From Anaerolineales bacterium (GTDB lineage: Bacteria > Chloroflexota > Anaerolineae > Anaerolineales > JABWBV01), in assembly GCA_020634875.1 (NCBI GenBank), contig JACKAX010000015.1, positions 7,946 to 71,945 on the forward strand: a DNA stretch of 64,000 nucleotides. The letters are read 5' to 3'. The notes under the pieces were generated by a model. That model searched no databases, was not told the DNA's origin, and was given only the letters and a program-made list of their open reading frames with translations. Numbering within the stretch: position 1 is the first letter of the stretch; each line of letters begins with the position of its first letter. The position numbers and the translations under genes were made by a program. Positions 1 to 64,000 of this stretch are shown one piece after another.

Positions 1-47
1 AGAGTTAGAGATAGAGATATTTGCTTTCAAGCTCAAACTCTAACTCT
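1..47 (-). terminator. Hairpin 3' of the first solute-binding protein gene
   Basis: A perfect 10-bp inverted repeat (1-10 with 38-47, AGAGTTAGAG / CTCTAACTCT) lies just beyond the stop codon of the minus-strand gene ending at 61. It could terminate that transcript. The loop is long (27 nt) and there is no clean U-tract, so it may instead be a relic of the dispersed repeats seen elsewhere in the window. Confidence 0.4.
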
Positions 48-60
48 CCCTTTGGCAAAT

Positions 61-1695
61 TTATTTCACAGGTTCCACCGCAATCAGCGAACTGATGTCG
101 GAGAGGTCAAGTTTAGCTCCATCGGTTTTCCAACCCGTGAAGCGGTCGGTGCGATAGGCCTGTACGCTTTGTTCGTAATACGGAATGATGTAGACCACAT
201 CATCGAAGACGATTTGTTGCATTTCCCAGATGAGTTGAATCCGTTTGTCTTTGTCAAGTTCGGTGGCTTGTTGGGTGAACAGGGCATCGTATTCCGGGTT
301 GGCGTAGCCGGTTTCGCTGTTACCGGTGGGAATTTCGTCGGTCAGCATGACGCTGAGGAGGAAACCAGGGTCAGGGTCAGATCCCCAGCCCCAAAGGATG
401 ATGTCAAAGTCGAAAGAGGGGCAACAGACCGAGGTGAGAGCATCCGGGTCTAGGGGTTGAATTTCTACACCGACACCAACCTGTGCCCAACTTTCTTTCA
501 AAATTTCGGATTCGCGTGGGGCGGTCGTGCTATCGTTGGGATAGCTCATGCGAAAGGTGAGGGGGCGACTCCCATCGGGCATATCGCGGATCCCATCGCC
601 GTCTGCATCTTTATAACCGGCTTCGTCGAGGATTTGATTTGCCAGGCTGATGTCAAATGCATAATCTTGGATCGAGTCATTGTAAAATGCCCCTAATCCG
701 TTCGGGATGAGGGTCAGGCCAGGATCACCCAACCCAAGCAATACCACATCTATGATTTGTTTTTTGTCGGTGGCGTGGGCCAGGGCGAGGCGCACTTGTC
801 GGTCAAGCAAAGCAGGGTGTCCCGTGCAGAGGCCATCATCCGGAGGGCAGTTTTCGGGGGCGACCTGGTTGAAAATAATGTCTGCTACACTGGGATAAAA
901 AGAAGGGCCATTGACCACCTGGACATTAGATTCATTTCGTAACCCAATGACCGCGGTATTCGGCATTTCGGTAATCATATCTACTTGCCCGGTCTTGATC
1001 GCCTGGACCAGGGCGTCCTGGTTGGAAAACGTTTGGAAGACGATTTCATCCACTTTGGGGGGATTCAAATAATGGTCTTTGACAGCAGCCAAATGCACAA
1101 ACTCGTTTTGTTTGTATTCGACCATTTTGAATGGGCCGGAGCCGATCATGTCGGTATTTTCATATTCTGTGGGGTTGACGCTTTCCCAGATGTGTTTGGG
1201 CAGCACGTACAAGAAGATCAACTGACTTTCCATGTTGGGGATTGCTTCTGAGAGGGTGATCACGACCGTACTCGCGTCGGGGGCTTCTATGGTGTCAAAG
1301 TAACTTGTATAAACGTTCAGGTATGGGAAGTCCTCGTTATCTTTGTAGAAATTGTATGAAAAAGCGATGTCTTCCGCAGTGAGCGGTTTGCCATCGTGAA
1401 ACTTGATGCCATCGCGAATATGAAACGTCCAAATGGTGCCATCCTCGGAAACATCTACACTGTCGGCGAGTTCGAGCGAGTAAGTTCCATCGAGGCTGAG
1501 TTGGTACATCGAGTCATAAACCAGTTCAAAAATCGTATAAGCTTCAGAGAGAACCGCAGTTCCGGGGTTAAGGGTATCCGGGCTACCCGCCCACCCAACG
1601 TGAAGGGTCGAGGCGGTCGTTTGTTGTCCGCTGGAACAAGCCGTTAAAATGAGGCCTAGGGCGAGAATAAAAGGGATAAATTTGCGAAAATTCAT
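61..1695 (-). CDS. ABC transporter solute-binding lipoprotein, family 5 (peptide/opine type)
   Basis: 544 aa. Captures a small substrate outside the membrane for an ABC importer. The N-terminus is a lipoprotein signal: basic start (MNFRK), hydrophobic stretch and lipobox LTAC with Cys at about residue 20. The SBP_bac_5 domain fills the rest (about 30-540), with family hallmarks such as TIWTFHIRDGIKFHDGKPLT and the LTAEDIAFSYN segment. It is a paralogue of the protein at 2972-4696; between them lies an amine oxidase-like gene, and all three read leftward. The ATG has an AGGAG-like sequence (ggagacccc) just upstream. No permease or ATPase gene is present inside the window; they may lie to the left of base 1. 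The substrate is unknown; the neighbouring oxidase and aminopeptidase make an N-methylated amino acid, opine or short peptide plausible, which is only inference. Confidence 0.9.
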   Translation of the reverse strand: MNFRKFIPFILALGLILTACSSGQQTTASTLHVGWAGSPDTLNPGTAVLSEAYTIFELVYDSMYQLSLDGTYSLELADSVDVSEDGTIWTFHIRDGIKFHDGKPLTAEDIAFSYNFYKDNEDFPYLNVYTSYFDTIEAPDASTVVITLSEAIPNMESQLIFLYVLPKHIWESVNPTEYENTDMIGSGPFKMVEYKQNEFVHLAAVKDHYLNPPKVDEIVFQTFSNQDALVQAIKTGQVDMITEMPNTAVIGLRNESNVQVVNGPSFYPSVADIIFNQVAPENCPPDDGLCTGHPALLDRQVRLALAHATDKKQIIDVVLLGLGDPGLTLIPNGLGAFYNDSIQDYAFDISLANQILDEAGYKDADGDGIRDMPDGSRPLTFRMSYPNDSTTAPRESEILKESWAQVGVGVEIQPLDPDALTSVCCPSFDFDIILWGWGSDPDPGFLLSVMLTDEIPTGNSETGYANPEYDALFTQQATELDKDKRIQLIWEMQQIVFDDVVYIIPYYEQSVQAYRTDRFTGWKTDGAKLDLSDISSLIAVEPVK

Positions 1696-1801
1696 GAGGG
1701 GTCTCCTTTTTTTTTAGAGTAAAAGTTAAGCGCAGAATGCACAACACGGAAGCCGGTGAGGCTTGGTGGGAGAAGACGAGACGGTTTTTTATCACCTCCT
1801 T

Positions 1802-2965
1802 TTAGATCATATAACTCCGCGGAGGGTTTTCCATCTTTAAGATGGGCCGGTCAAACTTAAACGACGAAATATCTGTGGCTGTGTGGCCTTGTACAGCTAA
1901 TTCCGCAAGGATTTTTCCAATGAGTGAGGCAAACTTGTACGCGTGCCCGGCTCCTACCGCAAGAAACACGTTCGGATGACCAGGGATGTGGTCAATGACA
2001 AAATCTCGATCCGGGGTAAGCGTATACAGGCAGGTTTTCGTGTAAATTTGCGGACCGAACATGTTGGGGATGTGTGCGCGGAGGAAGGATTCGGTACGTG
2101 CGAGAGTTTCTGGGTTCGGATTAAATGTTCGGGTTTGCGCGGTGGTCCGTTGCCCACCGACATCTTGTCCGATCTTGGGACCGGGTTCGCCATAGGTTGG
2201 GAAACCGTAAAAGCAAGGTTCATCCATCCAAATCCAAATGGGGAAACGGTCTGGGCTGAAATCCGCAGTGCGCGTAGGGGCATAGTAGGTGACTTGTTCC
2301 TGGGTGATTTCCAGGGGTAGGTGCAGACCGAAGGGGGCAAGGGCGTGGTTTGTCCAGGCACCGGGTGAGAGGATCAATTTCTGACAGCGGAACGTTTTCC
2401 CACCCGCGACGAGTTCGATTTCTCCCGAGCGAGGGCGAATAGCGGTGATGGGGGCGTTGTCTTGGAAGGTGGCACCGTGGGCGAGAGCCATCCGTAGATG
2501 AGCGGCGTTCCCTTTCGCGGCGGGAGCGATGCCGCTTTCGGTTTGGTACAGGACGGTCGCTCCTTTAGGGAGAGTAAACTGAGGCCAACGAAACATGGTT
2601 TCGGCGGCGTTCAACGTTTCAAATGGAACGCCCACGGTTGTCATGCTTTCGGTATAGTCGGAGATTGGAATGGCGGATCCAGGGGGAAAGATGTCCAAGC
2701 CACCGGTTTTGAGGATCAGGATTTCTTCGGCGTCTTCCTCAAGTGCGGCCCAGGCTTTATAGGCTTGTTTGGCAAATTCGATATACTGAGGGGTATGATA
2801 AGAGAGACGGATGATCCGCGAGTGATCTTGCGAGCCGCCGCGCACATGGCCAATTTCAAATTGTTCTAGCCCGAGTACATCTTTCTTTTGTCGGGCGAGC
2901 CAGTATAAGGCAGCAGTTCCCATCCCCCCTAGCCCCAGGACAAGATATTCGGCTTCATATTTCAA
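1802..2965 (-). CDS. FAD-dependent sarcosine oxidase / N-methyl-L-tryptophan oxidase-like
   Basis: 387 aa, the usual length of monomeric sarcosine oxidases (about 370-390). These DAO-superfamily flavoenzymes oxidise N-methylated amino acids to the amino acid, formaldehyde and H2O2. The FAD-binding GLGGMGTAALYWLA dinucleotide fold is at residues 11-24. A GSQDHSRIIR segment matches the conserved GSSHG-x-RIIR flavin loop. Near the C-terminus CLYTLTPDRDFVID matches the site at which FAD is bound covalently through Cys in this family, followed by a GAGHAYKF segment like the family's GFSGHGFKF. The gene sits 6 bp after the end of the upstream solute-binding protein gene and before another, so all three are probably co-transcribed and the substrate is likely imported by the same system. 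The exact substrate cannot be told from sequence. Confidence 0.85.
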   Translation of the reverse strand: MKYEAEYLVLGLGGMGTAALYWLARQKKDVLGLEQFEIGHVRGGSQDHSRIIRLSYHTPQYIEFAKQAYKAWAALEEDAEEILILKTGGLDIFPPGSAIPISDYTESMTTVGVPFETLNAAETMFRWPQFTLPKGATVLYQTESGIAPAAKGNAAHLRMALAHGATFQDNAPITAIRPRSGEIELVAGGKTFRCQKLILSPGAWTNHALAPFGLHLPLEITQEQVTYYAPTRTADFSPDRFPIWIWMDEPCFYGFPTYGEPGPKIGQDVGGQRTTAQTRTFNPNPETLARTESFLRAHIPNMFGPQIYTKTCLYTLTPDRDFVIDHIPGHPNVFLAVGAGHAYKFASLIGKILAELAVQGHTATDISSFKFDRPILKMENPPRSYMI

Positions 2966-2971
2966 GGTGAC

Positions 2972-4696
2972 CTACTTGACAGGTTCGATTTGGGTGAGAG
3001 AGCTAAAATCTTCGAGTGCCAAATGGGTGGCATCGGTGATCCAGCCAGTAAATTGATCTGAGCGATATGCCGCGACGGCTTCGGGGTAATACAATACCAG
3101 GGTTGCGGCTTGATCATGGATAATCCGTTGCATTTCCCAGAGAATTTCCAGGCGTTTGGTTGTGTCTATTTCTGTATGTTGAATGGCGTTCAGAATATCA
3201 TAATCCGGGTCGGAAAATCCAGCCTCGTTATATCCCGAAGGAATTTTTGAAGTGCTAAAAATGTCAAAAATATCCCCTGGCTCGGGTTCTACGCTCCAAC
3301 CCCAGAGAATTAAGTCGAAATCGAATGTTGGGCAACAAAGGTAGGTTAGTGGTTCGGCATCCATTTCGCGCACGATGAGTTCGATGCCAATCGCCTGCCA
3401 CATCCTGTCTAATTCGGCGATGATCTGTTCGTAGTACACACTAGGGCCGGGATAGTACAGGCGGAAAGATAAAGGGCGTCCGGGGTCAGGGCTGTTTGTG
3501 GGCATTTCGCGAATGTGATCACCGTTGGTGTCTAGATATCCAGCCTGGTCGAGCTTATCGTTTGCCAGGGCAGGATCGTAAGCATAATCTTTTAACATGG
3601 GGTCAAAGAAGTGTTCTAATCCCAGGGGAATAATGGAAACGCCTGGGGTGCCACGTCCGTGCAGAGCTTGATTGATCAAAGTTACTTTATCCACTGCGTA
3701 TGACATTGCCTCACGGACAGTTTGATCTCGGAGGGCAGGATGCCCAGAACACAGAGTCACGTTTATATCCTCCGGGGTGGAGGCAGGGGCCGAGTAGGAG
3801 GCGGTGGTAGGACAATCCTTCGGATTCAGTTGGTTAAACACAATTTCTTCGAAACCCGAATAGAGCGGCTGCCCCGTGACCACTTCAATATTGGGCGTGT
3901 CTGCCAGCGAGGCCACTTCAAAATATGGCAGGGTATAAATGAGTTGGACATCGCCTGTTACAAGAGCCTCTTTGAGGGAAGTTTCATCAGGAAAATTGTA
4001 AAAAACGAGGTCGTCAATTTTTGGGGGGTAAGCATAATGATCCGGTACAGCTTTTAGATACACAAACGACTCAGGCGCATAAATCTCCATTTTGAAAGGC
4101 CCGCTCCCTATCATTTCCAGATTGTCAAAGGTGTCCAGTGCGTTTTCATACCGGTCCCAAATATGTTGAGGCAAAATATATAGGTTCGCGAGATGTCCCT
4201 CCATATTGGGAATCGGATCAGTCAACCGAATTTCCACAGTGGTCTCGTTCAGAGCATTTACTTCGGGGAATTTCTTATATAGATTAAGCGAAAAGGCGAC
4301 ATCGCGCGCCGTTAGTGGAATATTATCGTGAAACTTGACTCCACTGCGAATCGTGAAGGTCCAGATATGCTGATTTGGAGAAACAAAGCTATTTTCAACA
4401 AGATCAGGAATGTATGTTCCATCTAGGGACAACCGGTAAAGGCTGGAGTACACCAGATCGAAAATATTGTAGGATGCGGACCATTGTGCAACGAATGGGT
4501 TGGGAGAATCCGGGCCGTTGAGCCATCCGATCCACAAGGCCGTTGGGCCAATGGGAAGAGATGGCCCATCTTGAACGGGTAGTAGGGTGGAAGCAGGCGC
4601 AGTTGTTGACTCAGGTGTTGGTTGGGAAGGTGGCGTGCAGGCTGTAAAAACCCACAGGAAGGCAAGAATGATGAAAGATATTTTTCGATTAGTCAT
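2972..4696 (-). CDS. ABC transporter solute-binding lipoprotein, family 5
   Basis: 574 aa from the ATG at 4696. The reading frame is open 72 bases further upstream, but the start chosen here puts a standard lipoprotein signal (MTNRKISFI, hydrophobic core, FTAC lipobox) at the very N-terminus. The SBP_bac_5 domain follows a Ser/Thr/Pro-rich linker. HIWTFTIRSGVKFHDNIPLT and ARDVAFSLNLYKK are typical family segments. It is clearly paralogous to 61-1695: they share the same C-terminal region around CCPxFDFDxILWGW. First gene of the leftward set, divergent from the aminopeptidase gene. Two binding proteins with one oxidase suggest either two related substrates or a recent duplication. Substrate unknown. 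Confidence 0.88.
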   Translation of the reverse strand: MTNRKISFIILAFLWVFTACTPPSQPTPESTTAPASTLLPVQDGPSLPIGPTALWIGWLNGPDSPNPFVAQWSASYNIFDLVYSSLYRLSLDGTYIPDLVENSFVSPNQHIWTFTIRSGVKFHDNIPLTARDVAFSLNLYKKFPEVNALNETTVEIRLTDPIPNMEGHLANLYILPQHIWDRYENALDTFDNLEMIGSGPFKMEIYAPESFVYLKAVPDHYAYPPKIDDLVFYNFPDETSLKEALVTGDVQLIYTLPYFEVASLADTPNIEVVTGQPLYSGFEEIVFNQLNPKDCPTTASYSAPASTPEDINVTLCSGHPALRDQTVREAMSYAVDKVTLINQALHGRGTPGVSIIPLGLEHFFDPMLKDYAYDPALANDKLDQAGYLDTNGDHIREMPTNSPDPGRPLSFRLYYPGPSVYYEQIIAELDRMWQAIGIELIVREMDAEPLTYLCCPTFDFDLILWGWSVEPEPGDIFDIFSTSKIPSGYNEAGFSDPDYDILNAIQHTEIDTTKRLEILWEMQRIIHDQAATLVLYYPEAVAAYRSDQFTGWITDATHLALEDFSSLTQIEPVK

Positions 4697-4763
4697 CGTT
4701 GAAAAATAGGGGTAGCGGGCTAATTGACTTTTCCATTTTAGCCTGATTTGAAAGCACACGCAA

Positions 4764-4791
4764 TTCAAAAGCTATGCGATAATGCCATAAT
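4764..4791 (+). promoter_or_regulatory. Candidate promoter of the aminopeptidase gene
   Basis: TTCAAA (4764-4769) and CATAAT (4786-4791) are separated by 16 bp, and an AGGAG ribosome-binding site (4807-4811) precedes the ATG at 4817. The 120-bp gap is shared with the divergent solute-binding protein gene starting at 4696, so opposing promoters must overlap here. Confidence 0.4.
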
Positions 4792-4816
4792 ATCAGAACG
4801 TTATTCAGGAGCAACG

Positions 4817-5920
4817 ATGTTTGAAAAAAAGCCTCATACCAGATTGCGCGATCTTGGGTTGACAATTGGACACCTTCCCCCCGGACCGCTGAACACGATT
4901 ACCGATGTCCCTGGCGTTTGGGTAGGACAGACTACCATAATCGTGGATGACCCCCGCGTCGCTCGCACGGGGGTCACGATCATTTTGCCCCGCGAGGGTC
5001 GCATCTGGCAAGACCCTGCGTTTGCTGCGTACCACTCTTACAACGGGTGTGGGGAAATGACAGGCATGCACTGGATCGCCGAGTCTGGTTTGCTCACGAC
5101 GCCCATCGCCATTACGAATACCGGGCAGGTAGGTACCGTTCACGAAGCCCTGGGCATGTATGCTTTTCAGCACGGTCTGACTGAAGAATTTGAGTTGCCT
5201 GTGGTCGCAGAAACCTATGACGGATGGCTAAGTGACATGGCTGGGATGCACGTTACGCGAGAGCATGTATTTCAAGCGTTGGAAAGTGCCCGCTCAGGAC
5301 CTGTCGAAGAAGGGTGTGTGGGTGGAGGCACGGGGATGATTTGTCATGAATTCAAAGGGGGAATAGGAACTGCCTCGCGTTTGGTGGAAATTTCCGCGGG
5401 CACGTTCACCGTAGGGGTGCTGGTGCAGGCGAATTATGGGGCGCGGCGCGATTTGCGGCTCGACGGCATTCCGGTGGGGGAAGAAATTGGCCTGGACCAG
5501 ATTCCATCGGGTTGGGACGATGCGGAAGAGGTCACCCCAACACCAGGTGAAGGAAGCATCATCATCATTGTGGCGACGGATGCACCGCTTTTGCCCTATC
5601 AGTGCAGGCGGTTGGCGCAACGTGCCACGACCGGGTTAGCCCGCACAGGTGGGTTTGGGTATAACGGGAGCGGGGATATTTTCCTTGCTTTTGCGACCGG
5701 TAACACCTTTAACCCCAAAACGATCAAGCCTGTCGCTTTGGAAATGCTCACGAATGCCCAAATGAATCCGTTTTTTGTGGCAACGGCTGAAGCGGTGGAG
5801 GAAGCGATTTGGAACGCGCTCATTGCTGCAGAAACCACCACGGGTTACAAGGGGCGCAAGGCAATTGCTATTCCCCACGAAGAAGTGGTGCGAGTGTGGA
5901 AAAAATATCGAGGTATATAA
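4817..5920 (+). CDS. P1-family (S58) L-aminopeptidase/D-esterase, DmpA type
   Basis: 367 aa from ATG 4817, which has a good AGGAG 5 bp upstream; the frame stays open further 5' but those residues are not part of the family. DmpA-like enzymes are N-terminal nucleophile hydrolases that cut themselves once before a Ser and then release N-terminal residues from small peptides, amides or esters. The N-terminal signature TDVPGVWVGQTTI is present, as is the GGGTGM glycine loop near residue 175. The self-cleavage site is visible as NG-SGDIFLAFATGN, with the nucleophile at Ser285. No signal peptide is seen, so it is probably cytoplasmic. It diverges from the two solute-binding proteins and oxidase and is directly followed by the DUF4380-like gene, suggesting it processes an imported amino-acid-derived compound. 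Confidence 0.88.
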   Translation: MFEKKPHTRLRDLGLTIGHLPPGPLNTITDVPGVWVGQTTIIVDDPRVARTGVTIILPREGRIWQDPAFAAYHSYNGCGEMTGMHWIAESGLLTTPIAITNTGQVGTVHEALGMYAFQHGLTEEFELPVVAETYDGWLSDMAGMHVTREHVFQALESARSGPVEEGCVGGGTGMICHEFKGGIGTASRLVEISAGTFTVGVLVQANYGARRDLRLDGIPVGEEIGLDQIPSGWDDAEEVTPTPGEGSIIIIVATDAPLLPYQCRRLAQRATTGLARTGGFGYNGSGDIFLAFATGNTFNPKTIKPVALEMLTNAQMNPFFVATAEAVEEAIWNALIAAETTTGYKGRKAIAIPHEEVVRVWKKYRGI

Positions 5921-6799
5921 ATGAAAACCACGACGCTTCACGAGATTGAATGTATCGAACTAGCCAACGCCTCGCTTAGCTTACTGGTTTCTCAAGCAGT
6001 TGGACCCCGTATCCTGAGTCTGCGCTATCAGGGTGGGGATAATCTGTTTGCTGAGATACCTGACTTTACGATGGAGGTTCCAAGAGGAAGATTTCATTTT
6101 TACGGGGGACACCGGCTTTGGCGTGCTCCCGAAGATTTACACACCACGTATGTGCCGGATAATACGCCCTTAGAAGTGATTACGATGAACAACGGCGTGC
6201 GTGTGCTTCAGGTCGAACCGTTCACAGGTTTGCAAAAAGGGCTTCAAGTTGAACTCGATGAGGTTCGGCCAGTTGTAACCATTACCCATACTTTGACGAA
6301 TTTATCTGATGCCCCGATGACGTTAGCAAACTGGGCGATCACCCAACTGAAACCGGGCGGGGTGGCGATTCTCCCTCATGCCACCGACGCGACCGGGTTC
6401 CTCCCCAACCGGCAGATCGCCCTCTGGCCGTACACCGATATCCGTAGTCCATACCTGACCTGGGGTAACCAGTACACGCTCGTTCACGCGGAGATGACTG
6501 AAGGCGCACTTAAGGTCGGGTTCCCGAACCCGCGCGGGTGGCTGGCCTACTGGCGGGAGGGAACGTTGTTCGTCAAACAGGCGGTGTTCAATCCTGAAGC
6601 GGAATATTATGATTTTGGCAGTTCGAGCGAGTGCTATTGCGGGAAGCTATTCTTAGAACTGGAAACCCTGTCCCCCATAAGCACGTTGGCTCCTGGTGAA
6701 GCGGCCAATCACGTTGAAACCTGGGCGGTGTTTGGCGATGTGGAAAAACCGGAAGATGAAACAAGCGCGGCGCGGGTAGTAGAGCGGTTGGGATTGTAA
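5921..6799 (+). CDS. DUF4380-like protein (galactose mutarotase-like fold)
   Basis: 292 aa. The ATG begins on the base after the aminopeptidase stop codon, and GAGGT inside the upstream gene can serve as ribosome-binding site, so the two are translationally linked. The protein is beta-rich with no signal peptide or membrane segment. GPRILSLRYQGGDNLFAE, GGHRLWRAPE and the late ECYCGKLFLELETLSP segment resemble DUF4380 proteins, whose fold is like aldose 1-epimerases. I assign no reaction. It might recognise a sugar moiety of the compound handled by the neighbouring genes, or simply ride in the operon. Confidence 0.7.
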   Translation: MKTTTLHEIECIELANASLSLLVSQAVGPRILSLRYQGGDNLFAEIPDFTMEVPRGRFHFYGGHRLWRAPEDLHTTYVPDNTPLEVITMNNGVRVLQVEPFTGLQKGLQVELDEVRPVVTITHTLTNLSDAPMTLANWAITQLKPGGVAILPHATDATGFLPNRQIALWPYTDIRSPYLTWGNQYTLVHAEMTEGALKVGFPNPRGWLAYWREGTLFVKQAVFNPEAEYYDFGSSSECYCGKLFLELETLSPISTLAPGEAANHVETWAVFGDVEKPEDETSAARVVERLGL

Positions 6800-6899
6800 T
6801 TGACTTGACTCAGGGGTTTTTTCATTGTTATAGTTGTTTATCATTTTGCCCCGCTTTTTCGGGGATTTCATTGGCGCTTGTTTTTTCGCAGGAGGCATC

Positions 6900-8564
6900 A
6901 TGGTTAAGCGTTTAGTTCTTCCCTTATTTTTTGCATCTTGTCTGCTTGGTATCTATGTGTGGGCCGCCCGGTCTGCGGAGACGCCGCACGAAGGCGCGCT
7001 GATCTCCGTCAATACGAATAGCGGCGCGACAGGCGGCCCGGACTGCACGTTGCGCGATGCGATGACAACGGCAAATTCGGGGGTGAATACGGGCGGATGT
7101 TTGCTGGTAGGGAGTGGTTTGCCCATAACGATTTCCCTGGACGCCACCGGGCCTTATACGTTGACTAATTCAGCAGGAACCTATCCGCCTTTTTCAGGCA
7201 ATGGATTACCTTATGTCACCACCCAGATGGTTATTGAAGGGAATGGACAGAAAATTGTGAAAAAGAGTCAAGTGCCCCCTCCTCCATTTCGGATATTTTT
7301 TGTGGCGCCGGAAGGGCATCTCATTCTAAGAAATCTGACCGTTCAAAATGGTCAAACAGGGGGATACCACTTAGCGGACGCAGGGGGCGGAATCCTTAAT
7401 ATGGGATACCTGGAATTGCAAAATACTTCGGTCATTAGTAACAGTTCAGAATCAGCACCTGGAGGAGGCATTATGAATTTGATGTGGGATGAGACGATCA
7501 CGCCGACCCTCATCCTAAAAGATAGTGAGGTAGGGTATAACCGTGGACAAGGAGCCATTGTTTCTGAGATGAATGGGCATGTGATGATTACAAATTCAAA
7601 CATTCATCACAATTATGGTGTCGGTTTAAGAGTTGAATATGGGAGCGTTGACGTTGAAATAGTGGATAGCACTTTTGCAAATAATAGCGGGACCGTGGAT
7701 TATCCATGTGGGGGCGGAATTTTTAGTTTTGCAAATGATTTTTCAATGATCAATTCGACGGTACGTGACAATACCACCTGCATATCAGAAGGAGGGGGCA
7801 TCTTTGTATGGGGGGCGCATGTGCTCATCAAAGATAGCACGATTGCCAATAATGCAACGGTAGAATACGGCGGCTCGGGAGGCGGCCTTTATGGAGGAGG
7901 AAACTCCTTTCAAATGATCAACAGCACGATTAGCGGGAATGCTTCAGAATTGGATGGGGGCGGGTTGTATTTGTTAGGGGCGGTGACTATCACCAATTCG
8001 ACGATTAGCGGGAACAATGCAGTAGGTGAGGGGGACGGGATTTACCTGCGGCAAAATAGTACCTTGACCCTGATCAACACCATCCTCACGAACCACCTGG
8101 ATGACGATTGCGCGATCTACGGAACCATCCTGGGTGAAAATAACCTGATTGACACCCTTTCCTGTGGGAATGATCCCTCCCTCCGTCTCATGCCCGTCAC
8201 AAACTTTGACCCAAATCTGGCGGACAACGGCGGCCCAACCTGGACCCACGCCTTGTTGCCAGGCAGTAACGCCATTGACACCATTGGTTGCGAGCAGGCC
8301 CCTGAAGCCGACCAACGCGGCCTCCTCCGCCCGCAAGATGGCAATGGCGACGGGCAATTTTTATGTGATGTTGGTTCTTTTGAACTTGAGTCGGTCGCTA
8401 CGCCAACGCCAACCTCCACGCTGACACCTACACCGTCTCAAACACCCACCATTACCGTTACGCCTTCTCCAACGCAATCCCCAACGCCTACCCAAACAAT
8501 GACCCCGGAACCGGAAAAACCCTTCTTTATCTTTTTCCCGATTCTCCTTCATTTGTCCCCATAA
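6900..8564 (+). CDS. Secreted CSLREA / right-handed beta-helix surface protein
   Basis: 554 aa from ATG 6900, preceded by a strong GGAGG; an upstream in-frame start is less likely because the signal peptide (MVKRLVLPLFFASCLLGIYV) begins here. A CSLREA-like motif (DCTLRDAM) lies near residue 45. The middle is a series of beta-helix turns rich in NSTISGN- and GGGI-type repeats. Near residue 475 a choice-of-anchor Q type end is seen (NAIDTIGC ... DQRGLLRPQDG ... CDVGSFE). The tail is Thr/Pro-rich (about 500-540) and ends in FFIFFPILLHLSP. Such proteins are exported and displayed; several family members bind or cleave polysaccharide, but no catalytic residue can be named. It is followed by a close paralogue, a tandem duplication. 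Confidence 0.85.
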   Translation: MVKRLVLPLFFASCLLGIYVWAARSAETPHEGALISVNTNSGATGGPDCTLRDAMTTANSGVNTGGCLLVGSGLPITISLDATGPYTLTNSAGTYPPFSGNGLPYVTTQMVIEGNGQKIVKKSQVPPPPFRIFFVAPEGHLILRNLTVQNGQTGGYHLADAGGGILNMGYLELQNTSVISNSSESAPGGGIMNLMWDETITPTLILKDSEVGYNRGQGAIVSEMNGHVMITNSNIHHNYGVGLRVEYGSVDVEIVDSTFANNSGTVDYPCGGGIFSFANDFSMINSTVRDNTTCISEGGGIFVWGAHVLIKDSTIANNATVEYGGSGGGLYGGGNSFQMINSTISGNASELDGGGLYLLGAVTITNSTISGNNAVGEGDGIYLRQNSTLTLINTILTNHLDDDCAIYGTILGENNLIDTLSCGNDPSLRLMPVTNFDPNLADNGGPTWTHALLPGSNAIDTIGCEQAPEADQRGLLRPQDGNGDGQFLCDVGSFELESVATPTPTSTLTPTPSQTPTITVTPSPTQSPTPTQTMTPEPEKPFFIFFPILLHLSP

Positions 8565-8602
8565 CGTACATACATCTCATTTTTTGCAATTTTGGAGTTA
8601 CT

Positions 8603-10210
8603 ATGTCAAGACGTCTATTTATTCCCCTACTTTTTGCGGCTTCTATGCTTTTTGTCTATGTGTGGGTTGCGCGTTCTGCGGAGACCCCTCACGATGGAGC
8701 AATGATTTCTGTCACCTCCAACCTCGACGAAACCGGCGGGCCTGACTGTACCCTGCGCGATGCTGTGACAACTGTAAATACCGGTGTAGATACGGGGGGC
8801 TGTGTGGTGGTAGGAAGTGGTGCACCGATCACCATCTCGCTCGACGCCACGGGGCCGTATTCCATTACTTATTCGGACTCGCCTTCCGGCACACTAGGGA
8901 TGACCGGCCTCCCCAATATCGTTTCTGACATCGTCCTCGAAGGGAATGGTGAAACGATCATGAGGAGTAATGCGGACGGGACACCGAATTTCCGGTTATT
9001 TACCGTTGAAATTACTGGGACTCTACAGTTGCGAAACGTGACAATTCAAAATGGTCACCCTGGTGGGACCGATTTGGCGGGTTCGGGCGGTGCTATTTTC
9101 AACATGGGTTATTTGTCGTTGTTCAATACCCTGATCGTAAGTAATACTGCAACCGGCCTGGGAGGCGGCGGGATTATGAATTATTGGAATGGCGCTTCGA
9201 TAACTCCAACCTTAGTGCTGAAGGCAAGTGAGATGCAGTTAAATACGGGAGGTGCCATTTATTCTTCAAATGGTAGTGTCTCAATTCATAGTTCCAACAT
9301 TCATGATAATGATAGGGTTGGGTTGTACAATGAAGCCGGTGTTGTGGAAATTTCCTTGAGCACCTTGGCTAGCAATGGCGTGGTAAATGGGAATGGGGGG
9401 GGCGTTAAAAGTTTCAATGGAAATTTTACTATCATCGATTCCACGGTAAAAGATAATGTTTCTGAGGATGGGGCCGGGGGATTGGTGATCTATGGGCCGC
9501 ATCTCTTTGTTTATAACAGCACAATCTCAAATAATAGCTCGTTTGGCTCGAACGGAAACGGAGGCGGGATTTCGGGCGTTAGCGATGATTTTTGGATTCT
9601 GAACAGCACGATCAGCGGGAACTCGACTGATTACAATGGCGGAGGCCTGAATATTGGAGGCCTTATCACGATTACCCATACAACGATCAGTGGGAATAAT
9701 GCAGCGACGGATGGAGATGGGATTTTCGGCCAACCCGATAGTTCGATTTTGCTTTATAACTCGATCTTGACCCATCATCCTCAAGAAGATTGCTATTTAC
9801 ACGGTACGATGAATGGCACTACCAACCTGATTGATGGGCTGACGTGTGGCTCTAGCCCATCTTTTCGCTTTGCCGCTGTGACGAATTTTGATATTGTCCT
9901 GGCTGACCATGGTGGCCCAACCTGGACCCATGCCATTTTCTCTAACAGCAACGCGGTAGACAGCGTAGAATGTATTCTCTCTCCAGAAACGGATCAGCGC
10001 GGCATTCCACGCCCACAAGATGGGGATGGGAACGGACAATTTTTCTGTGATGTTGGCTCTTTCGAATTAGACACGCTTGTTACCCCAACGCCTACCATTA
10101 CCCCCACCCCCACGGTAACGCCTACCCCGACAGTGACGCCAACTCCAACCACCCCTTCAGGCTCGAATTCATTTCTTCCTATCATTCAAAACAAACCCAC
10201 AAATCCATAA
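8603..10210 (+). CDS. Secreted CSLREA / right-handed beta-helix surface protein, tandem paralogue
   Basis: 535 aa, with the same plan as the gene before it: signal peptide (MSRRLFIPLLFAASMLFVYV), DCTLRDAV motif, repeated beta-helix turns, NAVDSVEC ... DQRGIPRPQDG ... CDVGSFE near the end, a Thr/Pro linker made of TPTPTVTP repeats and a short FLPIIQNKPTNP end. GGAG lies 8 bp before the ATG. The two genes are 38 bp apart and most likely co-transcribed. N- and C-terminal parts are nearly identical while the helix turns differ, which fits divergence of the ligand-contacting surface. The sequence QNKPTNP replaces the more hydrophobic end of its partner. Function unknown. Confidence 0.85.
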   Translation: MSRRLFIPLLFAASMLFVYVWVARSAETPHDGAMISVTSNLDETGGPDCTLRDAVTTVNTGVDTGGCVVVGSGAPITISLDATGPYSITYSDSPSGTLGMTGLPNIVSDIVLEGNGETIMRSNADGTPNFRLFTVEITGTLQLRNVTIQNGHPGGTDLAGSGGAIFNMGYLSLFNTLIVSNTATGLGGGGIMNYWNGASITPTLVLKASEMQLNTGGAIYSSNGSVSIHSSNIHDNDRVGLYNEAGVVEISLSTLASNGVVNGNGGGVKSFNGNFTIIDSTVKDNVSEDGAGGLVIYGPHLFVYNSTISNNSSFGSNGNGGGISGVSDDFWILNSTISGNSTDYNGGGLNIGGLITITHTTISGNNAATDGDGIFGQPDSSILLYNSILTHHPQEDCYLHGTMNGTTNLIDGLTCGSSPSFRFAAVTNFDIVLADHGGPTWTHAIFSNSNAVDSVECILSPETDQRGIPRPQDGDGNGQFFCDVGSFELDTLVTPTPTITPTPTVTPTPTVTPTPTTPSGSNSFLPIIQNKPTNP

Positions 10211-10270
10211 GCGCTTCTCCTGTTTCTTCTCCTTCCTCGTAATTTACATAGCCAGGGTTTATCCTAAAAA

Positions 10271-10295
10271 GAAGGCCGGTATCAAACCGGCCTTC
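10271..10295. terminator. Bidirectional rho-independent terminator
   Basis: GAAGGCCGG (10271-10279) pairs perfectly with CCGGCCTTC (10287-10295) around a 7-nt loop. Runs of A precede and T-rich sequence follows, so it can end both the rightward beta-helix gene pair and the leftward transpeptidase gene, which converge here. Confidence 0.85.
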
Positions 10296-10333
10296 TTGCG
10301 TTTAATGCGTTATGCACAACAGGAAGCGAACCC

Positions 10334-11446
10334 TCAAATTACCTTTATCCGCGTCCCGTACCCTGTCACATGCCACTTCCCTGGCTCATTGGGGAATACA
10401 GGCATTGTCCAACGGTACAGCCATTGAGCCTCTTCCGTTCGCATATTGACACACCCGTGGCTCATCCGCCCCCCGTAATTGTCGTGCCAGTACGTGCCGT
10501 GGAATGCGACACCTGTCTCGGTAAAGAAAGAAGTCCAGGTCACACCTGGAAGTTCGTAGGCAAAAATGTCGCTTGTGAGTTGCCCGTCACCCATGTGCCG
10601 GACAGGGGTCTTGATCTGGATGTTAAAATCGCCTTGCGGGGTAGCAGTCGGAATCCCATTTGTAGGGACAACTAATCCCGGAATACCTGTAGAAACATTG
10701 GTATGGAATACAATTTCCCCGTTTTCAAAACACGTCACCGTTTGTTTGGCGAGCGATACCTCAATGGATTTATCTAGTACATCGGGTGAGATAGGGGCAA
10801 ATTCTTCGTCGAGGATCAGTTGCAGGTGAGTGGGTTCGACGAAATATTCAACGTGAAGTAAATCATCCACGATAACATACATCGGTTGTCCAGTAGGGCC
10901 TTCATCCAGTCGTACAACCCAGTGATTGGAATTGTAGTATAGCCTGTACATCGGTTGCCACCCGTCCAACTTGTTAAAGTACCAGCTTTGCGTATACGGA
11001 ACCGTAACTCGAAATACCTGCCCTTCCGGGCGAATGTCATTAATCACCGGGTTGAATTTGGTGTCTACCGGAGCCAGGTGGGCGGTATGCATAAACCCAC
11101 CAATGACACGGTACCAACGTGGATTATGAGCAGGCCCATCCGCAATAAACTCATCAAACACCTTTACCAACTCATCCCGGTATCTGTACATCACCACTTC
11201 GGCGTCAAGCGAAGGTGCGCGGCGCACCTCATCCTTACGAATAGCCGCCCGGACGATTTTTAACGGTTGCAGATCGTAAATGTCCTCCGCAGGGAGTGGT
11301 TTGTGGCCGGGGGTTTCTGCAGGAAACAAAAGCGCTTTTTCCTTACGAGAGATGGCTCCGGGTGCGCCAAAGGCACTCCAGGGGAGTACCGCCCCCGAAA
11401 GGGCGCTGAGTTTAAGAAAATCACGGCGAGAGATACGTGAGGACAT
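10334..11446 (-). CDS. Tat-exported L,D-transpeptidase (YkuD domain)
   Basis: 370 aa from ATG 11446 (a further upstream start at 11482 would place residues before the signal). The N-terminus is a twin-arginine signal: SRRDFLKLSALSG then an Ala/Pro-rich end. A beta-rich region of about 200 residues precedes the YkuD catalytic domain, about 230-370. The active site is complete: His in FHGTYWHDNYGGRMSHGCVN, with the nucleophile at Cys332. Such enzymes form 3-3 peptidoglycan crosslinks or attach proteins to peptidoglycan, acting outside the membrane. A Tat signal means it is exported folded. It is monocistronic, between a shared terminator and the divergent CDP-alcohol transferase gene. A second, differently built YkuD protein is encoded at 15229-16788. 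Confidence 0.9.
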   Translation of the reverse strand: MSSRISRRDFLKLSALSGAVLPWSAFGAPGAISRKEKALLFPAETPGHKPLPAEDIYDLQPLKIVRAAIRKDEVRRAPSLDAEVVMYRYRDELVKVFDEFIADGPAHNPRWYRVIGGFMHTAHLAPVDTKFNPVINDIRPEGQVFRVTVPYTQSWYFNKLDGWQPMYRLYYNSNHWVVRLDEGPTGQPMYVIVDDLLHVEYFVEPTHLQLILDEEFAPISPDVLDKSIEVSLAKQTVTCFENGEIVFHTNVSTGIPGLVVPTNGIPTATPQGDFNIQIKTPVRHMGDGQLTSDIFAYELPGVTWTSFFTETGVAFHGTYWHDNYGGRMSHGCVNMRTEEAQWLYRWTMPVFPNEPGKWHVTGYGTRIKVI

Positions 11447-11531
11447 ACCCAAAGTATACCCATTCGATTTTCCGGTGTCCACCTCCGTGGATTAACCGTT
11501 GATGATGGTTTTCTCTATCGCGATTCTAGAT

Positions 11532-11561
11532 TTGGCGATTCGACAAACAACTTGGTAAAAT
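11532..11561 (+). promoter_or_regulatory. Candidate promoter of the CDP-alcohol transferase gene
   Basis: TTGGCG (11532-11537) and TAAAAT (11556-11561) have an 18-bp spacer. The ATG at 11569 is only 8 bp after the -10, so the transcript would be leaderless or nearly so; no Shine-Dalgarno sequence is visible. Confidence 0.45.
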
Positions 11562-11568
11562 CCCCGCT

Positions 11569-12732
11569 ATGCCTGCCCAGTTTGCCCTGTTTGCCTCCCA
11601 AACAAATATAAATAAATTACGAGCACGTTGGGGTATTTTTGCTGGAATAGTAGTTCTATTCCTTATAATGGGTTACCAGTTTGCTAAAAGCCTTTGGTAT
11701 CAGCCTGTTATCCCATTTCGTTGGGCGGTCCTGAGCATGATAGCCTTTATTTATCTCCTCATGGGACTTTGGCGCAACCTTTCTGAAAATCACCGCCCTA
11801 ACGAAACCGAAATCCTACCCACATTCGGCTGGGGGAACATCCTTTCCCTCCTTCGCGGGATACTGATGATGGCCCTGGTCGGGTTCCTGTTCCAACCCCG
11901 GCCCGGCGCGGGGATCAGTGACTGGCGGATGTGGATACCCGGTCTGATCTATACCCTCGCCGCTCTTCCTGATTACCTCGACGGGTATTTTGCCCGCATC
12001 ACCAACCACGTCACCAAACTGGGTGAATGGCTGGACATGACCCTCGATTCGGTCGGGGTGTTGACCGCTAGTTTGCTCGCGGTGTTGTACGGTACGATTC
12101 CCTGGTGGTATTTGCCTATCGCCCTGGCGCGGTATCTGTTTTTGGCGGGGTTGTGGTTCAGGGAGCGGCGCAGCCTGCCTGTGTATGAGATGCCGTACAG
12201 CGTCCGGCGGCGCGGGTTTGCGGCCCTCAAAATGGGGTTTATCTTTGTCGTTCTGCTTCCCCCCTTCCTGCCCCCGGGAACGCATCTGGCCGCGGCTGCG
12301 TTCGGGGTCCCCTTCGCCCTCGGTTTTTTGTGGGATTGGGGCTATGTGAGCGGGATCATCCCCCTCGACGCGGGGAACCGGTATCCCCGGCTTAAAATCT
12401 TCATCCTGCGCTGGCTGCCCCTGTTTCCCCGCGGGTTGGCGGTCACCCTCATCATACCCACCCTCGCGCGACACCTGCAAACCCCATCTCTATCTTGGTT
12501 GGCTTATATGGAACTGATCTTCACCCTCCTCATCGCATTGGGCATCTGGCCCCGGGTCGCGGCGATTGGGGCAGTCATTCTTGTAGGGGTCAATCAGCTT
12601 TTTGCCCCCCTTGCGATAGATCAATCTACCCTAATTATTGCGTATATTTCGTTAATCTTCCTTGGCTCTGGCATCTTTTCTCTCTGGCCCTTCGAAGAAC
12701 GGCTGATTTATCATCGGATAGGCGATGCGTGA
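11569..12732 (+). CDS. CDP-alcohol phosphotransferase with C-terminal membrane domain
   Basis: 387 aa. These membrane enzymes move a phospho-alcohol from CDP-alcohol to a second alcohol, making phospholipid head groups. The active-site signature D-G-x2-A-R-x8-G-x3-D-x3-D is exact: DGYFARITNHVTKLGEWLD followed by MTLD, near residue 143-165. Several hydrophobic segments surround it. From about residue 275 an extra four-helix membrane part begins with MELIFTLLIALGIWPRVAA, resembling DoxX-like proteins and absent from ordinary phosphatidylglycerophosphate synthases. The next gene (flippase-like) starts about 100 bp later and GTP cyclohydrolase II follows with overlap, so this lipid enzyme appears to head a pathway whose other steps make a GTP-derived compound. 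The lipid and head group are unknown. Confidence 0.85.
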   Translation: MPAQFALFASQTNINKLRARWGIFAGIVVLFLIMGYQFAKSLWYQPVIPFRWAVLSMIAFIYLLMGLWRNLSENHRPNETEILPTFGWGNILSLLRGILMMALVGFLFQPRPGAGISDWRMWIPGLIYTLAALPDYLDGYFARITNHVTKLGEWLDMTLDSVGVLTASLLAVLYGTIPWWYLPIALARYLFLAGLWFRERRSLPVYEMPYSVRRRGFAALKMGFIFVVLLPPFLPPGTHLAAAAFGVPFALGFLWDWGYVSGIIPLDAGNRYPRLKIFILRWLPLFPRGLAVTLIIPTLARHLQTPSLSWLAYMELIFTLLIALGIWPRVAAIGAVILVGVNQLFAPLAIDQSTLIIAYISLIFLGSGIFSLWPFEERLIYHRIGDA

Positions 12733-12785
12733 TGAAGTGATAAGTGGTAGGTACTCATCACTTTATCACTTTATCACTTATTACT
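12731..12785. repeat. AGTGATAAGT / ATCACTTT iterated repeat
   Basis: AAGTGATAAGTG (12735-12746) faces three back-to-back 8-bp units, ATCACTTT (12757-12764), ATCACTTT (12765-12772) and ATCACTTA (12773-12780), followed by a C+T-rich run to about 12850. The element fills the gap between two genes. Related sequence recurs at 15243, 16780, 36100, 37000 and 40306. Confidence 0.6.
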
Positions 12786-12832
12786 TTTCATTCTCCCCTA
12801 CGCCCCTTTTCTCCCCCACTCCCCTCCCCCTC

Positions 12833-13864
12833 ATGCTCCCCCGCTCCTTTTCTCCTTTTCTCCGTTTCCTCCTCAAAACCCTCCCCTGGCTCTTCGTCCC
12901 CCTCTTGCTTTGGTGGGCATTGAAAGGGGTGCCTTTTCGGGAGATTGTGAATGTGCTGGGGCAGTTGAAAGGGTGGCAAATTCTGGCGATTGCGGCGGCG
13001 AACACCGTGTTAATGCTTTCGTTGAGTGCGCGGTGGTGGTGGATTTTACGGGCGCAGGGGTATCGGATTCCGTATCTCACCCTGTCGGCGTACCGGTTAG
13101 CGGCGTTTAGCGTGGCGTACTTTACGCCCGGCCCGCAGTTTGGCGGGGAACCCTGGCAGGTTTTCTTGCCCCAACAACGGCACGGCGTGCCAGGGACGGT
13201 GGCACTGGCCTCGCTGGCGTTGGATAAATTGCTCGATCTGATGGCGAATTTCACCTTTTTGGTGTTGGGGGTGATCGTGGTGTTAAACGGCGGGCTGATC
13301 GGGGGCGGGCGGGGGACGATGCTGGTGGTCTTGTCCGTGTTGTTGCTGGCGGCACCGTTGGGCTATCTGATCTGGCTCTGGCGGGGAGGGACACCGCTGA
13401 CGGGGTGGTTCACCTGGCTCGCAGCGCGGTTTCCCCGCGTGGGGTGGTTGGGAACGGCCACGCGCGTGACGCGGGAGGCGGAGGGGCAGGTGGGGACGTT
13501 CGGGCGACGGTATCCGCGGGCGTTCGTTCTCGCGGTCATATTTTCCGGGTTGGTTTGGGTGGGGTTAACGTCGGAATTCTGGTTGGCGTTGCACTTTTTG
13601 GGCGTGTCGTTGACGTTGCCGCAGGTGATCAGCATTATCACGGCGGCGCGGGTGGCGAGTTTGTTTCCGACACCGGGTGCGTTGGGGACGTTGGAGGCCA
13701 GTCAGGTATTGGTGATGGAGGCGTTGGGGCTTAACCCTGCCCTGGGCGTAGGGTTGAGTTTGATCATTCGGGCCAGGGACCTTGCGTTCGGTGGGTTGGG
13801 TTTATTTTTGGCTGGGGTGTACAGTCCCCGGTTTACTTTTTTATCTGCGGAAGGAGAACAATGA
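12833..13864 (+). CDS. LPG-synthase transmembrane-like (UPF0104/AglD-type) membrane protein
   Basis: 343 aa from ATG 12833; the frame is open back to 12725, but the added residues are encoded by the pyrimidine-rich repeat and look spurious. About eight hydrophobic segments match the lysylphosphatidylglycerol-synthase membrane region without the aminoacyl-transferase domain. The family's conserved stretch around GGEPWQVFLPQQRHG and SLALDKLLDLMAN is clear, as is the late GALGTLEASQVLVMEALG. Such proteins move lipids across the membrane (MprF flippase part) or help lipid glycosylation. Its stop overlaps the start of the GTP cyclohydrolase II gene (ATGA), so they are translated together; it may flip a lipid built by the neighbouring enzymes. 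It could also be a general flippase. Confidence 0.8.
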   Translation: MLPRSFSPFLRFLLKTLPWLFVPLLLWWALKGVPFREIVNVLGQLKGWQILAIAAANTVLMLSLSARWWWILRAQGYRIPYLTLSAYRLAAFSVAYFTPGPQFGGEPWQVFLPQQRHGVPGTVALASLALDKLLDLMANFTFLVLGVIVVLNGGLIGGGRGTMLVVLSVLLLAAPLGYLIWLWRGGTPLTGWFTWLAARFPRVGWLGTATRVTREAEGQVGTFGRRYPRAFVLAVIFSGLVWVGLTSEFWLALHFLGVSLTLPQVISIITAARVASLFPTPGALGTLEASQVLVMEALGLNPALGVGLSLIIRARDLAFGGLGLFLAGVYSPRFTFLSAEGEQ

Positions 13865-14511
13865 GTGTTTTAAGAAAAGTAGAGGCCCGGATTCCTACGA
13901 AGACCGGGGAATTCCAATTGTGTTTGTTTCAGGATGATGCCGACGACAAGGAACATCTGGCCCTGGTGATGGGCGAGGTGGCCGGGAAAGAGGCGGTGCT
14001 GGTGCGGGTGCATTCAGAGTGTTTCACCGGGGATGTGCTCGGTTCTATGCGCTGTGATTGCGGGCCGCAGTTGCAGCGTTCGGTGGCGATGATTGCTGAG
14101 GCTGGGGAGGGCGTGGTGTTGTATCTGCGCCAGGAGGGGCGCGGGATTGGGCTGTTGAACAAGTTGCGTGCGTACAACCTGCAAGATGACGGCTACGATA
14201 CGGTGGATGCGAATCTGCTCCTGGGACATCAGGCCGATGAACGGGATTACACCGTGGCCGCGGAGATGTTACATGACCTGGGTGTGGCCTCCGTCCGCCT
14301 GCTGACGAACAACCCCGAAAAGATCGCCGCCCTCGAAGCGTTGGGCATTGCCGTCGCCGGACGCGTTTCCCTCACCCCCGACGTGAACCCCGAAAACGCG
14401 CGCTATCTGCACACCAAAATCGTGCGGATGAATCATCTGTTGAGTCTGAACGGCCTGAATGGTTGGGGGGAAAATGGGCACGGGAACGGGCACGTGAATG
14501 GCAAGGGCTAA
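13861..14511 (+). CDS. ribA: GTP cyclohydrolase II
   Basis: 216 aa, full length for a stand-alone enzyme with no DHBP-synthase domain. It opens GTP to 2,5-diamino-6-ribosylamino-4-pyrimidinone 5'-phosphate, formate and pyrophosphate. Zinc ligands Cys54, Cys65 and Cys67 (ECFTGDVLGSMRCDCG) sit at the same numbers as in E. coli RibA, and Tyr105 (KLRAY) is also kept; actinobacterial variants that stop at the formyl intermediate lack this Tyr. The YLRQEGRGIGLLNK substrate loop is intact. The C-terminus has a Gly/Asn/His-rich end (about 20 residues). The gene overlaps both neighbours. The set lacks ribE, ribH and a deaminase, so a dedicated pathway other than flavin is likely, although supply of riboflavin precursor cannot be excluded. 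Confidence 0.93.
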   Translation: MSVLRKVEARIPTKTGEFQLCLFQDDADDKEHLALVMGEVAGKEAVLVRVHSECFTGDVLGSMRCDCGPQLQRSVAMIAEAGEGVVLYLRQEGRGIGLLNKLRAYNLQDDGYDTVDANLLLGHQADERDYTVAAEMLHDLGVASVRLLTNNPEKIAALEALGIAVAGRVSLTPDVNPENARYLHTKIVRMNHLLSLNGLNGWGENGHGNGHVNGKG

Positions 14512-15199
14512 CCGCCCACACATTACCCTCACCTACGCCCAAAGCCTGGACGGGAGCCTCACCGCCCGCCGCGGGGAACCGTTGGCACTCAGTGGCCCGG
14601 AAGCCATGCGGATGACCCACCAACTGCGTGCCGAACATGATGCGATTTTGGTGGGGATTGGTACTGTGCTGGCGGATGATCCGCAATTGAATGTGCGCCT
14701 GGTTCCGGGGGAGAGTCCACAACCCATCATTTTGGATAGCCAGTTGCGGTTTCCGCTTTCGGCTCGGCTGATGGGGAACTCCAAAAAACCCTGGATCGTT
14801 ACTACCCCAGTTTATTCTGATATGGACGCTGGCCGCGCAGATCGCGCGAAGATGCTAGAATCGGCAGGTATCAAGGTGCTGGCGGTTCGGCCTGATTCTG
14901 GTGGGCACGTTTCACTCCCGGACATGATCACCGAATTGAACGCACTGGGCATCCGCACTTTGATGGTCGAAGGCGGCGCAAAGGTGCTTACCGCATTTTT
15001 TCGAGCGCATTTGGTGGATGAAGTCATCATTACGGTCGCTCCGGTTTTTGTTGGTGGCGTGTCCGTGCTTGAAACCTTACTCCCTGCACCTTTCCCCCGC
15101 CTGGATGTTCATTCTGTTGAAGCTTGCGGCAGAGATTGGCTTATCCGTGGTCAGTTATTACCAGTGTCTGCATCCTTCAACTACGCTGGACAAAAGTAA
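14498..15199 (+). CDS. RibD C-terminal-type pyrimidine reductase (no deaminase domain)
   Basis: 233 aa. RibD C-terminal proteins share the dihydrofolate-reductase fold and reduce the ribosyl chain of the GTP cyclohydrolase II product to ribityl using NADPH. Hallmarks: ITLTYAQSLDGSLTA at the N-terminus, a DAILVGIGTVLADDP motif near residue 48, LMVEGGAKVL near 155 and DEVIITVAPVFVGG. The N-terminal CMP/dCMP-type deaminase domain of bacterial RibD is missing, as in archaeal and fungal enzymes that reduce before deamination. The start overlaps ribA by 14 bp, so the two products work in sequence. Expected product: 2,5-diamino-6-ribitylamino-4-pyrimidinone phosphate or a related compound. Whether it accepts another pyrimidine is open. 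Confidence 0.85.
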   Translation: MARANRPHITLTYAQSLDGSLTARRGEPLALSGPEAMRMTHQLRAEHDAILVGIGTVLADDPQLNVRLVPGESPQPIILDSQLRFPLSARLMGNSKKPWIVTTPVYSDMDAGRADRAKMLESAGIKVLAVRPDSGGHVSLPDMITELNALGIRTLMVEGGAKVLTAFFRAHLVDEVIITVAPVFVGGVSVLETLLPAPFPRLDVHSVEACGRDWLIRGQLLPVSASFNYAGQK

Positions 15200-15228
15200 C
15201 TCCAACATAGAGTAATGCCCCGTTCAGG

Positions 15229-16788
15229 ATGCTTGCATTACTCAACCACTTATCACTCATTCCTTCCCCTATGTGGTGGCTCTCCATTCCCTCCAATCGT
15301 ACCCGTCTCTTTCGTGCTGTTAGCCTCAGCATGCTGATCGTTAGCATTGGATTTATGGCGCTGATTGCTACAGTGTATTTTGGCTTACGGCTGTTTCACA
15401 TCATTTTGCCAGGGGTGTATGTGGCTGAACAAGATTTGACGTTCACAACGGTCAATGATGCTGTCTCTTTGCTTGAGGCCTCCTCGGATCGTGATTATTA
15501 TGTCGTGCTATTTGCACCAGATTGGAGCCTTGTGCGTGCGCCGAGCGATCTCGGTTTGCGCATAGACGCCGAAACCACTGCACAAAACGCGTTTGAAGCA
15601 GGTTATGCCAATGGATTTTGGGCAGGCGCCACACGGATACTGGGCCTCGCTGAACCTCGTTTGCTGCCCCCCGTTGTTACCTTCGATGAAGATCTTGCCC
15701 GACTTGGGTTGCAAGCTCTCAGCTTGGAAGCGCACATCGTCCCGCAGGAAGCACATTTCGCCCTCGAAAACGGCCAACTCATCGCCGAACCGGGCATTTA
15801 TGGGCGCACGCTCGATGTTGACGCGACTTTCCAAACCCTTGCCGCCGACCCCACCGTGACGATGTTAAGCGGTTATCTTCCCGCCTCCCTCATGGGGGTT
15901 GTCCCAGCCATTGCCGAAATCCCGCCCGACGTGTTGGCGCAGGCGCAAACGTATCTCACCAATTCCATCACCTTCAAAGCCTACGATCCCATCGCTGACA
16001 CCTACACCGATTGGACCGTCCCCCCTGAAACCCTCGCCGCGACCATCCGTTTGCAAATTCAAGAGGGGCGCGTGGCCCTCGCGACCGATGCTTTCCCCCT
16101 CCGCGACGAGATCAACAAATTCAACGAGAGTCTTGGCCCTGATCACTGGCTGGATTTGACCGGGGTGGATGACAAAGTCAACGCCGCCCTGGAAGGCGAA
16201 GCCCCCGCCATTTTTACGATGGAATATGCTCCCACCAATTACACCGTTCAAGCGGGGGACACCCTCCTCGTCATCGCATGGCGGCAGCGCATTCCGCTGT
16301 GGCGCATCGTTCAGGCCAACCCCGGCCTTGACCCCGAAAACCTCATCGTCGGCGCAACCCTGCTCATTCCCTCGCGTACCGACCTGCTAGAATTGCCTAT
16401 CGTGTATGGCAAGCGAATCGTGGTCAGCCTCACCCAGCAACATCTGTGGGCCTATGAAAATGGGCAACTGATCATGAGCGAAGTGATTAGCACGGGCATT
16501 GACCGTTCGCCCACGCAACCTGGCGTTTTCCAGGTGCGGAGCCATGTTGAAAACGCGTACGCCTCTGTTTGGGATTTGTATATGCCCAATTTTGTCGGGA
16601 TTTACGAGGCCTGGCCGGGTTTTGAAAACGGTTTTCACGGCCTGCCCCTCCTCTCTGGTGGGCGTGTGCTCTGGCGGGGGACGTTGGGTAGCCCCGTTTC
16701 GTTTGGGTGCATCATTTTGGATACGGCGGCCTCCCAACAGTTGTATAACTGGGCGGAAGATGGGGTGATTGTGGAAATTGATGAGTGA
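15229..16788 (+). CDS. Membrane-anchored LysM / L,D-transpeptidase (YkuD)
   Basis: 519 aa. One N-terminal membrane anchor (about 28-62) is followed by a VanW/PG_binding_4-like region (PGVYVAEQDLTFTTV), a LysM domain near 334-384 (YTVQAGDTLLVIAWR ... PENLIVGATLLIPS) and a C-terminal YkuD domain from about 394. The upstream His is kept in GFENGFHGLPLL. The Cys loop reads SFGCIIL instead of the usual SHGC, so the His next to the nucleophile is replaced by Phe; related sequences with aromatic residues here are known to me in this phylum, so it may still be active. It would crosslink or modify peptidoglycan on the outer face. The first 15 residues are encoded by an AGTGATAAGT-type repeat, so the true start may lie at Met15 (15271). 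Confidence 0.85.
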   Translation: MLALLNHLSLIPSPMWWLSIPSNRTRLFRAVSLSMLIVSIGFMALIATVYFGLRLFHIILPGVYVAEQDLTFTTVNDAVSLLEASSDRDYYVVLFAPDWSLVRAPSDLGLRIDAETTAQNAFEAGYANGFWAGATRILGLAEPRLLPPVVTFDEDLARLGLQALSLEAHIVPQEAHFALENGQLIAEPGIYGRTLDVDATFQTLAADPTVTMLSGYLPASLMGVVPAIAEIPPDVLAQAQTYLTNSITFKAYDPIADTYTDWTVPPETLAATIRLQIQEGRVALATDAFPLRDEINKFNESLGPDHWLDLTGVDDKVNAALEGEAPAIFTMEYAPTNYTVQAGDTLLVIAWRQRIPLWRIVQANPGLDPENLIVGATLLIPSRTDLLELPIVYGKRIVVSLTQQHLWAYENGQLIMSEVISTGIDRSPTQPGVFQVRSHVENAYASVWDLYMPNFVGIYEAWPGFENGFHGLPLLSGGRVLWRGTLGSPVSFGCIILDTAASQQLYNWAEDGVIVEIDE

Positions 16789-16812
16789 CAAGTGAAAAGT
16801 GATGAAATGAAA
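16780..16812. repeat. GTGA-iterated repeat at a gene junction
   Basis: The end of the LysM transpeptidase gene and the start of the dehydrogenase gene are joined by ATGAGTGACAAGTGAAAAGT followed by GATGAAATGAAAG. It belongs to the AGTGATAAGT-type family seen at 12731 and 36100 and supplies both the stop codon and the start region. Confidence 0.4.
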
Positions 16813-17823
16813 GCGCTTTATTTTGTTGCTCCCCAAAAAGTTGAAATTCTGGATGAAGAATTGCCGGAAATGGCCCGGGGACAGGTGCGCGTGCAGACGC
16901 TCGTTTCCGCGATCAGTTCGGGGACGGAGATGCTGATCTATCGTGGGGAAATGCCCCGTGACACGGAAACGGACTCGACCATTACCGCCCTCGCGGGGGC
17001 GTTGCGTTATCCCCTCAAATACGGGTATGCCAGCGTGGGACGGGTCACGGACATCTCCGCTCCAGGTGACCGCGCCCTCGCGTGGTGGCAGGACCGTCTC
17101 GTTTTCTCCTTCCAACCCCACCAGACCCACTTCCACGCCACTCCCGACCAATTAATTCCCCTCCCCGACGGAATCACTCCCGAACAAGCCATTTTTCTCC
17201 CCAATATGGAAACCGCGGTCAACTTTGTGATGGACGGATACCCCCTGATCGGCGAACGGGTTGCGGTATTCGGGCAGGGCATTGTCGGCTTGCTGACCAC
17301 CGCCCTCCTCGCCCAATTCCCCCTCGCGAACCTGACAACCCTCGATCATTTTTCCCTTCGCCGAACGGCTTCCCTCCACGCGGGCGCAGACCAATCCATC
17401 TCCCCCGAATTCCTAAAAAACCCCACCAGTTCCTACGATTTCCCCTCCCCGCCCTTTGACCTCACCTACGAACTCACCGGTTCCCCCACCGCCCTCAACG
17501 AAGCCATCACCGTGACCGGGTTCGACGGACGAGTGGTGATCGGGTCGTGGTACGGGCAAAAACGCGCCCCCATTGAACTGGGGGGATATTTTCACCGTTC
17601 GCGCATCCGGCTGATCAGCAGTCAGGTCAGCACGCTGGCACCGCAGTTTACCGGGCGGTGGGACAAAGCCCGGCGTTTTGAAGTGGCCTGGGAGATGATC
17701 CGCCGCGTGGGGCCGGAGAAGTGGATCACGCACAACTTTCCGTTTGCCCACGCAGAGGGGGCGTATGCGATGCTCGATCAGCATCCCGAATTGACCATTC
17801 AAACCGTTTTGAAGTACGAATAA
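16807..17823 (+). CDS. Medium-chain dehydrogenase without catalytic zinc Cys (BchC-like)
   Basis: 338 aa from ATG 16807; a GTG at 16792 is possible but lies within the repeat. The MDR fold is clear: an N-terminal catalytic half and a nucleotide-binding half with VAVFGQGIVGLLTTALLAQ near residue 145. Where zinc alcohol dehydrogenases have a Cys (GxxCGTD), this reads SAISSGTEMLIYRG, as in bacteriochlorophyllide dehydrogenase BchC (SGISTGTE). No other chlorophyll gene is near, so the role is not photosynthetic. Homologues beside pterin-type genes are something I recall from actinobacteria and Chloroflexota, without being able to check. A NAD(P)-linked oxidation or reduction of the side chain of the pyrimidine/pterin product is my inference. 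Confidence 0.75.
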   Translation: MKALYFVAPQKVEILDEELPEMARGQVRVQTLVSAISSGTEMLIYRGEMPRDTETDSTITALAGALRYPLKYGYASVGRVTDISAPGDRALAWWQDRLVFSFQPHQTHFHATPDQLIPLPDGITPEQAIFLPNMETAVNFVMDGYPLIGERVAVFGQGIVGLLTTALLAQFPLANLTTLDHFSLRRTASLHAGADQSISPEFLKNPTSSYDFPSPPFDLTYELTGSPTALNEAITVTGFDGRVVIGSWYGQKRAPIELGGYFHRSRIRLISSQVSTLAPQFTGRWDKARRFEVAWEMIRRVGPEKWITHNFPFAHAEGAYAMLDQHPELTIQTVLKYE

Positions 17824-17862
17824 ATTCTGTTCCAAAGTAATGCTCGATTTGGGAATGGAACT
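17824..17862. other. Start of a 342-bp gene-free stretch (17824-18165)
   Basis: No gene is seen between the dehydrogenase stop and the SulP start at 18166. The stretch holds the palindromic element at 17863-17930 and the promoter at 17965-17992; the remaining bases show nothing recognisable. Confidence 0.6.
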
Positions 17863-17930
17863 GTTTGTAGTCAGGCACGAGAGTGCCGTTTCCCGCGGAG
17901 GCACTGCACTGTTCGTGCGGGACTACAAAC
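17863..17930. repeat. 68-bp layered palindrome, REP/MITE-like
   Basis: Outer arms GTTTGTAGTC (17863-17872) and GACTACAAAC (17921-17930) are perfect 10-bp complements. Inside them GCACGA/TCGTGC pair after a 2-nt bulge, and an inner stem AGTGCC (17882-17887) / GGCACT (17900-17905) closes a 12-nt loop. This resembles the TTTGTAGT...ACTACAAA dispersed palindromes I know from Chloroflexota and cyanobacteria. It lies downstream of the dehydrogenase gene. Confidence 0.6.
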
Positions 17931-17964
17931 CATGTTGAGAATTGCGGACGTTTTAACTTCACTC

Positions 17965-17992
17965 TTGCTTCTCATTTGAACGGGAGTATAAT
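17965..17992 (+). promoter_or_regulatory. Sigma-70-type promoter upstream of the SulP gene
   Basis: TTGCTT (17965-17970) and a perfect TATAAT (17987-17992) have a 16-bp spacer. The -10 context GGGAGTATAAT is the same as at 22008-22018, which supports both. The start codon is 174 bp further on, leaving a long 5' leader. Confidence 0.6.
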
Positions 17993-18165
17993 CGCCGCCC
18001 GTTATGATGATCAGGGTCGTTGGGGGAGGACCTTTGCCTGTATCCATTTTTGTTGATTTAAATAATCTCATATTTTAAAGTCTCTTAGAGCGCGCCAGTT
18101 TGTGCAAAAGCCATATCCCTGGTTTTGTGTGTCTGTGCGTATCTTTCAAGAGCAAGGATGTGTGT

Positions 18166-19848
18166 ATGGAAACGATGTCTTATTTCCAATTGCTTCGGCG
18201 CGAGTTCACCGGGTATTCGGTCGCAAAGTTCCGGCAGGATGTGTTGGCCGGGTTGACAGTGGGAGCGGTCGCGCTACCGCTGGCGTTGGCGTTTGGGGTG
18301 GCGTCCGGGGCGGATGCGGCGGCGGGGTTGGTGACGGCGATCCTCGCGGGGATCGTGATCGGGGTGTTGTCCGGGGCACCTTATCAGATTTCTGGGCCGA
18401 CTGGGGCGATGAGCGCGGTGCTGATCTTGTCCGCGCAAAAGTACGGGTTGGAAGGCGTTTGGGTCATCGGCGCCCTCGCGGGGGTGCTGATCCTATTGAT
18501 TGGCGTGTTCCGCCTGGGGCGGTTTATTGCGTATATCCCGGCGCCCGTCATCACCGGGTTTACATCCGGGATTGCGGTGATCATCTTCGTCGGGCAGATT
18601 GACAACTTTTTGGGCGTCAAAACTCCTGGGGCGGAGTCCACCGCGTTGAAAATTCTCGGCTATTTTCGGGGTGGGTTTTTTCCCGATTGGCGAGTGATGC
18701 TGGTGGGAGCATTGGTGGTGCTGACGATGATTTTCTGGCCGCCGAAGTGGGGCAAATTCTTGCCGGGTTCGCTCGCAGGCATTATCCTGGCAACGGTCGT
18801 GACGGTGCTGACCGGGTGGAATATCCCCGCGATTGGCAGTATTCCGCGCTCGATCCTCCTCGACGCCCGGTTGACGTTTACCCAAATCCCCTGGCAAAAA
18901 TTACCCGATTTCTTTGCTCCTGCGGTTTCGATTGCGGCGTTGGGGGCAGTGGAATCATTGTTATGCGGTGCGGTCGCGGCGAAAATGACCGGGATTCGTC
19001 TGCATGCCAATCAGGAGTTGATTGCGCAGGGGTTGGGCAACCTGCTGATCCCGTTTTTTGGTGGGGTTCCAGCAACCGCGGCGATTGCGCGGACTTCGGT
19101 CGGGATTAAGTCCGGCGGGCAGACGCGGGTGGTTTCGCTGGTCCATTCGGCGCTGTTGCTGGCCTCGGTGTTGGTGCTGGCCCCGGTCATTGCGCGGGTG
19201 CCGCTGGCCACGCTCGCGGGGGTATTGATGGTGACGGCGTACCGGATGAATGAGTGGGCGGCGATTCGGTTTATGTTTTCCCGCCGGTTCAAAACGGGAA
19301 TTTTGACGTTTGCGCTAACCCTGGTGGCAACGGTGGCGCTCGACTTGACGCAGGCGATTTTGATTGGGGTGATGCTTTCGTCGGCGTTGTTTATTAATTC
19401 CGTGGCGCGGCTGACGATCACGAAGCAAAAGGTGGACCCGGAGAAAATGCGGGCGCGGGGTTTCAATATCCGCGGGAATTGTCCGCACGTTGAAGTGGCC
19501 TACCTGACCGGGCCGTTGTTCTTTGCGGCGACGGGCAATTTCAACGAGACGTTAGCCGACCTCTCAGATACGCATGTGCTGATCCTATCGATGCGCGCGG
19601 TGCCGTTGATTGACGTGTCGGGCATCGAGGCGTTGGCGGGGCTGTTTGAAAAAATGACGCATGAGGGTAAAATCCTGATGCTTTCTGGGGTGCAACCGGG
19701 CGTGATGGCGATGCTCAACCGGGCCGGATTGGTGGAACTGCTCGGTGAAAACCGGATTTTCTGGAGCAGCGATCAGGCCATTGTCGAAGCGGAAAACCGG
19801 ACGTGTCCATATTGTGGAATGATCCACGAAGAACACGAAGGTCACTAA
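18166..19848 (+). CDS. SulP-family anion transporter with STAS domain
   Basis: 560 aa from ATG 18166 (METMSYFQLLRREF); residues encoded upstream in the frame are not typical of the family. SulP proteins move sulfate, bicarbonate or dicarboxylates. The sulfate-transporter membrane core spans about 15-415, with the family signature ALPLALAFGVASGADAAAGL, SGAPYQISGPTGAMSAVLIL, and PFFGGVPATAAIARTSVGIK. A C-terminal STAS domain (about 440-540) holds VPLIDVSGIEALAGL. The protein ends CPYCGMIHEEHEGH, a small Cys/His-rich end unusual for the family that might bind metal. Its place between the dehydrogenase and the pterin-synthase-like gene could be chance or it could import an inorganic anion for the pathway. 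Substrate cannot be told from sequence. Confidence 0.9.
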   Translation: METMSYFQLLRREFTGYSVAKFRQDVLAGLTVGAVALPLALAFGVASGADAAAGLVTAILAGIVIGVLSGAPYQISGPTGAMSAVLILSAQKYGLEGVWVIGALAGVLILLIGVFRLGRFIAYIPAPVITGFTSGIAVIIFVGQIDNFLGVKTPGAESTALKILGYFRGGFFPDWRVMLVGALVVLTMIFWPPKWGKFLPGSLAGIILATVVTVLTGWNIPAIGSIPRSILLDARLTFTQIPWQKLPDFFAPAVSIAALGAVESLLCGAVAAKMTGIRLHANQELIAQGLGNLLIPFFGGVPATAAIARTSVGIKSGGQTRVVSLVHSALLLASVLVLAPVIARVPLATLAGVLMVTAYRMNEWAAIRFMFSRRFKTGILTFALTLVATVALDLTQAILIGVMLSSALFINSVARLTITKQKVDPEKMRARGFNIRGNCPHVEVAYLTGPLFFAATGNFNETLADLSDTHVLILSMRAVPLIDVSGIEALAGLFEKMTHEGKILMLSGVQPGVMAMLNRAGLVELLGENRIFWSSDQAIVEAENRTCPYCGMIHEEHEGH

Positions 19849-19889
19849 GATTTTTAATTTCTTCGTGTACTTAGTGCCCTTCGTGGATC
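19821..19889. repeat. CACGAAG-type inverted repeat at the SulP 3' end
   Basis: GATCCACGAAG (19821-19831), inside the last codons of the SulP gene, pairs perfectly with CTTCGTGGATC (19879-19889). Between them, CACTAAG- and ACACGAAG-type units occur on both arms in swapped order, so pairing continues imperfectly. It may act as a terminator, but the pattern looks like a dispersed repeat. Confidence 0.5.
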
Positions 19890-19906
19890 GAATCAAAGGA
19901 GTTTTT

Positions 19907-20287
19907 ATGTACAAGGTAGCTGTAAAACGCGATTTCGTTGCCCAACATTACCTTATCGGTGGGGATTGGGGCGCGGAGAATTTTTTGCATTCCCATCACT
20001 ACGCCGTTGAACTGCAACTCGAAGGCGAAACGCTCGATCAGCATGGGTATCTGGTGGACATCGTAGACATCGAAAACCATCTCAACGCGCTTGTCGCGTA
20101 CTATAAAGATCACACCCTCAACGATCTCCCCGAATTCGCCGGACTGAACCCCTCCATCGAATACTTCTCCCGCATCCTCGCCGATTCTCTCGCCGCGCGG
20201 ATTCATGCCCCCAACCTATCTGCCCTGACCATAGTCGTGTGGGAAAATGAGATTGCGTGGGCGAGTTTTCGGAAAGGGTTGGGGTGA
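19907..20287 (+). CDS. 6-pyruvoyltetrahydropterin synthase / QueD-like protein
   Basis: 126 aa from ATG 19907 with AAAGGAG just upstream. The fold binds zinc through His14, His28 and His30 (VAQHYL, LHSHHY), all present, and the DIVDIENHL and PSIEYFSRILADSL segments are typical. The catalytic Cys found shortly before the second zinc His in QueD is missing; Glu24 (ENFLHSHH) lies there. Bacterial PTPS-III proteins, which make 6-hydroxymethyl-dihydropterin, also use Glu, although the exact register is uncertain. No other queuosine or folate gene is adjacent. Between SulP and a GT4 gene 3 bp downstream, it is probably part of the GTP-derived biosynthetic set. Substrate not established. Confidence 0.8.
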   Translation: MYKVAVKRDFVAQHYLIGGDWGAENFLHSHHYAVELQLEGETLDQHGYLVDIVDIENHLNALVAYYKDHTLNDLPEFAGLNPSIEYFSRILADSLAARIHAPNLSALTIVVWENEIAWASFRKGLG

Positions 20288-20290
20288 TGG

Positions 20291-21379
20291 ATGCGCCTTG
20301 CCCTCCTCATTTATGGCTCCCTTGACACAATCTCTGGGGGGTATTTGTATGACCGGAAGCTGGTGGAATATTTGCGGGGACAGGGAGATACGGTGGAGAT
20401 TATCTCGATCCCCTGGCGGAATTACGCCGCGCATTTGACGGATAACTTTTCCCCCGCGCTGTACCGTCGCCTGAAAGCCTTCCGCGGCGACATCCTGATC
20501 CAAGACGAACTCAACCACCCCTCGCTCTTCCTCCTCAATCGCCGGTTACGCAATACGGATTACGCAATCACTTCCATCGTCCACCACCTCCGCGCGAGCG
20601 AACAGCACCCCGCGGGGATCATGCCCCTGTACCGGGCGGTGGAACGCGCGTATCTCTGTACCCTGACCGGGTTCGTGTTCAACAGCCGGACGACGCAACG
20701 GGCGGTGGGGGCGTTGATGGGGCAGGAGGTTGCCCGTAGCGTGGTGGCCGTTCCGGCAGGGGACCGGTTGCCGATCAACTTAGGGGACGCGGACATCCGT
20801 CAGCGGGGGATGGGGTTGGGCCCGTTGCGGTTGTTGTTCGTGGGGAATGTTATCCCGCGGAAGGGCTTGCATACGGTGTTGGCGGCGTTGGCGCGGGTGG
20901 TTTTTCCGTGGACGTTGGATGTGGCGGGAGATTTGCGTGTAGCCAGTGATTATGTGCGAGGGTTGCAGGAGGAAGTGGCGCGGCGCGGATGGGGGCGGCG
21001 CGAGGGGGCGCAGCAGGTGAAGTTTTGGGGCGCGGTGACTGATGAGGCGTTGGCGCGTCTGGCCTCGGGGAGTCAGGTGTTGGTGATGCCATCGAGTTAT
21101 GAGGGGTATGGGATTGTGTATCTGGAGGGGATGGGGTTTGGGCTGCCTGCGATTGGCACGACCGCGGGGGCGGCGGGGGAAATTATCACGGATGGGGTGG
21201 ATGGGTTTCTCATCGCCCCGGAGGATGCGGAAAGTTTGGCGGAGCGGTTGCGGGAGTTGGATGAAAATCGTGCCCGATTGGTTGCAATGAGCCTCGCGGC
21301 CCAGCGACGGTATGCCGCGCATCCAACGTGGGAGGCAAGTATGGCGCAGATACGAGAGTTTTTGTCGCGTCTTTTGTAG
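20291..21379 (+). CDS. Glycosyltransferase family 4
   Basis: 362 aa, a GT-B fold retaining glycosyltransferase. The N-terminal half has LIYGSLDTISGGYLYDRKL (acceptor side). The C-terminal half has RLLFVGNVIPRKGLHTVLAAL and the donor-binding PSSYEGYGIVYLEGMGFGLP, in which the E-x7-E pattern of GT4 is kept. The start is 3 bp after the pterin-synthase-like gene, so the two are co-translated. Codon use is very GC-rich, like ribA and SulP. In this context it probably glycosylates the pathway product or a lipid precursor; a role in ordinary exopolysaccharide cannot be excluded because another locus lies 20 kb away. Confidence 0.88.
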   Translation: MRLALLIYGSLDTISGGYLYDRKLVEYLRGQGDTVEIISIPWRNYAAHLTDNFSPALYRRLKAFRGDILIQDELNHPSLFLLNRRLRNTDYAITSIVHHLRASEQHPAGIMPLYRAVERAYLCTLTGFVFNSRTTQRAVGALMGQEVARSVVAVPAGDRLPINLGDADIRQRGMGLGPLRLLFVGNVIPRKGLHTVLAALARVVFPWTLDVAGDLRVASDYVRGLQEEVARRGWGRREGAQQVKFWGAVTDEALARLASGSQVLVMPSSYEGYGIVYLEGMGFGLPAIGTTAGAAGEIITDGVDGFLIAPEDAESLAERLRELDENRARLVAMSLAAQRRYAAHPTWEASMAQIREFLSRLL

Positions 21380-21411
21380 GCGAACCGGGTTTTAGCAGTA
21401 AATCCAATCTA

Positions 21412-21439
21412 TTGGTATAGACGTATGATTGGGTATATC
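21412..21439 (+). promoter_or_regulatory. Candidate promoter of the small membrane protein gene
   Basis: TTGGTA (21412-21417) and TATATC (21434-21439) are 16 bp apart. A strong GGAGG lies before ATG 21462. Confidence 0.4.
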
Positions 21440-21461
21440 TTTTTTCTCCGGAGGTCGTAGC

Positions 21462-21803
21462 ATGAGTTTCTTTGGTTCTCGCAATTCGATTTTAGCCCTT
21501 ACGGTTGTGACCGCCCTGATCCATTTGGTATTAGGGTTGGGTTCGTTTCCTGATTTTTTTGGCATCATTTTTCTCTTGAATGCGCTAGGGTTTTTGACTT
21601 TGATGTACGCGCTGCTTTGGAAGCCTTCTTTTTTGAAGGGGCAGGAAGGGATGGTGCGGTGGGTCTTTTTGGGCTTCACGGCGTTGACGTTTGTGTTGTA
21701 TTTTGTGTTTCAAGGGCCTGATGCCTTTCGAAATGTGATTGGGCTTGTTACCAAACTTGATGAAGCCCTGTTGATCGTCTCGCTCTGGCGCTATCAAAGC
21801 TGA
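21462..21803 (+). CDS. Small four-helix membrane protein, unknown function
   Basis: 113 aa from ATG 21462, with GGAGG 6-10 bp upstream. Four hydrophobic segments are visible at about 7-24, 26-45, 58-76 and 84-103, with short loops and a basic end (WRYQS). I do not recognise a family; the plan is like many small integral membrane proteins of bacteria. It has its own promoter-like sequence and a strong terminator directly after, so it is likely a separate transcript between the glycosyltransferase and the binding-protein genes. Confidence 0.7.
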   Translation: MSFFGSRNSILALTVVTALIHLVLGLGSFPDFFGIIFLLNALGFLTLMYALLWKPSFLKGQEGMVRWVFLGFTALTFVLYFVFQGPDAFRNVIGLVTKLDEALLIVSLWRYQS

Positions 21804-21850
21804 AGCAGTCCCAGTCTTTTCGTATACATCGCAAAATTCTGAACAAGGAA

Positions 21851-21877
21851 AAGGCGTGCCACGGCACGCCTTTTTTT
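21851..21877 (+). terminator. Rho-independent terminator
   Basis: GGCGTG and CACGCC close around CCACGG (stem 21853-21870) and are flanked by AAA and a run of seven T (21871-21877). It ends the small membrane protein transcript. Confidence 0.85.
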
Positions 21878-21933
21878 AGGGGTAAAAGGTTGTAGAACCT
21901 TGGGCACAAGTGCAAAAGAGGGAAATGACTGCG

Positions 21934-22018
21934 CTTAATCTTAAGAAAATTTAAGAACACTTAAGAGTTGCTAAGAGCTTTCTTATGCGGCTTAATATTT
22001 TTTTTGTGGGAGTATAAT
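21934..22018 (+). promoter_or_regulatory. 10-bp phased TTAAG repeats upstream of a TATAAT box
   Basis: TTAAG occurs at 21941, 21951 and 21961 and CTAAG at 21971, exactly 10 bp apart, with flanking CTTAAT at 21934 and 21991. A perfect TATAAT (22013-22018, in GGGAGTATAAT) follows. Direct repeats on one helix face ahead of a poor -35 are what OmpR/PhoB-type activators bind. The regulated gene would be the solute-binding protein at 22243. Confidence 0.55.
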
Positions 22019-22038
22019 GCTCAAAGGTCGGAAATATT

Positions 22039-22209
22039 ATGAAAACTTCATATTTTCATGTTAAAAGTTCAAGGAGATTTTTAAAACTATTCAAATATCA
22101 GCTTTATTTTTCCCTGCTGTTTGGTTTGAGAATTATGGTAAGCCCCTTCTGGCGGCCAGCAGCAAGAAATTCTTCGCCAGTTGCACACCGTTATCACCGA
22201 TTGTTATAG
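22039..22209 (+). CDS. Possible 56-residue leader ORF
   Basis: An ATG at 22039, about 20 bp after the -10 box, opens 56 codons to TAG at 22209. The peptide is basic and hydrophobic (MKTSYFHVKSSRRFLKLFK start). AAAGG lies 12 bp upstream. It has no recognisable family and may be chance coding in a regulatory leader; reported because it fits the predicted transcript start. Confidence 0.2.
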   Translation: MKTSYFHVKSSRRFLKLFKYQLYFSLLFGLRIMVSPFWRPAARNSSPVAHRYHRLL

Positions 22210-22242
22210 CGCATCTTCTGAAAATTTAAATAAGGAAACCTT

Positions 22243-23580
22243 ATGCGAAAACCCTTTCCCTTCTTAAAAACGCTTATCTTCATAACACTTTTTACGCTTT
22301 TTCTTGCCGCATGCCAATCGGCTCCGGCAACCACCACAACCTCCACATCCGAAGAACCCACAGGCGAAACGGTTCAAGGTCCCCCGCAAACCATTACTTT
22401 TATGATCACAGGCAGCCCGGAAGAACAGGCAGCCTACGAAACCCTAATCGCTGGATTTAAAGAAACCAATTCAAATATAGATGTTGTGCTCAACAACGTT
22501 CCCGATGAAGAGTTTGAACGGAAACTTGCTACGATGTTTTCCGCCAGCGCTCCGCCCGATATTTTTCTGATGAATTTCCGTAATTTGGGGGTGTATGCTT
22601 CCCAAGGTGCTTTGTACCCACTCGATACTTTGCTTGATTCCAGCAAAGCGCTCAGCCGGGGCGATCTATATCCCGCCGCGTTGAAAGCCTTCACCTACAA
22701 CGGCGCGCTCCAATGTCTGCCCCAAAACCTCAGTAGCCCTGTGATTTACTACAACAAAGCCTTGTTTGATGCCGCAGGCATGGCCTACCCGAAAGAAGGC
22801 TGGACCTGGGACGATTTTGTCGCTGCTGCCCGTGCTCTGACGAAAGATACCAACGGCGATGGCACCCCCGACCAATTTGGCTTTGGCACTTCCGTTCAAG
22901 CGATGCGACTGGCCCCGTTTGTCTGGCAAAATGGCGGCGACTTCCTCGATGATTACGCCAACCCCACCCGCCTGACCCTCGATACCCCCGAAGCCCGTGA
23001 AGCCATTGAATGGTTTGTCAACCTACAGGTTGTTGAACATGTGATGCCCGATGCCGTTTCCGAAGAAGCTGCCAGTAGTTCCAATCGTTTTGTGGCTGGT
23101 ACATTGGGTATGTTCATGAATAGCCGCGTGGCAGTTCCCACTTTACGCACCATCACTGATTTTGAGTGGGACGCCGCCCCCCTGCCTGTGGGGAAACAGC
23201 CTGCCTCCGTCTTGCATAGCGACGGGTTCTGTGTCCCGACCGAAGCCGCCAAAGACCCGAATCACCTGAACGCGATTTGGACATTCATCGAATACGCCTT
23301 TTCAGAAACCGGTCAATCTCTTCTCGCAGCCACCGGGCGCACTGTACCTTCGATGATAAAAGTCGCGGAATCGGCAGCTTTCTTGGAAAGTGTCCCCCCG
23401 GCCAATAACCAACCCTGGCTGGACGCCGGCGCCCACATGAACGCCTTCCCCATCCTACCCCAGTGGGGTGCCATTGAAGGGACGATCACCAACGAACTGA
23501 AACGTGCCTTTTATGGCAATGCGACCGTGGATGAAGCGATCCAGGCGATGGAAAATGGGGCCGCGGAAGCGTTGAAGTAA
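22243..23580 (+). CDS. ABC transporter sugar-binding lipoprotein, family 1
   Basis: 445 aa. The N-terminus is a lipoprotein signal (MRKPFPF, hydrophobic core, LAAC at about 22-25) followed by a Thr-rich linker. The SBP_bac_1 domain binds oligosaccharides or glycerol-phosphate-like compounds. Typical segments: GSPEEQAAYETLIAGFKETN near the start, FSASAPPDIFLMNFRN, and YYNKALFDAAGMAYPKEGWT. A DTNGDGTPDQFGFG stretch resembles a Ca-binding loop and recurs in the paralogue at 23885. No permease or ATPase gene is next to it, so it must share an importer encoded elsewhere. Phased TTAAG repeats upstream suggest response-regulator control. Confidence 0.9.
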   Translation: MRKPFPFLKTLIFITLFTLFLAACQSAPATTTTSTSEEPTGETVQGPPQTITFMITGSPEEQAAYETLIAGFKETNSNIDVVLNNVPDEEFERKLATMFSASAPPDIFLMNFRNLGVYASQGALYPLDTLLDSSKALSRGDLYPAALKAFTYNGALQCLPQNLSSPVIYYNKALFDAAGMAYPKEGWTWDDFVAAARALTKDTNGDGTPDQFGFGTSVQAMRLAPFVWQNGGDFLDDYANPTRLTLDTPEAREAIEWFVNLQVVEHVMPDAVSEEAASSSNRFVAGTLGMFMNSRVAVPTLRTITDFEWDAAPLPVGKQPASVLHSDGFCVPTEAAKDPNHLNAIWTFIEYAFSETGQSLLAATGRTVPSMIKVAESAAFLESVPPANNQPWLDAGAHMNAFPILPQWGAIEGTITNELKRAFYGNATVDEAIQAMENGAAEALK

Positions 23581-23675
23581 TGCGCCTGCCTCTCTCTCTG
23601 TTGGCGTCTATGGGCTAACTCTGGCAACAAGGGTTTAGATGTCAACAGATGAGGGTCAGGTCTCTAGAAATTGAG
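23581..23675. other. Gap of 304 bp between two sugar-binding protein genes (23581-23884)
   Basis: Contains two palindromes, at 23676-23698 and 23762-23826, and no gene. AGGTCTCTAGA around 23659 partly repeats the arm sequence of the second palindrome. Nothing else is recognised. Confidence 0.5.
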
Positions 23676-23698
23676 AGGGCATGGATATTCCATGCCCT
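23676..23698 (+). terminator. Perfect 10-bp hairpin, terminator-like
   Basis: AGGGCATGGA and TCCATGCCCT are exact complements with a 3-nt loop. The sequence after it is AT-rich (TAATATTTG) but lacks a clean T run, so terminator function is only likely. Confidence 0.5.
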
Positions 23699-23761
23699 TA
23701 ATATTTGTCAAAATCTGAATATCTAAGATTTTGACTATAAAAATAGTAACTATTCAACCGT

Positions 23762-23826
23762 AGACCTGACAGGTTTTTCCAGAGTATTTTGTGAAATTTC
23801 ATCTCACTTCAAAACCTGTCAGGTCT
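23762..23826. repeat. 16-bp inverted repeat with nested ACCTGACAGGT palindromes
   Basis: AGACCTGACAGGTTTT (23762-23777) and AAAACCTGTCAGGTCT (23811-23826) are exact complements around a 33-nt loop. Each arm contains an odd palindrome (ACCTG-A/T-CAGGT). This is the form of a dispersed palindromic element; similar ACCTGACAGGT units are familiar to me from Chloroflexota and cyanobacterial intergenic DNA. Confidence 0.65.
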
Positions 23827-23884
23827 GCTACGAAAAAAATTTTTATCGGGTAGGGGCTTTGGCCTGATTGCCTCAAAAGGAGCT

Positions 23885-25246
23885 ATGATGAATAACCAAC
23901 CAATTCTCTTAAGTTTGAAGCATCGGAGAACAGGACGGGGTGCCGTCTTTGTGCTGGGACTGGCTTTATTCCTGTTTGCGGGCATGCTCGCGGGTTGTCA
24001 GCGCGCTTCTGCACCAACAGAAATATCCTTTAGCGTCTTCGGTGAACCTGCCGAGATTCAATCGTATCAGGCTATCGTGGATGCGTTTTCCGAAAAACAC
24101 CCTGAAATTAAAGTGAACTTTAGTTATGTCCCGGAAGATGCAGAATATCGCCAACGGTTGGCGATCCAGTTTTCGGCCGGAAACGCTCCCGATGTGATGT
24201 TGATTGATTACCGCCACGTTGCTTCGTATGCGGCTTTGGGCGGCCTCGAACCCGTCGGCCCATTCCTGGACAAGAGTAGTATGGTAAAAGCCTCTGATTA
24301 TTACACAGCCCCCATGAAAGCCTTCACATGGGATGGCAGTTTGTGGTGTATTCCGCAGAACATTTCTAGCCTCGCGGTGTACTACAACAAAGATTTGTTT
24401 GACGCCGCCGGAGTGCCTTATCCCACGAATGACTGGACGCAAGAGGACTTTCTGAGCGCGGCCCGTACCCTTACGATTGACCAAGATGGCGATGGCACCC
24501 CCGATCAGTACGGGGTGGGTATCTCGCCGTTGCTGATCCGCGCGGCCCCGTTCATTTGGCAAAATGGCGGACAAATGGTAGATGATCCGCAAAATCCTAC
24601 CCGTTTAACCCTCGATCCGCCGGAGACGAAGGAAGCCCTGCAATGGTTTGTGGATTTGCAAGTCAAAGAACACGTTGTTCCAGACCGTGTTGCCGAGCAG
24701 GCTTCGAGCAGTGAAAACCGTTTCCTCGCCGGAACCCTGGCGATGTACTTCAATAGCCGCCGTGGGGTGCCCACCTACCGCACCATCACCTCGTTTGATT
24801 GGGATGTGGCTCCCCTCCCCGCAGGCAAAACCTTTGTCACCATTCTTCATAGCGATGGTTTCTGCATGTCCAAAAACTCGGCGAACAAAGACGCCGCGTG
24901 GACGTTCATCGAATATGCCAACTCCGTGGAAGGACAAACGATTCTGAGCCAGACCGGACGTGTGGTCCCCTCCCTCATCTCGGTCGCCGAGTCTCCCGCA
25001 TTTCTCGACCCCAACCATCCCCCAGCCAACAGCCGCATTTGGCTGGATACCGCCGACAAAGTTGTTCCCATCTCCATCTTCCCTGGCTGGCCGGGCATCG
25101 AAATCGTGACCAACAACGAACTCAGCCGCGCCTTCTACGGCATTGCACCGCTCGAAAACTCCATCGAGGACGCCCAGCGCGATACGACGGAATATTTCAA
25201 AGAAGCGTTTGACTTTTCCAAAGCCCCCGTGGAAGAGGATGAATAA
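23885..25246 (+). CDS. ABC transporter sugar-binding lipoprotein, family 1, paralogue
   Basis: 453 aa. The start is the first ATG of ATGATG with AAAGGAG upstream. The signal is long (about 38 residues, ending in LAGC). The rest is SBP_bac_1, closely related to the protein at 22243-23580 along its whole length: both have YYNKxLFDAAG, the DGDGTPDQ loop and a NSRxxVPTxRTIT segment. The C-terminus extends with an acidic end (KAPVEEDE). It is followed by a strong terminator. The pair probably arose by duplication and may give the same permease two substrate ranges. Neither has transport genes nearby. Substrate unknown. Confidence 0.9.
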   Translation: MMNNQPILLSLKHRRTGRGAVFVLGLALFLFAGMLAGCQRASAPTEISFSVFGEPAEIQSYQAIVDAFSEKHPEIKVNFSYVPEDAEYRQRLAIQFSAGNAPDVMLIDYRHVASYAALGGLEPVGPFLDKSSMVKASDYYTAPMKAFTWDGSLWCIPQNISSLAVYYNKDLFDAAGVPYPTNDWTQEDFLSAARTLTIDQDGDGTPDQYGVGISPLLIRAAPFIWQNGGQMVDDPQNPTRLTLDPPETKEALQWFVDLQVKEHVVPDRVAEQASSSENRFLAGTLAMYFNSRRGVPTYRTITSFDWDVAPLPAGKTFVTILHSDGFCMSKNSANKDAAWTFIEYANSVEGQTILSQTGRVVPSLISVAESPAFLDPNHPPANSRIWLDTADKVVPISIFPGWPGIEIVTNNELSRAFYGIAPLENSIEDAQRDTTEYFKEAFDFSKAPVEEDE

Positions 25247-25288
25247 GCCAAAAATCGTTTGACGAACTTTCTAAAATCCTGTAAAAAC

Positions 25289-25313
25289 AAAAGCGCGTAG
25301 CCCACGCGCTTTT
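25289..25313 (+). terminator. Rho-independent terminator
   Basis: AAAAGCGCGT (25289-25298) and ACGCGCTTTT (25304-25313) form a perfect 10-bp stem around a 5-nt loop, with TTTG after. It ends the binding-protein transcript only 10 bp before the ATG of the methyltransferase gene. Confidence 0.85.
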
Positions 25314-25323
25314 GTTTGATCCT

Positions 25324-26190
25324 ATGAATTACTCTTTTCCCCGTTACCTCGCCGCGAAAAAAACCATAGACGACCGCGCCCTCAACCAGCACGTGTGGGA
25401 TACCATGACCCGCGCGGTTTCGCCCGCCGCGCCGGGCGAACCGCTTCGCATCCTCGAAGTGGGGTGTGGCATCGGCACGATGTTCGAGCGTTTGTCGGAA
25501 CGCGGTTTTCCGATCCCTTTTACCTACACTGGCATTGACGCTTCCCCTGAAAATATCACCTCCGCCCGCGTACGTTTCCTGCCTACTACTGATCATTCAC
25601 CACTTACGCCCTACTTCCTCCTTGCTGATCTTTTCGCCCTCCCTCCCGAAATTCTCCCTGCTTCCTTTGACCTCCTCCTCGCGCATGCCGTGCTCGATCT
25701 CCTTGACCTCTCGCGCGCATTACCGCACCTCTTTCGCTATTTGCGCCCTGGTGGCGTTTTCTACTTTACGCTTAACTTTGATGGAGAAACCATCTTTCAA
25801 CCCGAACATCCCCTCGATCCGCTCATCCTCGCCCTCTATCACCGCACAATGGATGAACGTCTGACGGAAGGGGTGCCCTCGGGGGATAGCCGCACCGGAC
25901 GCCATCTGTTCGCCCACCTGCAAAACTCGGGGGCAGAAATTCTCGCGGCGGGTAGTTCAGATTGGGTGGTATTCCCCGGCGCAATGGGGTATCCAGGTGA
26001 TGAAGCTTATTTTCTGCATCATATCCTCCATTTTTTTGAGCAGTCTTTATCCGGATATTCGGAATTACCAGAAAATCAGCTGCTTGCTTGGCTTGAAACC
26101 AGACATGGGCAAATTACCCGAAAAGAATTGGTATTCTTAGCCCATCAGTTGGATTTTGCGGGAACGGTGCAGCAGTTTGGGATTTCATGA
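25324..26190 (+). CDS. SAM-dependent methyltransferase, class I
   Basis: 288 aa from ATG 25324; TTG at 25312 is possible but lies in the terminator stem. SAM-binding motif I is clear as ILEVGCGIGTMF near residue 43-54, followed by motif II around FTYTGIDASPENI. The N-terminus NYSFPRYLAAKKTIDDRALN is a conserved lead-in that I associate, from memory, with methyltransferases next to pterin-type clusters in actinobacteria. The internal PTTDHSPLTPY stretch (25575-25610) is encoded by AGTGATAAGT-like repeat sequence and looks like an insertion. No ribosome-binding site is visible. Presumed role: methylating the product of the neighbouring biosynthetic genes. The methyl acceptor is unknown. Confidence 0.8.
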   Translation: MNYSFPRYLAAKKTIDDRALNQHVWDTMTRAVSPAAPGEPLRILEVGCGIGTMFERLSERGFPIPFTYTGIDASPENITSARVRFLPTTDHSPLTPYFLLADLFALPPEILPASFDLLLAHAVLDLLDLSRALPHLFRYLRPGGVFYFTLNFDGETIFQPEHPLDPLILALYHRTMDERLTEGVPSGDSRTGRHLFAHLQNSGAEILAAGSSDWVVFPGAMGYPGDEAYFLHHILHFFEQSLSGYSELPENQLLAWLETRHGQITRKELVFLAHQLDFAGTVQQFGIS

Positions 26191-26230
26191 TCGTAGGATC
26201 AAATCGTTATCGCCTTTATTGTGTTATGTT

Positions 26231-26264
26231 TTGGTAAATACCGTTTTTACCTTGTTGGTAAATA
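26231..26264 (+). promoter_or_regulatory. GGTAAA repeats upstream of the HEAT-protein gene pair
   Basis: TTGGTAAATA occurs at 26231-26240 and again at 26255-26264. Between them TTTACC (26246-26251) is the complement of GGTAAA, so the site has two direct and one inverted copy. It lies 50-80 bp before ATG 26312 and looks like an operator. Confidence 0.4.
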
Positions 26265-26311
26265 TTCCTCAGGGGCGAATCTGATCAAGTTGGTGAGCAA
26301 AGGAGAAATTG

Positions 26312-28474
26312 ATGGCTGATGAAACACCTGTTGAGAGTGTAAATAGTTTAGTATCTCGTCTTTTATCAAAGCAAATTTCTACCAAAGAGAGGGAAAACTT
26401 GCTCAAAAATCTAACAGCCCTTGCCAGCAAGTTAGATGATAGTATGGAATACCTGCTCAATTTAGGAAACCAGGGGAATGACGAAGAAAGATTATTTGCG
26501 CTACGTATTGTTTTACCCATTTTATTTAAAGAGGAAATGGAAGGGGAAAAAAATCCTAAGGCAAAAGGGCAATCTGAAAAAGAAGACAAAAATAAAAAAA
26601 TAAGTTTTGCTGTAGGGATTTATATTGCCTTACTTGGAAAATTTATTTCCAAAGCATTTGATGTTTCCGTCGAATATTGTCTGGCTACTTTACAGGAATT
26701 CGATAAGGTTCCGTGGTCTATCCAGCGTCAAGTCGTTTTGGTTCCTGTTTTGAATGTACTCAAAGAATGTGACAATGCCGAACTGAAACGAGCTTTAGCC
26801 GTATGGTTAGGGCAGAAGGTCCAGATGATTGCGGATGATGATGATTTTACGCTTCACCGGAGAGTTGGGGACGCATTAACTTATGTCAAAGACAATGAGA
26901 AAAATCAAGAAGTCCGTGATAGGGTTAGGGAAGCTCTCAATAAATTCTGGGAACAACTGACGAAAGTTCATTTCAAGAATTTGACTGCAATCATTGAGGA
27001 ATCTGGGGCTACAGACGATGAAAAAACCCAGGCAATTCGCCGGTTATCGCATGTTAATTCTTTGGGGTCGCGCGAAGCGATGGAATATTTAGTCAAGAAA
27101 TTAGTTTTGTGGATCGGAACCAAAAAAATACGTCTTGTCGAATTGACCGCAGAAGCTATCCGGTATAACCGTTATGCCGTTCTTCCTCTAATTGATGAAT
27201 TTGTGAAAGAGTCCCGTAAGCAGGAGGCTGTGCGCGATGGTTTTCAGGATACTTTTGCAAGAGTAGTTCAAAGATTTCAAGGCGTAAGGAAAATGGAGTA
27301 CGAGGCTGGTGAAGGCGACGATCTTGAAGAGGAAGACCCCACTTTGAAGAATTTACGGATACGGAGACGTATCGCCCGCCAACTGGCGGATATGAGCGAT
27401 CCCAGATTCTTTGATGAGGTGGAGGAACTACAAGAAGGAAATAAAGATGCCTTGCGAAAACATGCGATACCAGCTCTTGCTCGGCAACTTCCTGTTGAAG
27501 ATGATATCGAAATTCTTGAGGATATGGTACGTATTTTGGGGTACACGAGTGAAGGGACTACCAGCGGAAGGGAAGCTATTGATGCACTAGCCCGGGCAGT
27601 GGTTGGCGTGGATCGTACCTTGAATGCTCGGCGAAGACTGCTCGATGAATACTACTTAAAACCATCCAAGGCGCAAAGTGAAAATGCCGCGAATATTTTG
27701 GATAAAGCTATTACTGAAGCCCGACGCAACCTCAGAATTCTTCAGGGCTTGAACATTCTCGTTTTTATCGTGGGACTATCCATATTTTTTGGCGGGTTTG
27801 TCATCAGCATGATCAATCAGGATGCGGCGACACGGCTGGCTTCCGCATTAACCTCCGTGGGGGGCCTGGCAGGAATTGTTTTTCAACTCGTCCGTCGCCC
27901 TCTGGACCGAATTCAGAATTCGATGGCCAACTTGGTACAAATGGAAACCGCGTTTACAAGTTTTATTTGGGAGCAGGGGCTTAATAGTACATATATCCAA
28001 AGCCAGTATGTCTCACAGGGCAAACTTTCCAACGATGATATTGATGAGACGATTTTTCGTTCCCAAAAGACAATGGCTTTAACCATGGAACTGGTGGCGA
28101 TACACGCCGAAACCGGAGTTCCTAATTTAGTCACGAGAATTCATAATTTAGAACCGGTGAATGGAGTGCCAGAAAGTGAGGTGGTTATTCATGGACAAAA
28201 CCTGGATGGTGATACAGCACACTATAAAAAAGTCAAGGATGGTTTATTGGCTATCAACCATATTCCTGTCAATGGAAACAGTGTTTTAGCCTGGAATGCA
28301 GATAGTGTAAAAATACATATTCCCAAAGAAGTTCAGGGTGAGTTGGTCTGGATAAGTCTATTTGTAGATGGGATGGAAACCAACGCTTTGCCATTCCAAA
28401 TTCTTCGCCATCAGAATGATGAATCGTCAGATGCCTCGATAACGAATTTGTCAGAGGAGACTAAAAATGAGTGA
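26312..28474 (+). CDS. HEAT-like repeat membrane protein with IPT/TIG-like end (copy A)
   Basis: 720 aa from the second ATG of the pair (26312), with AAAGGAG upstream. Three parts are visible. Residues 1-460 are all-helical, charged, with HEAT-like repeats such as NRYAVLPLIDEFVKES and LRKHAIPALARQL. Two hydrophobic segments lie at about 480-502 (LNILVFIVGLSIFFGGFVI) and 512-528, followed by an amphipathic helix with LDRIQNSMANLVQMETAF. The end, from about 610, has an IPT/TIG-like beta segment (EVVIHGQNLDGD and WISLFVDGMETNALPF). No enzyme motif is seen. It overlaps its paralogue by 8 bp. The membrane part resembles in layout the TRADD-N-associated membrane domain of predicted bacterial conflict systems; that is weak inference. 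AT-rich compared with its neighbours. Confidence 0.7.
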   Translation: MADETPVESVNSLVSRLLSKQISTKERENLLKNLTALASKLDDSMEYLLNLGNQGNDEERLFALRIVLPILFKEEMEGEKNPKAKGQSEKEDKNKKISFAVGIYIALLGKFISKAFDVSVEYCLATLQEFDKVPWSIQRQVVLVPVLNVLKECDNAELKRALAVWLGQKVQMIADDDDFTLHRRVGDALTYVKDNEKNQEVRDRVREALNKFWEQLTKVHFKNLTAIIEESGATDDEKTQAIRRLSHVNSLGSREAMEYLVKKLVLWIGTKKIRLVELTAEAIRYNRYAVLPLIDEFVKESRKQEAVRDGFQDTFARVVQRFQGVRKMEYEAGEGDDLEEEDPTLKNLRIRRRIARQLADMSDPRFFDEVEELQEGNKDALRKHAIPALARQLPVEDDIEILEDMVRILGYTSEGTTSGREAIDALARAVVGVDRTLNARRRLLDEYYLKPSKAQSENAANILDKAITEARRNLRILQGLNILVFIVGLSIFFGGFVISMINQDAATRLASALTSVGGLAGIVFQLVRRPLDRIQNSMANLVQMETAFTSFIWEQGLNSTYIQSQYVSQGKLSNDDIDETIFRSQKTMALTMELVAIHAETGVPNLVTRIHNLEPVNGVPESEVVIHGQNLDGDTAHYKKVKDGLLAINHIPVNGNSVLAWNADSVKIHIPKEVQGELVWISLFVDGMETNALPFQILRHQNDESSDASITNLSEETKNE

Positions 28475-30776
28475 CAGTATTTCAATCTCTCCAAAAGACC
28501 AGGATTTTCCGCAACCTCAAACGAATTCCTCTAAACAGTTAACAGAGGAGATATGTGCTTTATTATTGAAAATAGAGGGACAAAATGTAGATGAAGGTCA
28601 AGAAGTTCAATTAATTGTTGACCTGGGTGCAGCGGGTCAGGAAACAACCCTCGAATCCGAAAAGAAAAGAATTCGAGATGTCTTACTCAGAAGAGCGAAT
28701 GCTAATTCCTATCGCGTCCGGCGAAATGCTTTGAAATACACCTTTGCCGTTATGAAAACCATGGAATATTTTGTGGTTGATCAAAAAATTGACCTGACGA
28801 GATTGACAGTTCGACGACGTGCACAGATCGGCAAATTTTTGGAGAAAGCAGATAATTTTGAAGAGTATCAAACCGCCTTAGATCGTTTCGACCAAACAAC
28901 TTGGAAAAGCCAAAAGGAGATCGTTCTCAAACAAGTTCTAAAAGTGTTGAAGGAAGACGAGGTATCAGAAATTCGTCAGGCTTCCGCGGATTGGTTGGGA
29001 AATAATGCAGAAAAACTCGTCACCCTGGCTGAAAATGACTATTTCACCTATAAAACGATTGCGGACGCGTTGGAAATCGCTCGGAGAAAAGCGGCCCATC
29101 GGGCGTACATCGAAGATGAAGTCAATAGCATAAAATCTGCCCAGCATAAATTGTGGGATGAACTTTACAAGCAATCGTACTATAAGCACCTCAATATTAT
29201 TAAGAGCGGAACCTCTGCTTCCGATGAGGAAGATGCGAGTGAGAATTTATACGCCGATGAACGCACCACCGCAATCTTTAAAATGGGCGAGGAAAGTACT
29301 TTGGGGTCACGCGAAGCAATCCGCGAACTGGTTGAGCAGTGGGTGAAGTGGATCAGGGACGATAAAGAGCCACACCTTGTCGAATTTACAGCAGAAACAT
29401 TACGATTCAACCGTTTTTCAGTTTTAGCGCTCATCGAGCAATTAGGAAAAAAAACGGTGCCGCACAATTTAATTCGTGATCCGCAAGAAATCAGACAACT
29501 TAATCGCAAATGGGAAACTGCGGCCCAAAACGGGAGCCGGATTGCAAAATATGAAATCCTTGCGGTGGACTGGTGTAAAGAAAAATTCCGTCTCTTAAAT
29601 GAATTGGAATTACACGAATTAGATCAATGGCTTTCTCTCCGTGAAGAAGATGATCCACATAACCCTAGCGCAGAACTCGTAGAATTAGTTATCGAAAGCC
29701 GGAAAGTTATCCAAAACGATTTTGCAAAGAACTTGAGGGTCCGGCAAAGGATTGCCAGACAATTAGCCGATATGAGTGATCCGGGATATTTTGAAGACCA
29801 GGATGCCACCTGGCAACGCATTCGTAAAGAACTACGAAAGCACGCTGTACCAGTAGTGGCCCGGCTCTTACGCACGGAGGATGACCCCGAAATTCGAGAA
29901 AGTATGGGACGCATGTTGGGGTACACCGGGGGGCAGGAAGCCATTGATACGCTTGTCCTGGCAGTCATCGGTGATGAAAAGAAACGAACCGAACGTCAGG
30001 ATCTCTTAACGGAACATTACCTCGAGCCTGCCCGCGATAGGAGCCAACAGGCCGCCAATATTCTTCAAGGCGCAATTGATGAAGCGAAACAAACGATCCG
30101 GATTCTCCAGACGATGAATATTGCGACTTTAATTGTCGGCTTATCCATCGTAGTTGTAGGCATCCTCATTAGTATGACAAATGAATCGCCGGGCCTACAA
30201 GCCTTGGGGGGGCTATCCTCGGTAGGTGGCTTTGGTTGGGTTATTTTTCAACTGGTCAATGCTCCCTTGGATCGCATCCAAAATGCAATGGCCAACCTCG
30301 TTCAACTCGAAACCGCCTTTATCAATTACATTTGGGAATTGAATCTAAATGGGACATACATTCAAAGCCGGTATGTCTCTGAAGGCAAACTTCAAAGCGA
30401 TGAAATTAAGAGCACTACCGAACGTATCGAAAAATCCATGCAATTGACCATGAATCTGGTCGCCAGGCATACCGAAGAAGGCACTCATCAACAGGTAACG
30501 AGGATCAACAAAATCGAACCCGCAGCTGGTTCATCCAAAGAAGAAATTACGCTCCATGGACAGTACTTGGTCGGCGATATTAAACAGAAAAAAGAACGTA
30601 ACGGCATGGTAGGGATCAATCACCAATTAGCTTCCTCCAAATGCATTGCGGCTTGGGATGAATATCAAGTAAAAGTCAAACTAAGTGAAATTTCCCTTGC
30701 CAATGGTGTTATTTGGATCAGTTTATTCGTGGATGGGATGGAAACGAATGCACTTCCCTATCACGTACAGGCTTAA
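28467..30776 (+). CDS. HEAT-like repeat membrane protein with IPT/TIG-like end (copy B)
   Basis: 769 aa. Same order of parts as copy A: helical repeat region (1-530) with LRKHAVPVVARLLRTEDDPE and RQRIARQLADMSDPGYF, two hydrophobic segments near 549-571 and 583-600, the LDRIQNAMANLVQLETAF helix, and an IPT/TIG-like end with EITLHGQYLVGD and WISLFVDGMETNALPYH. The first 60 residues differ from copy A and the repeat region is longer, so the two are diverged paralogues rather than a fresh duplication. The 8-bp overlap predicts equal translation and a hetero-complex. The predicted topology puts both long ends on the same side, since two membrane passes separate them. Function not known. Confidence 0.7.
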   Translation: MSDSISISPKDQDFPQPQTNSSKQLTEEICALLLKIEGQNVDEGQEVQLIVDLGAAGQETTLESEKKRIRDVLLRRANANSYRVRRNALKYTFAVMKTMEYFVVDQKIDLTRLTVRRRAQIGKFLEKADNFEEYQTALDRFDQTTWKSQKEIVLKQVLKVLKEDEVSEIRQASADWLGNNAEKLVTLAENDYFTYKTIADALEIARRKAAHRAYIEDEVNSIKSAQHKLWDELYKQSYYKHLNIIKSGTSASDEEDASENLYADERTTAIFKMGEESTLGSREAIRELVEQWVKWIRDDKEPHLVEFTAETLRFNRFSVLALIEQLGKKTVPHNLIRDPQEIRQLNRKWETAAQNGSRIAKYEILAVDWCKEKFRLLNELELHELDQWLSLREEDDPHNPSAELVELVIESRKVIQNDFAKNLRVRQRIARQLADMSDPGYFEDQDATWQRIRKELRKHAVPVVARLLRTEDDPEIRESMGRMLGYTGGQEAIDTLVLAVIGDEKKRTERQDLLTEHYLEPARDRSQQAANILQGAIDEAKQTIRILQTMNIATLIVGLSIVVVGILISMTNESPGLQALGGLSSVGGFGWVIFQLVNAPLDRIQNAMANLVQLETAFINYIWELNLNGTYIQSRYVSEGKLQSDEIKSTTERIEKSMQLTMNLVARHTEEGTHQQVTRINKIEPAAGSSKEEITLHGQYLVGDIKQKKERNGMVGINHQLASSKCIAAWDEYQVKVKLSEISLANGVIWISLFVDGMETNALPYHVQA

Positions 30777-30849
30777 CCAAAGATATGCGAAAACATTTAT
30801 TTTTTAGAATCACTGACCGAAATCTCAAATTTCTTTTTTAGGTGTCATC

Positions 30850-31497
30850 ATGAAAAAAGCCCTCATGGTTTGGGGTGGCTGGGAAGGCCACGAACCCCAG
30901 AAATGTGTTGAATTCTTTACGCCCCTCCTTCAAGCAGAGGGTTACGAAGTCGAAATCTCTGATACCCTCGATGCCTACCTTGACCCAGAAAAAATGCAAA
31001 ATTACGCCCTCGTCTCGCAAGTTTGGACAATGGGAACCATCACCCCCCAACAAGAAAAAGGCTTGCTCGATGCCATTCGTACAGGGGTGGGCTTTGCAGG
31101 GTGGCACGGTGGCATGGCCGACGCCTTCCGCACCAACACGGAATACCAATTTATGGTTGGCGGGCAGTGGGTCGCACATCCGGGCGGAATCATTGACTAT
31201 CGCGTGCAAATTACCCGCCCCGATGACCCTATCACGGTTGGTCTCAAAAACTTCACCATGCACAGCGAGCAATACTATATGCATGTTGATCCCTCCAATG
31301 AAGTTCTCGCTACCACCACTTTCGACAATCGCTACCTGGATTGGATTGACGGTGTCGTCATGCCCGTCGTTTGGAAACGACGCTGGGGCCAGGGCAAAGT
31401 TTTTTACTGCTCCCTCGGCCACATTGCCCAAGACTTTGAAATCCCCGAAGCCCGCGAAATCGTCCGCCGGGGTATGTTGTGGGCTAGCCGATTATGA
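30850..31497 (+). CDS. ThuA-like domain protein
   Basis: 215 aa. ThuA-like proteins have a glutamine-amidotransferase-type fold and are often paired with sugar oxidoreductases in trehalose or other sugar-derivative use. [11 protein letters not shown] near the start, [16 protein letters not shown] (about 78-93) and [20 protein letters not shown] are family segments. No signal peptide is present. It overlaps the next gene by ATGA, so both products are made together and probably act on the same sugar derivative. The reaction is unproven in this family. Confidence 0.88.
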
Positions 31498-32543
31498 CCG
31501 CTAAAATTGGTATCCTTGGCTGTGGCAATGTGAACCGCCTGTATGGTGAAACGTTTCCCCGCCTCCCCAACCTCCACGTCAGCGCCTGCGCGGACCTCGA
31601 CCGCGTCGCTGCGGAGAAACTTGCCGCGCGGCAAGGTATCCCCCGCGTCATCTCCCCCGCCGAACTCCTCACAGATCCCGAAGTCGAAATCATCCTCAAC
31701 CTCACAACTCCCAGTTCTCACGCAGAAATTGCTCTCGCGGCCCTCGATGCGGGCAAACACGTCTATAACGAAAAGCCTCTCGCACTCTCGAGAGAAGATG
31801 GCCGCAAAATCGTCGAAACCGCCCGCACTAAAAATCTGCTCGTTGGCTGTGCGCCAGATACGTTTTTAGGCGCGGGAATTCAAACCTGCAAAAAGTTGAT
31901 TGATGATGGGGAAATCGGTCACCCGGTCGGGGCAACGGCGTTTATGCTTTGTCCGGGACACGAAAGCTGGCACCCCTCCCCGGAATTCTATTACCAACCC
32001 GGCGGTGGGCCGATGTTTGACATGGGGCCATACTATCTCACCGCGTTGATCACTTTGCTTGGTCCAGCGCGCCGCGTGACCGGATCGGTTTCCACCCCCC
32101 GAACTGAAAGGCTGATCAGCAGCCAACCTCGCGCGGGGACAGTAATCCCGGTCGAGGTGCCTACCCATGTCACAGGCGTGCTGGATTTTGTGAATGGTGC
32201 GGTTGCAACGATCATCACCAGTTTCGATATCCATGCCTCGACTCTTCCCCCCATCGAAATTTATGGCACCGCAGGCAGTCTACGTGTTCCCGATCCAAAT
32301 ACCTTCGGCGGGCCGGTGTACCTGCACCGCGCGGGCGAGCGCAAATGGACGAACGTGCCACTCACAGGCGGTCCAGTACAGCAAAGCCGGGGTCTCGGAT
32401 TATCCGAAATGGCGGAGGCGGTTAAGATGGGAAGCAAACACCGTGCGAGCGGAGAATTGGCGTTGCATGTGTTGGACATGATGCACGCCATCCACGAATC
32501 CTCTGCGAGTGGGCAACATATTTACATTTCTCCACTTGATTGA
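31494..32543 (+). CDS. Gfo/Idh/MocA-family oxidoreductase
   Basis: 349 aa. NAD(P)-dependent oxidoreductase of sugars, inositols or amino sugars. N-terminal Rossmann fold with [14 protein letters not shown], a YNEKPLALS motif (the EKP signature) near residue 92, and a C-terminal alpha/beta domain with [23 protein letters not shown]. It starts within the stop of the ThuA-like gene. Together they form a two-gene sugar-derivative unit; the substrate cannot be named. A very long hairpin follows the gene. Confidence 0.9.
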
Positions 32544-32605
32544 CCTCTTTTTCATGTGAGAAAGCGCGGTAATGTTTTTGGAAGAGGAAATTTGACTTGA
32601 ACACA

Positions 32606-32663
32606 AAGGGCCAAGCGTTTCACAAAGGTTTAGAAAAAAACCTTTGTGAAACGCTTGGCCCTT
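32606..32663. terminator. 26-bp perfect hairpin between convergent genes
   Basis: Arms 32606-32631 and 32638-32663 are exact complements over 26 bp with a 6-nt A-rich loop (GGGCCAAGCGTTTCACAAAG forms most of the left arm). It lies between converging genes ending at 32543 and 32677. No T run follows, so termination may rely on the stem alone; it may also be a mobile palindrome. Confidence 0.6.
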
Positions 32664-32676
32664 GATTATAAATATT

Positions 32677-33075
32677 TTACGGAACTAAAACCGTTGCTTT
32701 GCCTTCAATAACGAGCGTACCATCCTGGTTGTAACAGTTGGTGGTGAGGGTGGCGATAGGTTTGCCTTCCCGGACGTTGGCAACTTCGACGACAGCTGTG
32801 ATCGTGTCGCCGAGGAAGACCGGCGCTTTGAAACTGAGTTCCTGCCCGAGGTAGATGGTGCCGGGGCCGGGAAGTTGGGTGCCAAGCACGGCGGAGATCA
32901 AGCCCGCGACGAGCATCCCGTGGGCGATACGTTTCCCGAACCGGGTAGTTTGGGCGTAGGTTTCATCGAGATGAACGGGATTGTGATCGCCCGACGCGTC
33001 AGCGAATGCGATTACATCCGCTTCAGTAAAGGTTTTGGTAAGAGTGGTTTTTTGTCCGGGGGTGAGTTGAGACAT
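32677..33075 (-). CDS. MaoC-like (R)-specific enoyl-CoA hydratase
   Basis: 132 aa from ATG 33075 (MSQLTPGQ); an upstream start at 33111 would add a Pro/Ser-rich stretch encoded by pyrimidine-type repeat sequence. Hot-dog fold hydratase adding water to trans-2-enoyl-CoA. The active-site ASGDHNPVHLDE motif (Asp and His) is at about 30-42, and the RIAHGMLVAGLISAVLG helix follows. Short length fits PhaJ-type single-domain enzymes. It lies next to polyphosphate kinase on the same strand (the gap to it is 39 bp), perhaps linked to acyl-CoA or polyhydroxyalkanoate use, though no PHA synthase is in the window. Confidence 0.88.
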   Translation of the reverse strand: MSQLTPGQKTTLTKTFTEADVIAFADASGDHNPVHLDETYAQTTRFGKRIAHGMLVAGLISAVLGTQLPGPGTIYLGQELSFKAPVFLGDTITAVVEVANVREGKPIATLTTNCYNQDGTLVIEGKATVLVP

Positions 33076-33114
33076 AGGAGTGGAGGGAGAAGGAGTGGGG
33101 AGAAACCTCAAAAA

Positions 33115-35277
33115 TTATCGGTTTTGTCGGCTTTTCATAAACCACTCTTGAACATTGAGAGGTTCTTTGCCGTTGGAGCCTGTTTGCGGGCGCACGTACC
33201 GTCCGTCGGGGAGCATGATCCGGGTTTTGCGGTTGTCGGCCAGGTATATGGGGAGAATGTCATCTCGAATGTGGTTGACCATCGAAGTCGGTTCGATGGG
33301 GAAGAGGATTTCCACGCGGCGGTCGAGATTCCGACTCATCAGGTCAGCACTGCCCATGTACACTTCTTCTTTACCATCGTTTTGGAAGTAGTAGATGCGG
33401 CTGTGTTCGAGAAACCTTCCGAGAATACTGGTGACGCGGATATTATCACTCAGGCCGGGGATACCAGGGCGGAGACTACAAATCCCGCGGACAATCAGAT
33501 CTATTTTTACGCCCGCTTGAGAAGCCTCATACAAAAGGCGAATCATTTGTTTGTCCACGATAGAGTTCATTTTAAAGATCAACCGGGCGGGTTTGCCTTT
33601 TTGGGCCAGTTCGATTTCTCGCTGAATGAGTTGGGTCATCCGCGCACGGAGGTTGATGGGTGCTACCAACATCTTTTGGTAATCTTTTTTGAGTGAATAG
33701 CCTGTCAGATAGTTGAAAAGGTCAGAGGCATCTTCCCCCAACGCAGCATCGGCGGTGAACAAGCCAAAATCTTCGTAAATAGTGGCTGTGATGGCGTTGT
33801 AATTCCCGGTCCCGAGGTGGAGATAGCGGCGCATAGTTTCACCCTCGCGGCGAACGACAAGTGCGATTTTGGAGTGCGTTTTTAACCCCAACAGCCCGTA
33901 AATAACGTGAACGCCTTCGCGCTCCAGCGTGCGTGCCCAACTAATGTTACTTTCTTCATCGAAACGGGCTTTAAGTTCTACGAGAACGGCGACCTCTTTG
34001 CCGTATTCACGGCGGGCTTCCAAAAGGGCATTGACGACTGGGGCATTGCGCCCTACCCGGTAAAGAGTTTGTTTGATTGCCACTACATTCGGGTCCCGTG
34101 CCGCGCTTTTGATAAAATCTACGACCGGGGAAAAGGAATCGTAGGGGTGATGAAGCAAAATGTTTTCCCGTTTGATAGCATTGAATAAATTGCCATCGTA
34201 GTACTCGCTCCGAAGGGGTTGCGGAAGTCCAGGTTGAAAGGGCTGGTCGCGTAGGTCGTATCGGTCAATATTAGAGAGGATCATCAAACTTCCCATGCCC
34301 AGAGGACTTTCGAGAACGTAGATATCTTTGGTGTCCACTTCCAGATTCTCGATCAGGATTTCCTTGAGACGTGGGGGCATTTGTTCCTGCACGGCCATGT
34401 AGACAATGGAACCAAACCTGCGCTCTCGCACGCTGGCGGTCATAGCTTCCAGGAGATCATCTGCCTCTAATTCTTGAATGACCATATCGGCGTTCCGTAC
34501 AACGCGGAAGGGGTGAGATTCGACAATCTCCATCCCGGGGAACAACCGGTATAGGTTGGCGGAGATGACCTGGTCAATCCACACGAAGTAGTGGTTATGG
34601 GGTACGGTGCCATCGGCGCGGACACTACCGGATGAACGTTTGAGCGGTACAAGCCGGGGAAGGGCATTGGGGACTTTGATGCGAGCAAACCGTTCTTCGC
34701 CATCCTGATCACGGATCATCACGGCCAGATTTAGGCTTAAGTTGGAGATGTGGGGGAAGGGATGACCAGGGTCTACCGCAAGTGGCGTGAGGGCAGGAAA
34801 GATCATTTCTTCGAAGTATTCCTGAACCTGAGTGACCTGTTTGGCGGTGAGGTCGGCATAATTCAAAATATTGACGCCTGCCTTTTTGAGTTTGGGCATA
34901 AGGTCTTTTTGCCAACAGACACGCGCCTCTTGCATCAAACTAAGGGAGAGTTTGCGGATTGCAGCTAATTGTTCGGCGGGAGTCAGACCGTCGATGGAAA
35001 ATTCGACTACCCCCGTGTCAATTTGCATTTTCAAGCCGCCTACGCGCACCATGAAAAACTCGTCCAGAATGCTACTGAAAATCGCAAGAAATTTCACCCG
35101 CTCTAGCAAAGGATGCCCCTCGTCCTGAGCTTCTTCTAATACCCGGCGAAATACTTCGAGCTGGCTGAGTTCGCGATTGATAAATAAATTGGGGTCCTTG
35201 AGGTCGTAAACGGTTTTGAGGTCGTCGGGGTTAATCTTTGAATCTTTTGTCTCTTTGGACGCAATTTCGGGAGCCAT
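33115..35277 (-). CDS. ppk1: Polyphosphate kinase 1
   Basis: 720 aa, the full PPK1 length. It makes polyphosphate from ATP, reversibly. N-terminal domain begins with NLFINRELSQLEVFRRVLEEA (split here: NRELS is the family signature). The phospho-His region is intact: ISWARTLEREGVHVIYG then GLKTHSKIALVVRRE with the autophosphorylated His, and the second His in FLEHSRIYYF. C-terminal YMGSADLMSRNLDRRVEILFP is typical. The polyphosphate glucokinase gene is 11 bp upstream on the same strand, so synthesis and glucose-linked use of polyphosphate are encoded together. Confidence 0.95.
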   Translation of the reverse strand: MAPEIASKETKDSKINPDDLKTVYDLKDPNLFINRELSQLEVFRRVLEEAQDEGHPLLERVKFLAIFSSILDEFFMVRVGGLKMQIDTGVVEFSIDGLTPAEQLAAIRKLSLSLMQEARVCWQKDLMPKLKKAGVNILNYADLTAKQVTQVQEYFEEMIFPALTPLAVDPGHPFPHISNLSLNLAVMIRDQDGEERFARIKVPNALPRLVPLKRSSGSVRADGTVPHNHYFVWIDQVISANLYRLFPGMEIVESHPFRVVRNADMVIQELEADDLLEAMTASVRERRFGSIVYMAVQEQMPPRLKEILIENLEVDTKDIYVLESPLGMGSLMILSNIDRYDLRDQPFQPGLPQPLRSEYYDGNLFNAIKRENILLHHPYDSFSPVVDFIKSAARDPNVVAIKQTLYRVGRNAPVVNALLEARREYGKEVAVLVELKARFDEESNISWARTLEREGVHVIYGLLGLKTHSKIALVVRREGETMRRYLHLGTGNYNAITATIYEDFGLFTADAALGEDASDLFNYLTGYSLKKDYQKMLVAPINLRARMTQLIQREIELAQKGKPARLIFKMNSIVDKQMIRLLYEASQAGVKIDLIVRGICSLRPGIPGLSDNIRVTSILGRFLEHSRIYYFQNDGKEEVYMGSADLMSRNLDRRVEILFPIEPTSMVNHIRDDILPIYLADNRKTRIMLPDGRYVRPQTGSNGKEPLNVQEWFMKSRQNR

Positions 35278-35288
35278 AATTTTTTATC

Positions 35289-36032
35289 CTATTCGGCAGA
35301 GAGTTCCTGAGCCGCGAGCGCCGCGCCGACAATTCCGGCTTCGTTTAGCATAGCTGCAATCTTAAGCTCAGCCTGAACTTCGATCCGTTTGACAAACTTT
35401 TCCGCTTCCTTACTGGCTCCACCTCCCAAAATGATTACATCAGGCGAGAGAAGACGCTCGAGGGTTTGTAAATATCGGTTAAACCGTTTGGCCCATTTCT
35501 TCCAGGAAAGATCTTCCCGAATGCGCGCGGCTTCTGAAGCCTTCCATTCCGCATCTTTTCCGCCGATTTCGATGTGTCCAAATTCGGTGTTTGGCACAAG
35601 GTGACCATTCACAAACAATGCAGTCCCCAAACCGGTGCCAATGGTGACAATTAAGACAACACCAGGGACATCCAATCCAGCCCCGAAACGCATTTCCGCG
35701 ATTCCTGCGGCGTCTGCATCGTTCACCGCCCGCACCGGGCACATGGTAGCCTGCTCAAACAGGGTTTTGGCATCGGTGCCGATCCACGCCTGGTCTACGT
35801 TCGCCGCGCTTAGGGTTACACCGTTGCGGACAATCGCTGGAAAGCCGATCCCAATAGGGCCATTCCAGTTGAAAAAGCGAGCAATTTCACCCACGGTTTC
35901 AGCTACAGCCTGGGGGGTAGCCGGTTGAGGGGTGAGTAAACGATACCGCTCTAAAGTAAGTTCACCTGTTTGAGTGTTGACCGGGGCACCTTTGATGCCC
36001 GTTCCGCCGACGTCTATGCCGAGTATGTTCAT
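35289..36032 (-). CDS. ppgK: Polyphosphate glucokinase (ROK family)
   Basis: 247 aa, the usual length. It phosphorylates glucose using polyphosphate, often also ATP. The phosphate-binding loop [17 protein letters not shown] opens the protein; the substrate loop [16 protein letters not shown] and the second phosphate loop [14 protein letters not shown] are intact, and [14 protein letters not shown] matches the sugar-binding segment of PpgK rather than of hexose-specific ROK kinases with a Cys-rich zinc site, which is missing here. Co-transcribed with ppk1 (11-bp gap). First gene of its transcript, divergent from the enoyl-CoA hydratase gene. Confidence 0.9.
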
Positions 36033-36099
36033 GAGATTTTTAGGGGAAGTAGAGGTTGAGTAGGAGAGTAAGAGTGGAGAATAAAGAGTTATGAGTGGC

Positions 36100-36156
36100 G
36101 AGTGATCAGTGATAAGTGACGTATACCCATTACTCGTTACTTATCACTGATCACTC
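36100..36156. repeat. AGTGATAAGT-type inverted repeat
   Basis: GAGTGATCAGTGATAAGT (36100-36117) and ACTTATCACTGATCACTC (36139-36156) are exact 18-bp complements; pairing continues three more base pairs inward with one G-T pair. It lies in the 195-bp gap between divergent genes, followed on the left by a G+A-rich run (C+T-rich on the other strand), the same order as at 12731. Confidence 0.65.
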
Positions 36157-36227
36157 ATCCTTTTAGTACTTCAAATTATACACGCTTAAAATCGGATAAA
36201 ATACTCAAAAAAATCTGGAGTAGTTAC

Positions 36228-37004
36228 TTGACAGAATCTTTTGTCCTTTTCGAAAAAGACGGCCCGCATGTGGGCTTGTTGACTCTCAATCGCCCGAAAG
36301 TGTTGAACGCCCTTAGCCCGGAAGTATTAGACGCCCTTTGTCAAGGGCTTGAAATCCTCAATGCCGATCCGGAAGTCCGCGTAATCATTATCACAGGTAA
36401 TGCGCGCGCGTTTGCCGCTGGAGCAGACATTCAGGTGATGGCAAACGCCTCGCCAATGGAAATTATCCGCCGGAACACGCTTCAATACTGGCAACGGATT
36501 CAGGCTATCGAAAAACCCATTATTGCGGCAGTCAGCGGGTTTGCGTTTGGTGGGGGGTGTGAACTGGCCATGGCTTGTGATCTGATTGTGGCATCCGAAA
36601 CGGCAAAATTTGGGCAACCGGAGATCAAAGTCGGGATCATGCCCGGCGCGGGGGGCACACAACGATTGGCGAAGGCGGTTGGCCCGTATCGTGCAATGGA
36701 AATGGTTCTGACCGGGGAGTCGATCACCGCGCGGGAAGCGTTCGCATTTGGACTAGTTAACCGTGTGGTTCCGGTCGAGCGTTATCTGGAAGCGGCCAAA
36801 GAACTCGCCCATCTGATCTCCGCACGTCCGCCCGTAGCAATTCGTCTCGCCCGCGAAGCCGTCAAATATGGCGTCGAAGCCACGCTCCGAGACGGGTTGA
36901 TGGTCGAACGTCGGAATTTTGTCCTGTTATTTGACACGGAAGATCAGAAAGAGGGGATGGCTGCGTTTTTGGAAAAGCGCGAAGCGGAGTTTAGTGGAAA
37001 GTGA
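36228..37004 (+). CDS. Enoyl-CoA hydratase/isomerase
   Basis: 258 aa from TTG 36228, with GGAG 8 bp upstream. Crotonase-fold enzyme hydrating trans-2-enoyl-CoA. The oxyanion-hole segment is ARAFAAGADIQVMA, and both catalytic Glu residues are present, in KFGQPEIKVGIMPGAGGTQRL and AMEMVLTGESITA. The 3-hydroxyacyl-CoA dehydrogenase gene overlaps or nearly abuts its end and PaaA/B/C follow, so a phenylacetate-pathway role (PaaF-like step) is probable; ordinary fatty-acid beta-oxidation is the alternative. Confidence 0.92.
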   Translation: MTESFVLFEKDGPHVGLLTLNRPKVLNALSPEVLDALCQGLEILNADPEVRVIIITGNARAFAAGADIQVMANASPMEIIRRNTLQYWQRIQAIEKPIIAAVSGFAFGGGCELAMACDLIVASETAKFGQPEIKVGIMPGAGGTQRLAKAVGPYRAMEMVLTGESITAREAFAFGLVNRVVPVERYLEAAKELAHLISARPPVAIRLAREAVKYGVEATLRDGLMVERRNFVLLFDTEDQKEGMAAFLEKREAEFSGK

Positions 37005-37021
37005 TACGGGATACCCAATTT

Positions 37022-38587
37022 ATGATAACACCCCCCTCCTCCCCCCTCACCATCGGCATCATCGGCGCGGGCACTATGGGCAGTGGCATTGCCCTGGTTG
37101 CCCTGTCGGCAAGGCATACAGTCATCTTGCACGATGTCGTTCCCGCCATGCTCGAACAGGCACACGCCTATCTTGAAAAATTTCTCACCCGCAAAGGGCT
37201 GGGCGAACGGCTAGCCAACGTCACCTTTGCCGCGGATTTGGACGCGCTCGCGCCTGCCCAAATCGTGATCGAAGCCGCCCTCGAAGACCTGACGCTTAAA
37301 CAAGACCTTTTTGCTCGTTTAGAAAGCCTGTGTGCCCCCAACGCGTTACTGACCACCAACACCAGCACCCTCCCCGTCACCGCCATTGCTTCCGCGGTCA
37401 CCACGCCCGCGCGGGTCGCCGGGTTCCACTTTTTTAACCCCGCCCCGATTCTCCCGCTCGTGGAGATCGTGCGCGGCGCGCTCACCAGTCAGGAAACCCT
37501 CGACACCCTCGTGACCCTGGCTGAGCAAATGGGCAAAACCCCTGTTGTGACCCGTGACACGCCTGGATTCATCGTTAACCGGGTGGCACGCCCCTTTTAT
37601 GGGGAAGCATTCCGCTTGTTGGGGGAAAACGTTGCCTCGCACGAGGAAATTGACTGGGCGATGCAGTTGGGGGGCGGGTTCCGTATGGGGCCGTTTCGGT
37701 TGATGGATTTGATCGGGATTGACATCAACGCAACGGCGATGAAATCAATGTATGAGCAGACCTTTGGGGAGCCGCGTTATCGCCCGCATTGGATTCAAAT
37801 GCAGATGACCCAGGCAAAACGGTTTGGGCGAAAGGCCGGGTGGGGTTTTTACGATTACCGGACAGGGGCGGAAGAGACAATCCCTGCTCCGCCGGAAGTG
37901 GGCGATAACGCGGGGACGTTAATTCTATCTGCGGGTAGCTATGCGCCGGGGTTGGCGGAGTTGTGCGAGCGGTCGGGGTATGCGTTGGTCAATCATCCGG
38001 TGCCGGAGATGTCACCGCTGGCGGGGTTGGTGTTGAACGGGAAAAATGAGGGGCTACGGGAGGCGGTGGTACAAATGGACGCGACGCTGCCCCCGGATGT
38101 GCCGTTGCTCTGTCAGTGTGTGGATGCTTCGCTATCGGAAATCGCAACGTGGATGGATTACCCCGAAACGTTAGTGGGGTTTGATGGGCTGTTTTTCCGT
38201 AATGGGATGTTGGTGACGCTGGTCGCGACGCCGTTTTTGGCGGACGAAGTGCGGGTGGCGGCGGAAGATTTTGTGCGGAGTTTGGGCCGCGTGCCCCTGT
38301 GGATTGGCGAATCTCCGGGGTTGATTTTGCCCCGGATCGTGGGGATGCTGGTGAATGAGGCGGCGTTTGCGGTGCTTGATGGGGTGGCGGACGCGGAAAC
38401 GATTGATTTGGCGATGCGTTTGGGGGTCAATTACCCGCGCGGGCCGGTTGAGTGGGGCAGGCAGATCGGGTTTGGGAGGATTCTTGCGGTATTGGATCAT
38501 CTCCGAGAAGAATATGGTGAGGAGCGTTATCGGGCATGCGTGTTGTTGCGGCAGTGGGCGCGCCAGGATGAAGTCGGAGGGCGGTGA
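37022..38587 (+). CDS. 3-hydroxyacyl-CoA dehydrogenase, two-unit form
   Basis: 521 aa from ATG 37022; GTG 37001 (overlapping the previous stop) is possible but its codons look like repeat DNA. NAD-binding GIIGAGTMGSGIALVA near residue 10, then EAALEDLTLKQ, NTSTLPVTAIA, and FHFFNPAPILPLVEIVRG, the usual catalytic segments with His and Glu. The first C-terminal helical unit (PGFIVNRVARP ...) is followed by a linker and a second 3HCDH C-terminal unit near 440-510 (GRVPLWIGESPGLILPRIVG). This long form is typical of PaaH-type enzymes of aromatic degradation. It acts on 3-hydroxyadipyl-CoA in known pathways; here the substrate is inferred from the neighbouring paa genes. Confidence 0.9.
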   Translation: MITPPSSPLTIGIIGAGTMGSGIALVALSARHTVILHDVVPAMLEQAHAYLEKFLTRKGLGERLANVTFAADLDALAPAQIVIEAALEDLTLKQDLFARLESLCAPNALLTTNTSTLPVTAIASAVTTPARVAGFHFFNPAPILPLVEIVRGALTSQETLDTLVTLAEQMGKTPVVTRDTPGFIVNRVARPFYGEAFRLLGENVASHEEIDWAMQLGGGFRMGPFRLMDLIGIDINATAMKSMYEQTFGEPRYRPHWIQMQMTQAKRFGRKAGWGFYDYRTGAEETIPAPPEVGDNAGTLILSAGSYAPGLAELCERSGYALVNHPVPEMSPLAGLVLNGKNEGLREAVVQMDATLPPDVPLLCQCVDASLSEIATWMDYPETLVGFDGLFFRNGMLVTLVATPFLADEVRVAAEDFVRSLGRVPLWIGESPGLILPRIVGMLVNEAAFAVLDGVADAETIDLAMRLGVNYPRGPVEWGRQIGFGRILAVLDHLREEYGEERYRACVLLRQWARQDEVGGR

Positions 38588-39273
38588 TGGGAATGATGAA
38601 TTCAATGGATAACTGGAAACATTTAGGCAAATTATGGATATATTGGACGGCGGCAACCACAGTGATGGGGGCATTGGCGTATCCGTTGATTGTGGGGCTG
38701 GCGTCGTTGTTGGGAGGTTGGCCGATAGGGTATTGGGTGAGTGTACCGGTGGGAGGGGGACTTGTCGGTCTGGGGATTGGTTATTGGCAGAAACGTATGT
38801 TACGTGCACATGTGCAGGTGCCACGCACATGGGTAGGGATGACGGGGGTAGGGTGGGGTGTGGGCTTTGGACTGGTGGTTGGAGGGAGTGTATGGTTTTT
38901 AGGGTATGCTAAAACAATGCAAGCCTGGTATGCGCTGACGATCTATTTGATCACGGCTGGATTTGGGGGAGCGCTTTCGGGAATGGGACAGTTTGGTTTA
39001 TTGAAACGCCGGTTCGAGAAAGCAGTCTGGTGGTTAATGGCGTGCGCGGTGGGGAGTTTGTTGGCCTGGTTGGTGATCGTGGGAATGTGGTATTTTTTGG
39101 GGCAGGGTGCGGATTTTCCCAGTCAACTGTCCCAATTCCCCGCGATGTTGGTGCTCGGTGGCCTGGCGGGGTGGATGATGGGGATGGAGCAGGGGGTGGC
39201 GTTAGTAGGGTTGATTGCTCAGGAGCAGTGGGAGCGCGAGCGACGGTCGGAGCCACCAATGATTGAGTTTTGA
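38587..39273 (+). CDS. Multi-pass membrane protein, unknown
   Basis: 228 aa from ATG 38587, which overlaps the upstream stop codon; GTG 38584 is an alternative. Five or six hydrophobic segments (about 16-50, 55-75, 90-110, 120-140, 150-175, 190-205), rich in Gly and Trp. Basic LPQKRM- and KRRFEKAVW-type loops suggest cytoplasmic sides. I recognise no family. It is sandwiched between a 3-hydroxyacyl-CoA dehydrogenase and PaaA with a promoter of its own for paaA just at its end, so a transport role for an aromatic acid is conceivable but unsupported. Confidence 0.75.
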   Translation: MGMMNSMDNWKHLGKLWIYWTAATTVMGALAYPLIVGLASLLGGWPIGYWVSVPVGGGLVGLGIGYWQKRMLRAHVQVPRTWVGMTGVGWGVGFGLVVGGSVWFLGYAKTMQAWYALTIYLITAGFGGALSGMGQFGLLKRRFEKAVWWLMACAVGSLLAWLVIVGMWYFLGQGADFPSQLSQFPAMLVLGGLAGWMMGMEQGVALVGLIAQEQWERERRSEPPMIEF

Positions 39274-39298
39274 GAAGGTGTTGAAGTTCAGGTAAAAT
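39270..39298 (+). promoter_or_regulatory. Promoter of the paaABC genes
   Basis: TTGAGA (39270-39275) and TAAAAT (39293-39298) with an ideal 17-bp spacer. The -35 overlaps the stop codon of the preceding gene. AGGAG (39318-39322) precedes the start. Confidence 0.6.
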
Positions 39299-39332
39299 TT
39301 ACCCCAATTGCTTCCTCAGGAGAAAAGTGAAA

Positions 39333-40292
39333 ATGTACGGTACTACGATTGACCCAGTCGGTGATATTACATCCGACACCCAAAAACTGGCAGAATTTGA
39401 GGCCCGCGTCGCACATGGCGAAAAGATCGAACCCGGCGACTGGATGCCGGACGAATACCGGCGGCAGTTGATCCGCATGATCTCTCAACATGCCCACAGT
39501 GAGATCGTCGGCCAACTTCCAGAAGGCGCGTGGATCACCCGTGCACCCAACCTGCGTCGCAAGCTGATCCTGCTCGCCAAAGTTCAGGACGAGGCCGGAC
39601 ATGGACAATACCTATACCACGCCGCTGAGACCCTCGGCGCGACGCGGGAAGAGATGGTAGACGCGCTACTCTCTGGCAAGGCAAAATATGCCAGCGTGTT
39701 TAACTATCCCACGTTGAACTGGGCGGATAACGCGGCTATTGGTTACCTGGTAGACGGCGCGGCTATCCTCAACCAGACGATGCTCGCGCGGTGCTCTTAC
39801 GGCCCCTACTCCCGTGCGATGATCCGTATCTGTGCGGAGGAAGGCTTTCACATGCACCAGGGCAAGGAAATGGTTATCCGTTATTCGCAAGGAACCCCAC
39901 TTCAACGCAAAATGATTCAGGACTCGATCAACCGCTGGTGGTGGCCTGCCTTGATGATGTTTGGCCCCCATGATAGCCAATCCAGCAACAGCGAAGTGCT
40001 GATTCGGTGGGGTATCAAAACCAAAACGAATGACCAACTCCGTACGACTTTTGTCAACCAAATCGTTCCCGAACTGCACGCCCTCGGCCTGTCCGTTCCT
40101 GACCGGAGCATGGTATTCGATGAAGACAAAAAGCTCTGGCTGCACGGCCCGATTGACTGGAACGAATTCTGGCGGGTTGTCAAAGGGGATGGCCCCTGCA
40201 ACGCCGAACGCATGTCTGCCCGCATCAAAGCACATAAGGATGGTGTGTGGGTGCGAGAGGCGTTGATGGCGTATGGGGAGAAATTTGGATAA
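39333..40292 (+). CDS. paaA: 1,2-phenylacetyl-CoA epoxidase, catalytic subunit PaaA
   Basis: 319 aa from ATG 39333 (GTG 39327 is also possible). PaaA carries the di-iron centre that epoxidises phenylacetyl-CoA with O2 in the PaaABCE complex. Ferritin-like ligand helices are visible in [17 protein letters not shown] and [15 protein letters not shown], and [19 protein letters not shown] is a family segment. PaaB and PaaC genes follow. PaaE (reductase), PaaD, PaaG, PaaK and PaaZ are not in the window, so the pathway is incomplete here. It implies aerobic aromatic-acid use. Confidence 0.95.
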
Positions 40293-40301
40293 TTTTAATA
40301 G

Positions 40302-40367
40302 GTGGTAAAGTGATACGTGCCCCAACTTTTCACTTCATCCCTATCATTCATCGCATGATCACATCCT
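40302..40367. repeat. GTGATAC / TCACTT repeat between paaA and paaB
   Basis: GGTGGTAAAGTGATACGTGC faces ACTTTTCACTTCATCCCTATC and CATTCATCGCATGATCA, a degenerate copy of the AGTGATAAGT family with a C+T-rich right half. It occupies the whole gap between two genes of one operon. Confidence 0.4.
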
Positions 40368-40931
40368 ATGTCAGACACGCAACTCCCCCTCTACATCGTC
40401 TTTGACCAACCGGCAGAAGGTAAACCTGCCCAATATGCCGGAGCGGTTCACGCCCCCGACCCCGAAATGGCCCTCCTCAACGCCCGCGACGTTTTCGCTC
40501 GCCGCGATGATCATGTGTATCTCTGGGTTGTGCGGGACTCGGCAATTTATGCAAAAACTGCGGAAGAACTAACCGAATCCGCAAACCAACCGGCCAGCCC
40601 ACTGACCGAGCAACCCACTCCTTCCTCCACCCCATTCCTCGTTTTCCAAAAAACCGTCCATAAAGGCACGCTCGTCCAGGTAGGAGAAGTGAACGCAGAT
40701 GACCCAGTCGAGGCCATGACTCAAGCGACCGCAGCTTACCCCAACCCCAAAGCCATCGTCTGGTGGGTCCTTCCAGCATCCGCAATTTACCGCACCGATC
40801 CAGCAGAAAACGACACCCTCTTCGGCCCCGCGCACGAAAAACATTATCGCCACTCCAGCTTCTACCCCACCGTCACCCTCATGCGAGAAATCAACCTCGC
40901 TAACGAAAAACTAGATTGGAAAGACGAATGA
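40368..40931 (+). CDS. paaB: Phenylacetyl-CoA epoxidase PaaB, tandem double-domain form
   Basis: 187 aa, twice the usual PaaB length (about 95). Two PaaB-like units are seen: residues 4-60 (ALLNARDVFARRDDHVYLWVV) and 84-145 (AMTQATAAYPNPKAIVWWVL). Each ends in a similar SAIY element (DSAIYAKT and ASAIYRTD), which marks them as repeats. PaaB is a non-catalytic subunit that bridges PaaA-PaaC pairs and may dimerise; a covalent dimer would fit. It lacks a ribosome-binding site and the gene starts 76 bp after paaA, with an AGTGATAAGT-type repeat between them. Its end overlaps paaC by ATGA. Confidence 0.9.
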   Translation: MSDTQLPLYIVFDQPAEGKPAQYAGAVHAPDPEMALLNARDVFARRDDHVYLWVVRDSAIYAKTAEELTESANQPASPLTEQPTPSSTPFLVFQKTVHKGTLVQVGEVNADDPVEAMTQATAAYPNPKAIVWWVLPASAIYRTDPAENDTLFGPAHEKHYRHSSFYPTVTLMREINLANEKLDWKDE

Positions 40932-41680
40932 ACGCCCAACTTGCCCCTCACATCCTTGCCCTCGCCGATGATGAACTGATTCTCGGCCACCGCAACTCAG
41001 AATGGTGCGGTCATTCCCCAATTCTTGAAGAAGATATTGCCTTCGCGAACCTCGCCCTCGATGAAATCGGCCATGCGATGCTCTGGTACCAGCTTTACGC
41101 GCAATTGGTCGGTGAAAACCCGGAAACTCATCCCGATCAACTAGCCTACTTCCGCGAACCGTTTGAATTTCGTTGTGCTCAACTCGTTGCCCTGCCCAAA
41201 GGGGATTGGGCGTTTACTATCCTTCGCCAGTATTTCTTTGACACCCTAGAAACCACCCGTCTCGCCCATTACGCCCAAAGCACATTCGCCCCGCTTGCCG
41301 AAACCGCTGCCAAAATTCGTCGTGAAGAAATCTACCACCTCCGCCACACCTCCGCCTGGGTCAAACGCCTGGGCCTCGGTACAGATGAATCTCACCGCCG
41401 AATGCAAACCGCCCTGGATGAACTCTGGCCCTATATGGGCCAACTCTTTGAACCCCTCCCTGGTGAAAGTGAACTCGTGCAAGCTGGATGGTTACCTGCC
41501 TCCCTCACCCTCCAAACGGAGTGGCACGCCCAAGTCATCCCTTTCCTCGAAAGTGCGAACCTCCATCCGCCCGCCGTCAAAATGCGGACCCTCGACCGCA
41601 CCCTCCCCTCCCAACACCTCGTTAGCATCCTGGCCGATCTCCAGCAAGTCGCCCGCCTTGATCCCCAAGCGAACTGGTAA
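40928..41680 (+). CDS. paaC: Phenylacetyl-CoA epoxidase structural subunit PaaC
   Basis: 250 aa from ATG 40928, overlapping the paaB stop; a start at 40916 is possible. PaaC is a ferritin-like subunit without working di-iron site that pairs with PaaA. Family segments: ELILGHRNSEWCGHSPILEED, DEIGHAMLWYQLYA and RREEIYHLRHTSAWV. Length is normal. Last paa gene of this set; the following gene is an esterase with a poor start. Confidence 0.93.
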   Translation: MNAQLAPHILALADDELILGHRNSEWCGHSPILEEDIAFANLALDEIGHAMLWYQLYAQLVGENPETHPDQLAYFREPFEFRCAQLVALPKGDWAFTILRQYFFDTLETTRLAHYAQSTFAPLAETAAKIRREEIYHLRHTSAWVKRLGLGTDESHRRMQTALDELWPYMGQLFEPLPGESELVQAGWLPASLTLQTEWHAQVIPFLESANLHPPAVKMRTLDRTLPSQHLVSILADLQQVARLDPQANW

Positions 41681-41708
41681 TTAGCCATAAAAAATTGCTC
41701 TTTGACAA

Positions 41709-42362
41709 TTGACTATTAAACCTCATCCTCTTTCCCTCCCTGGCTGGAAGGCTCTAGCTCGTGTCCCTGAAACGCTCTATCCCGCCCCGCCACCTCCGCT
41801 CACCCTGCTTCTTCACGGTTGGCTCGGCGATGAAACTGTCACCTGGGTTTTTGCCAACCGATTACCCAAAAACCACCTCCTCGTTGCCCCGCGCGGGATT
41901 TACGAACCCATACCGGGAAAATTTGGCTGGGTACCTCGTCTCGGTGAATTACCCACGTTAGCTCGCTTCCAACCTGCTGTCGAGAGCCTGCTCGATTTGT
42001 TGGACCAAGTGAAAGAAAATCTCGATCATGATCCTGGCCCAATCAATCTCGTTGGGTTTAGCCAAGGCGCGGCGCTGGCCTACGCGTTCGCTGTTGCCCA
42101 CCCCGCGCGGGTTGCGGCTATCGCAGGCCTCGCCGGGTTTGTTCCCCCAGACCTCGAAATCCTTGTGCCCAATCAACCCCTGGCGGGTAAACGCGTATTC
42201 CTCGCCCACGGCACCGAAGACGAAACCATTCCCATTGAGATAGCCCGCGCGGGCGTATCTATTCTCCAAAAACTTGGCGCTTCTGTTACAACCTGCGAGG
42301 ATCGAGTTGGGCACAAATTAGGAGCAGGTTGTTTCCGCGCGTTGGGGGAGTTTTTTGCCTGA
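41709..42362 (+). CDS. Phospholipase/carboxylesterase-like serine hydrolase
   Basis: 217 aa from TTG 41709; no better start in frame. Alpha/beta hydrolase with Ser118 in GFSQGA, Asp171 in AHGTEDETIP and His202 in DRVGHKL as the probable triad, and LLHGWLGDE as oxyanion loop. Matches the Abhydrolase_2 (YpfH/Est) group acting on short acyl esters. No signal peptide. It starts 28 bp after paaC, so it may be co-transcribed; a thioesterase-like role in aromatic degradation is possible but not shown. Confidence 0.85.
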   Translation: MTIKPHPLSLPGWKALARVPETLYPAPPPPLTLLLHGWLGDETVTWVFANRLPKNHLLVAPRGIYEPIPGKFGWVPRLGELPTLARFQPAVESLLDLLDQVKENLDHDPGPINLVGFSQGAALAYAFAVAHPARVAAIAGLAGFVPPDLEILVPNQPLAGKRVFLAHGTEDETIPIEIARAGVSILQKLGASVTTCEDRVGHKLGAGCFRALGEFFA

Positions 42363-42479
42363 GACGATGATCTATTCGGTGGGGCGAACCTGATGACACT
42401 TCTCCTCTATCGGATGGTTCAAAATAGGTGATACACTCGATTTACGGTTCTCCTTTCCAATCATCACAAAGAAAAAAAT

Positions 42480-44177
42480 ATGACTTCGCAAAAAAATATT
42501 TCCTCTACATTTCTGGCGTTTTTTTTATTCCTGTTTGGGACTTTTTTAGTATTAAGTAGTTGTACGGTTTCGCAAACTGTTTCGTCAGCTTCGGAAGATA
42601 GCCCCACGCCTTCTCAGCAGATTACTGAAATCGCCCCTTTTACCAATACGCCATCCCAGTCGAGTACAGCTGAACCCGAAATGGCTTTCCAGCCGGGGCA
42701 ACAGACGGTTTTTAGCCCTGCGTTTCCCTTGAAACTTGCCTCTGACCCGGCGGTACGGTATTTGGTGGATCAAAATAATCAGCCGTTTTTTATTGTGGGG
42801 GAGGCAGCCTGGTCGTTGATAGGGCAGGTGAGCTTAGAAGATGCACAACTCTATATAGATGATCTTGCGGCACGAGGGTTCAACACGATTATCACGACTT
42901 TGGTCGAAGGATATTATGCAGATAACGCCCCAGCAAATTTTTATGGGATTGAGCCATATATTCCAGAGAATGTTTTTTCAGGCCCAAATGAACCTTACTT
43001 TGCTCATGCAGATGATGTGATTAACTATGCTGCCTCCAAAGGCATTTTAGTTATTTTATCTCCCAATTATTTAGGCTGTTGTAATGATGGGTGGCGTTAT
43101 GAGTTGGAAAACCTGAACACCATTACTGATGCGATAAGTTATGGTACTTACATCGGTAACCGGTACAAGAATTTCCCGAATTTGATCTACGCATGGGGCA
43201 ATGACATGATCCCAGACAATTCAAATGTTGAAGAAAAGATAGACGCGATGGCTTCTGCGGTAAAGGCTGTTGATCCAAATCATCTGCATACCTTTCACGC
43301 AGTGTCAGAGATTTCTTCTTGGGAAGTGATGACGATGTACAACTATAACTGGATAGATTTCAACTCAATCTATACTTATAACCCTGTTCAAGGCGAGATG
43401 GAAAGTAATTATGATCCAGATGGGAATTTGAACACAGCCCCACCCATGCCCCTTTTCTTGTTTGAGTCGCACTATGAAAATGATTGGGCTGGTAAGGACG
43501 CCCTCGCCACCCGGCGGGAAGGATATGTAGGTGTGTTAACCGGTGCAAGCGGGTACGCGTATGGGAACAACCCTATCTGGCACATGAACGGACATCCGAC
43601 CTGGAATACAACAGATTGGCATCTCCATTTGGATGATGAAGGTCGGGCGGACATGACCCACTTTCATGCCTTATTTGCTTCGCGAGACTGGGTTCATCTG
43701 GTTCCTGATCTGGATAATACTTTGGTTGTTGCCAATAAAGGTTCCGGGGACGATTATTCTGCGGCGGCGCTTACAGCAGATGGAAATACAGCGATAATTT
43801 TTTTCCCTTACAGCAAATCAGTGACGGTTAATATGGCTTTGCTTAATGGGGCAACCGCGAATGTTTGGTGGTTCAACCCTCGGGATGGTTCCGCCCAAGC
43901 TGGGGGGACCGTGCCCAATACAGGTACTCATTCGTTTACTCCTCCAACGAATGCGGACTGGCTTTTAGTGTTAGATAATTCCGATCTGAATCCTCCTGCT
44001 CCGGGCATCACTCCCACCCCGACCTCGACCCCTTCGTCTAGTCCTACCCCAACCTTATCTTCGACCCCTTCCGTTACCTTAACCGCTTCTTCAACACCTT
44101 CGGTTACCCCTACTTCTTCATCTACACCCGAACCCCAGGCAGATGTGTTTCTCCCGATTATCTTCTATGCTCGTTAG
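42480..44177 (+). CDS. Lipoprotein with DUF4038 apiosidase-like glycosidase domain
   Basis: 565 aa. Lipoprotein signal with LSSC at about residue 21-24. A Ser/Thr/Pro-rich linker leads to a TIM-barrel like that of GH140/DUF4038 proteins (about 85-440): LVDQNNQPFFIVGEAAWSL, YIDDLAARGFNTII, YAWGNDMIPDN and FLFESHYENDW, the last a likely catalytic Glu. A beta domain (about 440-510) is of the type called collagen-binding. The protein ends with a Thr/Ser/Pro tail and DVFLPIIFYAR, the same end type as the beta-helix protein at 8603. An exported enzyme trimming plant-like or microbial polysaccharide is plausible; the sugar is unknown. Confidence 0.85.
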   Translation: MTSQKNISSTFLAFFLFLFGTFLVLSSCTVSQTVSSASEDSPTPSQQITEIAPFTNTPSQSSTAEPEMAFQPGQQTVFSPAFPLKLASDPAVRYLVDQNNQPFFIVGEAAWSLIGQVSLEDAQLYIDDLAARGFNTIITTLVEGYYADNAPANFYGIEPYIPENVFSGPNEPYFAHADDVINYAASKGILVILSPNYLGCCNDGWRYELENLNTITDAISYGTYIGNRYKNFPNLIYAWGNDMIPDNSNVEEKIDAMASAVKAVDPNHLHTFHAVSEISSWEVMTMYNYNWIDFNSIYTYNPVQGEMESNYDPDGNLNTAPPMPLFLFESHYENDWAGKDALATRREGYVGVLTGASGYAYGNNPIWHMNGHPTWNTTDWHLHLDDEGRADMTHFHALFASRDWVHLVPDLDNTLVVANKGSGDDYSAAALTADGNTAIIFFPYSKSVTVNMALLNGATANVWWFNPRDGSAQAGGTVPNTGTHSFTPPTNADWLLVLDNSDLNPPAPGITPTPTSTPSSSPTPTLSSTPSVTLTASSTPSVTPTSSSTPEPQADVFLPIIFYAR

Positions 44178-44210
44178 ATAATTGCTTATTGCTCTTAGAG
44201 ATAAGATTTG

Positions 44211-44256
44211 AAAACAGGAAGGCGATCGGGTTTTCACATGATCGCCTTCCTGTTTT
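44211..44256. terminator. Bidirectional terminator
   Basis: AAAACAGGAAGGCGATC (44211-44227) and GATCGCCTTCCTGTTTT (44240-44256) form a perfect 17-bp stem with a 12-nt loop and a T run after it. It separates the converging glycosidase gene and the exopolysaccharide operon. Confidence 0.9.
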
Positions 44257-44278
44257 TTACCTCTCCATCACATGCTCA

Positions 44279-44815
44279 TTAAATTTGACGAATTACTTTT
44301 GCCGGAAGTCCTACTGCAACTGAACGGGGTGGAATATTCTTCGTGACTACACTCCCCGCTCCGATTACGCTCCCCGCTCCAATCGTAACCCCTCGTAAAA
44401 CAATCACGCGTGCGCCTAGCCAAACGTTCTCTTCCAAAATAATCGGGGCGGATTCGGGGCGTTCATGGCGTCTCTCTGGCTCAATACGGTGGAAATCATT
44501 ATCCATCATGATGCAATAGGTTCCAATATTGCAATTAGGCCCGATTACTACTTTTGCGTTTGCAGAAATTGAACAACCATAATTGATGAACGCCCCCTGC
44601 CCAATTTCCAACAGGCCTCCGGCAGCAACAAGTTCAGTGGTGGCAATTGTTGAAACCAGACGAACGCGGTCGCTGATACGAAGTTGTCCACCATAATTCT
44701 TAACCACCGGGCGGCCCCATACTCGGACGCGCGCCCCGAGGGAGGTGGCTTTGCGAAAATACCAATAAGCTCTAAGAAGCGCAAGACCGTTTCCGAAAGT
44801 TCCGAGAAAGTTCAT
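44279..44815 (-). CDS. Left-handed beta-helix acyltransferase (sugar O-acetyltransferase type)
   Basis: 178 aa. Hexapeptide-repeat fold with about 12 turns (GQGAFINYGCSISANAKVVI, IGAGSVIGAGSVVTKN). The catalytic His of this family is in NDFHRIEP. The end GLPAKVIRQI is typical. It probably adds an acetyl or similar group to a sugar of the exopolysaccharide. Last gene of the minus-strand operon; it overlaps the next by 4 bp. Confidence 0.88.
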   Translation of the reverse strand: MNFLGTFGNGLALLRAYWYFRKATSLGARVRVWGRPVVKNYGGQLRISDRVRLVSTIATTELVAAGGLLEIGQGAFINYGCSISANAKVVIGPNCNIGTYCIMMDNDFHRIEPERRHERPESAPIILEENVWLGARVIVLRGVTIGAGSVIGAGSVVTKNIPPRSVAVGLPAKVIRQI

Positions 44816-45348
44816 AGTGTGGCTTCTTTCGCAATAATGGCTTTGGCGGGGATTCCTACCACGGTTGTATTATCGGGAACATCGTGAATGACAACTGCAT
44901 TCGCACCAATGATGGCATTATCCCCAATACGAATGCCTCCTAAAATGCGTGCCCCCGCGCCGATAAAGACATTGTCCCCAATCACAGGAAAAGCCCATTC
45001 GTTTCGCATCCCTATAGTCACGGAATGAATGATGGTGCAGTTTTTGCCAATTCTTTCGGGAGAGATGACACTGCCTATGGGGTGGGCGATATACAATCCC
45101 CCAGCAATATCCGCCCCCGGAGAAATTTCCACCCCTCCCCAACGGTAGAGCGCACGCTGGAAGAAGCCTTTCATGAGAGGAATACGCTTTTGGACAAGCC
45201 AGGAACCTAGACGATACCAAAACATGGTTCTTAGAGGCATATGATAGTAAAGCAGGCGAAGGATTTGAGGGAAGGTTAATTTTGATGAGTCGGCTACTTG
45301 TTGAGGAATCACCCATCGAGCGGCATCCTGTTTAAAAAGCTCAAACAT
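44812..45348 (-). CDS. Serine-acetyltransferase-like hexapeptide acyltransferase
   Basis: 178 aa. The N-terminal 70 residues are helical (KLTFPQILRLLYYHMPLRTM) as in CysE-like proteins; the rest is left-handed beta-helix with IHSVTIGMRNEWAFPVIGDN and IGANAVVIHDVPDNTTVVG. The gene lies in an exopolysaccharide operon, and such CysE-like enzymes near glycosyltransferases usually act on sugars rather than serine. Overlaps its downstream neighbour by ATGA. Confidence 0.85.
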   Translation of the reverse strand: MFELFKQDAARWVIPQQVADSSKLTFPQILRLLYYHMPLRTMFWYRLGSWLVQKRIPLMKGFFQRALYRWGGVEISPGADIAGGLYIAHPIGSVISPERIGKNCTIIHSVTIGMRNEWAFPVIGDNVFIGAGARILGGIRIGDNAIIGANAVVIHDVPDNTTVVGIPAKAIIAKEATL

Positions 45349-45351
45349 GCG

Positions 45352-46377
45352 CTATATTCCTGAAGTTGAGTTAGATAAGTACGGAGAAGAAATAGTTTCT
45401 CCGTTGATAGCATTGATAACGGCCTGGCGGCTTCCAAGTTCATCTGCAATCCCTTGAAAATAATAGAGATTAAAGAGACTGCTACAGGCAATGCGTGCAA
45501 TCAGGTCAATGGAAAGGCGCGCGCCAATTTCGATGATAGCCCTCATCCCCTGCGTGAATAGGACGATTAACCCCCGGCGTCCTAGACATACCTGGACAAA
45601 AAAACGTGTAATGGCATGACGATCGTGATATTCCTTAAAGATGGTCGGGAGAAGCCAGGCATTATCTTTCTTAAAAGTGAAGATAACATCATTGCATCCA
45701 TAGGCATAGGGAATAGCGAGCCATGATTGAAAGCTTCTTTCTTCGTAATGATAGCCAATCGCCTCAGGGCAAAAATAGAATTTAATGCCGTGTTTGTGCC
45801 ACCGATAGGCTAGTTCCACATCTTCTGCTCGACGAAAATTTTGATCAAAGCCACCATATTTGACGAAAATTTCTCTGGCAAATGAGGTGTTTCCAGTATA
45901 GAACTGTCGCGCAGTTGGTGCCCATTCTCCGGCGAGCATAGAATGATATTGTTCGTTTAACCGATCTTGGCTCCACTTGACCCAGGGTAAGAGGTGAAAA
46001 TCAGGAGGCGTTAACATTGGACCAATCACGACAGTATTTTCATCTTCCTTTTCGTGAACCTTGATGTGTTCAGCCAAAAATTCAGGGATGGGAAATACAT
46101 CATCATCTATAAATACGAGGATATTACCTTTGGCTTTCTCCACGCCATGATTGCGTGTGGCTGCGACGCCTTGATTGGGTTGAAAAACAGGCGTCAATTG
46201 AAGGGGCGTTTGGATGGATTTAAGGTAGTCATCGGTGCCATCGGATGAGCCGTCCGAAACGACAATGACCTCAAACGAATCGAGGGGATAGGTTTGTTTT
46301 TCCAGGCCAAGGATGACTTTTTTTAGCCGATCCAAACGATTGTAGGTTGGAAGAATAATGCTGATCTTTGGCTTCAT
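45352..46377 (-). CDS. Glycosyltransferase family 2
   Basis: 341 aa from ATG 46377; TTG 46389 is an upstream alternative. GT-A inverting fold: ISIILPTYNRLDRLKKVI start, VVSDGSSDGTDDYL nucleotide loop and ILVFIDDDVFPIPEF with the metal-binding DDD, then RRAEDVELAYRWHKHG with the catalytic ED. No N-terminal signal; one hydrophobic segment near the end may contact the membrane. Adds a sugar to the lipid-linked repeat unit. Confidence 0.92.
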   Translation of the reverse strand: MKPKISIILPTYNRLDRLKKVILGLEKQTYPLDSFEVIVVSDGSSDGTDDYLKSIQTPLQLTPVFQPNQGVAATRNHGVEKAKGNILVFIDDDVFPIPEFLAEHIKVHEKEDENTVVIGPMLTPPDFHLLPWVKWSQDRLNEQYHSMLAGEWAPTARQFYTGNTSFAREIFVKYGGFDQNFRRAEDVELAYRWHKHGIKFYFCPEAIGYHYEERSFQSWLAIPYAYGCNDVIFTFKKDNAWLLPTIFKEYHDRHAITRFFVQVCLGRRGLIVLFTQGMRAIIEIGARLSIDLIARIACSSLFNLYYFQGIADELGSRQAVINAINGETISSPYLSNSTSGI

Positions 46378-46430
46378 TGAGATTTCCAATCACTCTGTAT
46401 ATGGTGATTTATTTTCGAAAATGCCGAGTG

Positions 46431-47015
46431 TTAGGATAAGTTGGGGTTAGTTGGTAATTCAGAGTCTGTTTTCTCAAGAACTTTGATGACTTTGGCAGGG
46501 GTGCCTCCAACAAGCGTATTGGGGGCAACATCCTTTGTGACTACAGATCCTGCGGCGACGATTGCTCCAGCTCTCACTGTGACACCGGGTAAAATCAGGG
46601 CGCGTGCCCCAATCCATACGCCAGTTTCAATGGTGATGGGTTTGGTTTCATAACCGATGGCACGGCGTTCGGAAGTTCCAATGGGATGGGTGCCTGTCAA
46701 AAGCATCACTTCCTGACCTAGGCCAACGTTATTCTTAATCGTAATTGGGGCGCCTAAGTCAAAAAAACACGAAACATTAATCCAGCAACCTGTGCCGATT
46801 TCCAGCTTTTTATAAATATTGCCCTTCCCCGTTATAGTTGGCATACCCCAAAATAAAGTGCCTAACCCAATCTGAAAGCCTAGTAAGCGGAGTGTAGCGG
46901 TGCGGAGACGGCTACCCGTATAAGGAGGCCACGGCGCTAAAAAAAGCCGGACCAATAATAACCGGAAATGAAATTGGTCTACCTCTTCCTGAAGAACTTT
47001 TATCAAGGATGTCAT
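46431..47015 (-). CDS. WcaF-like sugar O-acetyltransferase
   Basis: 194 aa with hexapeptide repeats. [20 protein letters not shown] and [30 protein letters not shown] are family segments with a catalytic His in GTHPIG. The N-terminus carries [20 protein letters not shown]. Overlaps the polymerase gene by 4 bp. One of three hexapeptide acyltransferases in this operon, so the polymer is probably heavily acylated. Confidence 0.9.
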
Positions 47016-48589
47016 TTTTTTCCCTCAAACTTTAAAGGTAACAAGCCTGGAAGTGGTGATGGATCCTTTTGCCAGGGGTATCGTTTTGGTTTGATGGCAA
47101 TATCCAATTCAATAACATGTTCCATACAACTTATTAGCCCCATCATCGTGCCGACTAAGAGCATACTTTGGTTATCCCAGGAAATATCTACGTAAGCATA
47201 GACAAAGTGCATGATTATATAAAATGTTGCAGAAAGGATGATAGCTTTCAGCTCCCCAGACTGAGTACGTTGGAGGGTCCGCATTCCAACCAAAATTGCC
47301 ATCCCGATTAATATAAGCATGGAAATGAAGGTGCCTACACCTGCCTTCGCCCAAATCCAAAGAATTGAATTATGTGTGATGTATTCCCACAAAACAAAAA
47401 AACTAATATCAGGCATGGGAACAATAAACAACATCTTTTGCCCAAACCCTACGCCAGTAAGGGGAGCCTGCGACATCGTGTAATGGGTGTTGATATTCTC
47501 TAACTGGCGATAGAGATTGGAGCTTTGATCTTTTGCATTGGCTTGATCTTGCGCCACTACTGACTTAATCGCTTGAACCGGAAGCGCCAGGGTGCTTCCA
47601 GAATTCCAAAAAGCGGCAACATAAACAAGGCCAATGACGGTCGCGAAGGGAATCAACATCCAAAAGACTTTGCGTCTTTCCTGATACAGAATAAGGACCA
47701 TAAACGCAAGAACGATAAATAAACTCAAAAAAGCTGCGCGGCGCTGCGCTGCCATGTAAGTTAAGAGGATAGTAGGGAGTAAGAGAGAAATAAATATTCT
47801 TTTATTTGACGATCCCCCTTTGAAAAGCCAGGTAGCCAGCCATAATACAATTACCAAATTGATGTGAATAGCCGCGGAATGTTCGGTTAGAGATTCAACC
47901 GAACTAAGGTCGCCCTGAAGGACAAAAAGATAGATATAGGCTCCTACCAAGCTTTCAACAAAAAGAGCGAGAACAATTACCCAGATTAAGTGACTGGCAT
48001 GTTTTCTCTGGGTAATCAAATTATTCGTGAGAACAAGCATGAGCGGTAAATAAAATATGGCCCGAACCTCCCATAGCGCAATATTTAAGTTGCCACCACG
48101 TCCCACTCCCCAAATTAATCCAAGTGTTATGAATAAAATGAATACTATAGAAGGCCAGAATAATTGACCTCTATAGAAATTGATTTTATGTCGGACTATA
48201 TCTCGCCCAAACCAGGCGATAAAAGTCACTACCATATAAATTTCTGCCGGGCTGACAATTAGAGCATTGCTCAAGTACATGAGCGACTCTGAACTAGATA
48301 AATTTTTTGTGAATGGATACCAATAAAGCAACAGGGAGTCACCCGCTAACGAAAAAAACAAGATCAGATATATCCCGTACCTAGGCTCGTAAACAATGAG
48401 GACGATGCCAATAAAAAAGATTACCCAGGCGATTGATGCAGGTGTTGCGCCAAAGAGTAACAGATATATCAGTACCACACCTGTTAGTCCGGCTAAGCCT
48501 AAAAGCACGACGAATTGTGTCCATTTCGCGCGCTTTGCTAATTCCGGGGCTGTTGGAAACTGTAATAAATCCTGAAAGGTGTCAATCAT
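47012..48589 (-). CDS. O-antigen polymerase/ligase-like membrane protein (Wzy-type)
   Basis: 525 aa with about 12 membrane segments and a large outside loop near 355-420 (containing [20 protein letters not shown]). The GVGFGQ-type motif is typical of O-antigen ligase/polymerase proteins. It would polymerise repeat units on the outer face of the membrane. The start lies directly after the stop of a 47-residue gene (TAAATG), and it overlaps the WcaF-like gene. Confidence 0.82.
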
Positions 48590-48733
48590 TTACAATTTCG
48601 AAAAGAAGTAATAAGCTACACACAAAACAACTGCGAGAATTGTTAAGGCAACCCCAAACCAAACAGGTTTGCCATTCCAGAGAAAAAAGCCCCATATAAA
48701 ACATGCTCCCAGGAATAACAAAAAGAAGGTCAT
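48590..48733 (-). CDS. 47-residue membrane protein between cpsD-like and wzy genes
   Basis: ATG 48733 to TAA 48590-48592, whose last base is next to the wzy ATG. The peptide MTFFLLFLGACFIWGFFLWN followed by NGKPVWFGVALTILAVVLC gives two hydrophobic segments (about 3-18 and 23-43) with a short polar turn and a YYFFSKL end. It starts 7 bp after the cpsD-like gene, filling a gap that would otherwise be empty, and the operon spacing is tight on both sides. No known family. Probably a small accessory protein of the Wzy-Wzz machinery. Confidence 0.6.
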   Translation of the reverse strand: MTFFLLFLGACFIWGFFLWNGKPVWFGVALTILAVVLCVAYYFFSKL

Positions 48734-48740
48734 AAGAAAC

Positions 48741-49460
48741 TTACTGCTGGGGAATAAATTTTAGGACAGTTGGTGGAGTGTACAGTTTTACCTGATTCAT
48801 CAGGACACCAATCACTGGTAGGTGGCTGATTTCATCCAAGGCTAAGCGTACGTTTTCAATCGTTGTCACACCTTGTTGAATTACCATACAGCACGCCTCT
48901 GCTTGGGAAGCAAGCGGGATGGCCTCATTCACAAAGAGTATTGCTGGGATATCCAGGATTAAATAGTCGAAATGTTCAGTAAGGTATTCGATGGTCGTTT
49001 GAAATGCTAATCCATGCGAAATCGCAGAGCGGAGGTCGCGATCTAAGTTTCCCGCTGGTAAAAAGGTAAGATTAGGCATCGCAGTTCTAATGACGGCATC
49101 TTCCAGGTTTACTTGTCCGGTTATGACAGCGGCCAAACCACCTGCTTGATAATCCTGGGGTAAAACGGGTGTAGGCCACCACCAATTGAGTTCTACGACA
49201 CAGAAACTCGAACTCAGATCCTTCGCAAGTGTTGCGCCAACTGCGCGCGATAAGTATGTGGTACCTTCCTGACGGAGGGATGATATTAAAGCGAGTTGTT
49301 TCGGAAAAGCAGTTGTGCGACTTATCCGATTATACATATGTCGCACTCCTTCAACGACTTCTTCTGGAAAGGTCAGCCAGGGCTGATTATTGGGCAGAGA
49401 GACCGTCAGAGGATGAACGATTGGTTTGGGGGTTTGTTGATTAGTTCGTTTGCGCCACAT
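48741..49460 (-). CDS. CpsD/BY-kinase-like protein with degenerate nucleotide site
   Basis: 239 aa, aligning with the cytoplasmic domain of bacterial tyrosine kinases that regulate Wzz (CpsD, Wzc). The region where Walker A should be reads SLRQEGTTYLSR (residues 61-72), so the Lys of G-x4-GK-S/T is missing. Walker A' should be a hydrophobic run ending in DxD; here it is VVELNWWWP, without Asp. Walker B-like DYLILDIPAIL is kept. There is no Tyr-rich tail; the end is PPTVLKFIPQQ. It may be a pseudokinase or a scaffold. It overlaps the Wzz-like gene by 20 bp, as in standard cpsC-cpsD pairs. Confidence 0.75.
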   Translation of the reverse strand: MWRKRTNQQTPKPIVHPLTVSLPNNQPWLTFPEEVVEGVRHMYNRISRTTAFPKQLALISSLRQEGTTYLSRAVGATLAKDLSSSFCVVELNWWWPTPVLPQDYQAGGLAAVITGQVNLEDAVIRTAMPNLTFLPAGNLDRDLRSAISHGLAFQTTIEYLTEHFDYLILDIPAILFVNEAIPLASQAEACCMVIQQGVTTIENVRLALDEISHLPVIGVLMNQVKLYTPPTVLKFIPQQ

Positions 49461-50559
49461 TATTTTCGAATTTTTGCTTCGCTAACCCGTCTTTTTCCGC
49501 GTTTTCTGCGGGAGGAGTATCTGAAGAAGGTGCAACTTTTGAGGCATTTGTTGCTGAGATTCGCAAGCGTTTCCCTTGTTTTTTTGATTTTGGACTTACC
49601 GGAAATGAACTCAAAACAGGTAAACCAGTGAGATTTACGACATCTACTGGGAACATAAAACTGCGATTGACTAAAGTGCTACTGCCTATGCCAATCAAGC
49701 TGAGAAGTACTCCAACCACGCCAAAGATAGCCAGGGTGATAGCCATACTTTTGCGTGAAATTTCTGGCTTATCTGGGGTAACGGGGGCATCAATAAGGAT
49801 ATAGGTCTGATTGGCATTACTTTCAATTTGAGCGAGAGAAAGACGAGCGTTTTCAACGTTGTCCAAGGCTCGGGAATAACGTGCTTCGACTGTTTGGAGG
49901 TCTGATTGAAGTTGATCAATTTCTAGCTGTTCTTGGTCTGGGCGGTTACCTCGTAAGGGTTCAGGGTGGGCGATCAAATAATTAACCAGGGCTTCGCGGG
50001 CGGCATCGTATTCTTCTTGATAAGTATTTGACAAATCCTGAAAGAACTCCAGCGCCGTTTCACTATCAACACGTTCGGAATTTGTTTTCCATTCAATAAA
50101 ATTATTAATGGAAGCAGATACTAACTGTGAGGTTACTTCTGGGTCAGTGTAGGATGCATTAAATAAGACTTGGTTTTGTCCTTGCGGGACAGCCCAAACA
50201 TCCTTGCGAACTTCATCTAAAATATCTTGCACAACCTCCGGGCCGTTACTCATGCTGCTTTCTAAATTTGTTTTTTGAATGATAGCCCGCGCAAAAGCAT
50301 CCGTTTTCATCAAATCAGTAAATTCGGTGGCTACCTCTTGTGCGGGCGAATTCCAGGTAAACCCAACATCGCGCACTGAGGTTAATTGGGCAATAAAGGA
50401 CTCTTGTTGGACAAACAATACCCCTTTGGCGAGAAAGGCCGGTTCTTGCAGGAGTAAGTAACTTACTCCTGCAAAGACTAGCAAAATAGGGGGAAGAAGA
50501 TAAATCCAACGGTGTCTAAAGTAGCTTTCTAATATACGAAGAAGAACCAGGCGGATCAT
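49441..50559 (-). CDS. Wzz/CpsC-like chain-length determinant
   Basis: 372 aa. Two membrane segments frame a long outside domain: residues 15-35 (HRWIYLLPPILLVFAGVSYL) and 275-298 (SMAITLAIFGVVGVLLSLIG). The outside part is alpha-helical with coiled-coil-like ESNANQ and QEQLEIDQLQSDLQTVEARY stretches. After the second segment a 70-residue cytoplasmic tail is basic then Glu/Ala-rich. It controls polymer length and anchors the BY-kinase-like partner, encoded with a 20-bp overlap. Confidence 0.85.
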   Translation of the reverse strand: MIRLVLLRILESYFRHRWIYLLPPILLVFAGVSYLLLQEPAFLAKGVLFVQQESFIAQLTSVRDVGFTWNSPAQEVATEFTDLMKTDAFARAIIQKTNLESSMSNGPEVVQDILDEVRKDVWAVPQGQNQVLFNASYTDPEVTSQLVSASINNFIEWKTNSERVDSETALEFFQDLSNTYQEEYDAAREALVNYLIAHPEPLRGNRPDQEQLEIDQLQSDLQTVEARYSRALDNVENARLSLAQIESNANQTYILIDAPVTPDKPEISRKSMAITLAIFGVVGVLLSLIGIGSSTLVNRSFMFPVDVVNLTGLPVLSSFPVSPKSKKQGKRLRISATNASKVAPSSDTPPAENAEKDGLAKQKFENNVAQTN

Positions 50560-50664
50560 TTATATATCCTGTATGAGAAAAAGGAAATTCTGTAGGTAAA
50601 AAAAGAGTGTTTCGTTTTGCCCAAGTCTAATAGGGGCGAAATATCGGTGTCTATCCACCGAAAG

Positions 50665-51561
50665 TTATGGATCAGGTGTTGGTGTTTGAGATGTTTCGGT
50701 TGCAGATAATGTCGGAGTCGTGTTGCGGGTAGTCAGGGTTGGCTCCATTGTGTTTGTGGGGGTAGAAGTTGCGGAGGTGTTTTGCTCTATGGGGGCCAAC
50801 TTAACCATCCTGATATTATCCACATAAAATGTATTATAAAATCCTTGGTCGTTCTTGATATAAAACCCTGTTATATATTTATAAGCAGGATCATATATTA
50901 AGCTGTTGATGACGACTTCAATCTCAACCCATGTATTTGGCGGAATAGCATGATTCAATCCTAAAAAGACCAGTCTTGTTTCAGAAAAGGGAAATTGTCC
51001 CTCAATATAAACTGAATTATCCCCTTCTACCCAATACGGATATTCATTACTGCCGACAATTGTTACTGCTAAGTCATTGATGTCTAGAATGTCATTGCCA
51101 CTGTTCAACCAAAAGTTCAGACTAATTACTTGATCTTGAGTAAAGATTTCATTTGTATCTTCGCGGACTACAAAATACATAGTTTTGAAGTCTTTTTTAG
51201 GAGAGAGCGAAAGTGCAAATTGCCCATCATGAACGGTCGTCTTACTGGCAAAGTTTGCTGTGACATCTGGATCGTTGAGGTACAACCAGTTTTTATTAAG
51301 TTCATCGTCATAAATTGTCGTTGTAATCACCTGGGGTAGAGAAATGATATTTGCTTCAGGTGGATGGGTTGGCGCAAACGTTGTGTATTCTTCTTGTGTA
51401 AGTTGGGGCGTAGCGTTGTTAGTAGGATCAATAAAGAATGGATGGAGTGTAGGGGTGGGAAGTGGTTGGGATGTTTCACCCAGTGTTTCGTTTGGCAAAA
51501 AACTGCAGGATGCTAACATACCGACTATTAAAAAATAAAGAGGTAAACGTAATGTTCTCAT
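50665..51561 (-). CDS. Lipoprotein, probable carbohydrate-binding-like fold
   Basis: 298 aa from ATG 51561 (an upstream start exists at 51582). Signal with GMLASC at about 16-21. A beta-rich region (about 90-250) with FALSLSPKKDFKTMYFVV and TWVEIEVVINSLIYDPAYKY looks like a galactose-binding-like jelly roll, but I cannot name a family. The tail is Thr/Pro-rich (TPTNTMEPTLTT). Same strand as Wzz and the flippase, so part of the exopolysaccharide operon; it may bind the polymer at the surface. Confidence 0.7.
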   Translation of the reverse strand: MRTLRLPLYFLIVGMLASCSFLPNETLGETSQPLPTPTLHPFFIDPTNNATPQLTQEEYTTFAPTHPPEANIISLPQVITTTIYDDELNKNWLYLNDPDVTANFASKTTVHDGQFALSLSPKKDFKTMYFVVREDTNEIFTQDQVISLNFWLNSGNDILDINDLAVTIVGSNEYPYWVEGDNSVYIEGQFPFSETRLVFLGLNHAIPPNTWVEIEVVINSLIYDPAYKYITGFYIKNDQGFYNTFYVDNIRMVKLAPIEQNTSATSTPTNTMEPTLTTRNTTPTLSATETSQTPTPDP

Positions 51562-51665
51562 TGCTAATGCTAAGGCCTCCATTTATAGTGTATCGTAACT
51601 TTTATCTTTACCCAAGAGAGAAGGTACGTTCCTCTAATGCTCCCCTAAATTGGTATGGGAGGCTA

Positions 51666-53150
51666 TTACACGGAGATTTCGTTTTTCTTTTTTCGAAATT
51701 TGCCAAGTATATTTTGTCCGACTGATTGAAGCAAAGCCCAATCCTCGTGCGGAATTAAGCGCAGTAGCAACACCATCACCAAATACACCAATCCACCAGC
51801 TGCTACAGGAATTAATAAAAATTTATCCCTTAATTGCCAGGCAACTCCAGCCATTGTCCCCCCAGCAAGAATGGTTCGAAGCACGTACCAGATATTATTC
51901 TTTGATAAGATATTTTTAGGAAGCATGATTAAACCAGCCACCAACATTCCACATTCCGTGATCAAAAAAGATAGACTGCCTCCTATGGCTCCGTTGCCAA
52001 ATTGATTATCACACCACGGCACTAGCACAAGGTCTAATGGAATTGTCACGATAGTGGCAACTGCCATCACCGCAGTCCATTTGTTTTGTTGATCAATCGA
52101 AATAAAAAAGCGTCCAAATAATGTGTTTAGAAAAGTAAAAATTAATACAATACCCATTAAGGCAAGTATAGGCCCACTGTTTCTAAACCCATCACCATAC
52201 AATAAAAGAACTACGGGCTGTGCAATCACAAAAACGCCAAGACCAATCGGAATACTCAATAAAAGCAATAAATCAAAGCTCTTTTGAAATAATTTATGCA
52301 GGTTACTTGAGCCATCCGAATACATCCGCGATAATACAGGGAAAATCGCCGTGATAAAAACGGTTGGGATAAACAATAATGTTCCGAACAATCTACTAGC
52401 CGCACTATACCATCCAATTGATTCCTCGTTTACGAGTAAAGATAGAATAATGACATCAAGTTGGGTGTATATTGTTAAAAAGCCAGCAACCAACAAGTAA
52501 GGGAAAGCATTCTTCAACATCCAAACAGTTTTTGGCTGGCTAAAAGTAAACTTTAATTTTTGAAACTTTTGAACAGCAAAAATTTGAATGGCAATGGCAA
52601 CGAGCGAACCTGTAAGCATCATATATGCCACCATAATGACGCTGTATCCCATGATCAGTAAAATGATAGTTAAGACAGTGGCAACAGCTTTTGAAATCAC
52701 ATCGCTCAATGAATAATATTCCATCCGTTCTAACCCTTGCAGGGCAGATAAAAAACTCCCTGAAAGTGCGTTTATGAACATCGAAATGCCAACAATATTG
52801 ATTACCTGGATAGTCTCAACAGGGTAGTTTACAACACGAACATAGATCGAAACAATTCCGAAACTGATACAAAAAAAGGTTAAGCGAACGATAGTGGACG
52901 TTCCAATAAGTTCCGAAGTTTTTTCAGGTGTTCGCGCGATTTCTTTGGTTAGTAATATATCCATTCCAAAGGTAATAAACAGAGTCATAATGCCCCAAAT
53001 CGAATTACCCAATTGTAGTTTGCCCACATTTGCTGCCCCTAAATAACGAGGAAGGAAAACGGTTAAGATTAAGGCTAAAGCCCATGTAATAATTTGCGCG
53101 GCCATCAGGCTGCTAATATTTTTTACGATTGTGTGGCGAGTATTTTCCAT
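51666..53150 (-). CDS. Polysaccharide repeat-unit flippase (Wzx/RfbX-type)
   Basis: 494 aa with 12-14 membrane segments, in the MATE/MOP superfamily. Hallmarks are the N-terminal NISSLMAAQIITWALALILT and the LQGLERMEYYSLSDVISKAV segment. It moves the lipid-linked repeat unit across the membrane. First gene of the operon read leftward to 44279. Upstream is the terminator of the epimerase gene, so the operon needs a promoter in 53151-53190. Confidence 0.88.
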   Translation of the reverse strand: MENTRHTIVKNISSLMAAQIITWALALILTVFLPRYLGAANVGKLQLGNSIWGIMTLFITFGMDILLTKEIARTPEKTSELIGTSTIVRLTFFCISFGIVSIYVRVVNYPVETIQVINIVGISMFINALSGSFLSALQGLERMEYYSLSDVISKAVATVLTIILLIMGYSVIMVAYMMLTGSLVAIAIQIFAVQKFQKLKFTFSQPKTVWMLKNAFPYLLVAGFLTIYTQLDVIILSLLVNEESIGWYSAASRLFGTLLFIPTVFITAIFPVLSRMYSDGSSNLHKLFQKSFDLLLLLSIPIGLGVFVIAQPVVLLLYGDGFRNSGPILALMGIVLIFTFLNTLFGRFFISIDQQNKWTAVMAVATIVTIPLDLVLVPWCDNQFGNGAIGGSLSFLITECGMLVAGLIMLPKNILSKNNIWYVLRTILAGGTMAGVAWQLRDKFLLIPVAAGGLVYLVMVLLLRLIPHEDWALLQSVGQNILGKFRKKKNEISV

Positions 53151-53189
53151 ACAGATGAAGGCTTAACAAGTGCTCGAATTTAACATAAC

Positions 53190-53226
53190 AAACAGGATGG
53201 GTGAGGAAGCCTTACCCATCCTGTTT
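53190..53226 (-). terminator. Rho-independent terminator after the epimerase gene
   Basis: AAACAGGATGGGT (53190-53202) and ACCCATCCTGTTT (53214-53226) pair perfectly with an 11-nt loop, followed on the minus strand by TGTTATGTTAAATT. It ends the epimerase transcript before the flippase gene. Confidence 0.8.
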
Positions 53227-53253
53227 GATTAACTTTTAGATATTGCAGGGCGT

Positions 53254-54282
53254 TTATTGCCAGCGCAAGTTTTCGTTCAACTTACCCGATTCCATCAAAT
53301 GCTTTAACCGCGAAATCCGCCGATAGCGAGGCCCTTCAAAATCATTTACGTCAATTTCAACGCGTTTGAAAGCCTCGTATAGTTGTCGCGCACCTTTGGG
53401 AACATCCCATTGTGGTTTAAATTCTGTAAGCGTATTCGCGATCTTATCGCAATTTACTCGGTAATCTCTTTGATCTGCACTGGCCCCTGGCGCAAATTCT
53501 ACCTGGCTATGGGGAACAACCTCAGCAACAATCTGGGCGAGTTCGCGAATGCGGTAATTTTCTTTTGTCTGCCCGATGTTAAAAGTTTGATTATGCACGA
53601 TCTCACGGGGAGCATGAAGCGCTGCAATGAACGCATGGGACATATCTTCGACATGAACCAAGGGACGCCACGGGGTTCCATCACTTTTTAACAACACTTT
53701 GCCTGTGGTAAACGCCCAAGCTGTAAGATTATTTACGACTACGTCAAAACGAAGACGGGGTGAGACACCATACGCGGTCGCACTTCGCATAAAAGTCGGG
53801 CTAAAGCTCTCATCGGCAAGTTGGGCTACATCACGTTCTACATATACTTTTGATCGCCCGTATGCGGTAATTGGATTGACTTCGGAGGTTTCAACCATGA
53901 AATCATTCCCTGCAGCGCCATAGTTACTGCAAGAAGAGGCGAAAATAAATCGCTGTATGCCGTTTTCCTTTGCAAGTTTCGCCAACTGTACAGAGGCTTT
54001 ATGATTAATGTCATACGTTAATTCTGGATTGATATCGCTTAAGGGATCGTTGGAGAGCGCGGCAAGATGAATCACTGCCTCAATACCATCCAGATCTTGT
54101 GTGTCAATGTCCCTAACATCTTTACGAATTTCGATCAGCCCTGGTGTTGCAACCTCCTCGCCAAAAGTAGAGCCTTCATATAAAAAAGTATCCAATCCAA
54201 CAACTTCATGACCTGCTGCAATAAGCATCGGGGCCATAACACTGCCCACATAACCGTGATGTCCAGTTAATAAAACTCGCAT
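53254..54282 (-). CDS. NAD-dependent sugar-nucleotide epimerase/dehydratase
   Basis: 342 aa from ATG 54282, which has AAAGG at a good 9-bp distance; ATG 54291 abuts it. Extended SDR fold: VLLTGHHGYVGSVMAPML for NAD, DIDTQDLDGIEAVIHLAA, and catalytic ITAYGRSKVYVERD (Tyr and Lys). Ser/Thr preceding is SSCSNYG. Similar to GDP/dTDP/UDP-sugar epimerases; the exact reaction is not set. It supplies an activated sugar for the polymer. A minus-strand TATAAT at 54390-54395 is a possible -10. Confidence 0.88.
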   Translation of the reverse strand: MRVLLTGHHGYVGSVMAPMLIAAGHEVVGLDTFLYEGSTFGEEVATPGLIEIRKDVRDIDTQDLDGIEAVIHLAALSNDPLSDINPELTYDINHKASVQLAKLAKENGIQRFIFASSCSNYGAAGNDFMVETSEVNPITAYGRSKVYVERDVAQLADESFSPTFMRSATAYGVSPRLRFDVVVNNLTAWAFTTGKVLLKSDGTPWRPLVHVEDMSHAFIAALHAPREIVHNQTFNIGQTKENYRIRELAQIVAEVVPHSQVEFAPGASADQRDYRVNCDKIANTLTEFKPQWDVPKGARQLYEAFKRVEIDVNDFEGPRYRRISRLKHLMESGKLNENLRWQ

Positions 54283-54518
54283 ATTTGCCATCCTTTCTAT
54301 GGAAATTTGATGTAACCTCTGATTCTTGGAACCATTATCAGATTTTTCTTCAGGTTTAGAAGTTACAGTTAATTTTTAGTTTAAATTCTATTATACTTAC
54401 AAAACCTATCCTCAAGGCTCGCTGGTAGGACTATTACCTCATTCCCCAGATTTAGCCATCACGAATAAACTCATGCGTTCTTGTGTCATTTTGTGACTTT
54501 TCCTAAAAATTGCTTGTT

Positions 54519-55757
54519 ATGTTTACAATCCTTCAGCTCATTCTATTTATTGCATTAAGTGTGATGGCATTTCTGACGGGGTACCTTTTCCTACTGACAA
54601 TTGCCGCGACAAAGGCCCAGAAAACCACTACACTATCCAGTGTACAACCTATCCACCGTTTCTTGATTCTAATCCCTGCTTACAATGAGGAACGTCTTCT
54701 TCCATCCACCCTTGAAAATCTCTTCCAGTTGGATTATCCCTCTACTCTTTTTGACGTTCATGTTGTTGCGGATAACTGCACCGACCAAACAGTTATCGTT
54801 GGCCGCGCGGGGGGGGCTATCGTCCATGAACGGCACAACCTGACCCAAAAGGGAAAGGGCTATGCGTTAACCTGGTTGCTCGAGCAACTCTGGGCGACAA
54901 ATCAATCTGACAACATTCCTGAAGCTTTCGTGATCTTGGATGCCGATACGGTAGTTTCTAAAAATTTTCTGCGCGTGATGGATGTACGCCTTTCCAATGG
55001 AGAACAAGTTATTCAGGCATATTATGCTGTGCGTGACCCATCGCGTTCTTGGGCAACGAGTATCCGATATATCGCCCTTGCCGCGCTCCACTTTTTACGG
55101 CCCTTGGGGCGGATGGTTTTGGGAGGCTCCGTTGGTCTCAAAGGCAATGGTATGGTTTTTGCGGCAGGGATAATGAAAAATCACCAATGGTCGGCGCACC
55201 TTACAGAGGATATTGAATTCCACATGCAATTGATTCTTGCAGGGGAACGGGTAACTTTTGCACCAGATGCCGTTGTCGAGGCAGAAATGCCTGACACCTT
55301 GCGAGGCGCCCAGACTCAAAACGCCAGATGGGAGCGTGGGCGAGTGGAAATGGCCCGACACTATATTCCTGCTCTATGGAAGGGTAGTATTAAGGCATTT
55401 CGGGCAAATCAGCCTCGGCAGGCGTATCTCCTTTTGGACGCGATCATGGAACATTTAATTCCTCCCTTTTCAATTTTTGTTGCCGCTAGTGCTTTTTTCT
55501 GTTTAAGTGCCCTGCTCCTCCCAACAGGAAATATTTCCCCTCTAAAAACCATCAATCTGGTTATCGGAATCGGGATCATCTTAGCCCAAATCATTTATAC
55601 TTTTACTAGTTTAGTTTTAGTCCAGGCTCCTGGAAAAGTTTACAAAGCTTTGTTGTATGCACCCATTTTTGTGCTTTGGAAAATAGGGGTGTATCTCAAG
55701 GTGTTTTCGAAAAACGATCAACACGAATGGGTCCGCACAGCCCGCAATGAACCCTGA
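54519..55757 (+). CDS. Membrane glycosyltransferase family 2
   Basis: 412 aa from ATG 54519 (TTG 54510 is upstream). One N-terminal membrane helix (FTILQLILFIALSVMAFLTG), a GT-A domain with LIPAYNEERLLPSTLENLF, VVADNCTDQT and FVILDADTVVS (DxD), LTEDIEFHMQL (ED) and AQTQNARWERGR (the QxxRW-like motif of processive enzymes), then three membrane helices near the end. It resembles cellulose-synthase-like and BcsA-type transferases without PilZ. Starts the plus-strand exopolysaccharide operon; 11-bp overlap with the next gene. Confidence 0.9.
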   Translation: MFTILQLILFIALSVMAFLTGYLFLLTIAATKAQKTTTLSSVQPIHRFLILIPAYNEERLLPSTLENLFQLDYPSTLFDVHVVADNCTDQTVIVGRAGGAIVHERHNLTQKGKGYALTWLLEQLWATNQSDNIPEAFVILDADTVVSKNFLRVMDVRLSNGEQVIQAYYAVRDPSRSWATSIRYIALAALHFLRPLGRMVLGGSVGLKGNGMVFAAGIMKNHQWSAHLTEDIEFHMQLILAGERVTFAPDAVVEAEMPDTLRGAQTQNARWERGRVEMARHYIPALWKGSIKAFRANQPRQAYLLLDAIMEHLIPPFSIFVAASAFFCLSALLLPTGNISPLKTINLVIGIGIILAQIIYTFTSLVLVQAPGKVYKALLYAPIFVLWKIGVYLKVFSKNDQHEWVRTARNEP

Positions 55758-56589
55758 CCATTCACTGTCTATGACCAATGTTACATCTGCCTCCCCTAAA
55801 TCATCAGATACCCCGGATGAGCTCGTATCTGTAACGGACGATCAAATAAATGCCTTTTCTTCATCAACTATGACAGAAGAGGAAAAGGCCGCTCGGATGC
55901 TGGATATCTTTTCGGAGCGGCGGTTTGAGCGTACGCGAACCATTCAGCGTTTTCGCTATCGGTTGTTAATGTGGGTCATTCGCACAAAAATTCGAACCAG
56001 CCTTAAACGAATTTTAGATATTGTGATTGCCTTGGGGAGCATTCTCTTTCTTTCTCCATTATTTCTCTTACTCGCAATTTTGATCAAATTAGATTCGCCT
56101 GGCCCGGTGATCTTTAAGCAACAGCGTATTGGCAAGTGGGGAAAACCTTTTTATTGTTATAAATTCCGTTCCATGTATGTAGATGCGGAAGCACGAAAAG
56201 CTGACTTAATGGAAGAAAATGAGGCCGATGAAATTGTCTTCAAAATTAAGGATGATCCACGTATTACGCGCGTGGGAAAGATTATTCGGAAGGCAAGTAT
56301 TGATGAATTTCCTCAGTTGTTAAATGTCCTAAAAGGGGATATGAGCCTGGTTGGCCCTCGCCCGCCAGTGCCTATTGAAGTTGTGCAATACGAATTTGAA
56401 ACTATGTTTCGGTTAGATACCGTCCCTGGGATTACTGGCTTACAACAGGTCTCTGGGCGCAGCGATTTGAGCTTTAAGCGTTGGGTAGAGCTAGATTTAC
56501 AATATATCGCCGAACAAAGTCTTCTCAAAGATATTGAAATTCTCATAAAAACCATCCCTGCGGTTGTCTCCGGTAAGGGAGCTTATTAA
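55747..56589 (+). CDS. Polyprenyl-phosphate sugar phosphotransferase (PGT)
   Basis: 280 aa, starting inside the end of the previous gene. It transfers a sugar phosphate from a nucleotide sugar to undecaprenyl phosphate, the first step of repeat-unit assembly. N-terminal 85 residues are polar and may be a regulatory tail. One membrane helix (ILDIVIALGSILFLSPLFLL) then the family core: FKQQRIGKWGKPFYCYKFRS, KASIDEFPQLLNVLKGDMSL, VGPRPPVPIEV and PGITGLQQVSGRSDLSFKRW, all intact. Confidence 0.93.
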   Translation: MNPDHSLSMTNVTSASPKSSDTPDELVSVTDDQINAFSSSTMTEEEKAARMLDIFSERRFERTRTIQRFRYRLLMWVIRTKIRTSLKRILDIVIALGSILFLSPLFLLLAILIKLDSPGPVIFKQQRIGKWGKPFYCYKFRSMYVDAEARKADLMEENEADEIVFKIKDDPRITRVGKIIRKASIDEFPQLLNVLKGDMSLVGPRPPVPIEVVQYEFETMFRLDTVPGITGLQQVSGRSDLSFKRWVELDLQYIAEQSLLKDIEILIKTIPAVVSGKGAY

Positions 56590-56602
56590 TAATTGTATAA
56601 AT

Positions 56603-58054
56603 ATGCGTAAGCTTGTCGTTATTCTCTGCGCGCCGATAGATAACCTGAATATGCAGGAGACATTAGTGCGCATCGAAGATTTCATCCTCGAAGGGCGTAA
56701 GACTGGGAAATCTCATCAAGTTGCAACTGTTAATGCCGATTTTGTGGTGAAGGCTCTTGGGGACCCGGAACTACGCCATCTTTTGCAAGAAGCTGACATG
56801 GCAACTGCCGATGGGATGCCTCTGGTATGGGGTGCACGTTTGTTAGGAACACATTTGGAAGAGCGCGTTGCCGGGGCGGATATGGTTCCTGCCTTAGCAG
56901 AACTTTCTGCCCGAAGGGGTTATTCCATGTTCTTCTTAGGGGCTGCTCCAGGGGTAGCCGCCCGCGCGGGAGAAATTTTGCAAGCGCGGTTTCCCGGTCT
57001 CCGCCTTGCCGGCATTATTTCTCCTCCTGTTAGTTCAATTCTGGAAATGGATCGCGCCATTCTGGAAGAAATTAAGAAAGCTAAACCGGATATTTTGCTT
57101 GTTGCCTTTGGAAATCCTAAGCAGGAAAAATGGATTGGTATGTATGGCCGCGAATTAGGCGTACCCGTCATGATTGGTGTGGGCGGTTCCTTTGATTTTA
57201 TTGCCGGACAGACCAAGCGCGCTCCTTTATGGATGCAGAAGATCGGATTGGAATGGCTCTTCCGCCTTATTCAAGAACCTAGACGCCTTTGGAAGCGTTA
57301 TGTTGTGGATTTGGCCGCTTTTGGCTGGTTTTTTGTTCGGCAGTGGTGGTTTACCCGAAGTAAAGTGGTGCCCTCTCCCCTTCTTCCTCAAGCAGATATG
57401 CTCTTCCTCGATCAGGTTGCGATCCTTAATATTGTTGGGCGGGTGGACCTTAGCAGTAGTGCTACCATCACCCAAAAGGGTTTCGAGGCTTTAGCGGTTA
57501 CCCCTCATCTAATTATTAATTTAGCAGAGGCTACTTTTATGGATAGTATGGGGATTGGTGCTCTTGTTGGCCTGGCCAAACGTGCGCGGGATGCAGGCGG
57601 TCAATTAAAATTGGCTGCTGTTCCCGAAACGATCATGAAAGTCTTTACGGTACTACACTTGAACCATTTTTTCGAGTTTATCCAACGCATCGAGGATGGC
57701 CTGAAAACTGCCAAATCCAGCCCTGTCAAAATGAGTGAATCCATCGGTACGTGGCAGGTTTACCACCTTCCGCGCCGGTTTGATGCGGAAACAAGCCCTG
57801 AAATCACCGCGGTTTGCACCCAATTAATTCAAAAGACTCCTTATCTGATCTTAGATTTCAAGGGGACCATTTTTTTAGGAAGTGCTGGTTTAGCGGCGTT
57901 ATTGAATGTTAATCGTCTGGCCCAAGGAAACAATGGGAATATTCGTTTGGCGGGATGTTCAACGGATGTTCTACAGGTTCTTAAAATGGTGCGTTTTGAT
58001 AAAGTTTTTTCCATCTATCAGGATACGGCTTCTGCCGCGGCTGAATCTTCATAA
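56603..58054 (+). CDS. WecG/TagA/CpsF glycosyltransferase fused to two STAS domains
   Basis: 483 aa from ATG 56603. Residues 1-235 are GT26: TVNADFVVKAL, ATADGMPLVWGARLLG, ADMVPALAELSARRGYSMFF, VAFGNPKQEKWIG and GVGGSFDFIAGQTKRAP. Then come two STAS domains, about 265-365 (IVGRVDLSSSATITQ; FMDSMGIGALVGLAK) and 380-478 (FLGSAGLAALLNVNRLAQ). Both keep the Ser that SpoIIAA-like proteins are phosphorylated on (DSMG, GSAG). STAS proteins bind HATPase anti-sigma-type kinases; such a kinase is encoded 4 kb downstream in the same direction. I know of no characterised GT26-STAS fusion. The reading frame is continuous and no frameshift is seen. Confidence 0.85.
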   Translation: MRKLVVILCAPIDNLNMQETLVRIEDFILEGRKTGKSHQVATVNADFVVKALGDPELRHLLQEADMATADGMPLVWGARLLGTHLEERVAGADMVPALAELSARRGYSMFFLGAAPGVAARAGEILQARFPGLRLAGIISPPVSSILEMDRAILEEIKKAKPDILLVAFGNPKQEKWIGMYGRELGVPVMIGVGGSFDFIAGQTKRAPLWMQKIGLEWLFRLIQEPRRLWKRYVVDLAAFGWFFVRQWWFTRSKVVPSPLLPQADMLFLDQVAILNIVGRVDLSSSATITQKGFEALAVTPHLIINLAEATFMDSMGIGALVGLAKRARDAGGQLKLAAVPETIMKVFTVLHLNHFFEFIQRIEDGLKTAKSSPVKMSESIGTWQVYHLPRRFDAETSPEITAVCTQLIQKTPYLILDFKGTIFLGSAGLAALLNVNRLAQGNNGNIRLAGCSTDVLQVLKMVRFDKVFSIYQDTASAAAESS

Positions 58055-58060
58055 CCCCAA

Positions 58061-59689
58061 ATGCGTGCCATTATTCTTGCTTCTAACGAAACCCACGGGT
58101 TACACCCCCTAACCGAGCGATTCCCGACTGCGATGTTGCCGGTACTCAATCGCCCAGTTATGGTCGGCGTGATTGAACAATTGGCTCGTCAAGGCGTGAA
58201 AGATGTTGTCGTTAGCCTGTTTAATTTACCGGGAAGTGTTGAAGCCTATTTTGGCACAGGCCAGCGGTGGAATCTTTCTTTGGAATATGTACTCCTTCGC
58301 GAACCTATGGGAACGGCTGGAGCCTTAAAATGGGCAGAAAACCTGCTCACTGAAACCTTTATCGTTCTCCCTGCAGATCAGGTTTTTGAACTCAATCTAT
58401 CAGCTTTGCTTGCCTGGCATCAATCTCAACAGAGCCTCGCAACGCTCGTTGTTCACCCCCGCGGAACAGGCTCAGAAGTTAACCTTTCCTCAACCGGAAA
58501 AATCCTTCAGGGGAATGACGGTGTGAATACATTTAGAAGCACGGGCATTTTCTTGTTTGAGCCTTCTGCTCTTCAGGAAATCCCTCCCAGGACGGTTTGG
58601 GATATTTCTACCGATCTTATCCCCGCATTGCTTCGTCAAAACCTCCCTGTGAATGGGTATCAATTGCCTGATTTTTGGCATCCGATTCAAAACTTTCAGG
58701 ATTTCCAGGCTAGTCATTGGAATTATTTGCAGCACATCGAAACGCGCTCGTTAGAAGAAGGTCTTTCGGTTCGTGCGGATGTACTTCTACGGGCGCGTCC
58801 AGTCGCCCGTGGGATTTGGGTGGGGAGAAATACTATGGTTCACCCGGCCGCTCGACTATCTCCTCCAGTCTTTATTGGCGAAAATAGTTTTGTTGGGCGT
58901 GACGTCGAACTTGGGCCTGAAGCCATGATTGGCTCTAACGTACTCGTAGATGATGGCGCTACGATTGCCTATAGTACCGTGTTGGATCACACCTATGTTG
59001 GGCAACTCGTAAATGTCCGGCAAAGTATCGCAACCGCGGGGTTGTTGATTGACTCCAAAACTGGGCAAAGCCTTCCTATCGTTGACCAATTTTTACTCGG
59101 CGAAATTCGCTCTTTTGAATCAGAAAGTTTTCTCCAACGGTTGCCAGATGCCTTCATTGCTTTTTGTTTGTTAGTAGGATTGTCTCCTTTCTTGCTCCTT
59201 TTTGCATCCATGTCTTTAGTATCCACAGGACGCATCTACACACATACACTCCAATTGGGGGCGGAAACTGGCCCAAATTCTTTAGATAGCCTCCAAGGAG
59301 CATTGAAAAGATTTCATACTATTCATTTTTCAACCCAGCGCGCGGATGGGCGTTTGTCTAGGGTTGGACGGTGGATGATACGATGGGAATTTCACCGCCT
59401 GCCAGAATTGTGGAATGTTCTGATCGGGGACTTAAGACTTATTGGTGTAAAGTCGCTTTCTCTGGATGATGCGGGTAAAATTAATGAAAAATGGCAACAA
59501 AAACGCAACGAATATTCGCCAGGTTTTTCCGGACTTTGGTATCTTCAGTCCGTTTCGGAAAATTCTTTAGATGAAATCCTCATTACGGATGCCTATTATG
59601 TTGCTACGCGAAACTGGCGAGAAGATATTCGTATTTTTTGGAAAACACCAGCCGCCTGGTGGAAGCGTGTCTCGAAATCTCGCACCTGA
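58061..59689 (+). CDS. Nucleotidyltransferase / hexapeptide / sugar-transferase-like fusion
   Basis: 542 aa. Residues 1-230: NTP_transferase (sugar-1-phosphate type) with MRAIILASNETHGLHPLTER (Gly-rich loop unusual: the usual GxGTRL is replaced by SNETHG), LNRPVMVGVIE and FIVLPADQVFE. About 250-340: left-handed beta-helix. A membrane helix (362-388) then a domain of 150 residues like the polyprenyl sugar transferase end: RLPELWNVLIGDLRLIGVKS and SPGFSGLWYLQSVSENSLDE, but with the VGPRP motif replaced by IGVKS. Starts 6 bp after the GT26-STAS gene. Activity of either part is doubtful because key residues differ. Confidence 0.75.
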   Translation: MRAIILASNETHGLHPLTERFPTAMLPVLNRPVMVGVIEQLARQGVKDVVVSLFNLPGSVEAYFGTGQRWNLSLEYVLLREPMGTAGALKWAENLLTETFIVLPADQVFELNLSALLAWHQSQQSLATLVVHPRGTGSEVNLSSTGKILQGNDGVNTFRSTGIFLFEPSALQEIPPRTVWDISTDLIPALLRQNLPVNGYQLPDFWHPIQNFQDFQASHWNYLQHIETRSLEEGLSVRADVLLRARPVARGIWVGRNTMVHPAARLSPPVFIGENSFVGRDVELGPEAMIGSNVLVDDGATIAYSTVLDHTYVGQLVNVRQSIATAGLLIDSKTGQSLPIVDQFLLGEIRSFESESFLQRLPDAFIAFCLLVGLSPFLLLFASMSLVSTGRIYTHTLQLGAETGPNSLDSLQGALKRFHTIHFSTQRADGRLSRVGRWMIRWEFHRLPELWNVLIGDLRLIGVKSLSLDDAGKINEKWQQKRNEYSPGFSGLWYLQSVSENSLDEILITDAYYVATRNWREDIRIFWKTPAAWWKRVSKSRT

Positions 59690-59740
59690 AAATCAGGATA
59701 TTATCCTCAAGTATAAAAGGGAAGAACAAGGACGCACTTT

Positions 59741-60082
59741 ATGGAATTGCAATCAAAATCCATGAATAATATCAAAATCCTAACCTTATCTGGGCGTTTT
59801 GACGCTCTAACCTCTCCAAGTGTGCAATCTTGGTTGGATGAGGCTATAAAAACCAAACCAGTGCAGATTGTGGTGAACTTAGCCGCTGTCACTTTTATTG
59901 ACTCTACCGCCCTCTCAACGTTAGTCGCGGGGATGAAACGTGCCCGCCAAATGGAAGGGGATCTGCGCCTTTGCAAATTACAGCAACCAGTACGGATGAT
60001 CTTTGAACTCACCCGTCTGGATAAGGCCTTTGAAATATTTCCTGGCGAGGATGAGGCTATCGGAGCCTTTAGCCCATCTTAA
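59741..60082 (+). CDS. STAS-domain anti-sigma factor antagonist
   Basis: 113 aa from ATG 59741 with AAGGA 8 bp upstream. Single STAS domain like SpoIIAA/RsbV; the phosphorylation site is Ser in FIDSTALSTLVAG. It would bind the HATPase kinase encoded at 61598 when unphosphorylated and be reset by the PP2C phosphatase of the next gene. Closely resembles the STAS domains fused to the GT26 enzyme two genes upstream, so they may compete for the same kinase. Confidence 0.92.
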   Translation: MELQSKSMNNIKILTLSGRFDALTSPSVQSWLDEAIKTKPVQIVVNLAAVTFIDSTALSTLVAGMKRARQMEGDLRLCKLQQPVRMIFELTRLDKAFEIFPGEDEAIGAFSPS

Positions 60083-60086
60083 ACTC

Positions 60087-61592
60087 ATGTTGAGACAAAT
60101 TCTCACAAGAAATCATAGCCAAATTAAGTCTATTGCAGATGCCTGGCTTGCGAGTGGGGCGAGTTATTTTGCCATCCTGGAAAACGGAACCCCTCTTTTT
60201 GAATACCGTTTGCGTCAGACTGGCGAGCTAGAGCAACCCTTAAAGGTTTATCGTTCCCCCCTTGACTTGAGCACTACCCTTGAACTGCGTGTCCCAGAAA
60301 AATTAATCCCGGATGCTGAAGTCCGTTTGCGTGCAGAAACCGATCTCTTGGTTCAGATCGTTCGTCTTTCCACCAGTTTGGAAAGCCTTACGACTGAGTT
60401 GATTGACACCCAAGATCAACTCCTCGCGATCTATAACCTGACGCAAAGTACCCGTAATTATATTGATCTCGAAAAACTCCTCAAACAATTGGCTCAAGGA
60501 ACTGCTGAATTACTCAAGGCCGATAGCGCCTTCGTGTTATTCGAGAACGAAAAAGACCTTTATTCTGTTGAACATTATCCCGCCCAACATTTGGATAGTT
60601 ACTACGTAGATTTATCCTTCCGAGCCGTTCAACGCTATGGTCAGACTTACTTATCTAGCGAAGAACTACGAACCAAAGCGCTGGTAAATTTTATGTTGGT
60701 CCCTGTGGAGATTCGTGGAAAAATTTCAGCGGCGTTGGGTTTTACAAAAAAAAGTGGCGACTTTATGTCTCCTGATCTAAAGCTAGCCCAAGCCCTTGCT
60801 GAACATGCAGGTGCCCAGATTGATAATGTTCTCCTTTACAAAAGAAACCTCGATCAAATGCGTCTGCAAACCGAAATGGATCTAGCCCGGCAGGTTCAAA
60901 TCAACCTTCTCCCGCGCAATCCCCCACGTATTCGTGGGCTTGACCTCTGGGCTTCCTCGCGTCCCGCTTTAAAAGTGGGGGGCGATTTCTTTGACTTTCA
61001 CCAGAAAGCCGGCCCCCTCACTTTTACAGTTGGCGATATTTCCGGGAAAGGATTACCTGCTGCCCTCCTCATGTCTATGACTCGCACCGTTATTCGCAGC
61101 AAAGCCAACGATGTTCTCGTCCCATCGCCGGGTGAAATTGTCAGTCAGGCGAATGAAGAACTATATGATGACTTTACCGATGTGAATATGTTCGCTACTG
61201 TCTTTGTTGGACAATACGATCAATTTAACGGCCATGTAACCTTTGCAAATGCTGGCCATTCCCCGGTGATTTACCGTTCCGCTCAGGGTCAGGCACAATT
61301 ATTGGAAGCGGATGGCACCGCCTTAGGGGTTTTACCCATTAGTTTTTCTCAAAACCATACCTTATCTTTTTGCCCTGGGGATGTCCTTCTCGTAGGCACC
61401 GATGGCCTCAATGAAACCCAAAATGAGAACCAAGAAATGTTCGGTTATGACCGCCTCTTAGAACTTGTCAATGCTGTTTCTCACCTACCCGCGGAAAAAA
61501 TAGGGCAAACCCTTTATGAAGCCGTCGCAGATTTCGGCGTCGGTCAACCTCAATTTGACGATCAAACCCTTATGGTCATTAAGGGCCTTTAA
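60087..61592 (+). CDS. GAF-domain PP2C (SpoIIE-type) phosphatase
   Basis: 501 aa from ATG 60087 (TTG 60003 would overlap the STAS gene). Residues 1-120: unknown helical domain. About 125-255: GAF (YIDLEKLLKQLAQGTAELLK ... SGDFMSPDLKLAQALAEH). A linker helix (MRLQTEMDLARQVQINLLPR) typical of RsbU-like proteins precedes the SpoIIE/PP2C domain (about 290-500). Metal Asp residues are in GGDFFDF, VGDISGKGLP, GTDGLNE and FDDQTLM. It dephosphorylates STAS proteins, making it the input point; the GAF domain could sense a small molecule or partner. Confidence 0.92.
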   Translation: MLRQILTRNHSQIKSIADAWLASGASYFAILENGTPLFEYRLRQTGELEQPLKVYRSPLDLSTTLELRVPEKLIPDAEVRLRAETDLLVQIVRLSTSLESLTTELIDTQDQLLAIYNLTQSTRNYIDLEKLLKQLAQGTAELLKADSAFVLFENEKDLYSVEHYPAQHLDSYYVDLSFRAVQRYGQTYLSSEELRTKALVNFMLVPVEIRGKISAALGFTKKSGDFMSPDLKLAQALAEHAGAQIDNVLLYKRNLDQMRLQTEMDLARQVQINLLPRNPPRIRGLDLWASSRPALKVGGDFFDFHQKAGPLTFTVGDISGKGLPAALLMSMTRTVIRSKANDVLVPSPGEIVSQANEELYDDFTDVNMFATVFVGQYDQFNGHVTFANAGHSPVIYRSAQGQAQLLEADGTALGVLPISFSQNHTLSFCPGDVLLVGTDGLNETQNENQEMFGYDRLLELVNAVSHLPAEKIGQTLYEAVADFGVGQPQFDDQTLMVIKGL

Positions 61593-61597
61593 CCTCC

Positions 61598-62026
61598 ATG
61601 TCCTCCGACACCCAACTGCCTAACATGATCCAGATATCCTTCCCGGCCACCCTCAACTATCTTTCGTTGATTGGCCCATGCTTGCGCGCCCTGGTCAAAG
61701 AGGCTTCTTCTGTTGAGGAAGAAACCCTTTCGTATTCTTTAGAATTAGCCGTGTATGAAATTTGTACGAATATCGTTCAACATGCTTACCGTGATGATTC
61801 CGGTCGCATCGATCTGGCTTTATCCCTCGAAGAACAACCCCAACGCGTAATTATTGATCTTTGTGATACTGGACAGTCCTTTACCCTGGCAAACGTTCCT
61901 CAACCCAATCTTGAAGTGCCTCAAGAACATGGTTACGGACTATTCCTCGTCCATCAACTCATGGACACTGTTGCATATCAGGCAAAAGAAGGGAAAAATC
62001 GTTGGCATTTGGAAAAAAACCTCTAA
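61598..62026 (+). CDS. HATPase anti-sigma-type serine kinase (RsbW/SpoIIAB-like)
   Basis: 142 aa. GHKL ATPase fold with ELAVYEICTNIVQHAY as N-box, DLCDTGQSF as G1, and GYGLFLVHQLMDTV as G2. It phosphorylates STAS proteins and binds a partner in the unphosphorylated state. No sigma factor is encoded nearby, so the released partner may be an enzyme: the STAS-fused glycosyltransferase is the obvious candidate. 5 bp after the phosphatase gene. Confidence 0.92.
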   Translation: MSSDTQLPNMIQISFPATLNYLSLIGPCLRALVKEASSVEEETLSYSLELAVYEICTNIVQHAYRDDSGRIDLALSLEEQPQRVIIDLCDTGQSFTLANVPQPNLEVPQEHGYGLFLVHQLMDTVAYQAKEGKNRWHLEKNL

Positions 62027-62041
62027 GCACTTATTCTCACC

Positions 62042-62452
62042 ATGACCTCCAATAATCCTAGAATTCTCGTCGTTGACGACGAACCTGTCAGCCTCATGCT
62101 GTTGGATACCATTCTCCGGCGCAGTAGTTTTGCTGTGGCAACCGCCCTTAGCGGACACGAAGCACTCACCCTTTTGCAACAAGAACCCTTTGACTTGATG
62201 ATTCTTGATCTTCTCATGCCAGATATGGACGGTCTGACAGTCTTGGAAATCTTGCGTAAAGACCCCTACTTCGAAAACTTTCCCGTAATCGTCTTTACCG
62301 CTGTCAGTCAGAATCGTGTGCGTTTAGATGCTTTTGAAAAAGGGGCTACTACTTTCCTCACCAAGCCTGTCAGTTCCCACGAATTAACCCGTGTAGTCAA
62401 CAAATACTTACAAGCCTCCACGTTTTCCGCAGATCCCTCCCATACTGGATAA
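62042..62452 (+). CDS. Single-domain response regulator
   Basis: 136 aa, a receiver domain only. Asp12, Asp13, phospho-acceptor Asp56 (LMILDLLMPDMDG), Thr86 (FTAVS) and Lys108 (LTKPVS) are all present. There is no output domain, so it acts by protein contact, perhaps on the GAF-PP2C phosphatase. No histidine kinase is in the window. End of the AT-richer exopolysaccharide section. Confidence 0.92.
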   Translation: MTSNNPRILVVDDEPVSLMLLDTILRRSSFAVATALSGHEALTLLQQEPFDLMILDLLMPDMDGLTVLEILRKDPYFENFPVIVFTAVSQNRVRLDAFEKGATTFLTKPVSSHELTRVVNKYLQASTFSADPSHTG

Positions 62453-62459
62453 TCCCCCC

Positions 62460-63590
62460 ATGTATCGTTTCGGTTTCATCGTCGAACAAGCTCTCGGCCA
62501 CATCACCCACGGCAAAAACCTCCAAGCCCTCATCCCCAAAGCCCCAGACGTGCAAGCGTCCTGGGGCTTTCCTGCCTTTGAAACCGAAGGCCTCGCCGCC
62601 AAAATCCCCGTATACAAAAGCAACTGGACTATCCGTGCGGGTTGGCGCACCCGCGCCCTCGTCGCCACCATGCAACGGCAAGCCCATCAGACTGGCGCAC
62701 CCCTCGATGCCCTCTTCTTTCACACCCAAGTCACCGCCATCCTCTCCCCCGACTGGCTCAAGCGTATCCCCAGCATCGTCTCCCTCGATGGCACCCCCCT
62801 CCAATACGACGCCCTCGGTGCCCAATACGACCACAAAACCGATCCCCCCTGGCTCGAAAACCTCAAATACCGCCTCAACCAACTTTGTTATCACCGTGCC
62901 GCCCGCCTCGTCACCTGGTCTGCCTGGGCAAAAGAAAGTCTCGTGAACGACTACGGCATTTCTGCGGAAAAAATTATCGTGATCCCACCCGGCGTGAATG
63001 TCCGCGCGTGGCTCCGTCCCGATCATCTTTCTTCCCCTCCTCCCCCCTCCCGCGGTGTCGCCGATCCCGTTCGCATCCTCTTCGTCGGCGGCAACCTCGC
63101 CCGTAAAGGCGGCGACCTCCTCCTGAACGCCTTCCGTGCCCTCCGCCCAACCCACCCTTGCGAACTCCACCTCGTCACCCGCGACACCCTCCCCCCCGAA
63201 CCGGGCCTGTTTGTCTACAACGACATGCAACCCAACAGCCCCGCGCTCAAACACCTCTACCACACCAGCGACCTCTTCTGCCTTCCCACTCAGGGCGACT
63301 TCCTCCCCATGGTCCTCTCCGAAGCAGGCGCGGCAGGCCTCCCCGTCATCTCCACCCGCCTCGCCGCTATCCCCGAAGTCGTCCTCCACGGCGAAACCGG
63401 CCTGCTCACCGCACCTGGTAATCAGGCCGAACTCACCACCGCCCTCCGCACCCTCCTCGAAAACCCCACCCTCCGCCAGCAAATGGGCCAAAAAGCCACC
63501 GAAACCATTCAAGCCACTTTCGACGCCGAAACCAACGCCAACTATCTCCTCACTCTCCTCAAGCAAGTCGCCGATCAACCCCGCGCGTAA
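62460..63590 (+). CDS. Glycosyltransferase family 4
   Basis: 376 aa, GT-B fold. The donor-binding half has PVRILFVGGNLARKGGDLLL and FCLPTQGDFLPMVLSEAGAAG (an E-x7-E-like pattern), and PVISTRLAAIPEVVLHGETG. The N-terminal half has YRFGFIVEQALGHITHGKNL. The gene begins 7 bp after the response regulator but is far more C-rich on the coding strand, with pyrimidine runs (CCTCCTCCCCCCTCC near 63035), so it comes from a differently composed segment. Confidence 0.9.
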   Translation: MYRFGFIVEQALGHITHGKNLQALIPKAPDVQASWGFPAFETEGLAAKIPVYKSNWTIRAGWRTRALVATMQRQAHQTGAPLDALFFHTQVTAILSPDWLKRIPSIVSLDGTPLQYDALGAQYDHKTDPPWLENLKYRLNQLCYHRAARLVTWSAWAKESLVNDYGISAEKIIVIPPGVNVRAWLRPDHLSSPPPPSRGVADPVRILFVGGNLARKGGDLLLNAFRALRPTHPCELHLVTRDTLPPEPGLFVYNDMQPNSPALKHLYHTSDLFCLPTQGDFLPMVLSEAGAAGLPVISTRLAAIPEVVLHGETGLLTAPGNQAELTTALRTLLENPTLRQQMGQKATETIQATFDAETNANYLLTLLKQVADQPRA

Positions 63591-63596
63591 TCCCCC

Positions 63597-64000
63597 ATGA
63601 ACGAAGTTCTCCTCACCGTCTCCGGCCACATCCCCCCTGACCTCGAAACGCAAATCGCCCAGGGCACCCGTCCCCTGACCGATTACATCGCCCTCTCCCG
63701 CGCATTTGGCGCAGACCTGCTCGACTACACCCGCACCCGCGAACAGGGTGGCTGGATCGGGCGACTGCTCGAAAAAACAATGGGCAAGGATTTCATGCTT
63801 GGCTGGGCCTGTTTCCACCTCCGCAAAAAATACAAAGTTGTCTTCACCGATGGCGAACAGGTCGGCATTCCCTTCGCTTTTTTTACCAAATTCTTGGGTT
63901 GGGGACGCCGCCCGCAACACCTGATGATCGTCCACATTTTGTCGGTTCGCAAAAAAATGCTCTTTTTCGACTGGTTCGGCATTCAAAGCCACGTGGACAA
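63597..64000 (+). CDS. Partial gene, likely glycosyltransferase N-terminus
   Basis: 134 codons are visible and open to the window edge. Start ATG 63597, 6 bp after the GT4 stop. The N-terminal segment VLLTVSGHIPPDLETQIAQG and VVFTDGEQVGIPFAFFTKF suggest a GT-B glycosyltransferase acceptor domain, and the composition matches the previous gene. The C-terminal half and any catalytic motifs are missing, so the call is tentative. Confidence 0.65.
   Translation, partial: MNEVLLTVSGHIPPDLETQIAQGTRPLTDYIALSRAFGADLLDYTRTREQGGWIGRLLEKTMGKDFMLGWACFHLRKKYKVVFTDGEQVGIPFAFFTKFLGWGRRPQHLMIVHILSVRKKMLFFDWFGIQSHVD

Follow-up and report, generated by a model that had tools for sequence, protein, structure and literature searches.

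A conserved gene set with GTP cyclohydrolase II and a PTPS-like protein in bacteria and haloarchaea that does not serve flavin synthesis

Gene content of the locus

The window, a 64,000-nucleotide stretch of DNA from an Anaerolineales bacterium, carries between positions 11569 and 26190 the eight genes named in the original prediction, and profile searches of the window proteins placed all eight on the forward strand at the positions it had given. The YkuD/LysM, SulP, DUF7475-like and solute-binding-protein genes listed here had been omitted from it:

11569..12732, + strand: CDP-alcohol phosphotransferase, PgsA-like, accessory lipid gene (PF01066, E 3.5e-20)
12725..13864, + strand: LPG_synthase_TM/HpnL-like membrane protein, putative lipid flippase, accessory lipid gene (PF03706, 2.5e-36)
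13861..14511, + strand: GTP cyclohydrolase II (GCH II), stand-alone, without DHBP synthase domain (PF00925, 3.3e-71; TIGR00505 above cut-off)
14498..15199, + strand: RibD_C reductase without deaminase domain, predicted DARoPP reductase (PF01872, 8.5e-46)
15229-16788: YkuD/LysM gene
16792..17823, + strand: BchC-like medium-chain (MDR) dehydrogenase (TIGR01202, 5e-15, far below cut-off)
18100-19848: SulP gene
19907..20287 (longest ORF from GTG 19865), + strand: PTPS-like tunnelling-fold protein (PF01242, 1.6e-25)
20291..21379, + strand: GT4 glycosyltransferase (PF00534, 8.6e-27)
21429..21803, + strand: small DUF7475-like protein, predicted from its hydrophobic sequence to be a membrane protein (PF24287 below cut-off)
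22243-23580 and 23885-25246: two solute-binding proteins
25312..26190, + strand: class I SAM methyltransferase (PF08242, 1.9e-13; PF08241)

Three of the 12 junctions overlap (-8, -4 and -14 bp), and scans of the window gave no Rfam and no tRNA matches. The GT4 and methyltransferase genes are parted by ORF 21429-21803 and the two solute-binding-protein genes, which we left out of the set because they break the GT4-methyltransferase order found in other loci. We also dropped YkuD and SulP as members, with three weak matches (24-27 bits) and one match, respectively, among the best 80 of 395 loci described below.

Conservation of the gene set

We surveyed the loci of 80 of 395 PTPS relatives, which are the window's nearest relatives and come mostly from Chloroflexota. 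Among these best 80 of 395, the GT4 gene is found in 74 loci, the BchC-like dehydrogenase in 62 and the methyltransferase, mostly directly 3' of GT4, in 55, while RibD_C and GCH II lie within reach in 47 and 39 loci, respectively. All 39 loci with GCH II also hold RibD_C and the dehydrogenase. When at least 5 kb was present on each side (n = 43), GCH II was found in only 24 loci and RibD_C in only 27. The DUF7475-like gene recurs in 30 of the best 80 and also in four haloarchaeal loci, at 31-46 bits. Among the other neighbours are a PlsC-like acyltransferase family (14 loci; one member scanned) and another membrane protein family (11 loci); the remaining clusters are mainly small ORFs that resemble antisense frames.

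In addition, we fetched 19 plasmid loci from overlapping lists of 22 and 16 matched records. The dehydrogenase, PTPS-like protein, GT4 and methyltransferase recur on these plasmids of actinobacteria, proteobacteria and haloarchaea, and the dehydrogenase lies immediately 5' of PTPS in 17 of the 19. Actinobacterial carriers include S. fungicidicus and Microbacterium, and the PTPS-like protein is related to SCO6650 of Streptomyces coelicolor, so that the similar actinobacterial sets mentioned without certainty in the original prediction do exist. Culturable carriers include Methylosinus trichosporium OB3b, in which plasmid pOB3b1 bears the set, and Haloarcula sinaiiensis. Near the seven haloarchaeal loci we found RibD_C in none and a GTP cyclohydrolase in only two; the place of GCH II is taken by an archaeal GTP cyclohydrolase in two loci of Haloarcula, and GCH IIa scores above its cut-off in Haloarcula halophila. 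A cytochrome b gene, of the b561 type where tested, adjoins the set in three proteobacterial plasmids.

Twenty places with weaker PTPS matches resolved into 12 type C clusters, seven that by eye are QueD-like and one SCO6650-type gene alone. Eight of the 12 type C clusters contain FolB; neither the 80 window-type loci (of 395 relatives) nor the 19 plasmid loci yielded a match. Its presence in type C suggests side-chain chemistry of the neopterin kind, in better agreement with cyclisation of the ribose than with its reduction. The window itself holds the SCO6650-type arrangement, that is, a PTPS-like protein near a BchC-like dehydrogenase, a GT4 and a methyltransferase. The gene set thus exists as predicted and is shared by several bacterial phyla and salt-loving archaea. 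A lack of conservation in other genomes would have refuted the original prediction; the neighbourhood is conserved in the 80 loci (of 395 relatives) and in the plasmid loci. We found no description of the set as such by title or abstract in the open-licence literature.

Enzymes of the set and a proposed pathway

The window GCH II is a RibA member (263 bits, cut-off 205.85). The zinc ligands Cys54, Cys65 and Cys67 and the catalytic Arg128 of E. coli RibA are kept in 44 of 44 GCH II proteins, and the catalytic Tyr105 in 42 of 44. GCH II is fused to RibD_C in 16 of the best 80 of 395 loci. The window RibD_C protein carries the motif TLTYAQSLD, which it shares with the DARoPP reductase of known structure 4ha7, and the Lys with which B. 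subtilis RibD reads the deaminated ring is replaced: of 63 RibD_C proteins, 50 gave a motif match and none of these has Lys at this position (13 gave no match). With a RibD_C domain, no deaminase and a residue other than Lys here, the protein shows the features of archaeal and fungal DARoPP reductases. The protein stays below the TIGR01508 equivalog cut-off (125.3 against 186.45 bits), and we therefore call it reductase-like and not a member. The RibD_C profile gives its best scores with the bacterial RibD chains 7lrh and 2b3z, ahead of DARoPP reductases, and weakly reaches dihydrofolate reductases.

Among solved structures, the PTPS-like protein is closest to SCO6650 of Streptomyces coelicolor (PDB 3d7j), which is not known to have PTPS activity. 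The window type shares the fold, the pterin-binding Glu and the zinc His with QueD and PTPS-I, -II and -III (COG0720); the catalytic Cys and His of QueD are gone. Glu110 is conserved in 101 of 101 proteins of the window and SCO6650 types, with type C excluded. Unlike QueD and its relatives, none of these 101 carries a published signature, whether CxxxHGH of QueD (PTPS-I; TIGR03367 46.5 against 89.25 bits for the window protein) or CxxxxxHGH and ExxHGH of PTPS-II and PTPS-III (motifs as given in PMC5041015). The BchC-like dehydrogenase has no Cys among its conserved residues. In S. fungicidicus, a protein 92% identical to SCO6650 lies in a set with the dehydrogenase, GT4, methyltransferase, CDP-alcohol transferase, a creatininase and a Met-type GCH II. 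This actinobacterial (SCO6650) type differs from the window type by Ala in place of one zinc His, seen in 13 of 13 SCO6650-type proteins, and by the creatininase-family neighbour of S. fungicidicus. SCO6655, the GCH II that typifies this form in S. coelicolor, makes the formyl intermediate. According to PMC9478397, DARoPP is made by a creatininase-family formamidase.

We propose that the set diverts the first two riboflavin steps to a 2-amino-4-oxo pyrimidine or pterin, likely glycosylated and methylated, and not to flavin, a proposal that we regard as evenly balanced. Given its intact catalytic residues, GCH II is predicted to open GTP to 2,5-diamino-6-ribosylamino-4(3H)-pyrimidinone 5'-phosphate (DARoPP); elsewhere, archaeal GCH IIa, or the Met-type GCH II next to a gene of the creatininase family, may take this step, which fits the same intermediate. 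The motif, the fusions and the gene overlap suggest that RibD_C then reduces DARoPP to the ribityl compound and, as there is no deaminase, the 2-amino-4-oxo edge of guanine and pterins would be retained. The PTPS-like protein would bind this edge and, with the dehydrogenase, perform a ring- or side-chain-forming step, after which the product may be glycosylated by GT4 and methylated by the methyltransferase. Only in lineages with the lipid genes, the PgsA-like transferase may put the ribityl phosphate on a lipid that the LPG-type protein may flip.

In archaea and fungi, riboflavin synthesis begins with the same or analogous two enzymes, a GTP cyclohydrolase followed by a DARoPP reductase, and there too the reductase is without deaminase; unlike that pathway, the set's window genes matched neither a deaminase nor a DHBP, lumazine or riboflavin synthase in profile searches. 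The BH4 route includes a PTPS enzyme. Cyanobacterial pterin glycosides, that is, BH4-glucoside made by BGluT and cyanopterin made by PgtA (PMC3546692), also combine a GTP-derived ring with a glycosyltransferase. They start from GCH I, whereas the set starts from GCH II and adds RibD_C and the BchC-like dehydrogenase.

The set may alternatively work as a split GTP cyclohydrolase I, in which GCH II would carry out the hydrolysis that depends on zinc, and the PTPS-like protein the Amadori rearrangement and ring closure to a dihydroneopterin phosphate. RibD_C would then reduce the pterin, the dehydrogenase would act on the side chain, and GT4 and the methyltransferase would yield a pterin glycoside like biopterin glucoside. 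GCH II feeds pterin synthesis in Chlamydia. Retention of the pterin-anchoring Glu with loss of Cys and His agrees with such a split, as do the Ala at one zinc His, which is expected if the zinc chemistry takes place elsewhere, FolB in the type C clusters, the weak reach of the RibD_C profile to dihydrofolate reductases, and the bacterial pterin glycosides and UDP-glucose:BH4 glucosyltransferase described in PMC3546692. However, the RibA-RibD_C fusions suggest that the reductase acts directly on the GCH II product, and FolB was not found in the window-type and plasmid loci. We consider a split enzyme possible but somewhat doubtful.

Lipid genes

The window CDP-alcohol transferase has PgsA 7drj as its nearest solved chain (E 1.7e-7). 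It combines PF01066 with the motif DxxDGxxAR...GxxxDxxxD of CDP-alcohol phosphotransferases, which is present in 30 of 32 cluster homologues, and falls short of membership in PgsA (phosphatidylglycerophosphate synthase; TIGR00560, 50.4 against 109.1 bits). Among the best 80 of 395 loci, the transferase lies beside PTPS in 23 and the flippase-like gene occurs in 30, including 22 of these 23. Nine of the 19 plasmid loci, from actinobacteria, proteobacteria and haloarchaea, also hold the transferase.

These genes raise the possibility that the product is a lipid headgroup, with the ribityl phosphate of a GTP-derived pyrimidine joined to CDP-diacylglycerol (CDP-archaeol in haloarchaea) and then flipped, which is compatible with either ring chemistry. 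The intact catalytic motif and the recurrence of transferase and flippase together speak for such a headgroup, and 23 of 80 is far above the background of a rare gene (strong match in 2 of 301 genomes), though these 80 were the loci most closely related to the window. Yet we found no genome-level link between the transferase and the PTPS-like gene in the phylum sample, in which the cluster-type transferase occurs in only one of 21 genomes with window-type PTPS (at most six candidates scored per genome). Moreover, the copy in one carrier (G217) holds an internal stop, and one locus of G017 (L044) has the core with neither lipid gene. The lipid attachment put forward in the original prediction is thus backed by the locus counts and not by the phylum sample, and we find a headgroup rather unlikely. 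More speculatively, and in our view improbable, a glycosylated and methylated pteridine or ribitylaminopyrimidine derived from GTP would form the head of a membrane lipid, or of a cofactor anchored to a lipid, common to bacteria and haloarchaea, made from DARoPP via a re-purposed PTPS whose catalytic residues are lost.

Flavin and folate supply

To return to the proposed diversion from flavin synthesis, we searched 33 whole genomes of the 80 loci, mostly those with longer flanks and not including the window's own. GCH II and a RibD_C protein (paralogues included) are present in all 33 window-type carriers, lumazine synthase in seven (absent in 26) and riboflavin synthase in six (absent in 27); the absences partly reflect incompleteness, since the majority of these genomes were assembled from metagenomes. 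G017, titled a chromosome in its record, carries a single GCH II, inside the set, and neither lumazine nor riboflavin synthase. In G027 and G032 the sole GCH II found is a long one adjoining lumazine synthase, so that the set there is without its own. Four other lumazine-synthase-positive carriers have a second GCH II, in the set (G008), fused to RibD_C (G029) or stand-alone outside the fetched locus (G006 and G007).

We compared 114 genomes of the phylum that lack lumazine synthase; GCH II occurs in 26 of the 29 with a PTPS-profile match versus 6 of the 85 without (Fisher test, p 8e-17, with non-independent genomes and an E-value threshold picked after the matches were seen). In the same analysis, the middle PTPS-match group (52 genomes) mixes cluster types and QueD-like proteins.

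In most of the 33 window-type carriers the late riboflavin genes are so thoroughly absent that the set cannot supply flavin there by the known route. With neither set nor most carrier genomes holding lumazine and riboflavin synthase, it does not qualify as a riboflavin biosynthesis operon. The set is not flavin synthesis, as had been predicted from the window; the concern raised with that prediction, that riboflavin genes might be absent elsewhere, is often borne out, but the accompanying idea that the set then supplies flavin is not, since the late genes are missing too.

Folate supply where GTP cyclohydrolase I is lacking is very unlikely: a PF01227 match is absent in 14 of 33 window-type carriers, ten of which have HPPK, but GCH I is matched in 19 of the 33 (one below cut-off), with three matches in G017, and in every one of the 12 type C genomes. 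Residual riboflavin supply is less credible still: GCH II and RibD_C are riboflavin enzymes and lumazine synthase occurs in eight of the 12 type C carriers, but the window genes have no deaminase or DHBP synthase domain, most window-type carriers lack the late genes, and the four carriers named above hold an extra GCH II besides the copy near lumazine synthase.

Implications

GCH II with RibD_C is easily annotated as riboflavin synthesis, which would be wrong for many Chloroflexota, as most window-type carriers tested are without the late genes. If the product of the diverted pathway is a pterin, it would start from GCH II rather than from GCH I, the source of most biological pterins according to a 2026 review (PMC13259868). 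If it is a lipid with a GTP-derived head, a role in redox reactions of the membrane or in light absorption is conceivable, given the cytochrome b neighbour. The set spans bacteria to archaea and lies on plasmids of culturable organisms, which makes this orphan pathway directly testable.

The gene set and its conservation

The genes that the original prediction grouped together, encoding GTP cyclohydrolase II (GCH II), a RibD_C reductase, a BchC-like dehydrogenase, a PTPS-like protein, GT4, a methyltransferase, a CDP-alcohol transferase and an LPG-type flippase, are all present at 11569-26190 on a single strand, with three overlapping junctions and five further genes. At 216 residues, the GCH II stands alone and has no DHBP synthase domain, and the RibD_C reductase has no deaminase domain. 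We also observed the following in or near this stretch:

10334-11482 (-), YkuD L,D-transpeptidase gene
15229-16788, second YkuD gene, which sits inside the set and also encodes LysM and PG-binding domains
21429-21803, small hydrophobic protein resembling DUF7475, which accompanies the set in Chloroflexota genomes and, with weak matches, in haloarchaea
26309-30776, lower-GC (0.43) stretch holding two long ORFs, of 721 and 769 aa, with HEAT as the only Pfam match or none

We searched a genome collection with a profile built from 26 PTPS-like proteins of the window type; of the 395 relatives it matched, we kept 80 loci (titles nearly all Chloroflexota, plus Desulfomonile, Binatota and Deltaproteobacteria), scoring their neighbour genes with profiles made from these loci. 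The set is conserved: its most frequent neighbours are GT4 (74 loci), the BchC-like dehydrogenase (62, or 63 including one weak match) and the methyltransferase (55), alongside the riboflavin-type enzymes RibD_C (47) and GCH II (39). Accessory genes include the flippase (30), the DUF7475-like gene (30), which alone among three profiled extra genes of the window travels with the set, and the CDP-alcohol transferase (23); YkuD (3, weak) and SulP (1) are rare. Many of these contigs stop nearby, and the 43 loci flanked on both sides by 5 kb or more gave GT4 38, dehydrogenase 32, methyltransferase 31, RibD_C 27, GCH II 24, flippase 18, DUF7475-like 17 and CDP-alcohol transferase 14. RibD_C and the dehydrogenase accompany GCH II in 39 out of 39 instances, a single protein fuses GCH II to RibD_C in 16 of the 80 loci, and a divergent RibD_C copy lies after the methyltransferase in 6. 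In other lineages the cyclohydrolase is replaced. Among the matches listed in our searches of the open-licence literature, no paper on the set appeared.

SCO6650-like genes occur by themselves, without the remaining set, on Streptomyces plasmids (loci L101 and L102). Three proteobacterial plasmids carry a cytochrome gene beside the set, namely cytochrome b561 (PF01292) at L094:12055-12582 and an annotated cytochrome b in L092 and L107.

Active-site residues

In the alignment, GCH II retains its catalytic residues. The Streptomyces GCH II SCO6655 yields a formyl product. The RibD_C proteins share the TLTYAQSLD motif with the solved reductase 4ha7, which acts on DARoPP, the predicted GCH II product, and lack the Lys of B. 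subtilis RibD; by overall score, bacterial RibD chains rank above DARoPP reductases. When 90 dehydrogenases were aligned, none of the positions with 95% conservation was a Cys, so this is probably not a classical zinc enzyme.

We compared 88 window-type and 13 SCO6650-type PTPS-like proteins in QueD numbering. None of the 101 has the catalytic Cys27 or a His in the His71 column, and all retain the pterin-binding Glu110. In six window-type proteins a His stands one position past the His71 column, and the window protein itself reads Asp-His there. The zinc ligands His16, His31 and His33 are retained in the window type, except for seven proteins with Asn for His31 (HSH to NSH in L034, L046, L054, L059, L061, L065 and L073, which have no GCH II nearby), and His33 is Ala in the SCO6650 type. 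SCO6650 is not known to have PTPS activity. None of the 101 proteins matched any of the three COG0720 signatures published in PMC5041015.

The set does not serve flavin synthesis

Late riboflavin genes are absent from most window-type carriers: whole-genome searches for 33 of the 80 loci found lumazine synthase in 7 genomes, riboflavin synthase in 6, GCH II in 33, RibD_C-family proteins in 33 and a GCH I match in 19. In a 301-genome sample of the phylum of genome G017, 187 encode lumazine synthase and 208 GCH II. Among the 114 genomes negative for lumazine synthase, GCH II occurs in 17 out of 18 with a strong PTPS-like match versus 15 out of 96 without (p = 1e-10), and, with matches down to E 1e-10, a mixture of cluster types and QueD-like proteins, in 26 out of 29 versus 6 out of 85 (p = 8e-17); these p-values are only a guide, because the sampled genomes are interrelated and many are incomplete. 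The role of the set is not flavin synthesis. Two observations count against a simple version of this picture: lumazine synthase occurs in 8 out of 12 carriers of a third PTPS type (type C), and the sole GCH II found in G027 and G032 is a long form beside lumazine synthase.

Type C accounts for 12 of 20 weaker PTPS places read in the phylum sample, with an ATRMHGH motif (ACRLHGH in one) and an adjoining GT4; 9 of the 12 also have RibD_C and the dehydrogenase, and 4 have GCH II. A FolB gene stands immediately before RibD_C in 8 out of 12, with a Lys that by eye matches that of E. coli FolB; our FolB search found none in the other 99 loci. This pattern favours a pterin product in the type C lineage, against the pyrimidine form of our best reading, a pyrimidine or pterin that probably carries a sugar and a methyl group. 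GCH I is found in 12 out of 12 type C genomes and HPPK in 5. Pterins are made via GCH II in Chlamydia. The type C FolB gene sits between the methyltransferase and RibD_C (e.g. L116:4327-4707, and seven other loci), and genomes G151, G239, G085, G167 and G271 have FolE and FolB with no HPPK match.

Lipid genes and proposed pathway

The CDP-alcohol transferase lies outside the core of the set. By sequence it is nearest PgsA (7drj), yet falls under the PgsA cut-off. With at most six candidates scored per genome, just 2 genomes out of 301 gave a strong match to the cluster-type transferase, and one of these two is among the 21 with window-type PTPS. Finding it next to the set in 23 loci out of 80 is therefore more than chance would give. 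An acyltransferase-like family near the set in 14 loci (e.g. L054:7366-8265; PF01553 in the one member scanned) gives a further lipid hint.

We propose a pathway with DARoPP and then its ribityl form as predicted intermediates; a ring step and the addition of a sugar and a methyl group would follow, and the product may then be attached to a lipid.
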